This document shows positions 1 through 44,164 of a stretch of DNA of 44,164 bases, one piece after another (the first letter of the stretch is position 1; each line of letters begins with the position of its first letter). Location: contig WHTJ01000032.1 in NCBI GenBank assembly GCA_009377795.1, forward strand, positions 1-44,164, written 5' to 3'. The stretch comes from Propionibacteriales bacterium. GTDB lineage: Bacteria > Actinomycetota > Actinomycetes > Propionibacteriales > Nocardioidaceae. The notes under the pieces were generated by a model, which worked only from the letters and a program-made list of their open reading frames with translations, searched no databases and was not told the DNA's origin. The position numbers were made by a program, and so were the translations under genes.

Positions 1-215
1 GAACATCAGCAGCGCGAAGGCGAGCGACCACCAGACGGAGCCCAGGACCGCGGCGATCGCCAGTGAGGCGACCGCGAGCTGGGCCGTCGCACGCAGGGCG
101 GCTGTGACGAGGTGCGCCGGATGGGCATCTCGCCCACCGCGGCGGCGCCGACCGCGATGAGCACGAGGACGACGAGCGTGACCGCCAACGACCAGCCGAC
201 GCTCGGGGTGTACAT
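1..215 (-). pseudogene. FetB/UPF0014-type ABC permease, 5' part, frameshifted, runs off the left edge
   Basis: The minus-strand reading from the ATG at 215 gives a hydrophobic N-terminus ([14 protein letters not shown], then VVLVLIAVGAAAV). The membrane-like continuation (LVTAALRATAQLAVASLAI, then AAVLGSVWWSLAFALL) lies in another frame, so one base appears to be missing between about 121 and 150. Joined, the two pieces look like the first helices of the UPF0014/FetB family of iron- or metal-exporting ABC permeases; this identification rests on pattern only. The stop codon of ung (217-215) shares its A with this ATG (TGATG), so translation is probably coupled. The rest of the gene is outside the window. 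The frameshift may be a real lesion or a sequence error. Confidence 0.5.
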
Positions 216-904
216 CAGGGTAGTCGCCAGTCGATGGGTGGCGCGGACTGCTCGGCAAGCAGGGAGTTCACTCGGCTGAACGGCCGAGACCCGAAGAACC
301 CGCGGTCCGCCGACATCGGGCTCGGGTGCGGAGACTGTACGTACGGGACGTCGCCGAGCATCGGCTTGAGCGTCTGCGCGTCGCGTCCCCACAGGATGGC
401 GACCAGCGGCCCGCCGCGCGCCACCAGGGTGGTGATGGCCTGCTCGGTGACCTGTTCCCAGCCCTTGCCACGGTGACTGGCCGGGGCACGTGGCGAGACC
501 GTGAGGACTCGGTTGAGCAGCAGCACGCCCCGGCCGGCCCAGGGAGCCAGGTCGCCGTTGCTCGGCATGGGTACGCCGAGATCCTCGGTCAGCTCGCGGA
601 AGATGTTGGTCAGGCTGCCCGGGAGCGGGCGTACGTGCGGCGCGACGGAGAACGACAGCCCGACCGGATGACCCGGCGTCGGGTATGGGTCCTGCCCCAC
701 GATCAGGACACGGACCTGCTCCATCGGCTCCGCGAACGCGCGCAGTATCCGGTCGCTCTGCGGCAGGTATCCGCGTCCCGCGGCGTTCTCCTGACGCAGG
801 AACTCGCCCAGCTTGGCCAGCGTGTCGGCGGTCGGTTCGAGAGCCTCGGCCCAGTCCGGGGCGACGAGCTCGGAGAGCGGTTTGCGAGTCATGTCGAACG
901 TCAT
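215..904 (-). CDS. ung: Uracil-DNA glycosylase, family 1
   Basis: Removes uracil from DNA, the first step of base-excision repair, in the cytoplasm. The family 1 water-activating motif GQDPYP is at about residues 70-75, followed by [11 protein letters not shown]. The C-terminal motif [18 protein letters not shown] contains the uracil-loop HPS. About 229 residues is normal for the family. The ATG at 904 is chosen; 892 is a close alternative, and an upstream in-frame ATG at 949 would add a non-conserved arginine-rich tail. The stop overlaps the start of the FetB-like gene. Housekeeping gene at the left border of the catabolic island. Confidence 0.95.
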
Positions 905-947
905 CCCGTCGTCGTGAGCGCGCCGATGGTTTCGGGCCACGCGCGGC

Positions 948-953
948 ATTCTA
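948..953 (-). promoter_or_regulatory. Candidate -10 element for ung
   Basis: On the minus strand 953-948 reads TAGAAT, a good match to an actinobacterial sigma-70-type -10 box, about 44 bases upstream of the chosen ung start. No convincing -35 box is seen at the usual distance, so the call is tentative. Confidence 0.35.
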
Positions 954-1009
954 GAGACGCTCCCGCCGCCGATGCGCGTAGGCGCTCTGGACTTTCGATC
1001 GGCGAGTCA

Positions 1010-1023
1010 TGCAAACTGTAAAC
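1010..1023 (+). promoter_or_regulatory. GntR-type operator A (TGCAAAC-TGTAAAC)
   Basis: Two 7-base units, TGCAAAC and TGTAAAC, lie head to tail 58 bases before the first PrpD start. The same TGTnnAC direct repeat with 7-base phasing occurs at five other promoters of this island. The core GTnnAC is the usual half-palindrome recognised by FCD-type GntR repressors, and a gene for one lies at 9178-9894. Confidence 0.6.
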
Positions 1024-1080
1024 AGCTATCAGGACTTCTTGCGAGCCCCCACCTCGGAGAACGGGCAAAGGAGCCTCACC

Positions 1081-2463
1081 ATGGACGAGCACCTCTTCGC
1101 ATACCTGGGTGACTGGGTGTCCAGAACCTGGCTCGACGACGTACCCACCGTCGCGCAGTCCGTCGCCAGGCGGGCGATTCTCGACTGCGTGGGCGTCACG
1201 CTGGCGGGGCGCGATACCGACGTGGGCGAGGTGCTGAGCCGGTACATCGAGTCGTCCGGTACGACGGGGAAGGCGACTCTCATCGGTCGCCCTGGTACCA
1301 CGTCCACCGAGCACGCGGCGTTCGTGAACGCCGCCCAGGGTCATGCGCTGGACTTCGACGACTGCAACAGCTCGCTCGGCGGCCATCCGAGCGTCGTCGT
1401 GCTCCCTCCCGCGCTCGCCGTGGCCGAGGAAGTCGGCGCCACCGGGTCCGCACTGCTGGAGGCCTATGCCCTCGGGTTCGAGGTCGCGACCAAGATGGCC
1501 CGGTGCGTGAACTTCACGCACTACGAGCGCGGATGGCATCCGACCGCGACGCTGGGTGTCTTCGGTGCGACGGCGGCGGCCGCCAAGCTGATGGGTCTGG
1601 ATGCACAAACCACCACCACCGCCCTGGCGATCGCCGCATCCACGGCCGCGGGCATCAAGGCCAACTTCGGCACCGCGACGAAGCCCCTGCAAGTCGGTCG
1701 GGCGGCACAGAACGGCGTGCTTGCCGCCCGGCTCGCGGCCGTGGGCGCCGACGCCAACCCCGGCGCCTTCGAGCACGGGCAGGGGTTCGGCGCCGTGTTC
1801 AACGGTGCCGACGCCTTCGATCCGTCCGCAGCGCGGCAGTCCCTCGCCGACCCGTGGGACCTGGTCGACCCGGGCCTCACGGTGAAGCGGTACCCCTGCT
1901 GCGCCAGTACGCATGGAGCGATCGACGCGGCGCTCGTCCTGCGGGAGGGGTTGGACGAGGTCGATTCCATCGAGCAGGTACGGATCTGGACCCATCCGCG
2001 ACGGCTGCGGCATACCAACCGTCCCGAGCCGTCCGCCGGGCTGGAGGCGAAGTTCAGCGTCCAGTACGTCGTCTCCCGGGCCCTGTGGTCCGGCGGGGTC
2101 GGTCTGCTCGACTTCACGCCGGACGCGATCACCGAGCGACCGGTCCGCGAGCTGATGGGGCGAGTCGTGGCCGAGCCGATGCCCCAGGAGCGCTGGGGCG
2201 CGGACCACTTCCCTGCGGAGGTCGAGCTGTCGGTGGGCGGGCTCACGCACCGCCATCGGGTCGAACGTCCGAAGGGCAACGGTCCCGCGGCGGCGTTGAC
2301 CGACGAGGAGCTCACCGCGAAGTTCATGGACTGCTGCCGGGCGGCGGGTGTGGCGGACGAGGACGGCAAACGCCTTCAGACGGAGATCCTGATGCTCGAG
2401 GCCGTGGACGACCTGGCGACCATCACCGAGCCGCTCGCCGACGGCTCCTCCGACAGGTGGTGA
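1081..2463 (+). CDS. MmgE/PrpD family protein, copy 1
   Basis: A 460-residue member of the MmgE/PrpD fold, whose known members include 2-methylcitrate dehydratase and cis-aconitate decarboxylase. Visible family motifs are LDFDDCNSSLGGHPS (acidic pair and His), TKPLQVGRAAQNG (Lys loop) and VKRYPCCASTHGAIDA (second Lys and His). The ATG at 1081 is preferred over an in-frame ATG at 1009 because a good Shine-Dalgarno (aaaggag, about 1065-1071) stands before it and the 1009 start would lie inside the operator. First gene of a plus-strand operon; its stop overlaps the start of the hydroxyacid dehydrogenase (GTGA). The substrate cannot be told from sequence. It belongs with copies 4, 5 and 7 by its motifs. 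Confidence 0.85.
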   Translation: MDEHLFAYLGDWVSRTWLDDVPTVAQSVARRAILDCVGVTLAGRDTDVGEVLSRYIESSGTTGKATLIGRPGTTSTEHAAFVNAAQGHALDFDDCNSSLGGHPSVVVLPPALAVAEEVGATGSALLEAYALGFEVATKMARCVNFTHYERGWHPTATLGVFGATAAAAKLMGLDAQTTTTALAIAASTAAGIKANFGTATKPLQVGRAAQNGVLAARLAAVGADANPGAFEHGQGFGAVFNGADAFDPSAARQSLADPWDLVDPGLTVKRYPCCASTHGAIDAALVLREGLDEVDSIEQVRIWTHPRRLRHTNRPEPSAGLEAKFSVQYVVSRALWSGGVGLLDFTPDAITERPVRELMGRVVAEPMPQERWGADHFPAEVELSVGGLTHRHRVERPKGNGPAAALTDEELTAKFMDCCRAAGVADEDGKRLQTEILMLEAVDDLATITEPLADGSSDRW

Positions 2464-3518
2464 CCCGACCGGCGCCGCGGGTGGTCGTACTCGACGACTA
2501 CGAGGGCTTCCTCGCACGATCACCGGTCCTCTCGGCGCTGGACGGCCGGATCGAGCTGGTTCCCTACGATCGTCCGCTGCGAGAAGCCGACCTGGAGGCG
2601 GCGCTCAGGGACGTCCCGATCGTCATCGCGCTCCGGGAGCGCACTCCCTTTCCCGCGGATGTCCTCGCCCGGATGCCGGACGTCGAGCTGCTGCTGCAGA
2701 CCGGCGGGCACGCCTATCACATCGACCGGGACGCCGCGACCAGCTCGGGGATCGCCGTCGCCCTCGGTCGGGCTTCGATACGTCCCTCACCCGTGATCGC
2801 CGAGCTCGTGGTCGGTCTCATGATCGCCTGGTACCGCGGAATCGTGCCGGCCGTCCAGGGCATGCGGTCCGGCGCCTGGCCGGCGCAACCGGGCCGGCTG
2901 CTGCGCGGCCGGACACTCGGCATCCTCGGCCTCGGCCGCCATGGGATCACGGTCGCCCGGGCCGCGAAGGCCCTCGGCATGCGGATCGTCGCGTGGGGGC
3001 CGAGCCTGACCGTCGAACGTGCCGCCGCGGAGGAAGTCGAGCTGCTGTCGCTGCCGCGACTGCTGACGCAGGCCGACATCGTCTCCGTCCATCTTCGCCT
3101 CTCGCCCGAGTCGACCGGCCTCATCGGCGCTCGGGAGCTGGAACTGATGGGCCCGAACACGTTCCTCATCAACACGTCACGGGGCGCCATCGTCGACGAG
3201 GACGCACTGCTGGCGGCGCTCCGCGATCGCCGGATCGAGGGTGCGGCACTCGACGTCTTCACCCACGAACCGCTGCCGCCCGATCATCCGTTCCGCTTCC
3301 TCGACAACGTCATCTGTACGCCGCACATCGGTTACACCGTGGATGCGGCCTTCGACGACTTCGCACGGACGAGCGTGTCACAGCTGGACGCCTATCTCCG
3401 CGGTGAGCTCGACCCAGAGCTGCTGATCAATCCGGAGGTGCTGGACCGCCACTCGGCCACCCGGGGCGGCTTTCTGGGCGGTCGTACTGCGCCTGCACCA
3501 CCGCCTACCGGGCAATAA
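2460..3518 (+). CDS. D-2-hydroxyacid dehydrogenase family protein
   Basis: A 352-residue NAD(P)-dependent oxidoreductase expected to interconvert a 2-hydroxyacid and a 2-oxoacid in the cytoplasm. The nucleotide loop GLGRHG is at residues 157-162. The catalytic Arg (INTSRGAIVDE, R241), Glu (FTHEPLP, E270) and His (CTPHIG, H289) are all present. The acidic residue that normally ends beta-2 in NAD-specific members is missing (VAWGPSLT), so cofactor choice is open. The GTG start at 2460 overlaps the previous stop by four bases, indicating translational coupling to PrpD copy 1. A natural partner reaction would oxidise or reduce a hydroxyacid made by the PrpD enzymes; this is inference. Confidence 0.85.
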   Translation: MTRPAPRVVVLDDYEGFLARSPVLSALDGRIELVPYDRPLREADLEAALRDVPIVIALRERTPFPADVLARMPDVELLLQTGGHAYHIDRDAATSSGIAVALGRASIRPSPVIAELVVGLMIAWYRGIVPAVQGMRSGAWPAQPGRLLRGRTLGILGLGRHGITVARAAKALGMRIVAWGPSLTVERAAAEEVELLSLPRLLTQADIVSVHLRLSPESTGLIGARELELMGPNTFLINTSRGAIVDEDALLAALRDRRIEGAALDVFTHEPLPPDHPFRFLDNVICTPHIGYTVDAAFDDFARTSVSQLDAYLRGELDPELLINPEVLDRHSATRGGFLGGRTAPAPPPTGQ

Positions 3519-3542
3519 GACGACGAGCATGGAGGGCATCAC

Positions 3543-4955
3543 ATGGGCCAAGCCGATCTGACCGGACGGGTGATCGCTCACCTGCGCGATCGCCGCGAGG
3601 CCGTGCAGACACCGGCGGCGCGGGAGGCGACCGCACTGCACCTGCTGGACTCGCTGGCCGCGGTGATCTCCGGCCGGGTGATGCCGGCGGGGCGAGCCGC
3701 GGGTGAGTGGCTGGCGCACCGGCCCGGTGGCGGCCGGTCGTCCTGTGCAGGCGAGCAGGATCTCCGCCATGCGGAGGAGGCGGCGTTCGTCAACGCGATG
3801 TGCGCGCATGCGGACGAGTCCGACGACTCCCACGAGCCTTCGCGGTCGCATCCCGGCGCGTCGATCGTCCCGGTCGCGGTCGCGGTCGGCGAGCAGCGCG
3901 GCTCGGCACCGGACGAGGTGCTGGACGCGGTCACCTTGGGGTACGAAGCGTGTGCGTTGATGAACTGGCTGCTCTGGCCCACTGCCGCGGCCCGGCGCCG
4001 AACGCACCTGAGCTCGCACGCGACGGGCGGGCTGTGGGGTAGCGCGGTCACCGCCGGCGTTCTGCACGGATTCGACGACGAGCAGATGCGGTCGCTCATC
4101 GGTTACACCAGCCAGATGTCGGCGGGTCTCGCGACGTGGCTGCGAGACGAGCACCACATCGAGAAGGCGTTCGCGTTCTCCGGCATGCCCGCGTGGAACG
4201 GCGTACGCGCCGCCGGGCTGGTCGACTGCGGCTGGCCCGGCGTCAGGGACGCCCTGGACGGGGCGCCGAGCCTCTTCTCGGCCTTCGGCGCGGAGCCGCG
4301 GGAGGAGGCGCTCGCCGAGGCGGCGTCCCGACCGGCCATCGTGCTCGAGACCAACATCAAGAAGTACTGTGTCGGCTCGCCCGCGCAGGCCGCGGTGCAA
4401 GCGGCCGAGGAGCTGGTCGGCGACGGCGTGAGCGCGAGCCAGGTGAGCGCCCTGCGCATCCATCTCCCGACGGATCTCGCCTACATCGTCGACCAGCGGG
4501 ACATGACCAACATCAACGTCCAATACCTCGCGGCGGTGACACTCGTCGACGGCCGGTGCACCTTCGCCGTGGCCCACGACGAGAACGGCGCGCAGCGGCC
4601 GGAGGTCTCGGACCTGCTCACCCGTACCGAGCTGGTGGCCGACGGCGAGATGGAGCCGATACGGCAAGCACGCGTCGAGGCCGAGCTCGTCGACGGTCGA
4701 ACGCTTCGCAAGTCCGTTTTTCCAGTACGGGGTACGAAAGACGACCCGATGACGCGGGGCGAAGTGGAGGCCAAGGCGGACGACCTCATGTCCATGGCAC
4801 TGGACGGCAGGTACCGAGCGGAGGTCATCGAGGCCTGCGGGCCGTTCGACGAGGCCTCCCTCCGGCGGATCGGCGACGCTCTGCGAGCCGTCCGCGAGAC
4901 AGCAGTCGAACCCGCCACGGGTGGCGACCGGAAGGAGACCATACATGGAGCATGA
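3543..4955 (+). CDS. MmgE/PrpD family protein, copy 2
   Basis: 470 residues. The first active-site motif has the variant form HADESDDSHEPSRSHPG, the Lys loop reads HHIEKAFAFSGMPAWNG, and the third motif IKKYCVGSPAQAAVQA lacks the usual TH..ID. Copy 6 at 27225-28619 carries the same variant pattern (HADETDD, IGKAFASAGM, IKQYPVGMPIQ), so these two form a distinct subgroup, probably acting on a related substrate. The ATG at 3543 follows a clear ggaggg Shine-Dalgarno, 24 bases after the dehydrogenase stop. Its 3' end overlaps copy 3 by 11 bases. Function beyond family level is unknown. Confidence 0.85.
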   Translation: MGQADLTGRVIAHLRDRREAVQTPAAREATALHLLDSLAAVISGRVMPAGRAAGEWLAHRPGGGRSSCAGEQDLRHAEEAAFVNAMCAHADESDDSHEPSRSHPGASIVPVAVAVGEQRGSAPDEVLDAVTLGYEACALMNWLLWPTAAARRRTHLSSHATGGLWGSAVTAGVLHGFDDEQMRSLIGYTSQMSAGLATWLRDEHHIEKAFAFSGMPAWNGVRAAGLVDCGWPGVRDALDGAPSLFSAFGAEPREEALAEAASRPAIVLETNIKKYCVGSPAQAAVQAAEELVGDGVSASQVSALRIHLPTDLAYIVDQRDMTNINVQYLAAVTLVDGRCTFAVAHDENGAQRPEVSDLLTRTELVADGEMEPIRQARVEAELVDGRTLRKSVFPVRGTKDDPMTRGEVEAKADDLMSMALDGRYRAEVIEACGPFDEASLRRIGDALRAVRETAVEPATGGDRKETIHGA

Positions 4956-6330
4956 CACCACCGAGGATCAGTGGCTCGGGGCCATCGCCGGGTTCGCGAC
5001 CGGTCCCGTGGCGGCGCTGGACGATACCCGGCGCGAGGCGATCGTCACCCGGGTCGTGGACACCATCGGATGTGCACTCGGTGCCGGGTCGTCGGACGCC
5101 GTCGAGGTGGTCACGGCCTACGCGGCCCGCAGGGCGAATGGTGGGCGGCACGCGACATGGGGAACCGACCTCGACGTGGACCTGGAGAGCGCGGCGCTCG
5201 CCAACGGCGTCTCGGCGCGCTATCTCGACTACAACGATGCCTACTTCGGGGTCGAGCCCATTCACCCGAGTGATGTCATCCCCACGCTTTTCGCGTGCGC
5301 GCTGGAGAACGAGCGCAGCGACGATGAGTTCCTCGACGCCGTCGCGGTGGCGTACGAAGTGGCGATGACCGCGGCGGACGAGATCACGCCGAGGCGAAGC
5401 GGATTCGACCACGTCAATGTGACCATGCTCGGAGCCGTGACGGGAGCGGCACGACTTCTCGGGCTCTCGGAGGAAAAGGCCCGGCACGCCGTATCCATCG
5501 CCGTCACCAGTCACGCCGCGTACCGGCAGGCCCGTACCGGCCAGCTGTCCATGTGGAAGGCCTTCGCCGCCGCGGACGCCTGCCGGCACGCCGCGTACGC
5601 GGCTTTGCTCGCGTCCGTGGGCGCGCGCGGACCGGCCGCCCCCTTCGCCGGGCAGCAGGCCATGTTCCGGCGTGCCCTTGGTCTGAGTCCCGACGAGTTC
5701 CCGGTCCTCACGCTGACGTCCGAAGCACCGGCACGCATCGCCGGATCGCAGATCAAGCGGTTCCCGTGCGGCTCGGTGGGGCAGAGCGCCGCCCAGGCCG
5801 CGACGGACCTCGTGGCGCGCGGCATCTCGCTGCGCGACGTGCAGTCGATCGACATCCGGCTCGACCCGAAGGCCGCGGCGCTGATGGTCAGCCCGGAGAA
5901 GCTCGAACCTCGGACCCGGGAGACCGCCGACCACTCCATTCCCTACGTCATCGTGTCGACCCTCCAGCGGGGTGCGTTGACCGTCGAGTCCTTCACCGAC
6001 GGGGCGATCTCCGACCAGGAGGTTCGGTCGTTCCTCCAGGACAACGTGAAGGTGGGTGCCGATCCGGCCCTCGGCGGCGGACACGACATGGGCTTCCCGG
6101 TGGATCTGAACGTGACGTTGAAGGACGGGCGGGTGGAGGAACACGCGGTGGAGCACCCTCCCGGGTCACCCCGCAACCAGATGCCGTACGAGGAGCTCAA
6201 GACGAAGTTCGTGGGGTCACTGGACCGCTCGGCGCTGGCGGACCGGGCCGACCAGCTGTGGGACCTGACATGGTCGCTCGGCGGGGAGGCCTCGACCATT
6301 CCCCGGATCAACGAGTGCCTGCGCCACTGA
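4945..6330 (+). CDS. MmgE/PrpD family protein, copy 3
   Basis: 461 residues and the most divergent of the seven copies. Its motifs read LDYNDAYFGVEPIHPSDV (one Asp of the usual DD pair is Asn), GQLSMWKAFAAADACRHA and IKRFPCGSVGQSAAQA. The ATG at 4945 is chosen because gaaggag (about 4931-4937) precedes it; an in-frame ATG at 4921 lacks such a site. The start lies inside the 3' end of copy 2, so the two are translated from one mRNA. Three PrpD-fold proteins in one operon suggest either successive dehydration steps or enzymes for stereoisomers. Confidence 0.85.
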   Translation: MEHDTTEDQWLGAIAGFATGPVAALDDTRREAIVTRVVDTIGCALGAGSSDAVEVVTAYAARRANGGRHATWGTDLDVDLESAALANGVSARYLDYNDAYFGVEPIHPSDVIPTLFACALENERSDDEFLDAVAVAYEVAMTAADEITPRRSGFDHVNVTMLGAVTGAARLLGLSEEKARHAVSIAVTSHAAYRQARTGQLSMWKAFAAADACRHAAYAALLASVGARGPAAPFAGQQAMFRRALGLSPDEFPVLTLTSEAPARIAGSQIKRFPCGSVGQSAAQAATDLVARGISLRDVQSIDIRLDPKAAALMVSPEKLEPRTRETADHSIPYVIVSTLQRGALTVESFTDGAISDQEVRSFLQDNVKVGADPALGGGHDMGFPVDLNVTLKDGRVEEHAVEHPPGSPRNQMPYEELKTKFVGSLDRSALADRADQLWDLTWSLGGEASTIPRINECLRH

Positions 6331-6360
6331 CCTCGTAACCCCAGGCAAGAAAGGAAAAAC

Positions 6361-7113
6361 ATGCGAGTCGTCCTGGTGACCGGAGCCGGCCGGAACCTCG
6401 GGAAGGAGATCTCCAGAGCCTTCGCGATGTCGGGTCACGCCGTGGTCATGAACGCACGGTCCGCGGACGCCGTCGAGAAGGGCGCCGCGGAGATCGTCGA
6501 GGAAGGCGGGCGGGCGGTGGGCATGCCCGGTGACGTGACCTCGGAGGAGGATGTACGCCGGATCTTCGACGAGACTCGGCGACGACTCGGAGCGGTCGAC
6601 GTTCTCGTACATTGCGCGACGACTCGCGTCCATCGCGGATTCCTCGACATGTCGGTGGAGGAGTGGCGCCTACCGTTCGAGGTGGGCCTGACCGGTGCCT
6701 TCCACTGCGTGCGGGCGGCACTCCCGGAGATGATCGAGCGTCAGTGGGGTCGCGTCATCTTCCTGGCCGGGGTCTCGGGTCAGACCGGTGCGGCGAACCG
6801 CGCCGGTGTGGTGGCGGCGAAGAGCGGCCTCATCGGGCTCACGAGGGCGCTTGCGCTCGAGTTCGCCGCGACCGGCGTGACCGTCAACTCCGTCTCGCCC
6901 GGGCTCATTGACACCGAACGTGGCGAATGGACCAGTCAGGGAGACCAGTCGATCACCACGGAGCACTATCGCGCGCGTAAGGGGCAGGTTCCGGTCGGCC
7001 GGATGGGCCGGATGTCTGAGGTGACGGCCGCATGTCGTTACCTCGCCTCCGAGGACGCGGGCTTCGTCACCGGGCAGACCCTCAACGTCAACGGCGGCAT
7101 GTACCTCGGGTGA
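6361..7113 (+). CDS. SDR-family protein lacking the catalytic Ser and Tyr
   Basis: A 250-residue Rossmann protein most like FabG-type short-chain dehydrogenases. The nucleotide loop TGAGRNLG (7-14), the GDVTSEED segment and the C-terminal FVTGQTLNVNGG are intact. Aligned to FabG, the catalytic Ser is Gly137 (FLAGVSG), the catalytic Tyr is Val150 (AGVVAAKSG), the structural Asn of V-N-L is Gly109, and NNAG reads HCAT (84-87). Only Lys154 of the N-S-Y-K tetrad remains. It may bind NAD(P) without normal dehydrogenase chemistry, or use another mechanism. Last gene of the plus operon, 30 bases after PrpD copy 3, with aagaaagg before the ATG. Confidence 0.8.
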   Translation: MRVVLVTGAGRNLGKEISRAFAMSGHAVVMNARSADAVEKGAAEIVEEGGRAVGMPGDVTSEEDVRRIFDETRRRLGAVDVLVHCATTRVHRGFLDMSVEEWRLPFEVGLTGAFHCVRAALPEMIERQWGRVIFLAGVSGQTGAANRAGVVAAKSGLIGLTRALALEFAATGVTVNSVSPGLIDTERGEWTSQGDQSITTEHYRARKGQVPVGRMGRMSEVTAACRYLASEDAGFVTGQTLNVNGGMYLG

Positions 7114-7138
7114 TCCGGCCGGCGGGGTGCGTGGTCGC

Positions 7139-8020
7139 TCAGTCCGCGGGCCGCTCGACGGTACGACGTTCGAGCGCGTAGTACGCCTCCAGCCCGATGA
7201 CGTCCTCCAGCTCCTTGCGGATGCGGATCATCTCCTCGGGCTCGTCGCTGGGCTCACCCGACTCCTTCCATTGCCGCAACGCCGCCTGGACCGCACGGTA
7301 TTGGGAGAGGGTCGCGAGGTGGGGGTTGCGCACGATCTTGTAGCCCATGCTCTCCAGCTCGGCGACCGATGGCCGCGGCCGTCCGAGGCGGTTCCCCTCA
7401 CTCACTCCGTAGACCGTCGGTGCCGCGATGTCCGTCGGCGCGCGGCGGGCCTCTTCGAGCGAGTTGGGCCATACGAGGATCGCGTCGGCGCCTGCTTCGA
7501 CATAGTGGGCGGCCCGGCGGATGGCCTCGTCGTAGCCGTCGGTCGCCATGGCGTCTGTCCTTGCCACGATGAGAAAATCCGGGTTGCTCCGTGCCTCTAC
7601 CGCGGCCTGGAGCTTCTCCACCATCTCCTCCGTGCTGACGATGTGCTCGATGCCCTTGTGATAGTGGACCCGCTTCGGATAGATCTGGTCCTCGAGGTGG
7701 ATGCCCGCCACCCCGGCGTGCTCGAACTCCCGCACCGTGCGCTGTACGTGGACGGGAGAACCGAAGCCCGCGCCCGCGTCGACGACGACCGGCAGGTTGG
7801 TCGCGATCACGATGCGACGAGCGTTCTCTACGCACTCCGTCAACGTCAGCAACGGTTCGGGTGTCATGAGATTGGCGCCGAGCGCATAGCCGCCGACGCC
7901 CACCATCTCGAAGCCCGCATCGCGGGCGAGCCGACCGGTCAGTGGGCTGTAGACGATCGGGCAGGGGATGGTTCCGGGGCGGGCCATCCGTTCACGCAAA
8001 GCTCCGACCGGGTCTTGCAT
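7139..8020 (-). CDS. Isocitrate lyase/PEP mutase superfamily enzyme
   Basis: 293 residues, a TIM-barrel protein of the ICL/PEPM superfamily (2-methylisocitrate lyase, oxaloacetate decarboxylase, PEP mutase). The Mg-binding stretches DAGAGFGSP, HLEDQIYPKR and ARTDAMATDG are clear. The catalytic-loop KKCGH of true isocitrate and methylisocitrate lyases is replaced by KRVHYHKG, with no Cys, so a decarboxylase or other C-C or C-P reaction is more likely than PrpB activity. The ATG at 8020 is preferred over 8044 because aggagga lies between them. Transcribed divergently from the IMDH-like gene across operator B. It could cleave a product of the PrpD or dehydrogenase steps (inference). Confidence 0.8.
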   Translation of the reverse strand: MQDPVGALRERMARPGTIPCPIVYSPLTGRLARDAGFEMVGVGGYALGANLMTPEPLLTLTECVENARRIVIATNLPVVVDAGAGFGSPVHVQRTVREFEHAGVAGIHLEDQIYPKRVHYHKGIEHIVSTEEMVEKLQAAVEARSNPDFLIVARTDAMATDGYDEAIRRAAHYVEAGADAILVWPNSLEEARRAPTDIAAPTVYGVSEGNRLGRPRPSVAELESMGYKIVRNPHLATLSQYRAVQAALRQWKESGEPSDEPEEMIRIRKELEDVIGLEAYYALERRTVERPAD

Positions 8021-8061
8021 GGGACGCTGAGTCCTCCTCCACATGCCGACGGCACGTCTAC

Positions 8062-8075
8062 TGTCAACTGTAGAC
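8062..8075 (+). promoter_or_regulatory. GntR-type operator B (TGTCAAC-TGTAGAC)
   Basis: Perfect two-unit TGTnnAC direct repeat with 7-base phasing, in the 62-base space between two divergent genes (minus start 8020, plus start 8083). The stretch from 8059 is also largely palindromic (CTACTGTCAACTGTAG, 12 of 16 positions). It could control both genes at once. It ends only 7 bases before the GTG of the dehydrogenase, which suggests a very short or absent leader there. Confidence 0.65.
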
Positions 8076-8082
8076 TAGCGCC

Positions 8083-9144
8083 GTGACGACACTCGGAATG
8101 GTGGTCGGCGACGGGATCGGCCGCGAGATCGTACCGGCGACCATCGACGTCGTGGACGCATCGCTGGCGAGCGCCGGGTGCGATGCCGTGTCCTGGGTCG
8201 AGCTGCCGACGGGCTGGGCCGGTCTGGAAGAGGCCGGCGACACGCTTCCCGAAACCACCCGGAAGACCCTGGCCGAGCTGCCGGGCTGGATCATGGGTCC
8301 GCACGACAGCTCCGCCTACCCGGAACCGTGGCGTACTCGGCTGAGCCCGCACGGCAACCTGCGCCGGCGGTTCGAGCTGTACGCCAACATCCGTCCGGTC
8401 CGGTGCCTTCCGGGAGTGAAATCCACGGTGTCGGACATGGATCTCGTGTTCGTGCGGGAGAACACCGAAGGTTTCTACTCGGATCGCGCGATGCACGCCG
8501 GTGGCGGCGAGATCATGCCGACCTCTGACGTGGCCCTGAGCATCGGAGTCTTCACCAGACGCCGTGCGGAGCAGATTGCGCACGCCGCGTGTCGACTGGC
8601 TCAGCGACGCCGAGGGCTGGTCACGGTCGTACACAAGGCACATGTGCTCGGACTCAGCTTCGGGATGTATCTCCGTGCTGCCGAAGAGATATGCGCGGAG
8701 TACTCCGGGGTGACGCTCGACGGTGTGCATGTGGACGCCGCAACCGTCCATCTGGTCCGTGACCCGGGTCGGTTCGACGTCCTCATCACCGAGAACATGC
8801 ACGGTGACATCCTCTCCGACCTGGCGGGGGAGCTCGCCGGAGCGCTCGGCATGTCACCGTCGCTCAACGCCAGTGACCGGCAGGCAATGGCCCAGGCCGC
8901 GCATGGTTCCGCCCCGGACATCGCCGGGCAGGGAATCGCGAACCCGGTCGGCCTGATGCTCTCCGCGGGGATGCTGCTGGAATGGCTGGCGGGGCAAGGT
9001 CATGGCGAAGGGTACGCGCGGGCGGGTCATGGACTTCGACAAGCCGTGGAGGCCGCTCTTCACGACGGCCGTGGCACCCCCGACCTCGGGCGGGAGGACA
9101 CCACGGCTTCGTTCGCGTCCGCGGTCGTACAGCGGTTGCGCTGA
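8083..9144 (+). CDS. Isopropylmalate/isocitrate dehydrogenase-family beta-decarboxylating dehydrogenase
   Basis: 353 residues. Family enzymes oxidise the hydroxyl of a (2R,3S)-hydroxyacid such as isocitrate, isopropylmalate or tartrate and decarboxylate the product with NAD(P). Visible motifs are GDGIGREIVP near the N-terminus, RENTEGFYSDR, VHVDAATVHLV, TENMHGDILSDLAGEL and AHGSAPDIAGQGIANP. The GTG at 8083 is the start; no Shine-Dalgarno precedes it and operator B lies directly upstream, so the mRNA may be leaderless. It differs from housekeeping LeuB or Icd in context: it sits among PrpD-type dehydratases, whose hydroxylated products would be suitable substrates. Exact substrate unknown. 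Confidence 0.85.
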   Translation: MTTLGMVVGDGIGREIVPATIDVVDASLASAGCDAVSWVELPTGWAGLEEAGDTLPETTRKTLAELPGWIMGPHDSSAYPEPWRTRLSPHGNLRRRFELYANIRPVRCLPGVKSTVSDMDLVFVRENTEGFYSDRAMHAGGGEIMPTSDVALSIGVFTRRRAEQIAHAACRLAQRRRGLVTVVHKAHVLGLSFGMYLRAAEEICAEYSGVTLDGVHVDAATVHLVRDPGRFDVLITENMHGDILSDLAGELAGALGMSPSLNASDRQAMAQAAHGSAPDIAGQGIANPVGLMLSAGMLLEWLAGQGHGEGYARAGHGLRQAVEAALHDGRGTPDLGREDTTASFASAVVQRLR

Positions 9145-9177
9145 TCGGCGCCTTCGTACAACCTACTCGGGAACGAC

Positions 9178-9894
9178 CTACTCGCCGGCGCGCTCTCGGT
9201 ACGCCCGCAGGTAGGACTCTCGGGTTGCGGCCATGTGCGACCGCATCACCTCCACCGCGCGTTCCTCGTCGCCTCTCTCGATGGCGCGGAGCAGGCGGTT
9301 GTGTTCTCGCCATGCACTGAGACTGCGTTTGAGTACGCCGGGCGAGAAGTACCAGCTGGTGCGTTTGCCGAGGTGCTCCAGCAGGTCGACGAGTGCCTGG
9401 TTGCCGGTGAGTTCGACGATCCCCCGGTGGAATACCTGTGACCCCTCCTGGTGAAACTGCCGAGCCTCCTCGTCGAGCTCCTTGGGATCGTCCGACGTGT
9501 GTTCCCGCCATACGCCGGTAAAGCGATCGACCACCTCTCGCAGTTCCTTCAACCGTTCCTTGCGATCGTCACCCGAATGCGTTCCCCGGGCCGCCAAGCG
9601 AGCACCCTCGACCTCGAGGAGCGTCCGCACCTGGAAGTAGTCCTCGAGCTCTTCGAGGCTCGGTTTCCGGACGTATGCACCATGCCGCGGACGTAGCTCG
9701 ACCCATCCCTCGCGCGCCAGCATCTGCAGCGCTTCACGAATCGGACCCCGTGAGACACCGAGCTCTTGGGCAAGCTCGGTCTCCACCAGGCGCTGGCCCG
9801 GCTCGAGACGGTTTCGCGCGATGAGCGCCTCAAGCGTCTCGTAGACCTGCTGCCGTAAGGGCGCCGTGGGCGCCAGCGGTTGGTAGATGCTCAT
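9178..9894 (-). CDS. GntR family regulator, FCD domain (GntR1)
   Basis: 238 residues. The winged helix-turn-helix is at about 20-78 (LVETELAQELGVSRGPIREA, then LQMLAREGWVELRPRHGAYV). The C-terminal FCD all-helical ligand-binding domain spans about 90-230, with conserved acidic and His positions (VFHRGIVELTGN, REHNRLLRAIERGD, MRSHMAATR) of the kind that bind a metal plus a carboxylate. Such proteins usually repress catabolic genes until an organic acid binds. It lies back to back with the AtuA unit, with operator C between. It is the likely reader of the TGTnnAC direct repeats at 1010, 8062, 10027, 11852, 18851 and 25927; this assignment is inference from location and motif type. Confidence 0.9.
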   Translation of the reverse strand: MSIYQPLAPTAPLRQQVYETLEALIARNRLEPGQRLVETELAQELGVSRGPIREALQMLAREGWVELRPRHGAYVRKPSLEELEDYFQVRTLLEVEGARLAARGTHSGDDRKERLKELREVVDRFTGVWREHTSDDPKELDEEARQFHQEGSQVFHRGIVELTGNQALVDLLEHLGKRTSWYFSPGVLKRSLSAWREHNRLLRAIERGDEERAVEVMRSHMAATRESYLRAYRERAGE

Positions 9895-10026
9895 GTTTCG
9901 TGCCCTAGATCCCGACTCGTGAGTAGCGCTGACACTCTAGCTCGACCACACCGTCTGGCATGGCTTCATCCCCTCACGTGCGTGGCGCGAACCCCTGGAG
10001 CGACGACGAATCATGTCGATTGTTTA

Positions 10027-10047
10027 TGTAGACTGTATCGTGTCAAC
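10027..10047 (+). promoter_or_regulatory. GntR-type operator C (three phased units)
   Basis: Three contiguous 7-base units, TGTAGAC, TGTATCG and TGTCAAC, preceded by a degenerate TGTTTA. It is the longest array of the motif in the window and lies between divergent GntR1 (start 9894) and the AtuA-type gene, so it may serve both autoregulation and control of the plus-strand unit. Confidence 0.6.
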
Positions 10048-10078
10048 AAATAGCGGTGATACTCCCGCCGACGTCTCC

Positions 10079-11479
10079 GTGCCCGAGATCCGCCTCCTCT
10101 CCGCAACCGGGATGCTCGGAACCGGATTCCCGGAAGAGTCCCTTCGCCGCGGTCTCGAGCTGGATCCACACCTGATCGGCTGCGACGCGGGATCCACGGA
10201 CGCCGGCCCGACCGATCTCGCGACCGGGCGTTGTCGTTACCCGGCGGAGGCCTACCGTCGCGATCTACGACTGCTGCTTCCGGCGGCCCTCGGCGCCGGG
10301 ATCCCGCTGATCATCGGCTCGGCCGGTGGCGCCGGCGGCGACGCCAATGTGGACTGGGCGCGCCGGATACTTCAGGAGGTTGCCCACGAGTTGCGGCTCG
10401 GGTTTCGCCTGGCGGTGATCTATTCGGGGCAGGACAAGGCCGATCTGAAGAAGAGGCTGGGCGAGGGCCGGATCATTCCGTTGCCGAACTCGCCGGCGGT
10501 CGACGAAGCCTCGATCGACGAGAGCACGACCATCGTGGGGGTCATGGGAACGGAGCCGATCGTGGCCGCCCTGCGGGCCGGTGTGGACGTCGTACTCGCC
10601 GGCCGCGCGACGGACCCGTCCATCTTCGCCGCGTTGCCTCTTCTGCGCGGTGCTCGCCCCGGCCCCGTCTGGCATGCCGCGAAGATCCTCGAGTGCGGGG
10701 CGGCCGCGGTCGAGCACCGGACCACGCCGGACTGCCTGTTCGCCGCGCTACGCGGGGACGAGATCGTGGTGCAAGCGCCGAACCCGGCACTGCGCTGTAC
10801 CCCGACCAGCGTCGCCGCGCACAGTCTTTACGAGAACGCCGACCCGTTCCGAATCGTGGAGCCGTCCGGGACGCTCGACACGACGCACGCCCGGTATGAG
10901 GCGGTCGACGACCGCGTCGTCCGGATCACCGGAAGCCGGTTCGTTCCAGCCGACCCGTACACCGTCAAGTTGGAGAGCGTCCGTCTGGCGGGTCACCAGA
11001 CGGTGGTGGTCGCCGGCGTACGCGACCCGGTCATCCTCGAAAACCTCGACGACTTTCTCGAATCGTGCCGGGAGGGCATCGAAGCCCGGGTCGCGCGCAC
11101 CTACCGTGACCTGCCGCGAGCGAGCTGGTCGGTCCGGTTCCGTGTGTACGGCCGGGACGGCGTACTGGGTCATGCCGAGCCGCTGCGGGAGGCGCTGCCG
11201 CACGAGGTCGGACTGATCATCGAGATCACGGCCGCCGAGCAGGAGGTCGCGAACAACATCGCCGCGACGGCCCGGCATCAGACCCTGCACCAGCCGATGC
11301 CGGGATGGCACGGCTTCCTCGGCAACATCGCGCTGCCGTACGGAGCGAACGACCTCGTACGCGGGCCTGTCTACGAGTTCAACATGAACGCGGTGGTGGT
11401 GCCGGATACGCCGGAGGAATTGTTTCGCACGGTCATCGTCGACCTGCCGGAGACCGGCTCCGTCGGGGCGGGTGTCTGA
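10079..11479 (+). CDS. AtuA-like protein (DUF1446)
   Basis: About 466 residues, a member of the DUF1446 family often annotated as acyclic terpene utilisation AtuA. The N-terminal motif GCDAGSTDAGPTDLATGR and the glycine-rich IIGSAGGAGGDANVDW are characteristic, and ADPYTVKLESVRLAG follows in the second half. The biochemical reaction of the family is not established. An in-frame ATG at 10013 exists but would put operator C inside the coding region, so the GTG at 10079 (start of PEIRLLSATGML) is preferred; no strong Shine-Dalgarno is visible. Its stop shares a base with the DUF4387 start (TGATG), the pairing usual for these families. Probably processes the same substrate as the neighbouring flavoprotein and PrpD enzymes. 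Confidence 0.8.
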   Translation: MPEIRLLSATGMLGTGFPEESLRRGLELDPHLIGCDAGSTDAGPTDLATGRCRYPAEAYRRDLRLLLPAALGAGIPLIIGSAGGAGGDANVDWARRILQEVAHELRLGFRLAVIYSGQDKADLKKRLGEGRIIPLPNSPAVDEASIDESTTIVGVMGTEPIVAALRAGVDVVLAGRATDPSIFAALPLLRGARPGPVWHAAKILECGAAAVEHRTTPDCLFAALRGDEIVVQAPNPALRCTPTSVAAHSLYENADPFRIVEPSGTLDTTHARYEAVDDRVVRITGSRFVPADPYTVKLESVRLAGHQTVVVAGVRDPVILENLDDFLESCREGIEARVARTYRDLPRASWSVRFRVYGRDGVLGHAEPLREALPHEVGLIIEITAAEQEVANNIAATARHQTLHQPMPGWHGFLGNIALPYGANDLVRGPVYEFNMNAVVVPDTPEELFRTVIVDLPETGSVGAGV

Positions 11480-11825
11480 TGGCGCGGCTGCGGGATCTCG
11501 CCCGGTTGATCAGGAGCAAGAACGCGGGCCCCTTCGAGCTGACCTTCGACATCATGTTCGTCGATCCGTCGGTGTACGAACGGGTCAAGCGTTCCGGTGC
11601 CATCGACGCGCAAGTCTTCGCCCGGCTCTTCGGAGTGCCCGAGGGGTCGGTGCGGGTCTACGCGTACGACCCGGCCTTCTCCTACAAGATCACGATCCCC
11701 CGTCCTTCGGTCAGCGGCTCGGTTTGGGTGATGGCGACGTGTACGGCGCCCAGCAGTTCGGCCCGCTGGTCGACCTCGACGTACCGGTCGAGGAGCCTCC
11801 CGCCGGCCCGGGCCGGCAGTCCTGA
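11479..11825 (+). pseudogene. DUF4387 family protein, interrupted by an apparent frameshift
   Basis: The frame from the ATG at 11479 gives a typical DUF4387 start (LRDLARLIRSKNAGPFELTF) up to KITIPRPSVSGS. The conserved continuation GDGDVYGAQQFGPLVDLDVP is in the next frame and ends at the TGA at 11825. One base is missing (or two extra) in 11721-11730, a T-run then G-run, which is where an indel error would be likely. Repaired, the protein would be about 115 residues. The family almost always follows a DUF1446/AtuA gene, as here, and its function is unknown; the two may form a complex. Without repair, translation would run on in frame into the downstream flavoprotein gene. Confidence 0.75.
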
Positions 11826-11851
11826 GCACCCCGCGCTCATGCTAGGCTGTC

Positions 11852-11872
11852 GTCAATTGCTTACAGTTCACA
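11852..11872 (-). promoter_or_regulatory. GntR-type operator D
   Basis: Read on the minus strand, 11872-11859 is TGTGAAC-TGTAAGC, followed by a weaker AATTGAC, giving three 7-base-phased units. It lies between the DUF4387 end and the flavoprotein start, so the flavoprotein-PrpD operon probably has its own promoter. The orientation is opposite to sites A-C and matches site F. Confidence 0.55.
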
Positions 11873-11919
11873 GAATGCGCCGCGATGCGGTGGAGTCAGT
11901 GACGCGGCGAAGGAGGCAC

Positions 11920-13407
11920 ATGACAAAAGGTGTCGGCCACGTCATCGTGGTGGGAGCCGGCAACGCGGCTCTGGTCGCCGCACTGGCCGCTCACGAGCAA
12001 GGGGCGAAGGTCACGGTGCTCGAGGCAGGCACCCGTGAGGAGCGTGGAGGCAACAGCCGGTTCGCCGGTGCGACGTTTCGGTTCGCACACGACGGCATGG
12101 ACTCCATCGCGCCGCTGATCGCCGACGAGTCGAAGGACCTACTGCCGGTCTCCACCACGAAGCCGTACCCACAGGCGGACTTCGCCCGCGACCTGATGGA
12201 GACGTCCGGTCGGCGCGCCGACCGCGCCCTCACCCAGGTGCTGGTCGAGGAGTCGTACGACACCGTCCGCTGGATGCGGGACAAGAACGTCAAGTGGGAG
12301 CTCGCCACCCGTAAGTTCATCGACGCGAGCAAGCTCTCGGAGCAGGAGCCGTACGTGCTGCCGCCGGGCGGTGCAGTGCGCGTGCTCCACGAGGGCATCG
12401 GCCTGATGGACGATCTCTTCGCCGCGGTGGAGGCGACCGACATCGAGGTGTGGTACGACTCGCCGGCGCATTCCCTCATCGCGGACGGTTCCACCGTGAC
12501 CGGGGTGAGAGTCCGTCGTCCGCACGAGTTCGTGGACCTGAGCGGTTCGGTGATTCTCGCCTGCGGTGGCTTCGAGTCGAACCCCGAGATGCGGCTCCGG
12601 TACCTCGGATCGGGTTGGGAGCTGGTCAAGGTTCGCGGCACCCGCTTCAACCGCGGCACCATGCTGGAGGAGGCGCTGCGCGCGGGTGCCCAGTCCACCG
12701 GCCACTGGGGCGGATGTCATGCCACACCCGTCGCGTGGGACGCCCCCGACGTCGGCGACCTGGCACTCACCGACAGCACCGGCCGGCATTCGTACCCGTA
12801 CGGGATTCTGGTGAACCGCGACGGACGGCGCTTCCTCGACGAGGGGGAGCGGTACTACCTCCACACCTACGCCAAGACCGGCTCGGCCATCCGAGCCCAG
12901 CCGCAGGCCTGGGCGGCGCAGATCTTCGACCAGAAGACCCTCGAGTGCCTCCAGCCGCGCTACAGCACGCAACAGCCGGTGGTCGCCGACACCGTGCGGG
13001 AGCTGGCGGTCGGGCTGGGTATCGCACCGGACGCGCTGGAACGCACGATCGACGCGTTCAACGCGGCCGTGCCCGAGGACTCCGGCGGGTTCGATCCGCT
13101 CGTGGAGGACGGGCTGGCGGCGACCGGTATCGATCCGCCGAAGCGCAACTGGGCGCTCGCGCTCGACGCTCCGCCCTTCGTCGCGTACCCGGTGACGGCC
13201 GGGATCACCTTCACGTACGGCGGCCTCCGGATCGACACCGAGGCCCGGGTGATCGACAACGAGGGCCGCCCGATGCCGGGCCTGTACGCGACCGGGGAGA
13301 TCACCGGCGGCTTCTTCTACGACAACTATCCGGGAGGGTCGGGTCTGATGCGTGGTGCCGTGTTCGGGCGGCGAGCCGCCGCGTCTGCTGTGACCGATCG
13401 GGCATAA
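11920..13407 (+). CDS. FAD-dependent tricarballylate dehydrogenase-like flavoprotein (TcuA-like), copy 1
   Basis: 495 residues of the fumarate reductase/succinate dehydrogenase flavoprotein group. The FAD Rossmann motif VIVVGAGNAALVAALAA is at the N-terminus, followed by EERGGNSRFAGATFR, which resembles TcuA. The C-terminal block AGITFTYGGLRID and GLYATGEITGGFFYDNYPGG belongs to the substrate/FAD cap region. TcuA oxidises tricarballylate to cis-aconitate, which would feed a PrpD-type enzyme such as the one 15 bases downstream. No TcuB electron-transfer partner is present. The ATG at 11920 follows aaggagg closely. A second copy is at 33970-35451. Substrate assignment is by family only. Confidence 0.85.
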   Translation: MTKGVGHVIVVGAGNAALVAALAAHEQGAKVTVLEAGTREERGGNSRFAGATFRFAHDGMDSIAPLIADESKDLLPVSTTKPYPQADFARDLMETSGRRADRALTQVLVEESYDTVRWMRDKNVKWELATRKFIDASKLSEQEPYVLPPGGAVRVLHEGIGLMDDLFAAVEATDIEVWYDSPAHSLIADGSTVTGVRVRRPHEFVDLSGSVILACGGFESNPEMRLRYLGSGWELVKVRGTRFNRGTMLEEALRAGAQSTGHWGGCHATPVAWDAPDVGDLALTDSTGRHSYPYGILVNRDGRRFLDEGERYYLHTYAKTGSAIRAQPQAWAAQIFDQKTLECLQPRYSTQQPVVADTVRELAVGLGIAPDALERTIDAFNAAVPEDSGGFDPLVEDGLAATGIDPPKRNWALALDAPPFVAYPVTAGITFTYGGLRIDTEARVIDNEGRPMPGLYATGEITGGFFYDNYPGGSGLMRGAVFGRRAAASAVTDRA

Positions 13408-13421
13408 ACGGGAGGTAGCAC

Positions 13422-14810
13422 ATGACGACCACCGGTGATCTCGTCGAGAAGGTGCGTGCTGTCTCGTACGAGACGCTTCCCCGCGAGGCGATCGAGATGG
13501 CGCGACACGTCTGCCTGGACGGCATCGGCGTGACGCTGGCGGGAGCCACGGAGCCCCTCGGACTCGGCTCACTGGTGACCCGCTACGTGCGAGGCTCGGC
13601 CGGATCCCCTCAGGCGTCGGTGGTCGCGGGTGGGTTCAAGACGTCGATGACGGACGCCGCGTTCGCCAACGGCACGATGGCGCATGCGCTCGACTTCGAC
13701 AACACGTGGTACCCGATGAACCACCCGACCTCACCCACGTTGCCGGCCATTCTCGCGCTGGCCGAGCATTACGGGTCGAGCGGACGTGACGTGATCACCG
13801 CGATCGTCGCGGCCTTCGAGGTGCAGGCACGCCTCCGGATGGCGAGCACGGGGCTGCACACCGGACGCGGGTTCCACAAGCCCGGCATGACCGGACTGAT
13901 GGGCGCGGTCGCCGCCGGGATCAGCTTGCTCGACCTCGACCAGGAGCAGGCCGAGACGGCGTTCGGCATCGCCGGGTCGCGGGCCGGCAGCCTGAGCGTG
14001 AACACCGGCACCATGACCAAGTCGAGCCACTCCGGCCATGCGGCTCGGATGGGACTCGAGTCGGCGGTTCTGGCGAGCATGGGCTGGACCGCGACGCCGG
14101 ACGTGTTCGGGCCGTCCGGATACTTCGACACCTTCATGCGCGATGACCAGGATCCGGCGCTCCTGTTGCGTGACTTCGGGAGCCCGTTCCGGATGGTGCA
14201 GCCCGGCGTGGGCTTCAAGAAGCATCCGTCGAACTACTTCACGCACCGGGCCATCGACGCCGCGCTCGCCATCCGGGAGCGTCCGGGGTTCGAGCTCGGC
14301 GCCCTGCGCTCCGTCGATGTGGTGTTCCCTCCGCTGGAGTACGTCAACCGCCCGAATCCCACGTCCGGACTGGATGGCAAGTTCAGCGTTCAGTACACGA
14401 CCGCTCTCGCGTTTCTCGACGGCCGCGTCACGATCGACTCGTTCACGAGCGAGCGCCGGTTCGCGGACGACGTGGAAGACCTGCTGCCGAGGGTCGCCCT
14501 CCATCTCGATCCCGACATCCCGATCGAGTTCGAGAAGCTCCATGTCGTGGTGACCGCGCACATGGCGGACGGACGAGAGTTCAACGAGCGGATCGACGAG
14601 CTCACCGGGATGCCCGGAGTGCCGCTGTCTCGCGGGCAGCGAATGGACAAGTACCTCATGTGCGCCGAACGCGTGCTGGATCACGACGACGCCGTCGCGC
14701 TGGCCGGTCTGATCGAGCGACTCGACGAACTTCCGGACGTGCGGGGTGTCATGGAGATCGCCGGAGCGCAGCCCGGGGGCGGGCAGGACGGCGACGGTGC
14801 CGATGGATAG
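13422..14810 (+). CDS. MmgE/PrpD family protein, copy 4
   Basis: 462 residues. Motifs: MAHALDFDNTWYPMNHPTSP, GTMTKSSHSGHAARMG and FKKHPSNYFTHRAIDA. It has the THR.ID form shared with copies 1, 5 and 7. The start ATG follows ggaggtagcac, 15 bases after the flavoprotein. The direct pairing with a TcuA-like dehydrogenase suggests it acts on an aconitate-like unsaturated acid. The 3' end overlaps the CaiB remnant (ATGGATAG). Confidence 0.85.
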   Translation: MTTTGDLVEKVRAVSYETLPREAIEMARHVCLDGIGVTLAGATEPLGLGSLVTRYVRGSAGSPQASVVAGGFKTSMTDAAFANGTMAHALDFDNTWYPMNHPTSPTLPAILALAEHYGSSGRDVITAIVAAFEVQARLRMASTGLHTGRGFHKPGMTGLMGAVAAGISLLDLDQEQAETAFGIAGSRAGSLSVNTGTMTKSSHSGHAARMGLESAVLASMGWTATPDVFGPSGYFDTFMRDDQDPALLLRDFGSPFRMVQPGVGFKKHPSNYFTHRAIDAALAIRERPGFELGALRSVDVVFPPLEYVNRPNPTSGLDGKFSVQYTTALAFLDGRVTIDSFTSERRFADDVEDLLPRVALHLDPDIPIEFEKLHVVVTAHMADGREFNERIDELTGMPGVPLSRGQRMDKYLMCAERVLDHDDAVALAGLIERLDELPDVRGVMEIAGAQPGGGQDGDGADG

Positions 14811-15168
14811 AGACCCGACTCCAGGGCCGTACCTGGCGGAGTCGATGAGCGGTTTCGCGGAGATCACCGGCCTGCCCGACGGTCCGCCGACCCTTCCGCC
14901 GTTCGGCCTGGCCGACGGGATCGCCGGTATGGCCGCCGCGTCCGCGGTCGTGATGGCCCTCTACCACCGCGATGCCAGGGGCGGGACCGGTCAGGTGATC
15001 GGTCCGGTGCGCATGCAGAACGTGCTGTTCCGGATGTCGGAGACGCCGGGTGCGATCCGGTGGACCGGAAGACGTCTCGGGGCGGACACGGATGCGGTGT
15101 TCATGGACGAGCTGGGTGTGTCCGAGGACCGGCTGCGCGAGCTGCGGGAGCGTGGCGCCGTTGCCTGA
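14803..15168 (+). pseudogene. Remnant of a CaiB/BaiF (class III) CoA-transferase with internal deletion
   Basis: The 121-residue frame from the ATG at 14803 joins two separate parts of a CaiB/BaiF protein. Residues to about 65 (YLAESMSGFAEITGLPDGPP, then ADGIAGMAAASAVV and HRDARGGTGQVI) correspond to the middle of the family, including the active-site Asp region. The rest (VRMQNVLFRMSETPGAIRW, then LGVSEDRLRELRERGAV) is the extreme C-terminus. Against the usual length of about 400, roughly the first 110 residues and a central block after GTGQVI are missing, with the frame kept. It is unlikely to fold as the interlocked dimer. It may mark loss of a CoA-activation step in this operon. Confidence 0.7.
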
Positions 15169-15216
15169 TCCGTCGACGCATCGCAGCTTCCGTACGAGGA
15201 CGAGAGGACCGGACCG

Positions 15217-16665
15217 GTGACCGAGAGGGCGAATGTGGAACTTCCGCGGACGCGCGGCGCGGCGGGTGACGGCAGGTACGTCGAGCGGCTCGCGTCGTTC
15301 GCCGCGCGATGCCGGGACGACGGCGTGCCCGACGACATCCGCACAAGCGTGCGCCAGCGCGTCGTCGACATCCTGGGCATCTGTGTCGCGGCACAGGAGC
15401 TGGAGACCAGCGGCGCGGCCGTGGACCACGCGCTCGACTCGGCCGGCGTCGAGCAGTCCCACGTCATCGGCCGAGGGAGACGTGTACCGGCCGCACCCGC
15501 CGCGTTCGCCAACGGCGTACTCGCGCACTCGCTCGACTACGACGACACCCACCTGCCGTCCGTCCTGCATCCCAGCGCCAGCGTCGTCCCGGCCGGTCTT
15601 GCGGTCGCGGAGATGCAGGGTGCCGACGGTCGTGACGTGGTGGCCGCGATCGCGGCCGGTCTGGAGATCTGTGTACGCCTCGGCATGGCGGGGTACGACG
15701 AGGAGGCGGGCAACTCCCTGTTCTTCGAGCACGGCCAGCATGCGACGTCGATCTGCGGTGTGGTCGGCTCGGCCGCGACCGCGGCCCTGCTCATGGGGCT
15801 GGATGCGGAGCGGGTCGCCCATGCGATGGCGATCTCGGCGAGTTTCGCCAGCGGCATCATCGAGGGCAACCGGATGGGTGGGACGGTCAAGCGTACGCAC
15901 TGCGGGTGGGCCGCCCAGGGCGGAGTGCAGGCCGCGCAACTCGCCAAGCGCGGCTTCACCGGGCCGCCGACCGTTCTCGAAGGACGGTTCGGCTTCTACC
16001 GGGCGTTTCTCGGGGGGAGGTTCGACGCCGACCAGCTCGACGAGGGTCTCGGCACCCGATGGGAGATCCACCGGATCTTCCTGAAGCCGTACCCAGCCAA
16101 CCACTTCACCCATGCCGGCATCGACGCGGCGATCAGCCTGCGTGAGCAGGGCGTACGCCCGGAGGACGTCGAGTCGGCGACGTTGGGGATCGCCGCTCCC
16201 ACCATGCCGACCATCGGTGACCCGATCGAGGTCAAGCGCACACCGGAGACCGGGTACCAGGCGCAGTTCAGCGGTCCCTACACGGTCGCCGCGGCGTTCT
16301 TCGGCGGAGACGGACTCGGGCTGGGTCTCGGGGACTTCAGCGAGCGGCTGGTGCGCGACCCCGCGCGCCGCGAGCTGATGGCCCGCATCGACGTGGTGGT
16401 CGACCCGCGCTGCGACGAGATCTTCCCCCGTCAGCTTCCGGCCGTGCTGCGGGTGAGGACCCGCGACGGTCGTGATCTCGAGGCGGCGGTGTTCACCAGT
16501 CGCGGTGGTCCGGATCGACCGCTGACCGAGGACGAGATCCGGCAGAAGCTTCGCGACAACGTCCGCGGCTGGATCGGCGAGGGGGCGGTCGAGCGCATCG
16601 CCGCGATCGTCGAGAGCGACGAGGCACTCGACGACGTCGGGGCGGTGCTGCGAGCCACCTCCTAG
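15217..16665 (+). CDS. MmgE/PrpD family protein, copy 5
   Basis: 482 residues. Motifs: LAHSLDYDDTHLPSVLHPSA, GGTVKRTHCGWAAQGG and LKPYPANHFTHAGIDA. The LDYDDTHLPS...HPS pattern is the closest of the seven to canonical family members. The GTG at 15217 is used, with gagagga about 13 bases upstream. Located between the CaiB remnant and an Ldh-family dehydrogenase, in the operon driven from operator D. Confidence 0.85.
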   Translation: MTERANVELPRTRGAAGDGRYVERLASFAARCRDDGVPDDIRTSVRQRVVDILGICVAAQELETSGAAVDHALDSAGVEQSHVIGRGRRVPAAPAAFANGVLAHSLDYDDTHLPSVLHPSASVVPAGLAVAEMQGADGRDVVAAIAAGLEICVRLGMAGYDEEAGNSLFFEHGQHATSICGVVGSAATAALLMGLDAERVAHAMAISASFASGIIEGNRMGGTVKRTHCGWAAQGGVQAAQLAKRGFTGPPTVLEGRFGFYRAFLGGRFDADQLDEGLGTRWEIHRIFLKPYPANHFTHAGIDAAISLREQGVRPEDVESATLGIAAPTMPTIGDPIEVKRTPETGYQAQFSGPYTVAAAFFGGDGLGLGLGDFSERLVRDPARRELMARIDVVVDPRCDEIFPRQLPAVLRVRTRDGRDLEAAVFTSRGGPDRPLTEDEIRQKLRDNVRGWIGEGAVERIAAIVESDEALDDVGAVLRATS

Positions 16666-16718
16666 ATCCGCGATGATGTCGCGAACCCTTCGATGTGACG
16701 TGAGTGAGGAGTGCATAT

Positions 16719-17756
16719 ATGCCAGTCGTCGGTGCGGATGAGCTACGGGAGTGCATGGAGGCCATCTACGAAGGGGTGGGTGTCCCGCCGGAGGAGGCCC
16801 GGCTGGTGGCCCGTCACCAGCTGGAGAACTCCCTGGCCGGACACGACTCTCACGGGGCCCTCCGGACCCCGGCGTACGTACGGCTGATCCAGGAGGGACG
16901 CATCGTCCCCGGCGCCCGCTGGGAGATCCTGAACGACTACCCCGCGACGCTGCTCGTGGACGGCCACTGGGGGCTCGGGTTCGTGGTCACCGAGGCCGCG
17001 ATGGAGCTCGCACTCGAGAAGGCTCGCACGGTCGGCGTGGCCGCGCTGTCCATTCGCCGCCAGGGTCACGTCGGGCGCCTGGGTGCGTACACCGCCCAGG
17101 CGGCCGAGGCTGGGATGGCCGCGCTCATGATGGCCGACTCGGGACGAGCGCCCAAGGCCGTCGTCCCCTTCGGCGGAACCGACGCCAGGCTCGGCACGAA
17201 CCCGATCTCGATCGGGCTTCCGGCCGACGTTCCGGGCAACGTCGTCGTGGACTTCGCGACCAGCGCCGTCGCCGGCGGGAAGATACGGTTCGCGCACGGC
17301 TCGGGCAACGCCGTCCCCAAGGGCTGGATCGTCGACCGCGACGGGAATCCCTCGACGGACCCCGCCGCGTTCCTGAACGGCGGTACGCTCATGCCGCTCG
17401 GCGGCGACCAGGGCCACAAGGGATACGCGCTCTCCTTCGCGGTCGAGTCGCTCGCCGCCGTGCTGTCCGGCATCGGGTTCGGCTCCGACCCTGACGGTTT
17501 CCCGAACGACGGGATCCTGCTCGTCCTCCTGAACATCGCGATGTTCCGGTCGCTTGAGGGGTTCCGGGAGGAGATGCGGGAGTTCGTCGAGTACGTCAAG
17601 GCCTCGCCGCCGGCGCCGGGAGTCGAGACGGTCCTCTACCCCGGTGAGCTGGAGCAGCGTCGGCGGGAGGAACGTCTCCGCGATGGAATCGCCGTGCCGG
17701 AGAAGATCTGGAGTGAGCTGCAGTCGTTGCGTCGTCAGTTCGTCGCATCACCGTAG
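16719..17756 (+). CDS. Ldh family oxidoreductase (malate/L-sulfolactate/ureidoglycolate dehydrogenase type)
   Basis: 345 residues of the non-Rossmann malate/lactate dehydrogenase family, which oxidises 2-hydroxyacids with NAD(P). Seen motifs: AGHDSHGALRTPAYV with the catalytic-region SHG, RRQGHVGRLGAYTAQAAEAG, GTNPISIGLPADVPGNVVVD and GGDQGHKGYALSF. The ATG at 16719 has gaggag seven bases upstream; an in-frame GTG or ATG further up lacks one. It follows PrpD copy 5 by 53 bases and ends the operon, 24 bases from the convergent LLM gene. A hydroxyacid made by hydration in the pathway is the plausible substrate. Confidence 0.85.
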   Translation: MPVVGADELRECMEAIYEGVGVPPEEARLVARHQLENSLAGHDSHGALRTPAYVRLIQEGRIVPGARWEILNDYPATLLVDGHWGLGFVVTEAAMELALEKARTVGVAALSIRRQGHVGRLGAYTAQAAEAGMAALMMADSGRAPKAVVPFGGTDARLGTNPISIGLPADVPGNVVVDFATSAVAGGKIRFAHGSGNAVPKGWIVDRDGNPSTDPAAFLNGGTLMPLGGDQGHKGYALSFAVESLAAVLSGIGFGSDPDGFPNDGILLVLLNIAMFRSLEGFREEMREFVEYVKASPPAPGVETVLYPGELEQRRREERLRDGIAVPEKIWSELQSLRRQFVASP

Positions 17757-17780
17757 GAGTGCGATCCGTCGCCGACCCCA

Positions 17781-18818
17781 TCATCGGTAGTGGGGGATGA
17801 GCGTCGTCCCGATCCTTTCGATGTTCTTCATCGCCTGCTTCTGAGGCATGCCTGGCCACTGCACCCGGACGATCAGTTCGGTCATGCCGAGACGGTCCCG
17901 ACAACGGTCGATCTCCGCGATGCAGTCTTCCGGAGATCCCAGGATGAAGCGGTCCTTGATGAGTTCGTCGAAGTCGCCGTCGAAGTCGTCGCCCGTGGGA
18001 AGCGCCTTGTCCTGTCCCCAGTCGGCGTACACCTGGTACTTCGGGAACAGCCAGGGTGCCGCCTCCCGGATGGCGGATATCCGATCCTCGGCGACGTAGA
18101 CCTCCCGTCGCAGGGGCAGGTGTTCCGGCATCGGCTTGCCGACCTCCGCCAGCGCGGGCCGGTAGACCTCCTCGACCTGCCGCGTGAGCGTGTCCAGCCG
18201 AGCATGGGGGTTGAGTATCCAGGTGTCCGCCAGGCGGGCGGCGCGGCGGACCGCGGCGTCGCTGTTGGCCCCCATCCAGATCGGCGGGTGTGGTTTCTGC
18301 ACTGGGCGCAACGTGAGGGCGGCATCGTCGAGTCGGCAGTGGGGGGTGTCGAGGGAGGCCGTCGTCCCGGCGAGCAGGCGGGTCACAACCTGGAGGTTCT
18401 GTTCGAGTCTCGTGACTCGGTCTTTCCGGCTGATGCCGAATGCAGCCAACTCGACGTCGCGGTAGCCGAGCCCGACACCGAAGCGCAGTCTGCCTTCGGT
18501 GATGACGTCGAGGGTGGCGATCTGCTCGGCAACCTCCACTGGGTTGAGAAGCGCGAGCAGCAGAATGGAGGTGCCCAGCTTCATCTCGCCCGCCTCCGCG
18601 GCAAGCCTCGCCAGCATCGGCACCGATTGCAGCTCCTGGAACGGACTGCTCAGGAAGTGCTGACCCGTCACGACCATGTCGAAGCCAAGCTCGCGAGCGA
18701 GGCGCACCTGCTCGACCTTCTCGCGTACGGCCACCGCCATGGAGACGTCGACGGGATGTTGGGTGCAGAGCAGCATCGCGAATTGGAGCCGCGGCTCTCC
18801 GGAACTGTATTCCCGCAT
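17781..18818 (-). CDS. LLM-class flavin-dependent oxidoreductase
   Basis: 345 residues of the bacterial luciferase-like monooxygenase or F420-dependent reductase family. Features: FAMLLCTQHPVDVS at the N-terminus, LGFDMVVTGQHFLSSPFQEL, EVAEQIATLDVITEGRLRFG, then GLGYRDVELAAFGISRKD, and PPIWMGANSDAAVRRAARLA. The ATG at 18818 is chosen; 18842 is possible but lies nine bases from operator E. Divergent from the TTT receptor gene. No flavin reductase is in the window. A role in oxygenating or cleaving the imported compound is possible; no substrate is evident. Confidence 0.8.
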   Translation of the reverse strand: MREYSSGEPRLQFAMLLCTQHPVDVSMAVAVREKVEQVRLARELGFDMVVTGQHFLSSPFQELQSVPMLARLAAEAGEMKLGTSILLLALLNPVEVAEQIATLDVITEGRLRFGVGLGYRDVELAAFGISRKDRVTRLEQNLQVVTRLLAGTTASLDTPHCRLDDAALTLRPVQKPHPPIWMGANSDAAVRRAARLADTWILNPHARLDTLTRQVEEVYRPALAEVGKPMPEHLPLRREVYVAEDRISAIREAAPWLFPKYQVYADWGQDKALPTGDDFDGDFDELIKDRFILGSPEDCIAEIDRCRDRLGMTELIVRVQWPGMPQKQAMKNIERIGTTLIPHYR

Positions 18819-18850
18819 GGCGGAGACGGTACCTGATGTCATCTGGAGAT

Positions 18851-18871
18851 TTAAGACTGTTGACAGTTGAC
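18851..18871 (+). promoter_or_regulatory. GntR-type operator E
   Basis: Phased units TTAAGAC, TGTTGAC and AGTTGAC. The centre ACTGTTGACAGT (18856-18867) is a perfect palindrome apart from the two middle bases. It sits between the divergent LLM gene and the TTT transporter operon and could control both. Confidence 0.6.
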
Positions 18872-18937
18872 CGCCGCCTCATTAACGTGAAATCGCACGC
18901 TACACATTGCACCGTCGGAGACCCGGAGGTTGTCCGC

Positions 18938-20095
18938 GTGACTGTCCGTAGATCGCGTAAGACGCGTCGTGGCTCGGTCCCTGTCGTGGGACTGGTGGCA
19001 GCCTTCGGGCTGCTGTTGGCGGCCTGCGGCTCCGGGGGAAGCTCTGCAGAGCAAGAGAACGGGGAGAACGGGGCGTTCTACCAGGAGGGCGACCGGGTTG
19101 AGGTCGTCGTGCCGTTCTCGCCGGGTGGCGGTACGGACACGCTGGCCAGGATCGTCGCCCCGCATCTCGCCGAAGAGCTCGGTGTCGAGATCGTGGTACA
19201 GAACAAGCCCGCCGGTGGCGGCGTCGTCGCGGTCAACGAGTTCATCAACCAGACCGAACCCGACGGGAAGACCATTCTGTTCAGCAGCTCGTCGAACCAC
19301 ATCCCGCCGATCGTGGGGCAGACGGGTGTCGAGTACGCCTTCGACGACTTCGCCCCGGCGGCCGGATTTCCGATCGGTGGCGTGATCTACTCCCACGCCG
19401 ACTCGGAGTTCACCGAGCCGGAGGACATCACCGGCCCCAACCAGCCGGAGCAGATCAACTACTCCGGCCAGCCGCCGGCAGGAGGCGAGCTTCGAATCCT
19501 GCTGATGTTCGAGATGTACGAGGCCGACATCAACACTGCACTGGGGTTCGAGGGCCGTGGCGATGCTCGGCTCGCCTGGGAGCAGGGCGAGGCCGACATC
19601 AGTTATGACACGACCCCCGCCTACCTCGCCGATGTCGCTCCACTGGTCGAGTCCGGCGAAGCCGTCCCGCTGATGTCGTTCGGCACCGTCGAAGGCGACG
19701 AGCTCGTTCGGGACCCGGTGTTCCCGGACCTTCCGTCGCCCGCCGAGGTCTACGAGAACGCATTCGGCGAGGAGCCGTCGGGCGACGCCTTCGAGGCGTA
19801 CAAAGCCCTGTCGGTGGCGACCTTGGCGATGAACAAGGGGATCCATCTTCAGGCCGACGCGCCCGAGGCGGCCCAGGAGGAGCTGGCCGCGGCCATGGAG
19901 GCGATCGGGGCGAGCGAGGAGTTCGAGAAGCAGGCCGAGGCCGAGCTCGGCGGCACGCCGCTCCTCCTGGGCCCGGACGTCGAGAACGCGTGGAACGCGA
20001 TGGCCGAGGTCGATTCCGAGAGCTCGGAGGTCCAGTGGCTCATTGACTGGCTCGCCGAGACCTATGACGTGTCGGTCGACGAGATGTCCGACTGA
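18938..20095 (+). CDS. tctC: Tripartite tricarboxylate transporter substrate-binding lipoprotein (TctC/Bug family)
   Basis: 385 residues. The signal is lipoprotein type: basic start VTVRRSRKTRRG, a hydrophobic run, then LLLAAC with lipid-attachment Cys30. The mature protein opens with VEVVVPFSPGGGTDTLARIV, the carboxylate-binding signature of the family, and continues VEIVVQNKPAGGGVVAVNEF. It captures an organic acid outside the membrane for TctA/TctB. The GTG at 18938 has ggaggt seven bases upstream; the frame is open further up but that part crosses operator E. A stable hairpin follows the stop, consistent with higher expression of the receptor than of the membrane subunits. Confidence 0.9.
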   Translation: MTVRRSRKTRRGSVPVVGLVAAFGLLLAACGSGGSSAEQENGENGAFYQEGDRVEVVVPFSPGGGTDTLARIVAPHLAEELGVEIVVQNKPAGGGVVAVNEFINQTEPDGKTILFSSSSNHIPPIVGQTGVEYAFDDFAPAAGFPIGGVIYSHADSEFTEPEDITGPNQPEQINYSGQPPAGGELRILLMFEMYEADINTALGFEGRGDARLAWEQGEADISYDTTPAYLADVAPLVESGEAVPLMSFGTVEGDELVRDPVFPDLPSPAEVYENAFGEEPSGDAFEAYKALSVATLAMNKGIHLQADAPEAAQEELAAAMEAIGASEEFEKQAEAELGGTPLLLGPDVENAWNAMAEVDSESSEVQWLIDWLAETYDVSVDEMSD

Positions 20096-20097
20096 GC

Positions 20098-20117
20098 GAC
20101 CGCCTCGCCGGGCGGTC
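20098..20117 (+). terminator. Intra-operon hairpin after tctC
   Basis: GACCGCC (20098-20104) and GGCGGTC (20111-20117) form a 7-bp stem with a six-base loop directly after the receptor gene stop. No T-run follows, so it is more likely an mRNA-stabilising or partial-termination element than a full terminator. Confidence 0.4.
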
Positions 20118-20182
20118 GATCCGCCGAGGTGTCGCCGCGCGGCCACCCCCACAGGCCCGAGTGAAGGACGAGGACACGAGGC

Positions 20183-21703
20183 GTGATCGAACCCGCATTG
20201 GAGGCGCTGAGCCTCACCCTGCGCCCCGACACGCTGATCTTCCTCGTCCTGGGCGTGCTGCTGGGGATCGTCGTCGGAATCCTCCCCGGACTCGGCGGTG
20301 TCGTGGGTCTCTCCGTGCTCCTGCCTTTCGTCTACGGCATGGAACCGGCGCAGGGGATGGCCATGATGCTCGGCCTGGCCGCCGTCACCAACACCTCGGA
20401 CGTCTTCCCGAGTGCCCTCATGGGAGTGCCGGGGGCGTCGAGCGCGCAGGCCACGATCCTGGACGGCTACCCCCTGACCCGGCAGGGCAAGGGTCTCACC
20501 GTGCTCGCCGCGAGCTTCTCCGCCTCGCTGGCTGGTGGGCTGATAGGCGCGTTCGTCCTCTACTTCTGCATCTTCGCGGCCCGGCCGATCATCCTCACCT
20601 TCGGGTCGCCAGAGCTGTTCATGCTCATCCTGCTCGGCCTCAGCATGGTCGGAGTGCTGTCTCGCGGTGCCACCCGAGCCGGGTTGCTGGCCGCCTTCAT
20701 CGGACTGATCCTCGGGGCGGTCGGCGCCGCTCCCACGGCACCGGAGTATCGCTTCACCTTCGACCAGCTCTACCTCTTCGACGGCATACCGCTGGCGGTG
20801 CTCGCCCTGGGTCTGTTCGCCGTCCCGGAGATCGTCGACCTACTCGTCGAGGGTGGGTCGATCGCCGAACGCGGCGAGCTCAGGGGTTCGAGGAAAGAGG
20901 GGATCCTGGCGGTCTGGACGCACAGGTGGCTGGTCGTCCGCAGCGCCATCGTCGGAACCTTCATCGGGTTCCTGCCGGGTCTCGGCAGCAGCGTGGGTCA
21001 CTGGATGGCGTACGGTCTCGCGTCGCAGACGCGGAAGGACAACAAGTTCGGCAAGGGCGACATCCGCGGTGTGATCGCACCTGACAGCGCGAGCAACGCG
21101 GGCGACGGTGGTGCACTCGTGCCCACCTTGTTGTTCGGCATCCCCGGGAGCGGAAGCTTCGCCGTACTCCTCGGGGGGATGACCCTTCTCGGGCTCCAGC
21201 CCGGCCCCAGCATGCTCAACGACGACCTCCCCCTGGTCGTCTCCACGGTGTGGACCCTCACGCTGGCGAACGTCCTGGCGACGCTGGTGTGCCTGGGCGC
21301 GAGCATGTACGTGGTGAAGCTGACTCAGGTACCGGCCCAGAAGCTCGCGCCGTTCGTCCTGGTCATCATCGTCGTGGCCGCCTATCAGAGCAGCAGGCAT
21401 TGGGGAGACATCCTGACGCTGCTCGTACTCGGGACAATCGGTTGGATCATGAAGCAGCTGAACTGGCCGCGTGCGCCGTTGCTGGTCGGATTCGTCCTGT
21501 CCGTTCCGGCCGAGCGTTACCTGTGGACCTCGACCGCCACCTTTGGTGCCAGCTGGCTGACCGACCCGCTCGTGATCGTGATCGGCGTCGTGATCGCCAT
21601 CGTCCTCCTGTCCGGCACGATGCTGCAGCGCAAGATGGAGGAGACGACCCAGGTCGCGAGCCGGGTCGAGGAGCCGCGGTCGTCGGGTGGTGCGTCGACA
21701 TGA
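20183..21703 (+). CDS. tctA: Tripartite tricarboxylate transporter large permease (TctA)
   Basis: 506 residues, about 11-12 membrane segments. The conserved TctA loops are present: GILPGLGGVVGLSVLLPF, GLAAVTNTSDVFPSALMGVP with GASSAQATILDGYP, and in the second half FIGFLPGLGSSVGHWMAYGL, then PDSASNAGDGGALVPTLLFG. Imports a di- or tricarboxylate using an ion gradient. The GTG at 20183 is the start. The 3' end overlaps the cupin gene by four bases (ATGA). Confidence 0.92.
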   Translation: MIEPALEALSLTLRPDTLIFLVLGVLLGIVVGILPGLGGVVGLSVLLPFVYGMEPAQGMAMMLGLAAVTNTSDVFPSALMGVPGASSAQATILDGYPLTRQGKGLTVLAASFSASLAGGLIGAFVLYFCIFAARPIILTFGSPELFMLILLGLSMVGVLSRGATRAGLLAAFIGLILGAVGAAPTAPEYRFTFDQLYLFDGIPLAVLALGLFAVPEIVDLLVEGGSIAERGELRGSRKEGILAVWTHRWLVVRSAIVGTFIGFLPGLGSSVGHWMAYGLASQTRKDNKFGKGDIRGVIAPDSASNAGDGGALVPTLLFGIPGSGSFAVLLGGMTLLGLQPGPSMLNDDLPLVVSTVWTLTLANVLATLVCLGASMYVVKLTQVPAQKLAPFVLVIIVVAAYQSSRHWGDILTLLVLGTIGWIMKQLNWPRAPLLVGFVLSVPAERYLWTSTATFGASWLTDPLVIVIGVVIAIVLLSGTMLQRKMEETTQVASRVEEPRSSGGAST

Positions 21704-22167
21704 GCCAGAGTCCCGATCCGGTGGGCGGCGAGCGCGGCGGAGTCGTACGGCTGTCCGAGCTCGAGCCGCGTACGGACCTTCCAGGACACCCCGGCCTCAG
21801 CGCGTACCGGTTCGTGCGTCCGCCGGAGGCGCTGTCTCGCTGGCTCCTGGTGACCCTCGACGTCGTGGAGCACGGTGGGGGCATCGACCTCCACCACCAC
21901 GCCGGACTCGACGCCGACCACGCCTACTACGTCATCGAGGGAACGGTCACCGCGACCATCGGCGACGAGACCTTCGAGGCCGGACCCGACTCACTGCTCG
22001 TCTTCCCGTCCGGCATGAGGCACGGGCTGACCGTGACCAGCGAGACGGGGGCCCGGCTTCTCCGCCTGGGTGCGTCGCCGACCGGCCGCGCCAGCGGGGG
22101 AAGCGTCTTCGTACAGGAGGAGATCGCCGCCGAAGAGGACGTCGAGAGGTCCCCATGTCACCACTGA
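21700..22167 (+). CDS. Cupin-domain protein
   Basis: 155 residues with one cupin barrel. The first metal motif shows GGIDLHHHAGL, then HAYYVIEGTVTATIG, with His residues and a Glu. The second motif FPSGMRHGLTV supplies another His. Single-domain cupins of this kind may be small dioxygenases, isomerases or binding proteins. It lies between tctA and tctB, overlapping both (4 and 13 bases), so it is translated together with the transporter. A function linked to the imported acid is inferred. Confidence 0.75.
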   Translation: MSQSPDPVGGERGGVVRLSELEPRTDLPGHPGLSAYRFVRPPEALSRWLLVTLDVVEHGGGIDLHHHAGLDADHAYYVIEGTVTATIGDETFEAGPDSLLVFPSGMRHGLTVTSETGARLLRLGASPTGRASGGSVFVQEEIAAEEDVERSPCHH

Positions 22168-22658
22168 CCATCCTCCGTCTCGGGTTCCCGGCCATGTGGC
22201 TCGTCGTCTTCAGCTATACGGCCTGGGAGGCACGGAGCTTTCAGTCCAACTCGGGGGTCTTCCCGTTCTGGATCTCGGTGGGCGGGATCGTCGTCGCCGC
22301 GGTGACGTTGGTGGCGGACACGCGCGCCCTGCGCAAGCGGACGCTGACCATGGGCGGTTCCTCGGCCAAGCTCGCCAGGGAGACGGGGGAGGACGGTGGG
22401 GAAGCGGCGGGAGCGGCGCTTGCCTTCCGGCGGTCGGCCCGGTACGGCGGCTGGCTTGTCGGCCATGCGGTGATGATCTGGCTCATCGGGGCGGTCGCCG
22501 CCTCTGCGCTGTTCGTCGCCCTGTTCCTGCTCGTCGAAGCACGCGCAGGCTGGAAACTTGTCGTCGCCGGCCCGGTCCTGGTGGCGGCCGGGCTGATGAC
22601 CCTCGCCTCGGCAATCAACCTGTTCTGGCCGCCGGCGCTATTGCCCATCATCGGATAG
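22155..22658 (+). CDS. tctB: Tripartite tricarboxylate transporter small membrane subunit (TctB)
   Basis: 167 residues with four membrane segments: an N-terminal one at about 5-23, FWISVGGIVVAAVTLV, and two near the C-terminus (MIWLIGAVAASALFVALFLL; WKLVVAGPVLVAAGLMTLAS). The sequence between is polar and variable, as usual in TctB. The FPFW motif after the first helix fits the family. The ATG at 22155 lies inside the cupin gene, with gagaggt upstream. Gene order receptor-large-cupin-small differs from the common receptor-small-large order. Confidence 0.8.
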   Translation: MSPLTILRLGFPAMWLVVFSYTAWEARSFQSNSGVFPFWISVGGIVVAAVTLVADTRALRKRTLTMGGSSAKLARETGEDGGEAAGAALAFRRSARYGGWLVGHAVMIWLIGAVAASALFVALFLLVEARAGWKLVVAGPVLVAAGLMTLASAINLFWPPALLPIIG

Positions 22659-22681
22659 CCGGCCGCCGGTCGTACCGGATC

Positions 22682-23836
22682 TCAGGATCGGGATGGCTCC
22701 GGACGGCGCTGGCTGAAGCGACGCTCGAAGACCTCCTCCGCGATCCGGTTGCGCATCATCTCCGTCGACCCGCCGGCGATCATCCATCCACGGATGCGTC
22801 GTACGTAGTACTCCATGGGAGACGAGGCCGAATAGCCGGATGCTCCGCAGATCTGCAGCGCCTGGTTGGCCACCTCGAACGCGGCCTCGTTGGCGTAGCA
22901 CTTGGCGATCGCCGCCTCGGCGGCGTTCGGCGCACCCTGGTCGGCGTTCGACACCGCGCGGTAGATGAGGAGCCGCGCGGCGTCCAGTGACATTCGCATG
23001 TCCGCGAACTTCCACTGCAGACCCTGGAACTCGCACAACGGGCGGCCGAACTGCTCGCGCGTCCTGGCGTGCTCGACCGCGCGGTCGAAGGCGGCCTGCG
23101 CCAGTGAGAGGGCGCGCACGGCGTTGCCGACCCGTTCTACGCCGAAGATGGTGAACATCCGTCGTAGCGCATCGTTGTCGAGCAGCACATGATCGCGCGG
23201 TACGCGACAGTCGTCCATGTAGAGAGCGGCGTGCCGCTCTCCCGACATGTACCGCTCGCCGGGCCCGCGCGTGAAGCCGGGTGCGTCGACGGGTACGACG
23301 ACGCACCCGATGTCCCGCGTTCGTGGACCGAACCGGCACCATACGACCGAGTGGGTGAGGTCGGGGCCGTGTGAACTCCAGACCTTGTTTCCGTTCAGTA
23401 CGACGTCGCCTCCGTCGTACCTCGCATTCGTCCGCAGATCGGTCAGTCCGGACCCCGCTTCGGTCTCGCTCATCCCCGCTCCGACGAGAGCCCTGCCCGC
23501 CAGCAGCTCCGGCAGCAGCTCCCGTTTGACCCGCTCGCTTCCGAAAGTGCTCACCTGCCGGATGGCCCCGAAGTTGGTGGCCTGCACCGCGTCGCCACTG
23601 TGCGGACAGACCTCGCTGACCGCCTCCATGACCAATACGGCGTCGAGCAGCGTCCCGCCCTGGCCGCCGTCCTCCTCGGGGACCGCTATGCCCGTGAAGC
23701 CGGCCTCGGCCAGCGTCCGCGCGTTCTCCCAGGCGAACCCGTCCCACGTGAACGCGCGGTCGGCGAAGCGGTCCTCGGCCAGCCGGCGTGCGGTGTCCCG
23801 GATCGCTCGTTGCTCCGGCGTCAGGTCGAAGTCCAT
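22682..23836 (-). CDS. Acyl-CoA dehydrogenase family protein
   Basis: 384 residues, FAD-dependent, expected to introduce a 2,3-double bond into an acyl-CoA. Start MDFDLTPEQRAIRDTARRLA, the FAD/substrate segment GMSETEAGSGLTDLRTNARY and REQFGRPLCEFQGLQWKFAD are typical. The position of the usual catalytic Glu (YEGT in medium-chain enzymes) reads IAGGST (353-358). However, E234 in FGVERVGNA falls where isovaleryl-CoA-type enzymes carry their base, suggesting a branched-chain-type active site. The start overlaps the end of the acyl-CoA synthetase by 16 bases, so the two form one operon. Confidence 0.85.
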   Translation of the reverse strand: MDFDLTPEQRAIRDTARRLAEDRFADRAFTWDGFAWENARTLAEAGFTGIAVPEEDGGQGGTLLDAVLVMEAVSEVCPHSGDAVQATNFGAIRQVSTFGSERVKRELLPELLAGRALVGAGMSETEAGSGLTDLRTNARYDGGDVVLNGNKVWSSHGPDLTHSVVWCRFGPRTRDIGCVVVPVDAPGFTRGPGERYMSGERHAALYMDDCRVPRDHVLLDNDALRRMFTIFGVERVGNAVRALSLAQAAFDRAVEHARTREQFGRPLCEFQGLQWKFADMRMSLDAARLLIYRAVSNADQGAPNAAEAAIAKCYANEAAFEVANQALQICGASGYSASSPMEYYVRRIRGWMIAGGSTEMMRNRIAEEVFERRFSQRRPEPSRS

Positions 23837-25896
23837 GCGAGCTCCCTCTCGTGCATCGGTGCGCCCGCGCGCATCAGTACCGCCACGGCCTCGGCCGCCC
23901 GGTCCGGTGCGTCGAGCAGCTGGACACCGGCGGCGCGATATCGCTCGAGAGCACGCGGTGCGAGTTGCGCCCCTCCGTACCGCGACACGTACAGCGGTAC
24001 GGAGATCTGGTGTCGGACGTCGATCACCGCCTGGGCGAGGTCGGCGGCGTACGGGTCCGCGTTGGTCGTGAACTGCACGAGCAGCGCATCGAACTCGTCG
24101 CTTTCGGCCAGTGCCCGGAGCACCGCCTCCATGTTCTCCGGATCGCTGAGCATCTGGTAGCTGACGTCGAGCGGGTTCCGTACGGCCGCGAACGACGGGA
24201 CGAGACGGCGTACCTCCTCCCGGGTCGCCTCGGAAAGCTCGGGGAGCTCGATGCCGTGGCGCTGCACTTCGTCGGCGATGATCGTGGCGGCGCCACCGGA
24301 GAACGTGACCACGGCGAGCCGCGTCCCTCGCGGCGGTTTCCCGGCGGATGCCAACAGCAGTGCGTCCTCGAGGACGCGCAACGATGTCACGGACACGATG
24401 CCCGCGGCCCGGAGGACGTCCTCGCGCAGGTCGTGGTCGTCGACCATCGCGCCGGTGTGTGAGTAGGCGGCCGCACGTCCCATCTCCGAACGCACCATGT
24501 TGTAGGCGAACACGCGCTTTCCGGCCGCGTGCATTCTCTGACCGGCGGACACGAGTCGCGGGCCGTCCTCGATGTTCTCGATGAGGAGTCCGGCGGCCGT
24601 GGTGGCGGGATCGTCGGCGAGCCAGTCGAGATAGTCGGCCATCACGATGTCGGCCTCGTTGCCGGTGTGGATCCAGTACGAGAGGCCGACGTCGGATGCG
24701 ATCAGCCGGGTCGCGAGACAGCTCCCCAGTGCGCCGGAACTGGTGAGCAACGCGATCTCGCCGGACAGGAGCTCGGACATCTCGAGTCCCCCGGAGATGG
24801 AGGCGGTCAGCCGACTGCCCGGTGCGACGATGCCCATGTTGTTCGGGCCGGCGAGTGGCACACCGCCTTCGGCGCAGATTCGCGCGAGCTCCCGCTGCGC
24901 CGCCCGGCCGTCCGGTCCGATCTCCGCGAACCCGGAGCTGTGCACGAGGAGCCCTCCTGCCCCGAGCGCAGCCGCCTCGCGCGCGACGTCGTTGACCGCG
25001 TTCGCCGGGACGGAGACGCACACCAGATCGGGCGAGCCGTCGACGTCCGACAGCCGCTTGTGACACGCATGGCCGCGCACCGTTCCGCCGGCCGGGTGCA
25101 CCGCGTCCAGTCGGCCGGTGAACCCGTGATCGACCAGATAACGGAAGAGCCGGGCTCCGACCTTGTGCTCGTCATCGGAAACGCCGACCACCACGACGTG
25201 CCGTGGCCGGAGCATGCGGTTCAGGTCCCGGTGGGGGCGTTTCGGAGATGGGGCGGCTCCGGTGACGATTCGTGCATCCACCACCGCGGCGCCCGTTCCC
25301 CGATGCCCGACCATCACCGGATTGCAGTCCAGTTCGGCGATCTCTGGATGGTCCTCGGCCAGGGCGGACACGTGGACGATGACGTCGACCAGGGCCACGA
25401 CGTCCGCGGGTGGACTGCCGCGATAACCCTCCAGCAGCGGCCATACGCGCAGCCGCCGGAGCATCTGGAGGGCCTGCGTGGTCGTGATCGGGGCCAGCGC
25501 TCGCGCGACGTCCTGGTGCAGCTCGGCCAGGACACCCCCGGTGCCGACGACCAGCGCGGCACCGAGTCGGGGAAGCCGCCGTATCCCGACCAGCATCTCG
25601 ATGCCGGTCACCTGTTCCTGCAGCACAAAAGGGAGTGCTCGGTCCCCCAGGCGTTCGTGCATGGAGGCGGCGGCGTCCGTGGCCTGTGCCGCGGAGGCGA
25701 TCCCGAGCTCGACGCCATCCTCATCGGTCTTGTGGGTGAGCCCGCCGGCCTTAAGCACGACGTGCGGGGCGCCGATCTCGTGGAAAGCTCGACGTACGTC
25801 GGCGACCGTCTCGGCCCATGCCGCACGGACCATCGGGATGCCGGCGGTGGCGAGCCTGCGCGCGGCGTCCGCGGCCGGCATGATTGGCTCGTTCAA
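23821..25896 (-). CDS. ADP-forming acetate/acyl-CoA ligase family protein
   Basis: 691 residues. Converts a carboxylic acid, ATP and CoA to acyl-CoA, ADP and phosphate. Domain order: N-terminal ATP-grasp (about 1-215, VVLKAGGLTHKTDEDGVELG), then the CoA-binding Rossmann domain (about 230-350, HVVVVGVSDDEHKVGARLFR), then the ligase_CoA region with the phosphohistidine motif AAAYSHTGAMVDD. The start is a TTG at 25896 with agaggga eight bases upstream; an upstream in-frame TTG at 25923 has no ribosome site and would abut operator F. Together with the acyl-CoA dehydrogenase it would activate and oxidise a carboxylic acid product of the pathway. Confidence 0.85.
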   Translation of the reverse strand: MNEPIMPAADAARRLATAGIPMVRAAWAETVADVRRAFHEIGAPHVVLKAGGLTHKTDEDGVELGIASAAQATDAAASMHERLGDRALPFVLQEQVTGIEMLVGIRRLPRLGAALVVGTGGVLAELHQDVARALAPITTTQALQMLRRLRVWPLLEGYRGSPPADVVALVDVIVHVSALAEDHPEIAELDCNPVMVGHRGTGAAVVDARIVTGAAPSPKRPHRDLNRMLRPRHVVVVGVSDDEHKVGARLFRYLVDHGFTGRLDAVHPAGGTVRGHACHKRLSDVDGSPDLVCVSVPANAVNDVAREAAALGAGGLLVHSSGFAEIGPDGRAAQRELARICAEGGVPLAGPNNMGIVAPGSRLTASISGGLEMSELLSGEIALLTSSGALGSCLATRLIASDVGLSYWIHTGNEADIVMADYLDWLADDPATTAAGLLIENIEDGPRLVSAGQRMHAAGKRVFAYNMVRSEMGRAAAYSHTGAMVDDHDLREDVLRAAGIVSVTSLRVLEDALLLASAGKPPRGTRLAVVTFSGGAATIIADEVQRHGIELPELSEATREEVRRLVPSFAAVRNPLDVSYQMLSDPENMEAVLRALAESDEFDALLVQFTTNADPYAADLAQAVIDVRHQISVPLYVSRYGGAQLAPRALERYRAAGVQLLDAPDRAAEAVAVLMRAGAPMHERELAWTST

Positions 25897-25926
25897 GCTC
25901 TGAGTCCCTCTGGTCCACGGCAATTC

Positions 25927-25940
25927 GTCAACAGTTTACA
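25927..25940 (-). promoter_or_regulatory. GntR-type operator F (TGTAAAC-TGTTGAC)
   Basis: Minus-strand reading 25940-25927 gives TGTAAAC-TGTTGAC, a complete two-unit repeat with 7-base phasing, about 30 bases upstream of the acyl-CoA ligase start. It ties this minus-strand operon to the regulon of the plus-strand genes. It also separates it from the MFS gene, which ends at 25985. Confidence 0.65.
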
Positions 25941-25984
25941 CAGCTCCTCTCGGCGAGCCGCCCCTCTCGATAGTGACGAAAACC

Positions 25985-27184
25985 TCACCGCCGCAAGCGC
26001 CGGAACGACCACGCCACTGCCCCTCCGCCGACCGCACAGGTCGCCGAGACGAACCAGAATGCGGTCAGCAACCCCATCAGACCGGCGACCGCGCCGAACG
26101 CGACGGGTACCGCGGCCTGCATGATGCGGTTGGCGGCGATGCGGATCCCGACGGCCCGGCCGCGTTCGTTCTGAGCGGTGATTCGGGTGATCTGGAGGAG
26201 AGTCACCGGCTGGGCGAGGCCAAGGGAGAACCCGGAGATCGCGACGATCACGGCGACGAGGACGACCGACTCCACGGAGACAGACGCGCCCAGTGTCAGC
26301 GCGCCCGGAAGGAGGCACAGGGTGATCAACGCGGCGGGACCGAGCCGGCGATCGAGCATGGTCAGCCCGGCCCGCGAAAGGACCGCCCCCAGACCGGCGA
26401 TGGAGAGGATCATCCCGACCTCGGTCGAGGACCAGCCGAGTCCGTCCAGATACAGCGGCAGGAATGCCTGCCGGATGTTCTGCAGGGAGGTGGCGATGGC
26501 GGTGGCGCACACGACCGCCGGCAGGCCCCTCCTGGTCAGGAGCGCACGGGTCGACGCGCCGGGAAGATATGCGTCGGTCGCCGTCGTGGCGGTCGTCCGG
26601 CCACGATGCGGAGGAGTTCTCGGGTGCGCCAGCGTTGCCGGGAGGAGTACGACGCCTGCGACGGCCGCGGCGGCGAACGCCATCCGCACGCTGATGGCGT
26701 CGGCGAGCATCCCGCCCAGGGTTGGACCGCACAGCTGCCCGACGAGCCCCGCCGTGGACACCCGTGCGATCCGCCGGCTCGTGGACGCGTCGTCCCGGGC
26801 GACGGTGGACAGCGTCTGCGCGGCCAGCCACGTCGCCACGCCGCCGCCCCCGAAGACGAGGTTCCCCGCGGCCAGCACCTCGGGTGAGGTGGCGGCGGTC
26901 ATGACACCGGCCCCAGCGGCGAACACGACGGCTCCGGCCGCCATGACCCGACGTCCGCCGATCCGGTCCATCACCGCGCCCGCGGTCAATGCGGCGAGCA
27001 GGCCGCCGACGCCCTGGGCCGCCACCACCACACCGGCCGAGACCACGTCCGCTCCGAGCGCCACCGCCTGCGGCGCGAGCAGCGGCTTGGTCAGGTGATG
27101 TCCGGTACCGAACAACAGAGCCACAGCCACGAGGGCGAGAGTTCCCCTCGCTTGCTCGTTGCGAGGTCCGGGCGCCCTCACCAC
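25985..27184 (-). CDS. MFS transporter
   Basis: 399 residues, about 12 membrane helices in two halves separated by a polar loop (HPRTPPHRGRTTATTAT). The motif-A-like loop DRIGGRRVMAAG follows helix 2. Possible substrate classes include organic acids or aromatic acids; nothing specific can be read. The start is one of two adjacent GTG codons (27184 or 27181). It follows PrpD copy 6 by 40 bases on the same strand and is probably co-transcribed with it, giving the right-hand module its own uptake or efflux route. Confidence 0.85.
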   Translation of the reverse strand: MVRAPGPRNEQARGTLALVAVALLFGTGHHLTKPLLAPQAVALGADVVSAGVVVAAQGVGGLLAALTAGAVMDRIGGRRVMAAGAVVFAAGAGVMTAATSPEVLAAGNLVFGGGGVATWLAAQTLSTVARDDASTSRRIARVSTAGLVGQLCGPTLGGMLADAISVRMAFAAAAVAGVVLLPATLAHPRTPPHRGRTTATTATDAYLPGASTRALLTRRGLPAVVCATAIATSLQNIRQAFLPLYLDGLGWSSTEVGMILSIAGLGAVLSRAGLTMLDRRLGPAALITLCLLPGALTLGASVSVESVVLVAVIVAISGFSLGLAQPVTLLQITRITAQNERGRAVGIRIAANRIMQAAVPVAFGAVAGLMGLLTAFWFVSATCAVGGGAVAWSFRRLRR

Positions 27185-27224
27185 GCCGCGGCTGTCTCGG
27201 TGGTCGTCTCGATCACCTCACCGG

Positions 27225-28619
27225 TCACCGGTGGACGTCGAGGTGATCACGGAGCTGCCGGACGCTCGTCAGCCGCTCCGCATCACGGATCGTCTCCGTC
27301 AGCGTGTCCACCCGCTTGGGGCCGATCACGCCGTCGAGCACCATGTGCGCCTTGTCGGCGATTCGGCTCCACGACATCGGGTTGTGCCGTGACCCCCGTG
27401 GTGCGTCGACGTGCCGCGAGAACCTGCGGCCGTCGTAGGTGCGGATGTTGACGGTGGCGATGCGGGTACGGCGTGCCGCCGGGTCGGGATCGTCCGGCGG
27501 ATCGAGCGTCTCGTCGGGCACGAGCTGGATGCGGGCCATCACCTCCCGCGTCTCGGGTTCCTCGTGTCGCCGGTAGTCGTGCGCGCTGTCGAAGGTCAGG
27601 CGTCCGTCCATGAGCATGACCGCCAGGACGTACTGCAGGCTGATGTCCGGCATGCTGCGGGCGTTCACGAGTCGTGAGCCATGCGTGGGAAGCCGCGCTT
27701 CGACGGACTCGATGTCGTCGGCCGTGAGGCCGTGCTCGTGGAGGAGTCGTTCGAGTGCCTCGGCCGGCGCCTGAATCGGCATGCCGACCGGATACTGCTT
27801 GATGTCCGTCGTCATCACGTGATGCGTCGTGCCGAGCTCTTGCACCAGTCGCCCCGGATCGCCGTCCTCACCGAACGCGTCGTAGGCATGTGGTGAGACG
27901 TCGAAGACATCGGATACGTCGGTGAAGCCGGCACGCACCATCTCGACGGATCGCACGCCGGAGTGTGCCTGCATGCCGGCGGACGCGAACGCCTTGCCGA
28001 TGTGATCCGGAGACCGGTAGAAGCTCGAGATGCCCGAGACCTGCTGTGCCGTGTAGGACAGCACGTACCGGTGCTGATCCATCGGCAGGCGGGCGACGGA
28101 TGCGGCGGCGGCCGCCGCCCCGAAGGCCTGGCCGATGCCGTGCGGGCTGTGCATCGACTTCTGCATCCGCGGCAGTGATCGCCATGCCGCGATGTTGACG
28201 CTGCACGCCACGTCGTAGCCGACGGCCACGGCCGCGAGCAGGGACGACCCCGGACGGTCGAGTGCCTCGCCCATCGCCACCGCGGCCGGGACGACGGACG
28301 CACCGGGGTGCACTCTGGCCAGGTCGTTGACGTCGTCGGTCTCGTCGGCGTGCGCGCTCATGCCGTTGACGAGGGCGGCCAGCTCCGGATTCGTCCGGGC
28401 GCCGTGCCCGACGATGGTGGACTCTCCAACCCCGCCACGCGAGAGCGCGTACGCGGCGGCGAGGCGGCCCGGCCGCAGCGTCGCGCCACTGATCATGGCC
28501 ACGAGTGCGTCGATGATGTGCAGCTTCGCGCGTTCGACGACGTCGGCCGGGAGTTGGCGGGCCTCCGCGTCGGCCACGTACTGCGCCAATGCCGTCGTGA
28601 CCGGTGCGTCGGCGTGCAT
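27225..28619 (-). CDS. MmgE/PrpD family protein, copy 6
   Basis: 464 residues. Motifs: SAHADETDDVNDLARVHPGA, DHIGKAFASAGMQAHSG and IKQYPVGMPIQAPAEA, the same variant set as copy 2 (3543-4955). The ATG at 28619 is chosen because gagaggag stands before it; the frame is open to 28754 but the extra part crosses the repeat and operator region. GTATAC-type sites lie upstream. Presence of one member of this subgroup in each half of the island suggests an ancient duplication followed by separate regulation. Confidence 0.85.
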   Translation of the reverse strand: MHADAPVTTALAQYVADAEARQLPADVVERAKLHIIDALVAMISGATLRPGRLAAAYALSRGGVGESTIVGHGARTNPELAALVNGMSAHADETDDVNDLARVHPGASVVPAAVAMGEALDRPGSSLLAAVAVGYDVACSVNIAAWRSLPRMQKSMHSPHGIGQAFGAAAAAASVARLPMDQHRYVLSYTAQQVSGISSFYRSPDHIGKAFASAGMQAHSGVRSVEMVRAGFTDVSDVFDVSPHAYDAFGEDGDPGRLVQELGTTHHVMTTDIKQYPVGMPIQAPAEALERLLHEHGLTADDIESVEARLPTHGSRLVNARSMPDISLQYVLAVMLMDGRLTFDSAHDYRRHEEPETREVMARIQLVPDETLDPPDDPDPAARRTRIATVNIRTYDGRRFSRHVDAPRGSRHNPMSWSRIADKAHMVLDGVIGPKRVDTLTETIRDAERLTSVRQLRDHLDVHR

Positions 28620-28683
28620 GGCGCTCCTCTCGGCGCGGGACCGGATTTCGCCGTGGATGCTCAGCGAGCGTCGTGCACGGCGC

Positions 28684-28702
28684 AGTATACCAAGGCATAC
28701 AG
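28684..28702 (-). promoter_or_regulatory. GTATAC-type operator, PrpD copy 6
   Basis: The minus strand reads CTGTATGCC, a short spacer, then GTATACT. Two GTATAC-like cores about 11 bases apart, 65-83 bases before the start of PrpD copy 6. GTATAC is a common core for FCD-type GntR proteins; the GntR2 gene is the next gene upstream. Confidence 0.5.
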
Positions 28703-28742
28703 TTGCCCCGCGCACCGGCCCGACGAGCGACGCGTCGGGCGG

Positions 28743-28792
28743 CCAGATGTGCAATCTCGGCGCGAGAGTCGAACGTTTCGCGCCGAGATTGC
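28743..28792. repeat. REP-like palindromic element, copy 1
   Basis: GCAATCTCGGCGCGA (28751-28765) and TCGCGCCGAGATTGC (28778-28792) form a perfect 15-bp stem with a 12-base loop between GntR2 and PrpD copy 6. The left arm continues outward as CCAGATGT. The same unit occurs at 40125-40176 and 42120-42146. Here the two units face each other through their GCGCGA ends. No T-run follows, so it need not be a terminator, though it may shield GntR2 mRNA. Confidence 0.7.
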
Positions 28793-28824
28793 GCCAATGT
28801 CCGGCCCGGCGAGTCCGGACGGGG

Positions 28825-29505
28825 TCAACCCTGCGACTCGGCCCACAGCGCGAGGCGCAGGTCGCGTGCCTTCGTGAAGTGGGCTGTGGCGACCTCGCCC
28901 GCGCGAGCGGCGTCCCGGCCCTCGATGGCGTCGATCAGGCGCCGGTGCTCACCGTTCGCCTCGGTCCAGCGACCCGGCTGCGACAACGTCGTCGCGGGGT
29001 AGCGGGTGAGGTGCAGGTCGAGCCTGGAGAGCAGGTCGATCAGAGGCTCGTTATGGCTCGCTCGCCACACCGCCTGATGAAACTCGCGGTTGCCCTCGGC
29101 CATGAGGTTCTCGTCGTCGGTCTCCAGCCGTTCGAGCCGGTCGGCCACCCGCTTGAGATTGATGACGTCGATCTTCGATCGCCGTTCCGAGGCCACTCTG
29201 GCGGCGGTGGCCTCCAGCACCACCCGGGTCTCGTAGATGTCGAGGATCTCCTCGGGGTTTCGCTCGCGCACGATGAGGCCGCGCTCATTGCGGATCACGA
29301 GGCCGTCCTGCTCGAGCCGGGTGAGCGCCTCGCGGATCGGCGTCCGGCTCATGTCGCACCACCGCGCCAGCGTCGACTCGACCAGCTGCTGGCCGGGCAT
29401 GAGCTCCCCGGTCAGTATCGCGTTCTTGATCATCGCGTACGGCGAGCGTCGCTGGACGCCCGCCGTCATGGCCGAAACGTCATCGACCGTGCGCCGTGCG
29501 GCCAT
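28825..29505 (-). CDS. GntR family regulator, FCD domain (GntR2)
   Basis: 226 residues. The winged helix-turn-helix is at about 20-75 (LVESTLARWCDMSRTPIREA, then LTRLEQDGLVIRNERGLIV). The FCD domain occupies about 80-220 with EFHQAVWRASHNEPLIDLL, GEHRRLIDAIEGRD and AHFTKARDLRLAL carrying the usual acidic/His positions. The ATG at 29505 follows gaggagacgtg; the adjacent GTG at 29508 is less likely. GTATAC-type sites lie in front of this gene, in front of PrpD copy 6 and in front of the TcuA-ThDP-PrpD-ALDH operon, which makes it the probable regulator of the right-hand module (inference). Confidence 0.9.
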   Translation of the reverse strand: MAARRTVDDVSAMTAGVQRRSPYAMIKNAILTGELMPGQQLVESTLARWCDMSRTPIREALTRLEQDGLVIRNERGLIVRERNPEEILDIYETRVVLEATAARVASERRSKIDVINLKRVADRLERLETDDENLMAEGNREFHQAVWRASHNEPLIDLLSRLDLHLTRYPATTLSQPGRWTEANGEHRRLIDAIEGRDAARAGEVATAHFTKARDLRLALWAESQG

Positions 29506-29537
29506 CACGTCTCCTCATCACGGCTGAATCCCCCGTT

Positions 29538-29553
29538 GGGTACAAGGGTATAC
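29538..29553 (-). promoter_or_regulatory. GTATAC-type operator, gntR2
   Basis: Plus strand GGGTACAA followed by GGGTATAC, an 8-base direct repeat containing the GTATAC core, 33-48 bases before the GntR2 ATG and just after the aldehyde dehydrogenase stop. Consistent with autoregulation. Confidence 0.45.
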
Positions 29554-29554
29554 G

Positions 29555-30976
29555 TCATGGCCGGCCAATCGAGATGAGTCGCTGTTCGGTCATCTCGTCG
29601 ATCGCGTAACGCGGTCCCTCGAGGCCCAGACCGCTGTGCTTGACGCCGCCGTACGGCATGAGGTCGACCCGGCTGCTGGACGTCTCGTTGATGTGCACCG
29701 AGCCCATCCGGAGGCGCTCGGCAGCCGTGAGCGCGCGCGTGATGTCGGAGGTGAAGATGCCCGCGGCCAGCCCGAACGGCGTGTCGTCGACCTCGGCGAG
29801 CGCCTCGTCGAAGTCGGAGAACGGCCTGATGCTGACGACCGGTCCGAATATCTCCCGGCAGAACACATCCAGGTCGGCGGCGACGTCGTCGAGCACGGTG
29901 GGTTCGATCACCTGGCCGGAGCGCCTCCCGCCGTGCACGACCTGGGCGCCGCGACGAGTCGCCCGGTCGATCCACGACTCGATGCGGTCCGCGTCCTCCG
30001 CGCTGATCACCGGGCCGACGAACGTCCCCTCCTGCTTCGGGTCGCCCGCGGTACGCGACCCGAGCTCGTCCTTGATCGCGCTGAGGAACTCGTCGACGAC
30101 CGCGGCATGGACGTAGAGGCGCTGGACCGACGTACACACCTGGCCGGCCTTCCGGAAGGCGGCGCCCACACAGAGGGGAACGCACCTGTCGAGTACGGCG
30201 TCCTCGCACACGATCGTGCTGGACAGGCTCCCCAGCTCGAGCTGTGTCCTGCGCAGGCCCACCGTCCGCCGGATGTGCTCGCCCACCTCGGTGCTCCCGG
30301 TGAACGCGTAGAACGAGGGGATCGGGCTCTCCAGCAGCCGTTGACCGACCGTCGAACCCGGGCCCTGGACCAGCGCGACGAGATCGGGCGGCAGACCGGC
30401 GTCGAGCAGCAGCTGCACGAGCATGCCCGCGCTGAGCGGTGTGTACGACGCCGGCTTGACGACGACTCCGTTGCCGGCCGCCAACGCCGGAGCAACCTTG
30501 TGCGTGAGGGTGTTGAGCGGCGAGTTGAACGGCGTGATCGCGCACACGACACCGAGGGGACGGCGGACAGTGAACGCGTAGCGTTCGGAGACCCCCGGCG
30601 CGCTGTCGAACGGCACCACCTCGCCGTGTATCCGTTTGGCTTCCTCGGCGGACAGCAGAAGGGTCTGCGCCGCTCGCGAGACCTCGCGCCGCGCGTCGGT
30701 CAACGTGAACCCGGTGTCGAGTACCACGGTGTTCACGAACTCGTCGTGGAGCTCCTCCATCCGGCGGGCGGCCGTGGACAGGATCCGGAACCGGTCGTAC
30801 GGGGGCAGTGCATGGTCGCGCTGTCCCCGTGCGACGCCCTCCAGTGCAGCGTCGACGTGTTCGCTACCGGCCTCGTGCACCTCTGCGACCGGCGTTCCGT
30901 CGTACTTGTCGCGCATCTCGAAGGTCGACACACCGTCGATCCACGACCCGTGGACGAACAGCCGTGCCGTCCTCAT
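29555..30976 (-). CDS. NAD(P)-dependent aldehyde dehydrogenase
   Basis: 473 residues of the ALDH superfamily, oxidising an aldehyde to an acid. The active-site residues are all present: Asn151 (ITPFNSPLN), Lys174 (VVVKPASYTP), Glu247 (TQLELGS) and the nucleophile Cys281 (AGQVCTSVQRLYV). The family ELGG motif reads ELGS. It overlaps PrpD copy 7 by four bases (ATGA) and ends the four-gene operon. It follows a ThDP enzyme that could release an aldehyde by decarboxylating a 2-oxoacid, so the two may act in sequence. Confidence 0.9.
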   Translation of the reverse strand: MRTARLFVHGSWIDGVSTFEMRDKYDGTPVAEVHEAGSEHVDAALEGVARGQRDHALPPYDRFRILSTAARRMEELHDEFVNTVVLDTGFTLTDARREVSRAAQTLLLSAEEAKRIHGEVVPFDSAPGVSERYAFTVRRPLGVVCAITPFNSPLNTLTHKVAPALAAGNGVVVKPASYTPLSAGMLVQLLLDAGLPPDLVALVQGPGSTVGQRLLESPIPSFYAFTGSTEVGEHIRRTVGLRRTQLELGSLSSTIVCEDAVLDRCVPLCVGAAFRKAGQVCTSVQRLYVHAAVVDEFLSAIKDELGSRTAGDPKQEGTFVGPVISAEDADRIESWIDRATRRGAQVVHGGRRSGQVIEPTVLDDVAADLDVFCREIFGPVVSIRPFSDFDEALAEVDDTPFGLAAGIFTSDITRALTAAERLRMGSVHINETSSSRVDLMPYGGVKHSGLGLEGPRYAIDEMTEQRLISIGRP

Positions 30977-32331
30977 GTCGCGTTCTCACCTTCTCGTTCT
31001 GTGGAAAGGCCCCGCACGTTCTCCGATGTCCGCAGCTCCCACAATGCCGTGCTCAGGGCGGCGCATCCCTCGCGGCCGAGGACCGGCGACACGAGCTCGT
31101 CGAACTTGTCGGAGAGTTCCACGTCTGTGAGCGGGTCGTCGGGGTCGCCCTTGCGCGTGGGCCGGACGCGGACGTGCTGTGTGCCGTCCTGCATGTCGAT
31201 CCGAAGCCGTGCGCCCCGTTGACGGGGGAACGAGGCGTCGAAGTCCGGATCCACCGTGAGCGTGACGCGCTTCATCAGGTCGCGCAGCCGGGGGTCGTGG
31301 AGGTGTCCGTCGTCGAAGGCGCGCGGTCGTACCGAACCGAGGCAGAGCGCGGCGGCGACACAGTACGCCGTGCTGAACTTGGCCTCGAACTCCGTGGCCG
31401 GGTTGGGATTTCCGGCGACCTCGGTAGCGGTCTCGTACGTCGCGACCGTGATCCGGTCGATGTCGTCGATCCGGATGCCTTCCGCTCGTACGTCCAGCAC
31501 CGCGTCCACGGCGGCGAAGGCATGACCGCAGCACGCATGGTTCTTCACCGTCGCCGTGGTCACCGCCCAGGGCGAACCCAGCCGGGCCACCGCATCCTCC
31601 CAGTCCGGTCCGTCCGACATCGCGGCGCCGAAACCGGCCGCACCGTCCAGCACGTCGGCCGCGCCGGTGAAGCCGCGCGCCGCGGCCAGCGCGCCCAGCA
31701 ACCCTGCCTCGGCCGCGTGCCCGGAGTGCAGGGGCTTGCTCATCGTGTCTGAGCGGAAGGCCTGCTGAAGGCCGGCCGCCATCGTCGTCGCGGTCGCGAG
31801 CGCGTGCGTGAACTGCTCGACCTCCAGTTCGAGTACCTCACTCGCGCCCGCGGCGGCGCCGATGGTTCCGACGGTGCCGGTGGTGTGCCAGTACGCGTAA
31901 TGCGCCGGCTGTATCGCGGCCGCGATGCGAGCGCCGACCTCGTACCCGACGGCGACCGCCCGCAGGAGGTCCGCGCCGCTCGCCCCGACGTGCTCGGCCG
32001 TCGCCAGTACGGCCGCGACCGTGGGCGCGCCCGGATGGTAGATGCCGTCGCGGTAGATGTCGTCCAGCTCGACCGTGTGTGCGGCCGTACCGTTGATCAG
32101 CGCGGCGGTTCGTGGTGCGACCGCGACCCCATCGGGTACGAGGCGCGCCGACCCCGAGGTCGGCTCGTCGACGAGCGTGTCTCGCAGCACGCGCGCGGGT
32201 CTCATCCCGGATCCGGGAACCGTCGCCGCGAACCAATCGACCACCGCCCGGGTCGCGGCGTGGGAGACGTCCCCGCTCAGGGGTGCTGTGCGGTGCGCGA
32301 CCGCGAACTCGGCGAATCGGTGCAGGACCAT
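30973..32331 (-). CDS. MmgE/PrpD family protein, copy 7
   Basis: 452 residues. Motifs: TAHTVELDDIYRDGIYHPGA (Asp replaced by Glu in the first acidic position), SDTMSKPLHSGHAAEAG and VKNHACCGHAFAAVDA. The SKPLHSGHAAEAG loop is close to canonical PrpD. The ATG at 32331 has ggaggaac immediately upstream, 10 bases after the ThDP gene. Third gene of the operon TcuA-ThDP-PrpD-ALDH. Confidence 0.85.
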   Translation of the reverse strand: MVLHRFAEFAVAHRTAPLSGDVSHAATRAVVDWFAATVPGSGMRPARVLRDTLVDEPTSGSARLVPDGVAVAPRTAALINGTAAHTVELDDIYRDGIYHPGAPTVAAVLATAEHVGASGADLLRAVAVGYEVGARIAAAIQPAHYAYWHTTGTVGTIGAAAGASEVLELEVEQFTHALATATTMAAGLQQAFRSDTMSKPLHSGHAAEAGLLGALAAARGFTGAADVLDGAAGFGAAMSDGPDWEDAVARLGSPWAVTTATVKNHACCGHAFAAVDAVLDVRAEGIRIDDIDRITVATYETATEVAGNPNPATEFEAKFSTAYCVAAALCLGSVRPRAFDDGHLHDPRLRDLMKRVTLTVDPDFDASFPRQRGARLRIDMQDGTQHVRVRPTRKGDPDDPLTDVELSDKFDELVSPVLGREGCAALSTALWELRTSENVRGLSTEREGENAT

Positions 32332-32341
32332 GTTCCTCCGG

Positions 32342-33973
32342 TCAGAACTGCGACTCGTACTGTGCGGGGTCGATGCGCGCCTCCACGATCAGCGGGCGCG
32401 AGAGCGTGCTGACCTGGGAGAGCGCCTTCTGCAGCTCGGCCGGCGACTCCGCGCGTACGCCGTCGCAGTCCATCGCCTCGGCGAGCGCGACCAGGTCGAG
32501 ATCCTCGAGCCGGGTCGCCGTGCTCGGGTAGCCCTGGGTCATCTGCTTGAGCTCGATGCGGTTCAGGCTGTTGTCGACGAACACCACGAACACGACCGCC
32601 AGGCCCATCGCCGCGGCCAGCCGTACCTCGGCGACGGTCATCGCGAAACCGCCGTCGCCGACCAGGGCGACGACGGGCCGCCGCGGATGTGCGAGCTTGG
32701 CCGCGATCGCCGCCGGGACCCCGAATCCCATGGACGAGAGGCCGTTGGTCATCAGCACACCCCGCGGGTGGAGGGTCTGCCAGCCCTGACCCACCAGGAG
32801 TTTGTGCGACCCGACGTCGGTGGTGGCGATCGTGTCGGCCGGGAACGAGCTGCGTGCGACATCGATGACGTCTGTCGGGTTGAGCCGGTCGTCGACTCGG
32901 CCCGCGTAGTACGCCGTGCGTAGCCGATCCCGGTGGCGCCGGATGTCGGACTCGCTCCAGCGTGGTTGTCCCCTCCACTCCTCGGTGAGCCAGCTCAGGA
33001 TCGCCCCGATGTCGCCGACACACTCACAACCGCTCGGGTAGATCTGGTCGGTGTTGGGTACGGCGTCGATGTGGAGCACCGGCGTCGACACCTTCCACGG
33101 CTTGATGAGCTCGACCGCGTCGAAGCCGGCCGCGACGATCAGGTCGGACTCGGCCAGCAGCTCCCACACCACCTGGTTGCAGGCCATGTCGATGACTCCG
33201 GCGAACAACGGGTGGTCCTCGGGAAGGACGCCCTTGCTCATCGGGGACACGACCACCGGCACCGACGCGGCCTCCGCGAACCGCACCAGCGCCTCGGTCG
33301 CGCCTGCGCGAACGGCGCCTATGCCGGCGAGTACGACTGGGTGTTTGGCCTTCTCCAGGAGGGCGACCGGGTCGTTTTCGGCGTCCGTCCGGCTGACGCT
33401 GACGGTGGTGACCGCGGGGCCGAGGGGAGGTGTGGCGACGTCCACGTCGGTCGCGGGGAGGCGACTGACATCGGCCGGGATGGTGAGGTGTACGGCACCG
33501 GGGCGTTCGGCGGTGGCCAGACTCAGCGCCTTGCGCATCGTGGTCCCCACCGACGAGGCCTCCACCCGTCCGGCCCATTTGGTGATGGGGGAGTACAGCA
33601 GTTTGTGGTCGACCACCTGGTGGGTGAAGTACTGCTCTCGGGCGGTCTCGATCTGGCCCGAGATGGCCACCATCGGCACCCGGTCAAGGTTCGATGCCGC
33701 GACGCCGTTGACCAGCGCCGTCGAGCCAGGTCCGAGAGTGGACAGGCACACGCCGACGGTTCCCGTGGCGGCCGCGAATCCCTCGGCCATGAAGGCCGCG
33801 GTCGCCTCCCGCCGGGCGAGTACGACCTGCATATCCCGGGCTCGTGCCCGCTCCATGAGCTCGATGATCGGATCACCGGGGTAGGCGAAGATGTGCGAAA
33901 CGTGCGCGCCCGCGAGCGCGTCCACCATCACGTCCGCCGTGCTGGCCGCGTCGCTCGTGGCGTGCGGGGTCAC
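32342..33973 (-). CDS. Thiamine diphosphate-dependent enzyme (acetolactate synthase-like)
   Basis: 543 residues with the three ThDP-enzyme domains. The N-terminal Pyr domain has the activating Glu57 (VLARREATAAFMAEG), the central domain follows (about 195-330), and the C-terminal PP domain has GDGGFAMTVAEVRLAAAMGL with DNSLN closing the Mg/ThDP motif. Family members decarboxylate 2-oxoacids or join the product to another carbonyl. No small regulatory subunit lies nearby, so it is not a typical biosynthetic IlvB. The GTG at 33973 overlaps the TcuA-like stop (GTGA). With the downstream ALDH it could turn a 2-oxoacid into an aldehyde and then an acid (inference). Confidence 0.85.
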   Translation of the reverse strand: MTPHATSDAASTADVMVDALAGAHVSHIFAYPGDPIIELMERARARDMQVVLARREATAAFMAEGFAAATGTVGVCLSTLGPGSTALVNGVAASNLDRVPMVAISGQIETAREQYFTHQVVDHKLLYSPITKWAGRVEASSVGTTMRKALSLATAERPGAVHLTIPADVSRLPATDVDVATPPLGPAVTTVSVSRTDAENDPVALLEKAKHPVVLAGIGAVRAGATEALVRFAEAASVPVVVSPMSKGVLPEDHPLFAGVIDMACNQVVWELLAESDLIVAAGFDAVELIKPWKVSTPVLHIDAVPNTDQIYPSGCECVGDIGAILSWLTEEWRGQPRWSESDIRRHRDRLRTAYYAGRVDDRLNPTDVIDVARSSFPADTIATTDVGSHKLLVGQGWQTLHPRGVLMTNGLSSMGFGVPAAIAAKLAHPRRPVVALVGDGGFAMTVAEVRLAAAMGLAVVFVVFVDNSLNRIELKQMTQGYPSTATRLEDLDLVALAEAMDCDGVRAESPAELQKALSQVSTLSRPLIVEARIDPAQYESQF

Positions 33974-35451
33974 GTCGCCGACCGTCCCGCGTGCATTCCG
34001 GCGACCTTGCCGAACACCGCACCGCTCGTCAGGCCGGTGCCGCCGGGGTAGTTGAAGTAGAAGATGCCGCCGACCAGCTCGCCGCAGGCGTACAGCCCGG
34101 GAATCGGTTGCTCCTCGGTGTCGAGGACCTGGGCATCGGTGGTGATTCGCAGGCCGCCGAAGGTGAACGTGATCCCGCAGGTGATCGCGTACGCCTCGAA
34201 GGGCGGGCTGTCCAATGTGTTGGCCCAGTTCGACTTGTTGGTCGTGAGCCCGCTCGTCGACCGCCCGTCCTTGACGTTCGGGTCGAACGGAACATCCGTG
34301 CGTACGGCCTTGTTGTATTCCTCGACCGTTCGCAAGAACTGGTCTGGATCCACTCCCTCGAGTCTCGCGGCGAGCTCCTCGAGCGTTTTCCCGGTCACCT
34401 TGGTGACCTGGCGAATACGATATTCGTCCCGCAACAGATGCGTGACCTTCTGATCGAAGATCTGCCACGCGAACTGACTGGGCTGGGCGAGAACGACGCG
34501 CCCGTACTTCGCGTAGGTGTAGTTGCGGAAATCCGCCCCCTCGTCGACGAAACGCCTGCCCTCGGCATTGACCATGATCCCGAACGGATAGCTGTGTTTC
34601 TGGAAGCCGTCCCCCACCGCGAGGTCGCCGAAGGGCGGCGCGTGCAGCTCCCATCCGACGGCGTGCGCACCCGACCAATGGCCCCACGGCATGGCTCCGA
34701 TGTCCAGGGCCATCCCGATCCCGTCGCCCATGTTGAAGCGCGACCCGCGCACCTTGGCCAGGTCCCAACCCGGTCCGAGATAGCGAGTTCGCCATTCCGC
34801 ATTGGCCTCGAATCCGCCGCTTGCGAGCACCACCGCCGACGCGTGGACGTCTTCCAGTACGCCGTCGCGGCGAACTCGCACGCCCGTGACCCGCGGGCCG
34901 TCGGTCAGCAGCTGTACGGCGCGAGCGCCGTACTCGATCTCGGCGCCGGCCGTCTCGGAGGCCTTCGTCAGGGCGTCGACAAGCCCCGGTCCACCACCCC
35001 AGGCCTCGAGCGTCAGGCCACCCCAGAACTTGAATCGTCCGTCCACCTTGAACGCCTGGCGCCCATAGATCGGCAGGAACCGCACGCCCTTGTCACGCAT
35101 CCACCGAAGCGTGTCGAAGCTTCGCTTCACCAGCATCTCGGCGAGGTCGGGATCGGTACGGTACTCCGTGACCTCTGCCAGGTCGTCGAGAAAGTCTTCC
35201 TCGGTATAGGAGCCGAAGTCGGTCTGCTCGATCTGTGACTGCGACAAATCCGGTGACAGCTCGAGGATGTCCTCGACCCCGCGATAGGCCACGCGCATGG
35301 CACCCGCGGTAAAGGCCGTGTTTCCGCCGCGCTCGTCGTACGGTGCGCGTTCCAGAACGAGCACCGTCGCGCCGGTTTCCCGGGCCGCCAGTGCCGCGGT
35401 CAACGCCGCATTACCCGCCCCCACCACGACAACGTCATAGGACCTCTGCAT
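33970..35451 (-). CDS. FAD-dependent tricarballylate dehydrogenase-like flavoprotein (TcuA-like), copy 2
   Basis: 493 residues. FAD motif VVVVGAGNAALTAALAARE, then YDERGGNTAFTAGAMRV, and near the end CGITFTFGGLRITTDAQV and GLYACGELVGGIFYFNYPGG. It is closer to described TcuA proteins than copy 1, with AFTAGAMR and the complete cap domain. The ATG at 35451 follows ggaggagcgca. First gene of the right-hand operon, behind a GTATAC-type operator. No TcuB iron-sulfur/cytochrome partner is seen, so electrons must go elsewhere or another quinone-linked partner is encoded outside the window. Confidence 0.88.
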   Translation of the reverse strand: MQRSYDVVVVGAGNAALTAALAARETGATVLVLERAPYDERGGNTAFTAGAMRVAYRGVEDILELSPDLSQSQIEQTDFGSYTEEDFLDDLAEVTEYRTDPDLAEMLVKRSFDTLRWMRDKGVRFLPIYGRQAFKVDGRFKFWGGLTLEAWGGGPGLVDALTKASETAGAEIEYGARAVQLLTDGPRVTGVRVRRDGVLEDVHASAVVLASGGFEANAEWRTRYLGPGWDLAKVRGSRFNMGDGIGMALDIGAMPWGHWSGAHAVGWELHAPPFGDLAVGDGFQKHSYPFGIMVNAEGRRFVDEGADFRNYTYAKYGRVVLAQPSQFAWQIFDQKVTHLLRDEYRIRQVTKVTGKTLEELAARLEGVDPDQFLRTVEEYNKAVRTDVPFDPNVKDGRSTSGLTTNKSNWANTLDSPPFEAYAITCGITFTFGGLRITTDAQVLDTEEQPIPGLYACGELVGGIFYFNYPGGTGLTSGAVFGKVAGMHAGRSAT

Positions 35452-35467
35452 TGCGCTCCTCCGCCGA

Positions 35468-35484
35468 CTGTATACCACCGTACG
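35468..35484 (-). promoter_or_regulatory. GTATAC-type operator, TcuA copy 2 operon
   Basis: Reads CTGTATACC, three bases, then GTACG on the plus strand, 17-33 bases before the TcuA-like start. It shares the GTATAC core with the sites at 28684 and 29538. Confidence 0.5.
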
Positions 35485-35506
35485 CGTCGAAATACATCAC
35501 TGTCTA

Positions 35507-35536
35507 GCGGCCCGGAGCGGCCCGGAGCAGCCCGGA
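35507..35536. repeat. Short tandem repeat, three 10-bp units
   Basis: GCGGCCCGGA is repeated twice exactly and once with one change (GCAGCCCGGA), followed by a partial fourth unit. It lies between the last island gene and the first flank gene, so it is close to the right border of the island. Confidence 0.6.
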
Positions 35537-35547
35537 GCGCGGCGTGG

Positions 35548-36693
35548 TCAGCCGGGCGACCCGGTCCGGGGCTCCTCCGGCTCGGGATCGTGCTCGGCGA
35601 GGAACTCGTCCAGGAGCCGCCAGGTGGTCGCGCGCGCCGCGCGGCCGGTGAGCATGCCGAGATGCCCGCCGGGTACGACCTCGAAGCGGACCTTGGAGTG
35701 CGGAACCATCTCGGCGAGCGGCCGCACCGCGTCGATCGGTGCGATGCCGTCGCTCGAGCCGGCAAGGACAAGCAACGGCACATGCAGGTCGCTGAGCTCG
35801 ATCCGGCGGTCGTCGTCGAGGTTCCAGCCCCCGCCGGCGAGTGCGTTCTCGCGGATGGCCCGGTGGTAGAGCTGGCCGAACGTCCGGCCGGGGTAGGCGA
35901 TCATGTTGGCCGTGAACCGGTCGACGGCCTCCAACTGCGCGAGGAACTCCTCGTCATCGAGATGGGTGAGCATGGCCACCGGCTTGGTGATCACCTTGTC
36001 CAGGCTGGACACCTGGAAGGCCCGTCGTACGAGAGGCTTCGGCGCACCACCCAGGACGCGATACGCCGCGGTCAGCACCTTGCCGTCGGCCAGGTCGACC
36101 AGCGGCCGGAGCGGCGCGATCATCGGCACCCGGGTCACGTCGACCGGGGTGCCGGCCGCGGTCACGGACGCGATCGGCAGGTCGTGACGCTCGGCCGCGG
36201 TGAGTACGGCGAACAGGCCACCGAGGCTCCAGCCCACCAGATGTACCGGCTCCCCGGCGTGCTCGTGCACCACCCGCACGGCCTCGGGGATCGTCTCGTC
36301 GATCCAGTGCTCGATGCCCAGATGCCGGTCGGCGAAGGACACCTCGCCGTACTCCACCAGGTACGTCGGCCGCTGTTCGCCCACCAGGTGCTCGACCAGA
36401 GAGCAGCCGCGGCGCAGGTCGAAGCAGAGCGACGGCGCGGCGAGCGGTGTGACCAGCAGCACCGGTGATCCGGTCGGGTGCGAGCCCGCGCCCGGCCGGT
36501 AGCGGTAGACCTCGCGCATCGTGCCCTCGTCGATCAGCGTCCGCGGCATCGGGCGCAGGTCGGCCACGCCGCCGCACAGCGTCTTGTGCGCGACGTTGGC
36601 ACCGGCCGCCAGCACCTGATCCGGTGACGGCATCCGTGGAACACCGGGTATCCGGGGCAGCCCCGGCAATGGAGTGAGTACCGGCACTCGCAT
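35548..36693 (-). CDS. Alpha/beta hydrolase related to PHA synthases (PhaC-like fold)
   Basis: 381 residues. The N-terminal part REVYRYRPGAG...PVLLVTPLAAPSLCFDLR and the region around the nucleophile HLVGWSLGGLFAVL resemble class I/III PHA synthases, but the nucleophile is Ser in GWSLGG rather than the Cys of true PHA synthases. The acid and base are likely in LVLAGSSDGIAP and VVPGGHLGMLTG. It is therefore probably an esterase or acyltransferase-like hydrolase. The ATG at 36693 lies 15 bases downstream of the otsA stop, so it may be co-transcribed with otsA. Confidence 0.75.
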   Translation of the reverse strand: MRVPVLTPLPGLPRIPGVPRMPSPDQVLAAGANVAHKTLCGGVADLRPMPRTLIDEGTMREVYRYRPGAGSHPTGSPVLLVTPLAAPSLCFDLRRGCSLVEHLVGEQRPTYLVEYGEVSFADRHLGIEHWIDETIPEAVRVVHEHAGEPVHLVGWSLGGLFAVLTAAERHDLPIASVTAAGTPVDVTRVPMIAPLRPLVDLADGKVLTAAYRVLGGAPKPLVRRAFQVSSLDKVITKPVAMLTHLDDEEFLAQLEAVDRFTANMIAYPGRTFGQLYHRAIRENALAGGGWNLDDDRRIELSDLHVPLLVLAGSSDGIAPIDAVRPLAEMVPHSKVRFEVVPGGHLGMLTGRAARATTWRLLDEFLAEHDPEPEEPRTGSPG

Positions 36694-36708
36694 CGTCTGT
36701 CCTCTTGC

Positions 36709-38139
36709 TCAGGGCGTCGTGAGCGCATCGAGGAAGCCCGATGCCCAGCGGCCGATGTCGTGCTCGAGGATGTACTTGCGCATCGCTCGCATCCGCTTCG
36801 TGACGTCGCGGGAGTCGGCATGCGTCGCGGCGAGCAGCGTCTCCTTGAGTCCGTTGATGTCGTACGGGTTAACGAGGAACGCCTGCTTGAGTTCCGCGGC
36901 GGCCCCGGCGAACTCGCTGAGCACGAGGGCGCCGTCCTCGCTGTGCCGGCAGGTGACGTACTCCTTCGCCACGAGGTTCATGCCGTCGCGCAGCGGGGTG
37001 ACGACCATGATGTCGGCCGCGAGGAAGAGCGCGGCCATCTCCTTACGGGAGAACGACGTGTGCATGTAGTTGATCGCCGGGGTGCCGATCCGGCCGTGGT
37101 CGCCGTTGATGTTGCCGACCATGCGGTCGATCTCGTCACGGAGTACGCGGTACTGCTCGACTCGTTCGCGAGACGGCGTCGCCACCTGGATCAGCACGGC
37201 GTCGTCCACGGTGACGTGGCCGTCTTGAAGCAGCTCACCGAAGGCGCGCAGCCGCTGCCGGATGCCTTTGGTGTAGTCCATCCGGTCGACGCCGAGCAGG
37301 ACGTGCCTCGGGTTTCCGACCTCGGCCCGGAGCTCCTTGGCCCGTGCCTCGGTCTCCGGCGACTTCGCCAGTGCGCTCAGCTCGTCGGTGTCGATCGAGA
37401 TCGGGAACGCGCGGGCGCGTACGGTGCGACCGTCCGACAGGGTCACGAGGTCGCGGTGGGTCTTGTGTCCCGTGAGCGTACGGACAAGGCGGGCGAAGTT
37501 GGCGGCGGCGCCGGGGACCTGGAACCCCACCAGATCGGCGCCGAGCAGGCCCTCGATGATCCGCCTCCGCCACGGGAGCCGCATGAAGAGCTCCGTCGGG
37601 GGAAACGGGATGTGCAGGAAGAACCCGATGCGCAGGTCGGGCCGCAGCACCCGCAACAGCTGCGGTACGAGCTGAAGCTGGTAGTCGTGCACCCAGACCA
37701 CGGCCTTGTCGGCGGCGATCTCCGCCGCGCGTGCGGCGAAGCGCTGGTTGACCTGCACGTAGGAGTCCCACCATTCGCGGTGGAACTCCGGCGCGACGAT
37801 GACGTCGTGGTAGAGCGGCCACAACGTGGCGTTCGAGAAGCCCTCGTAGTACTCCCCGACCTCGTCCTCGGTCAGCGGTACCGGCACCAGCGTGAGGCCG
37901 TCCAGCTCGAACGGCGTCGTGTCCTGGATCGGCCCGCCCGGCCAGCCGATCCAGGCGCCGCGGTGTCGGCGCAGCACGGGTTCGAGGGCGGTGACCAGCC
38001 CGCCGGGGGAGCGGCGCCACGAGGTCGAGCCGTCGCGTCCGACGACGCGGTCGACGGAGAGCCGGTTCGCGACCACGACCAGGTCGCTGCGGCCGGAGGC
38101 CCCCGCCGGAGTACGTGCGGCGTTTTTGCGCGCTGGCAT
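36709..38139 (-). CDS. otsA: Alpha,alpha-trehalose-phosphate synthase (UDP/ADP-glucose-forming)
   Basis: 476 residues, GT20 glycosyltransferase making trehalose-6-phosphate from a nucleotide-glucose and glucose-6-phosphate. Motifs: [93 protein letters not shown]. All known donor- and acceptor-site segments are present. The start at 38139 (MPARKN) has gagggaagaggg upstream; an in-frame ATG at 38169 is possible. The partner phosphatase otsB lies at 39260 on the other strand. Confidence 0.95.
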
Positions 38140-38272
38140 ACGCACCCTCTTCCCTCGCGTCGTGACCATGACATTATCCGTTGCCGGGCCCCGCCCGCGC
38201 GGGTCAGCCCGGGATCGGTCCGCCGGGCGCTGAACCGCGGGCCCGCAGAGGCGAGACGCGCCGACCGGCTGA

Positions 38273-38302
38273 ATGACACCGGTGTCGTTTGTCGCCTAGG
38301 AT
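38273..38302 (+). promoter_or_regulatory. Sigma-70-type promoter for the DUF3263-otsB unit, with embedded palindrome
   Basis: ATGACA (38273-38278) and TAGGAT (38297-38302) are separated by 18 bases and match actinobacterial -35/-10 boxes. The perfect 12-bp palindrome GACACCGGTGTC (38275-38286) overlaps the -35 box and spacer and could be an operator. The start codon at 38344 lies 42 bases after the -10 box. Confidence 0.5.
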
Positions 38303-38343
38303 GACCGTAGTCGCCCGTATATAACCGATGTCGAGGGAGATCG

Positions 38344-38658
38344 ATGACCTTCACTGGCGCCGACGCCGCGAACGTCGTGACCTCCGGTGACGCCGCCCGG
38401 GCCGCCGAGGAGCTCACCGAGCGTGACCGGGAGATCCTGAGTTTCGAGCGCCACTGGTGGAACTACGCCGGCGCCAAGGAGCAGGCGATCCGGGACAAGT
38501 TCGGGATGTCGGCGACCCGTTACTACCAGGTGCTGAACGCGCTCATCGACCACGAGACGGCCCTGGTCTACGACCCGCTGCTGGTCAAGCGGCTGCGACG
38601 GCTACGTTCCGCCCGGCAGCGCGCCCGTTCCGCTCGACGCCTCGGTTTCGACGTGTGA
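38344..38658 (+). CDS. DUF3263 domain protein
   Basis: 104 residues, basic and soluble. The core ERDREILSFERHWWNYAGAK followed by EQAIRDKFGMSATRYYQVLN is the DUF3263 signature, a small helical domain widely conserved in actinobacteria and resembling a helix-turn-helix. The C-terminus is Arg-rich (RLRRLRSARQRARSARR), suggesting nucleic-acid binding. Function not established. The Shine-Dalgarno gagggag precedes the ATG. It is usually found next to the LytR_C protein, as here. Confidence 0.85.
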   Translation: MTFTGADAANVVTSGDAARAAEELTERDREILSFERHWWNYAGAKEQAIRDKFGMSATRYYQVLNALIDHETALVYDPLLVKRLRRLRSARQRARSARRLGFDV

Positions 38659-38664
38659 CCCGCG

Positions 38665-39246
38665 ATGTCCGGCATGCGCGACCCGACGGTGCTGACTCAT
38701 CGAGGTGAGCGCGGCTGGGCGATGCCGACGATCGTCGCGGTCGGCAGCGTGCTGGGCATCATCGTCGCGATGGCGGCGTACCTGCTCGGCGTCGGATCCT
38801 CGGACCCGGCCGGGTCCGCCGGCACCGATCAGACCGCCGAGCAGGCCGATCAAGATCGAGGCGACGCCGATCGCACGGGATCGCAGACCTCCGAGCCGGG
38901 AGCGGAGCAGAAGTCCGTCCCTCGCCAGAAGCCGAAGCCGGAGCGCCGGCCGCGCCAGGAGCCGCCGCCACCCACCCGTGACGTCTACGTCGAGGTCTAC
39001 AACAATTCCGGCGTGACCGGACTCGCGGGGTCGACCGCCGCCAGTCTGCAGGACGGCGGATGGCAGGTCGTCGGCATCGACGACTGGTACGGCAACATCC
39101 CGGCCAGCACGGTCTACTACCCCGATTCGCTCGCGGCGGACGCACGGCGGCTGGCCAGGGAGCTCTCCATCGCGCGGGTCCGCGGGGCCGTGGCCCCGAT
39201 GAAGTTCGACCGGCTGACCGTGATCCTCACCGCGGACACGGTCTGA
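38665..39246 (+). CDS. LytR C-terminal-domain membrane protein
   Basis: 193 residues: a short cytoplasmic start, one membrane helix at about 22-43 (MPTIVAVGSVLGIIVAMAAY), a long charged, proline-rich linker (QKPKPERRPRQEPPPP), and a C-terminal LytR_C domain (DVYVEVYNNSGVTGLAGSTA to KFDRLTVILTA). Domains of this type are found in extracytoplasmic proteins near cell-wall ligation enzymes. It lies 6 bases after DUF3263 and 13 bases before otsB, so one transcript is likely. Start ATG 38665; 38674 is an alternative. Confidence 0.85.
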   Translation: MSGMRDPTVLTHRGERGWAMPTIVAVGSVLGIIVAMAAYLLGVGSSDPAGSAGTDQTAEQADQDRGDADRTGSQTSEPGAEQKSVPRQKPKPERRPRQEPPPPTRDVYVEVYNNSGVTGLAGSTAASLQDGGWQVVGIDDWYGNIPASTVYYPDSLAADARRLARELSIARVRGAVAPMKFDRLTVILTADTV

Positions 39247-39259
39247 TCCGTCGTACGCC

Positions 39260-40111
39260 ATGCAGGCCGGCAACCAGTCCGGGGCGGCAGCCCTCGCTCC
39301 CGTCACCGAGTCCGGACGGGCGGGCCTCGCGGCGCTGATCGAGAATCCGCGCTCGGCCCTGCTGGCGTTCGACTTCGACGGCACGCTCGCGCCGATCGTC
39401 GACGACCCGGCCGGCGCGCGTGCGCACCCGGACGCGCTCCCGGCTCTGCAGGGGGTGGCGGGTGTGGTGGGCCGGCTGGCCATCATCAGCGGGCGGCCGG
39501 TGGCGAGTGCCGTGGAGTACGGCGGGCTGGCGGGCTGGTCCGGGCCGGCAGATCTCGTCGTACTCGGCGAGTACGGTCTCGAGCGCTGGCACGCCGCCAC
39601 GGGGGAGACCACCGAGCCCGACCCGCTGCCGGGTGTCGCCGAGGTCAAGCGGCGGCTTCCCGAGCTGCTCGCCCGGGCCGGGGCCGCGGCCGCCCATGTG
39701 GAGGACAAGCGGGTGGCGGTCGGCGTACACACGAGGCGAATGCCGGACCCGGCGGAGGCGCTGGACCGCCTGCGCGGGCCGTTGAGCGCGCTGGCCGCGG
39801 AGACCGGGCTGACCCTGGAGCCGGGCAGGTTCGTGCTGGAGCTGCGTCCGCCCGGCGTCGACAAGGGGCGCGCGCTGCGCGGTCTCGTCGAGGAGTACGC
39901 CGCACGGATGGTCATGTACGCCGGTGACGACCTGGGCGACCTCGCGGCGTACGACGCGGTCGACGCGCTGCGCGCGGAGGGGGTGCCCGGACTGCTGGTG
40001 TGCTCCGGGTCCGTCGAGGTGACCGCGCTGGCCGAACGTGCCGACCTGGTCGTCGACGGCCCGGACGGCGTGATCGCCGTACTACGCGCCCTCGCCGACC
40101 GGCTGCACTGA
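39260..40111 (+). CDS. otsB: Trehalose-6-phosphate phosphatase
   Basis: 283 residues, HAD superfamily, converting trehalose-6-phosphate to trehalose. Motif I DFDGTLAP is at 38-45 with two catalytic Asp. Motif II is IISGRPV, a Lys motif lies in RPPGVDKGRALRGL, and motif IV VMYAGDDLGDLAAYDAV carries the Mg-binding acids. Completes the OtsAB pathway with the divergent otsA. No strong Shine-Dalgarno is visible, so translation may depend on the gene upstream. Confidence 0.92.
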   Translation: MQAGNQSGAAALAPVTESGRAGLAALIENPRSALLAFDFDGTLAPIVDDPAGARAHPDALPALQGVAGVVGRLAIISGRPVASAVEYGGLAGWSGPADLVVLGEYGLERWHAATGETTEPDPLPGVAEVKRRLPELLARAGAAAAHVEDKRVAVGVHTRRMPDPAEALDRLRGPLSALAAETGLTLEPGRFVLELRPPGVDKGRALRGLVEEYAARMVMYAGDDLGDLAAYDAVDALRAEGVPGLLVCSGSVEVTALAERADLVVDGPDGVIAVLRALADRLH

Positions 40112-40124
40112 GCTCGCCTCCTCT

Positions 40125-40176
40125 TTCGCGCCGAGATTGCACATCTGGTCGACCACAAGTGCAATCTCGGCGCGAA
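40125..40176. repeat. REP-like palindromic element, copy 2 (long hairpin)
   Basis: TTCGCGCCGAGATTGCA (40125-40141) pairs perfectly with 40160-40176. The inner part continues the symmetry (TGGTCGACCA at the centre), so the whole 52 bases is a near-perfect palindrome with two mismatched pairs. Located just after otsB. The unit is shared with 28743-28792 and 42120-42146, here arranged with the CCAGATG ends facing each other. It may also stop or protect the otsB transcript. Confidence 0.75.
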
Positions 40177-40194
40177 GGTGGCCGCGCGAGGGGT

Positions 40195-40255
40195 GGTGGG
40201 CACGGCTGCGGCGGGGCTGGCGCGAGGGCTGGTGGGCACGGGGGCTGGGCACGGG
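40195..40255. repeat. Imperfect GGTGGGCACGG repeats
   Basis: GGTGGGCACGG occurs at 40195-40205 and 40231-40241, and a variant CTGGGCACGGG follows at about 40245. The stretch is very G-rich on the plus strand and lies between otsB and the thrC leader. No coding potential is seen. Confidence 0.4.
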
Positions 40256-40302
40256 TGGGCCCGAATGGTGGACCGCCCGGCACGCCATTCGAGACGACCA
40301 GT

Positions 40303-40308
40303 TAGGCT
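40303..40308 (+). promoter_or_regulatory. Candidate -10 element of the thrC transcript
   Basis: TAGGCT, preceded by a T, nine bases before the first base of the SAM riboswitch, the right distance for a start point at the riboswitch edge. No good -35 box is visible at 17-18 bases. Confidence 0.4.
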
Positions 40309-40316
40309 GAACGCAG

Positions 40317-40446
40317 CTCATCGAGAGGGGCAGAGGGAAACGGCCCAGTGAAGCCCCGGCAACCAGGCAGTGCACCTCGCGCGAGGCCGACACTGACCCC
40401 GGTGCCACGTCCGTCCCACGCCGAGGGTCGGCGCGGGGAAGATGAG
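40317..40446 (+). promoter_or_regulatory. SAM-I (S-box) riboswitch
   Basis: The outer P1 stem is CTCATC (40317-40322) with GATGAG (40441-40446). Inside are the conserved S-box blocks GAGGGAAACGGCCC, GAAGCCCCGGCAACC, GGTGCCACGTCC and a GC-rich P4-like hairpin. Binds S-adenosylmethionine. The ribosome-binding AAGGAGG begins at the very next base (40447), so SAM binding probably controls translation start rather than transcription end. It precedes thrC, which competes with methionine synthesis for homoserine phosphate; SAM control of thrC in actinobacteria fits that branch point. Confidence 0.85.
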
Positions 40447-40457
40447 AAGGAGGCCTC

Positions 40458-40538
40458 GTGAGCAATCCCTTGAGCAGCCGACTCGATGCCGCGCGCCCGC
40501 TCGCGGCGCCGACCTGTGACTGCGGGGTGGCGGCATGA
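40458..40538 (+). CDS. Small Cys-containing leader ORF upstream of thrC
   Basis: The GTG at 40458 follows a strong AAGGAGG (40447-40453) and reads 26 codons ending ...APTCDCGVAA, then TGA at 40536-40538. Two Cys codons (TGT GAC TGC) lie near the end. The stop overlaps the thrC ATG (ATGA), and thrC itself has no convincing Shine-Dalgarno, so thrC translation likely depends on ribosomes finishing this ORF. The strong ribosome site belongs to the leader, not to thrC, so the riboswitch would act through it. A Cys-sensing role by ribosome stalling at TCDC is inference, supported by the downstream cysteine gene cysO. Confidence 0.65.
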   Translation: MSNPLSSRLDAARPLAAPTCDCGVAA

Positions 40539-41800
40539 GCACCACCGTGTCGGAGCCCGGCACCGCTCAGCGCGCAGCCTTTGGCAACGCGATCGCACTG
40601 GTCTGCCGGGCCTGTGGCGCCGAACAGGCCCTCGGACCGTACTACGCGTGCGACGAGTGCTTCGGCCCGCTGGAGGTCGGGTACGACGTCGAGCGGGTGA
40701 CCCGGGAGCAGATCGAGGCCGGACCCAAGAGCATCTGGCGCTACCAGCCTCTGCTGCCGGTCCCGAGCGACGTGGCGTCGTTTCCCAACACCGAGCCCGG
40801 ATTCACCCGGCTGATCCGCGCCGACAACCTCGCCCGCGAGCTCGGTATCAAGACCCTCTGGGTCAAGGACGACTCCGGCAACCCGACGCACTCCTTCAAG
40901 GACCGCGTGGTCGCGGTCGCACTGTCCGCGGCCCGCGAGCTCGGGCTCAAGGTGCTCGCCTGCCCGTCGACCGGCAATCTCGCCAACGCGGTCGCGGCCG
41001 CGGCGGCACGGGCCGGCATGAAGAGCGTGGTCTTCATCCCGCACGACCTGGAGCGCCCGAAGGTTCTGACCACGGCCGTGTACGACGGCACGCTGGTCGC
41101 GGTCAGGGGCACGTACGACGATGTGAACCGGCTGGCCTCCGAGATCGCCGGTGAGGAGGAGGACTGGGCGTTCGTCAACGTCAACGTGCGGCCGTACTAC
41201 TCGGAGGGGTCCAAGACGCTGGGGTTCGAGGTCGCGGAGCAGTTGGGCTGGCGGCTGCCGGAGCAGGTCGTGATCCCGGTCGCGTCGGGCTCGCAGCTGA
41301 CCAAGGTGGACAAGGGGTTCGGCGAGCTGGTCAAGGTCGGGCTGGTGGACGACACGCCGTACCGGATCTTCGGTGCCCAGGCCGAGGGGTGCTCCCCGGT
41401 GGCCACCGCGTTCAAGGAGGGGCACGACGTCGTACGCCCGGTGCGGCCGGACACGATCGCCAAGTCGCTGGCCATCGGCAACCCCGCAGACGGTCCGTAC
41501 GTGCTCGACACCTGCCGGCGCACCAGCGGCGCGGTCGAGCACGTCACCGACGAGGAGGTCGTCGAGGGCATCCGGCTGCTGGCCCGCACCGAGGGGATCT
41601 TCGGCGAGACCGCCGGAGGGGTCACCGTGGCCACGTTGAAGAAGCTGGTCGACACCGGACAGCTCGACCCCGAGGTGGAGACCGTCGTGTTCAACACCGG
41701 CGACGGGCTGAAGACCCTCGACGCCGTCTCCGGCCGGGTTGGTCCCGCGGCTACGATCGAACCGACCTACGCCGCCTTCACTGCCGCCGACCTGATCTGA
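40535..41800 (+). CDS. thrC: Threonine synthase
   Basis: 421 residues, PLP enzyme making threonine from O-phosphohomoserine. The N-terminal zinc-ribbon-like stretch VCRACG...YYACDECFG has Cys24, 27, 39 and 42. PLP-binding Lys122 is in THSFKDR, and the phosphate loop is in CPSTGNLANAVAAAA. Full length for the actinobacterial type. Start ATG overlaps the leader ORF stop. It lies upstream of cysO with a 22-base gap, so the two are one operon under the SAM riboswitch. Confidence 0.95.
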   Translation: MSTTVSEPGTAQRAAFGNAIALVCRACGAEQALGPYYACDECFGPLEVGYDVERVTREQIEAGPKSIWRYQPLLPVPSDVASFPNTEPGFTRLIRADNLARELGIKTLWVKDDSGNPTHSFKDRVVAVALSAARELGLKVLACPSTGNLANAVAAAAARAGMKSVVFIPHDLERPKVLTTAVYDGTLVAVRGTYDDVNRLASEIAGEEEDWAFVNVNVRPYYSEGSKTLGFEVAEQLGWRLPEQVVIPVASGSQLTKVDKGFGELVKVGLVDDTPYRIFGAQAEGCSPVATAFKEGHDVVRPVRPDTIAKSLAIGNPADGPYVLDTCRRTSGAVEHVTDEEVVEGIRLLARTEGIFGETAGGVTVATLKKLVDTGQLDPEVETVVFNTGDGLKTLDAVSGRVGPAATIEPTYAAFTAADLI

Positions 41801-41822
41801 GATCCGAGGGAGCGACCCGATC

Positions 41823-42098
41823 ATGAGCGTTTCGGTACGAGTGCCGACCATTCTCCGCACATACACCAGGGGCGAGTCCGAGGTGACCGCTGACGGCGCG
41901 AAGCTGTCGGAGGTGCTCGACTCGCTCGAGTCGGCGTACCCGGGAATCAAGGCACGCGTGGTCGACGAGCAGGGGGAGCTGCGGCGGTTTGTCAACGTGT
42001 ACGTCGGAAACGAGGACGTCCGGTTCGCCGATGGCCTCGACACCGCCACGCCGGACGGCTCGCAGGTGTCGGTCATCCCCGCGGTCGCCGGCGGCTGA
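41823..42098 (+). CDS. cysO: Sulfur carrier protein CysO (ThiS/MoaD family)
   Basis: 91 residues with a beta-grasp ubiquitin-like fold. It starts SVSVRVPTILRTYTRGESEV and ends VSVIPAVAGG; the terminal Gly-Gly is the thiocarboxylation site. It resembles mycobacterial CysO closely in pattern (RFVNVYVGNEDVRF). CysO thiocarboxylate donates sulfur to O-phosphoserine through CysM for cysteine synthesis. CysM and the Mec protease are not in the window. The Shine-Dalgarno gagggag precedes the ATG. Confidence 0.92.
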   Translation: MSVSVRVPTILRTYTRGESEVTADGAKLSEVLDSLESAYPGIKARVVDEQGELRRFVNVYVGNEDVRFADGLDTATPDGSQVSVIPAVAGG

Positions 42099-42119
42099 CG
42101 ATGCGAGAGGGGCCGTCCC

Positions 42120-42146
42120 TTCGCGCCGAGATTGCAGAACTGGTCG
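42120..42146. repeat. REP-like element, half copy 3
   Basis: TTCGCGCCGAGATTGCA followed by ACTGGTCG-type sequence matches one arm of the elements at 40125 and 28743, but no inverted partner follows. Located 22 bases after cysO. A solitary unit shows that the repeat moves or decays as a single arm of about 25 bases. Confidence 0.6.
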
Positions 42147-42209
42147 CGTCCCGCGGGGTCGATGGGGGTCAGATTGCGGTGAGGGAGACGACGTTCGAGA
42201 CGAAAAATG

Positions 42210-42243
42210 GGCCGGAGACGCGAAGGACATCGCGTCTCCGGCC
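42210..42243. terminator. Strong hairpin, probable terminator after cysO
   Basis: GGCCGGAGACGCGA (42210-42223) pairs perfectly with TCGCGTCTCCGGCC (42230-42243) around a six-base loop, a 14-bp GC-rich stem. On the plus strand no T-run follows; on the minus strand a run of five T does (42207-42203). It could end the thrC-cysO transcript as a T-less actinobacterial terminator. The rest of the 42099-42425 gap holds the REP arm and no recognisable gene. Confidence 0.55.
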
Positions 42244-42425
42244 AAACCCCGTCGCACCCACGAGGTAATCGCAACGTAGTGGAGTCGCTACACCGTGGTC
42301 AATAGCCGGTGGGCGTTTCGGACGACGGCAACCGGACGGTTTGAGTGCATCCGTCGGACTCGCGGATTTTCCGTCGTGGAAAAGGGATCTCGGATGAGGA
42401 CCGCGAGGTGCGGTATCCCGGTACC

Positions 42426-43319
42426 GTGAACGGGGTGGATCGGCGCTTAGTGGTCGCCTGCACAGCCGCCGTGGGGCTGCTTTCCGTGGTGGCCGCAGTT
42501 GGCGTCGCCGGCGGCGCCGATCGTGAGCCCGAGCCGGAATCGACACCGTCCCTGGCCGACCGCATTCCGCGCACCCCCGACGCGTCGCCGCCGCCCGATG
42601 AGAAGGCGTTTGCGCGCGAGCGGCCCTCGCGGTGGTGGCTCCTGCCCAACCTGCGCAGCCTGCGTGCCCGCGACGTACAGATCCGGGGCAGCGGTGACGA
42701 CCGCCGGCTCCGATTCGCCGCCTGGCTCGCCAACGACGGCCCGGGACCGTTGCTGCTGCGGCCGCGACCGGGGAGGGAGTGCCCGCCGGAGCAGCGCCCC
42801 GCGAAGCAGACCCTGCACGTCGACAAGGCCGAGGACGGGAGGTTCCAGCGCGGCGACGATCCGCGCGGCCGGTCGATGCCGGTGGGCTGCATGCTCGACC
42901 ATCCCACGCACGATCACTGGCACTTCGACGCGATGGCGCGATATGAGCTGTTGACCGTCGACGGGACGCAGCGGGTGGCGGGTCGCAACAAGGTGAGTTT
43001 CTGCCTGCGTGACAACACGAGGGTGCCGGGGTCGGCGCGGTCGCAGCAGAAGAGGTACTTCGGTGAGTGCGAGCGCGACACCGTGCAGGGCATCTCGCCG
43101 GGCTGGGTCGACGTGTACGACGTGGACACCCCCGGTCAGCGGCTGCGCCTGCCTGCCGGGATGGCGGACGGCACGTACTGCCTCGTCCTGGAGGCCGATC
43201 CGCTGCACCTGCTGCTCGAGACCGAAGAGACCGACAACGCCGCGGCGAGCGCCGTACGCATCGTCGGATCGAACGTACGCACCCTCGATACCCGAGCCTG
43301 CGTCGACGCGGCCGACTGA
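42426..43319 (+). CDS. Secreted lysyl oxidase-like protein
   Basis: 297 residues. The N-terminus has a signal or anchor segment (LVVACTAAVGLLSVVAAVGV) and then a Pro/Glu-rich linker. The core carries the lysyl oxidase copper motif DHPTHDHWHFDAMARYEL with His162, 164 and 166. The later segments GNKVSF-like RNKVSFCLRDNTRV, RYFGECERDTVQGISPGWVD and DGTYCLVLEADP match bacterial members of the family. Four to six Cys suggest disulfides. Known enzymes oxidise lysine side chains. The GTG at 42426 is used; an in-frame ATG at 42345 gives an implausible charged extension. Confidence 0.75.
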   Translation: MNGVDRRLVVACTAAVGLLSVVAAVGVAGGADREPEPESTPSLADRIPRTPDASPPPDEKAFARERPSRWWLLPNLRSLRARDVQIRGSGDDRRLRFAAWLANDGPGPLLLRPRPGRECPPEQRPAKQTLHVDKAEDGRFQRGDDPRGRSMPVGCMLDHPTHDHWHFDAMARYELLTVDGTQRVAGRNKVSFCLRDNTRVPGSARSQQKRYFGECERDTVQGISPGWVDVYDVDTPGQRLRLPAGMADGTYCLVLEADPLHLLLETEETDNAAASAVRIVGSNVRTLDTRACVDAAD

Positions 43320-43471
43320 GGGGCCGCGGCCGCGTGCTCGGGGGAGGGATTCGTCGCAGTACGGGGTTTTCCGGATGGCCCCGGCAGTTGTATCTCCCTA
43401 TCGTTCTGAAGGACTCGCTGTGACTGCCCGATCCCGATAGGTACGCCAGCGGGGATTTCTCAGGAGGGGAT

Positions 43472-44023
43472 ATGAAGATTTTTCGGAAGGGCAAGGGGCG
43501 GATCCAGCTCATGGCAGTGGTCGTGCTCGCCGCGGTGGTGAGCATCGGTGCGTGGGGAGGTCCGGCGATCGCCACGCATCTGACGGTGCGGACGGGTGAC
43601 ATCGTCAACGGTCAGGTGAAGACGCCTGATCTCGGTAAGGGCGCGGTGACGAGGCCCAAGGTCGCCAACCAGGCGATCAACTCGCCCAAGCTCAAGGATG
43701 GCGGTGTGCTTCGTAAGGATCTCGGCAACGGTGTCGTCGCCGCCCGGGCACTTGCGCTGGTGAACGCTGATGGCACGGTTGACGCGGCCAGGTCGAAGAA
43801 CATCGCCGCGAGCGCCGTCACGAATCCGCAGACCGGAATCTACTGTGTCGATCTACCGTTCACGCCGCTGAGTGCCCAGACAACGCCGCACGCCAACATC
43901 AACACGACCATGAACGTTTCCCTCGCCTTCGATTTCGGCGGATGCGCCGGGACCGAGGTGAGCATCAGCACGCGCAATTCCACGGGTCTCGTGGACCGGG
44001 CGTTCATGATCGTCATCTTCTAG
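43472..44023 (+). CDS. Putative secreted protein with KxxDLGxGxV-type motifs
   Basis: 183 residues. Signal peptide at 1-35 (IQLMAVVVLAAVVSIGAW, cleavage near AIA-TH). The region 40-100 holds short repeats of the pattern GDIVNGQVKTPDLGKGAVTR, then AINSPKLKDGGVLRKDLGNG, which is frequent in secreted actinobacterial proteins of unknown function. The C-terminal part has two Cys (IYCVDLP, FGGCAG). No enzymatic motif is seen. The Shine-Dalgarno caggagggga is strong. Confidence 0.7.
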   Translation: MKIFRKGKGRIQLMAVVVLAAVVSIGAWGGPAIATHLTVRTGDIVNGQVKTPDLGKGAVTRPKVANQAINSPKLKDGGVLRKDLGNGVVAARALALVNADGTVDAARSKNIAASAVTNPQTGIYCVDLPFTPLSAQTTPHANINTTMNVSLAFDFGGCAGTEVSISTRNSTGLVDRAFMIVIF

Positions 44024-44052
44024 CGGAGCTCCGTACGTCGTGGTCTCGTGAT

Positions 44053-44104
44053 GCAAAGATCCGACTCGTGGGTCGTCAAGGCGACCTCAGGGTCGGATCT
44101 TTGC
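44053..44104. terminator. Bidirectional terminator-like hairpin
   Basis: GCAAAGATCCGAC (44053-44065) and GTCGGATCTTTGC (44092-44104) form a perfect 13-bp stem. The loop holds a second small stem (GGTCG with CGACC), and flanking TGGTC/GACCA extend the symmetry. It lies between the secreted-protein gene and a probable convergent gene at the right edge. Confidence 0.65.
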
Positions 44105-44124
44105 GTGGACCAGGGACTGCGCCG

Positions 44125-44164
44125 TCAGTCGGCGGGGGCGCCGACCGGGATGTCGCCGGGGGCG
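44125..44164 (-). CDS. Possible 3' end of a gene running off the right edge
   Basis: On the minus strand the last 12 codons read APGDIPVGAPAD followed by TGA (44127-44125). The hairpin just beyond its stop is consistent with the end of a convergent gene. Too short to identify or to be sure that it is coding. Confidence 0.3.
   Translation of the reverse strand, partial: APGDIPVGAPAD

Follow-up and report, generated by a model that had tools for sequence, protein, structure and literature searches.

A 35-kb gene stretch inserted in the chromosome of an actinobacterium, a member of the Propionibacteriales, carries seven mutually distant MmgE/PrpD genes and probably lets the cell use unusual branched organic acids as food. 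Within the window (the whole 44,164-nucleotide stretch of contig WHTJ01000032.1 that was analyzed), this genomic island of ~34.6 kb (about 950–35547) resolves into operons and about five modules, several of them also found in other genomes. Its gene families, its site, the open frames and separate ancestries of the PrpDs, and the recurrence of several modules are established. As a tentative best reading, the island could well enable the cell to take up and degrade several substituted 1,4-dicarboxylic acids (substituted succinates, 2-alkylmalates and similarly shaped tricarboxylates), a chemistry that we infer from the gene content.

The island lies between a UDG-family gene (215–949, minus strand; Pfam PF03167) and a pair of genes for an alpha/beta hydrolase and a trehalose-phosphate synthase (35548–38169, minus strand). 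In 8 of 12 stretches from relatives, a neighborhood comparison placed the UDG gene near this pair. The search for border repeats of at least 9 bases common to 901–1120 and 35441–35600 yielded none, no tRNA gene was found, and the window genes scanned included no integrase.

Both the N- and C-terminal MmgE/PrpD Pfam domains scored above the curated cut-offs in all seven window genes, and all seven frames are open, in agreement with the gene count of the earlier note. Of the starts given there, 1081, 3543, 4945 and 13422 can be used unchanged; PrpD5 begins at 15217 or 15235, and 27225 and 30973 turned out to be the low ends of minus-strand genes. Pairwise identity among the seven is 21–34%. The family tree proposed in that note showed six label changes, at least five of them forced, revealing separate ancestries, with PrpD2 and PrpD6 as the only sister pair among the window copies. 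The low identity and the single sister pair rule out a recent tandem duplication.

According to PMC12290011, 19.2% of species have MmgE/PrpD homologues (50,344 hits across 21,713 organisms, ~2.3 each), most of them uncharacterized. The whole genome studied here gave 27 PF03972 matches and 13 TctC receptors, and 57 other genomes from relatives gave 0–4 PF03972 matches each, which confirms that the PrpD abundance is unusual and beyond chance. Nineteen named genomes had 0–10. Among 395 other Actinomycetota, where up to six candidates were scored per genome and some counts are therefore lower bounds, three genomes reached six; a re-search of eight genomes with no cap found 8, 8 and 6 PrpDs in these three and 4–5 in the five others. 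Among 200 genomes of the phylum to which genome G462 belongs, with up to 12 candidates scored in each, G462 had at least 10 and the next at least 6. A binning or assembly artifact, in which the copies derive from several organisms or strains, is hardly credible. The assembly comprises 182 contigs, and those with PrpDs vary in GC content between 0.661 and 0.729, but all seven window copies share one contig whose flanking genes are ordered as in relatives, the stated contamination is 1.04%, and 5 of the 351 pairs formed by all 27 copies exceed 40% identity, arguments that do not clear each of the other contigs.

The left module combines PrpD1 (1081–2463), PrpD2 (3543–4955) and PrpD3 (4945–6330) with a D-2-hydroxyacid dehydrogenase (2460–3518; Pfam PF02826) and an SDR dehydrogenase (6361–7113), all on the plus strand, and with an ICL/PEPM-family lyase (7139–8044, minus strand). 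An isocitrate/isopropylmalate-type oxidative decarboxylase (8083–9144, plus strand) and GntR/FCD regulator 1 (9178–9894, minus strand) follow. In a PDB search, PrpD3 matched 2-methylcitrate dehydratase best, by a narrow margin, and the lyase is PrpB-like, as would be expected if the island encoded a modified methylcitrate cycle for propionate, supplemented by additional PrpDs. Such a cycle is very improbable here, since the lyase scored under the PrpB-model cut-off (201 vs. 354), PrpD3 scored far under the curated PrpD cut-offs (129 vs. 950, 88 vs. 575 and 70 vs. 458) and joined E. coli PrpD in the tree with weak support (81/24), and the window genes scanned held no citrate-synthase-family gene. 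None of the seven passed the curated NCBIfam cut-offs for 2-methylcitrate dehydratase PrpD, the best reaching 129 bits against 950, and on these scores true PrpD function was rejected for the set. The earlier exclusion of the known methylcitrate cycle thus holds, with neither citrate synthase nor aconitase among the window genes scanned. The gene content is also compatible with the polycarboxylate breakdown envisaged in that note, here of di- or tricarboxylic acids, but the alkylcitrate proposed there is hinted at for PrpD3 only; substituted succinates or alkylmalates would fit more of the island.

The second module comprises AtuA (10013–11479), DUF4387 (11476–11825), TcuA1 (11920–13407) and PrpD4 (13422–14810), all on the plus strand. 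The adjacent, overlapping AtuA and DUF4387 genes resemble subunits A and B of the citramalate lyase CmlA/CmlB, known by its database names (PDB 9erq, 9evf): AtuA matched 9erq chain A with E = 4.6e-98 over residues 26–461, and DUF4387 matched chain B with E = 1.5e-15. Unlike CmlB, the DUF4387 of the island is frameshifted, near 11721, possibly through an assembly error, and TcuA1 and PrpD4 come next. Literature searches found no paper on the 9erq/9evf structures, nor one on DUF4387, alone or with AtuA. An automatic frameshift scan reported no case; as it missed this one, its clean result proves nothing. A DUF4387–TcuA fusion (frame 11305–13407) was rejected: its linker consists of out-of-frame DUF4387 sequence and spacer, the usual DUF4387 end lies in another frame with its stop at 11823–11825, and TcuA1 starts independently at 11920. 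The structure model of the fusion was set aside for its low confidence (pLDDT 60).

Both island flavoproteins pass the NCBIfam model NF006130 for the FAD-dependent tricarballylate dehydrogenase TcuA (TcuA1 478 and TcuA2 598 bits, cut-off 369), and both fall below TIGR02485 (240 and 267 vs. 373). TcuB is the partner of TcuA; no TcuB-like partner was recognized among the window genes scanned.

In the third module, PrpD5 (15217–16665, plus strand) adjoins a ruined family III CoA-transferase (14807–15168, plus strand), which corresponds to residues 130–196 and 343–396 of a protein from another genome (G097) with 73–75% identity. CoA-transferase, cyclase and PrpD5-type gene occur together in three loci elsewhere, and the cyclase is absent beside the remnant. 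The island is thus partially damaged, and with DUF4387 frameshifted and the CoA-transferase a remnant, two modules may not work. This damage, together with the separate origins of the PrpDs, recalls a mosaic of transferred catabolic genes that is falling into decay and is mostly useless to the strain. We consider that unlikely: all seven PrpDs and most other genes have open frames, the PrpDs all keep two lysines and the HP histidine, and the 27 PrpDs and 13 TctCs of the genome suggest use.

Beyond PrpD5 lie a malate/lactate-type dehydrogenase (Ldh_2; 16704–17756, plus strand), a luciferase-like monooxygenase (17781–18842, minus strand) and, on the plus strand, the tripartite tricarboxylate transporter (TTT) genes: TctC, a putative lipoprotein receptor (18938–20095, with a GTG start at 18938 read from the sequence), TctA (20183–21703) and TctB (21687–22658). 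TctA and TctC score above their cut-offs, and TctB is below (24.7 vs. the Pfam cut-off of 29.1) but in place. The fourth module, on the minus strand, contains an acyl-CoA dehydrogenase (22682–23824), an NDP-type acyl-CoA ligase (23821–25923) and PrpD6 (27225–28619; its start is uncertain, at 28619 or upstream to 28754); an MFS transporter (25985–27184) and GntR/FCD regulator 2 (28825–29508) lie on the same strand. Every companion listed in the earlier note is present: both TcuA-like flavoproteins, the TTT uptake system, the ICL/PEPM enzyme, an isocitrate/isopropylmalate-type dehydrogenase, and genes for the CoA ligase and the acyl-CoA dehydrogenase. The AtuA/DUF4387 pair, the two damaged genes, and the TPP enzyme and aldehyde dehydrogenase of the fifth module had escaped it.

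The fifth module, also on the minus strand, holds an aldehyde dehydrogenase (29555–30976), PrpD7 (30973–32331), an acetolactate-synthase-like TPP enzyme (32342–33985; start not fixed) and TcuA2 (33970–35451; ATG at 35451). In PrpD7, the seven residues published for methylsuccinate isomerase are all present and exactly spaced, with a constant offset of −3. Of the other PrpDs in the genome, one has six and 25 have at most four, as do the other six window copies; shuffled sequences gave at most five. If a shift of two positions is allowed per residue, 6 of the 27 PrpDs, including PrpD1, reach all seven. PMC12290011 describes an MmgE/PrpD isomerase with these residues and spacing in the itaconate/methylsuccinate degradation cluster of Pseudomonas aeruginosa and Cupriavidus necator, which also shares with the island an acyl-CoA dehydrogenase and either a CoA ligase or a CoA-transferase, the latter reduced to a remnant in the island. 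Unlike that cluster as described there, the window shows no itaconyl-CoA hydratase or citramalyl-CoA lyase, and PrpD7 accompanies TcuA2, the TPP enzyme and the aldehyde dehydrogenase. The CoA-transferase, acyl-CoA dehydrogenase and citramalyl-CoA lyase expected alongside a methylsuccinate isomerase do not adjoin PrpD7; the acyl-CoA dehydrogenase sits in another island operon. Among 5 of the 15 listed matches from plasmids, two of them unannotated, the annotated PrpD7 relatives adjoin CoA ligases and no TPP enzymes.

Two candidate operators were noted. Candidate A occurs upstream of PrpD1 (1015–1026) and between the ICL/PEPM lyase and the oxidative decarboxylase (8060–8071), each with one mismatch, and perfectly between the luciferase-like monooxygenase and TctC (18856–18867); candidate B lies upstream of PrpD6 (28684–28692) and of TcuA2 (35469–35477). 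The motifs, both picked post hoc and with looser versions at or near chance, suggest two putative regulons, with the transporter in one. The two GntR/FCD regulators might drive them via ACTGTNNACAGT and WGTATACCA.

We also considered one linear pathway, in which all seven PrpDs act on one complex acid, such as a tricarboxylate formed by aromatic-ring cleavage (4-oxalomesaconate or its products, for instance). In Shinella sp. H4-D48, the relatives of PrpD1 are three tandem PrpDs adjoining an annotated 4-oxalomesaconate tautomerase, and a Shinella TcuA locus has an annotated 4-carboxy-4-hydroxy-2-oxoadipate aldolase, an aldehyde dehydrogenase, a TPP-type decarboxylase and TTT genes. Neither an aldolase nor a tautomerase of this kind was seen in the scan of the window genes, the two candidate operators divide the island, the PrpDs are of separate origin and the modules occur apart elsewhere, which makes a single pathway rather improbable.

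Under our preferred reading, in which the island degrades several such substituted dicarboxylic acids, the tripartite transporter would import the acid. The PrpDs would abstract a proton from the carbon beside a carboxylate, leading to epimerization or to water addition or removal, and the TcuA enzymes would introduce a C–C double bond. Cleavage of the product would then follow one of several routes: through the AtuA/DUF4387 pair of citramalate-lyase type, the ICL/PEPM lyase, the oxidative decarboxylase, the TPP enzyme together with the aldehyde dehydrogenase, or the CoA branch of acyl-CoA ligase and dehydrogenase. We attribute the presence of seven PrpDs to a division of labor among substrates or stereoisomers, which would call for different copies. 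Since most of these distant PrpDs lie near recognizable partner enzymes, the island offers concrete substrate guesses for several subfamilies together. A bolder version, conceivable although we lean against it, sees the organism as specialized in substituted succinates and polycarboxylates. Its 27 mutually distant PrpDs and 13 TctCs would form a combinatorial isomerase/hydro-lyase kit, most of whose reactions would be as yet undescribed, and in the island desaturation by TcuA, hydration by PrpD and a cut of citramalate-lyase type would together lead from substituted succinates to pyruvate without CoA. The island also hints at substituted succinates and tricarboxylates as carbon sources to which a genome may be specialized.

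The neighborhood search suggested in the earlier note showed that several modules recur, in part, in other genomes. Contig C66 holds an acyl-CoA dehydrogenase (71%), a ligase (59%) and a PrpD5-type gene (59%), and the three CoA-transferase loci were described above. Among the best 80 of 579 TcuA2 relatives, a Streptomyces has the TcuA2–TPP enzyme–aldehyde dehydrogenase set and two MAGs have TcuA2–TPP enzyme–PrpD7; a PrpD lies nearby in only 6 of the 80 and AtuA in 1, so the association of TcuA2 with PrpD is not fixed. The island is not one unknown pathway but a set of about five modules, several resembling described systems (methylsuccinate isomerase, TcuA and the citramalate lyase of known structure). 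A locus of Bosea lathyri DSM 26656 holds, within 21.5 kb, relatives of TcuA2 (71%), DUF4387 (46%), AtuA (38%), Ldh2 (37%) and the ICL/PEPM lyase (34%), along with two 2-hydroxyacid dehydrogenases and a pair of PrpDs, of which one is truncated at the end. It differs from the island in that ABC transporter genes replace the TTT. The whole Bosea genome has seven PF03972 matches.

The seven MmgE/PrpD genes counted in the earlier note were borne out, and the count proved an understatement for the genome. A whole-genome search of G000, to which the contig belongs (4.58 Mb in 182 contigs, completeness 96.8%, contamination 1.0%), gave 27 PF03972 matches, all above the cut-off, as compared with 0–4 per genome in 57 other genomes. 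In a draw of 396 Actinomycetota genomes including G000, up to 6 candidates were scored per genome, so that a count of 6 means at least 6; three others reached this level (full counts 8, 8, and 6), and five further genomes had 4–5 matches upon full recount. Nineteen named genomes with a TcuA2 relative had 0–10 matches. Among 200 genomes from the phylum of the genome G462, with up to 12 candidates scored per genome, G462 ranked first with 10 matches, followed by 6. The TctC genes were expanded too (13 in G000, at most 7 in 57 relatives). Only 5 of the 351 pairs among the 27 proteins exceeded 40% identity (one trio at 58–64%, other pairs at 43 and 40%), and PrpD1–7 of the window share 21–34%. With values this low, the copies are not duplicates from mixed strains, nor did they arise by recent tandem duplication.

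PrpD1–7 all displayed an open frame and both MmgE/PrpD domains in the Pfam profile search, and none of the seven approached the curated PrpD cut-offs. The HP-motif histidine and two conserved lysines were kept throughout, the first lysine being shifted by one alignment column in PrpD2 and PrpD6. A sequence search of solved structures with PrpD2, PrpD3, and PrpD7 returned iminodisuccinate epimerase as the closest entry for PrpD2 and PrpD7, and 2-methylcitrate dehydratase, by a narrow margin, for PrpD3. The family tree proposed in the earlier note was built from the 27 own and 36 outside sequences (36 of 38 matches were long enough), the latter being an uneven sample of sequences at hand; it required six changes of the window label, at least five of them forced by well-supported branches. 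Judged from this tree, the window copies are of separate origin. PrpD1 grouped with three tandem Shinella copies, PrpD3 with another actinobacterium, PrpD4 with a G000 paralogue and Bosea, PrpD5 with copies from G000, from relatives, and from Rhodococcus, and PrpD7 with proteobacterial genes and one actinobacterial gene. PrpD2/PrpD6 was the only sister pair within the window.

Two further PrpD arrangements were seen. Plasmid p1 of Shinella sp. H4-D48 (locus L186, 5183–11085) carries three tandem PrpDs, a glutathione S-transferase, and a gene whose annotation reads 4-oxalomesaconate tautomerase; another PrpD, the fourth, lies close by. On C121, another G000 contig, two PrpD genes have overlapping frames (L010, 8892–11620), and relatives of both are adjacent in genomes G293, G107, and G019. 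In the weaker clade of this pair, all six aligned members have the active-site Lys replaced by Arg-Asn and lack the His three residues ahead of the acidic residue. On account of these changes, the two genes may encode an MmgE/PrpD enzyme of two subunits, one of which is altered.

According to domain matches, module 1 of the island contains PrpD1, a D-2-hydroxyacid dehydrogenase, PrpD2, PrpD3, an SDR, and an isocitrate/isopropylmalate-type dehydrogenase, with an ICL/PEPM lyase on the opposite strand. Module 2 consists of AtuA, DUF4387, TcuA1, and PrpD4. Both chains of citramalate lyase (PDB 9erq, so named) have window counterparts, AtuA matching chain A and DUF4387 chain B. The two genes were adjacent in all four plasmid loci fetched for AtuA, one of which, on a conjugative plasmid of a wastewater Klebsiella (L189, 7992–16051), also has aldehyde dehydrogenase genes and a fumarate hydratase gene. 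The latter enzyme would fit if it were of class I, since class I fumarases yield citramalate from mesaconate, as stated in the excerpted text of PMC12290011. DUF4387 genes occurred in 5 of the 396 Actinomycetota genomes, G000 counted. The window copy (11476–11825) has a frameshift near 11721, which is either an assembly error or a real lesion.

Module 3 comprises the remnant of a family III CoA-transferase, PrpD5, and then Ldh2. The remnant (14807–15168) corresponds to residues 130–196 and 343–396 of the CoA-transferase of genome G097 (73–75%); its start portion and about 146 internal residues are gone. The intact order CoA-transferase, cyclase, PrpD5-type gene was found on the G000 contigs C66 and C111, and in G097. 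This resemblance and these intact counterparts suggest that the window version of the module has decayed, apart from its PrpD, which is intact. Module 4 is formed by PrpD6, an MFS gene, an acyl-CoA ligase, and an acyl-CoA dehydrogenase; C66 has homologues of the latter two (59 and 71%). Genome G175 carries relatives of TcuA1 (63%), PrpD7 (57%), the dehydrogenase (51%), and the monooxygenase (54%) at one site, and of the TPP enzyme (63%), TcuA2 (67%), and PrpD3 (49%) about 80 kb away. C121 holds a second set (L048, 2091–15354) with TctB, TctA (56%), TctC, an SDR, a luciferase-like gene (44%), TcuA (59%), a TcuA2-type gene (70%), and a family III CoA-transferase. On a plasmid of the haloarchaeal Halomarina sp. 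BND7 (L187, 13190–28318), TcuA, ICL/PEPM, MaoC, acyl-CoA dehydrogenase, and two PrpDs adjoin a C-P lyase cluster.

Module 5 contains TcuA2, the TPP enzyme, PrpD7, ALDH, and GntR2. TcuA2-TPP-ALDH recurs in Streptomyces sp. CB02414 (80, 72, and 70%), a genome with zero PF03972 matches. TcuA2-TPP-PrpD7 recurs in an Actinophytocola MAG (74, 65, and 63%; the PrpD ends at the contig edge) and in a proteobacterial MAG (70, 56, and 51%). Of the best 80 of 579 TcuA2 relatives, at least 6 had a PrpD nearby, 13 a TPP enzyme, 23 an ALDH, 13 a TctC, and 1 an AtuA, all lower bounds because some loci were short. At identity ≥40% and coverage ≥60%, at least 2 had a PrpD7, 3 a TPP, and 10 an ALDH relative nearby. 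The sparse PrpD genes argue that TcuA2 works in several settings, PrpD being an addition and no fixed partner. The neighbourhood that the earlier note suggested searching for recurs as single modules (C66, CB02414, and the two MAGs), and TcuA2 and PrpD did not hold up as a tight set.

For PrpD7, we compared the residues of the P. aeruginosa methylsuccinate isomerase given in the excerpts of PMC12290011 (His88, Glu91, His102, Tyr148, His152, Lys202, and Lys266). All seven were present at a constant offset of −3. At exact spacing, one other own copy had six and the remaining 25 had four or fewer; 5400 shuffled sequences reached at most five. Allowing two positions of play per residue, 6 of the 27 copies, PrpD1 included, reached seven, and for this reason we read the spacing as a subfamily sign, not proof of substrate. 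The predicted PrpD7 model (pLDDT 88.6) folds as expected for the family. In a Foldseek search it placed mouse IRG1 first by E-value and iminodisuccinate epimerase first by TM-score (0.88). Five outside PrpD7 relatives were opened. Each of the three annotated ones lies near a CoA ligase and a TTT receptor; an enoyl-CoA hydratase accompanies two of them, and a TPP enzyme none within the stretches displayed. The proposal that this is a polycarboxylate island is probably correct as to its kind, and the parts point to substituted succinates and alkylmalates no less than to citrates. We recognized no description of the gene set in the open-licence literature searched, including the excerpts of PMC12290011.

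Two candidate operator motifs were selected after inspection of the sequence. ACTGTNNACAGT, with at most one mismatch, has three sites in the window (0.42 expected; three sites in 1 of 100 shuffles): upstream of PrpD1, in the lyase/dehydrogenase interval, and in the monooxygenase/TctC interval. All three are intergenic, non-coding sequence making up 1286 of the 34,598 bases of the island, and the motif was absent from 15 other own-genome loci scanned (two overlapping). WGTATACCA has two sites (0.02 expected), upstream of PrpD6 and TcuA2, and a bare GTATAC lies upstream of GntR2. This pattern suggests common control of operon 1 and the transporter, with the two minus-strand operons sharing a second one. 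Owing to the post hoc choice, and to looser versions lying at or near chance (9 found against 7.1 expected, and 3 against 1.2), the motifs serve as a lead only.

In relatives, the UDG gene (here 215–949) lies close to hydrolase or trehalose-phosphate-synthase genes (here 35548–38169), on the same strand as the synthase. This vicinity was seen in 8 of 12 fetched stretches, with gaps of about 0, 0.5, 1.9, 2.1, 3.0, 4.8, 6.1, and 6.5 kb; three stretches lacked this arrangement, and one stopped at a contig end. The corresponding gap in the window, taken up by the island, is 34,598 bases. Comparison of the borders and a scan of the window genes found no border repeat, tRNA, or integrase, and GC varied little across the window (0.66–0.72). 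In the right flank, the gene at 42345–43319 carries a lysyl-oxidase Pfam domain.
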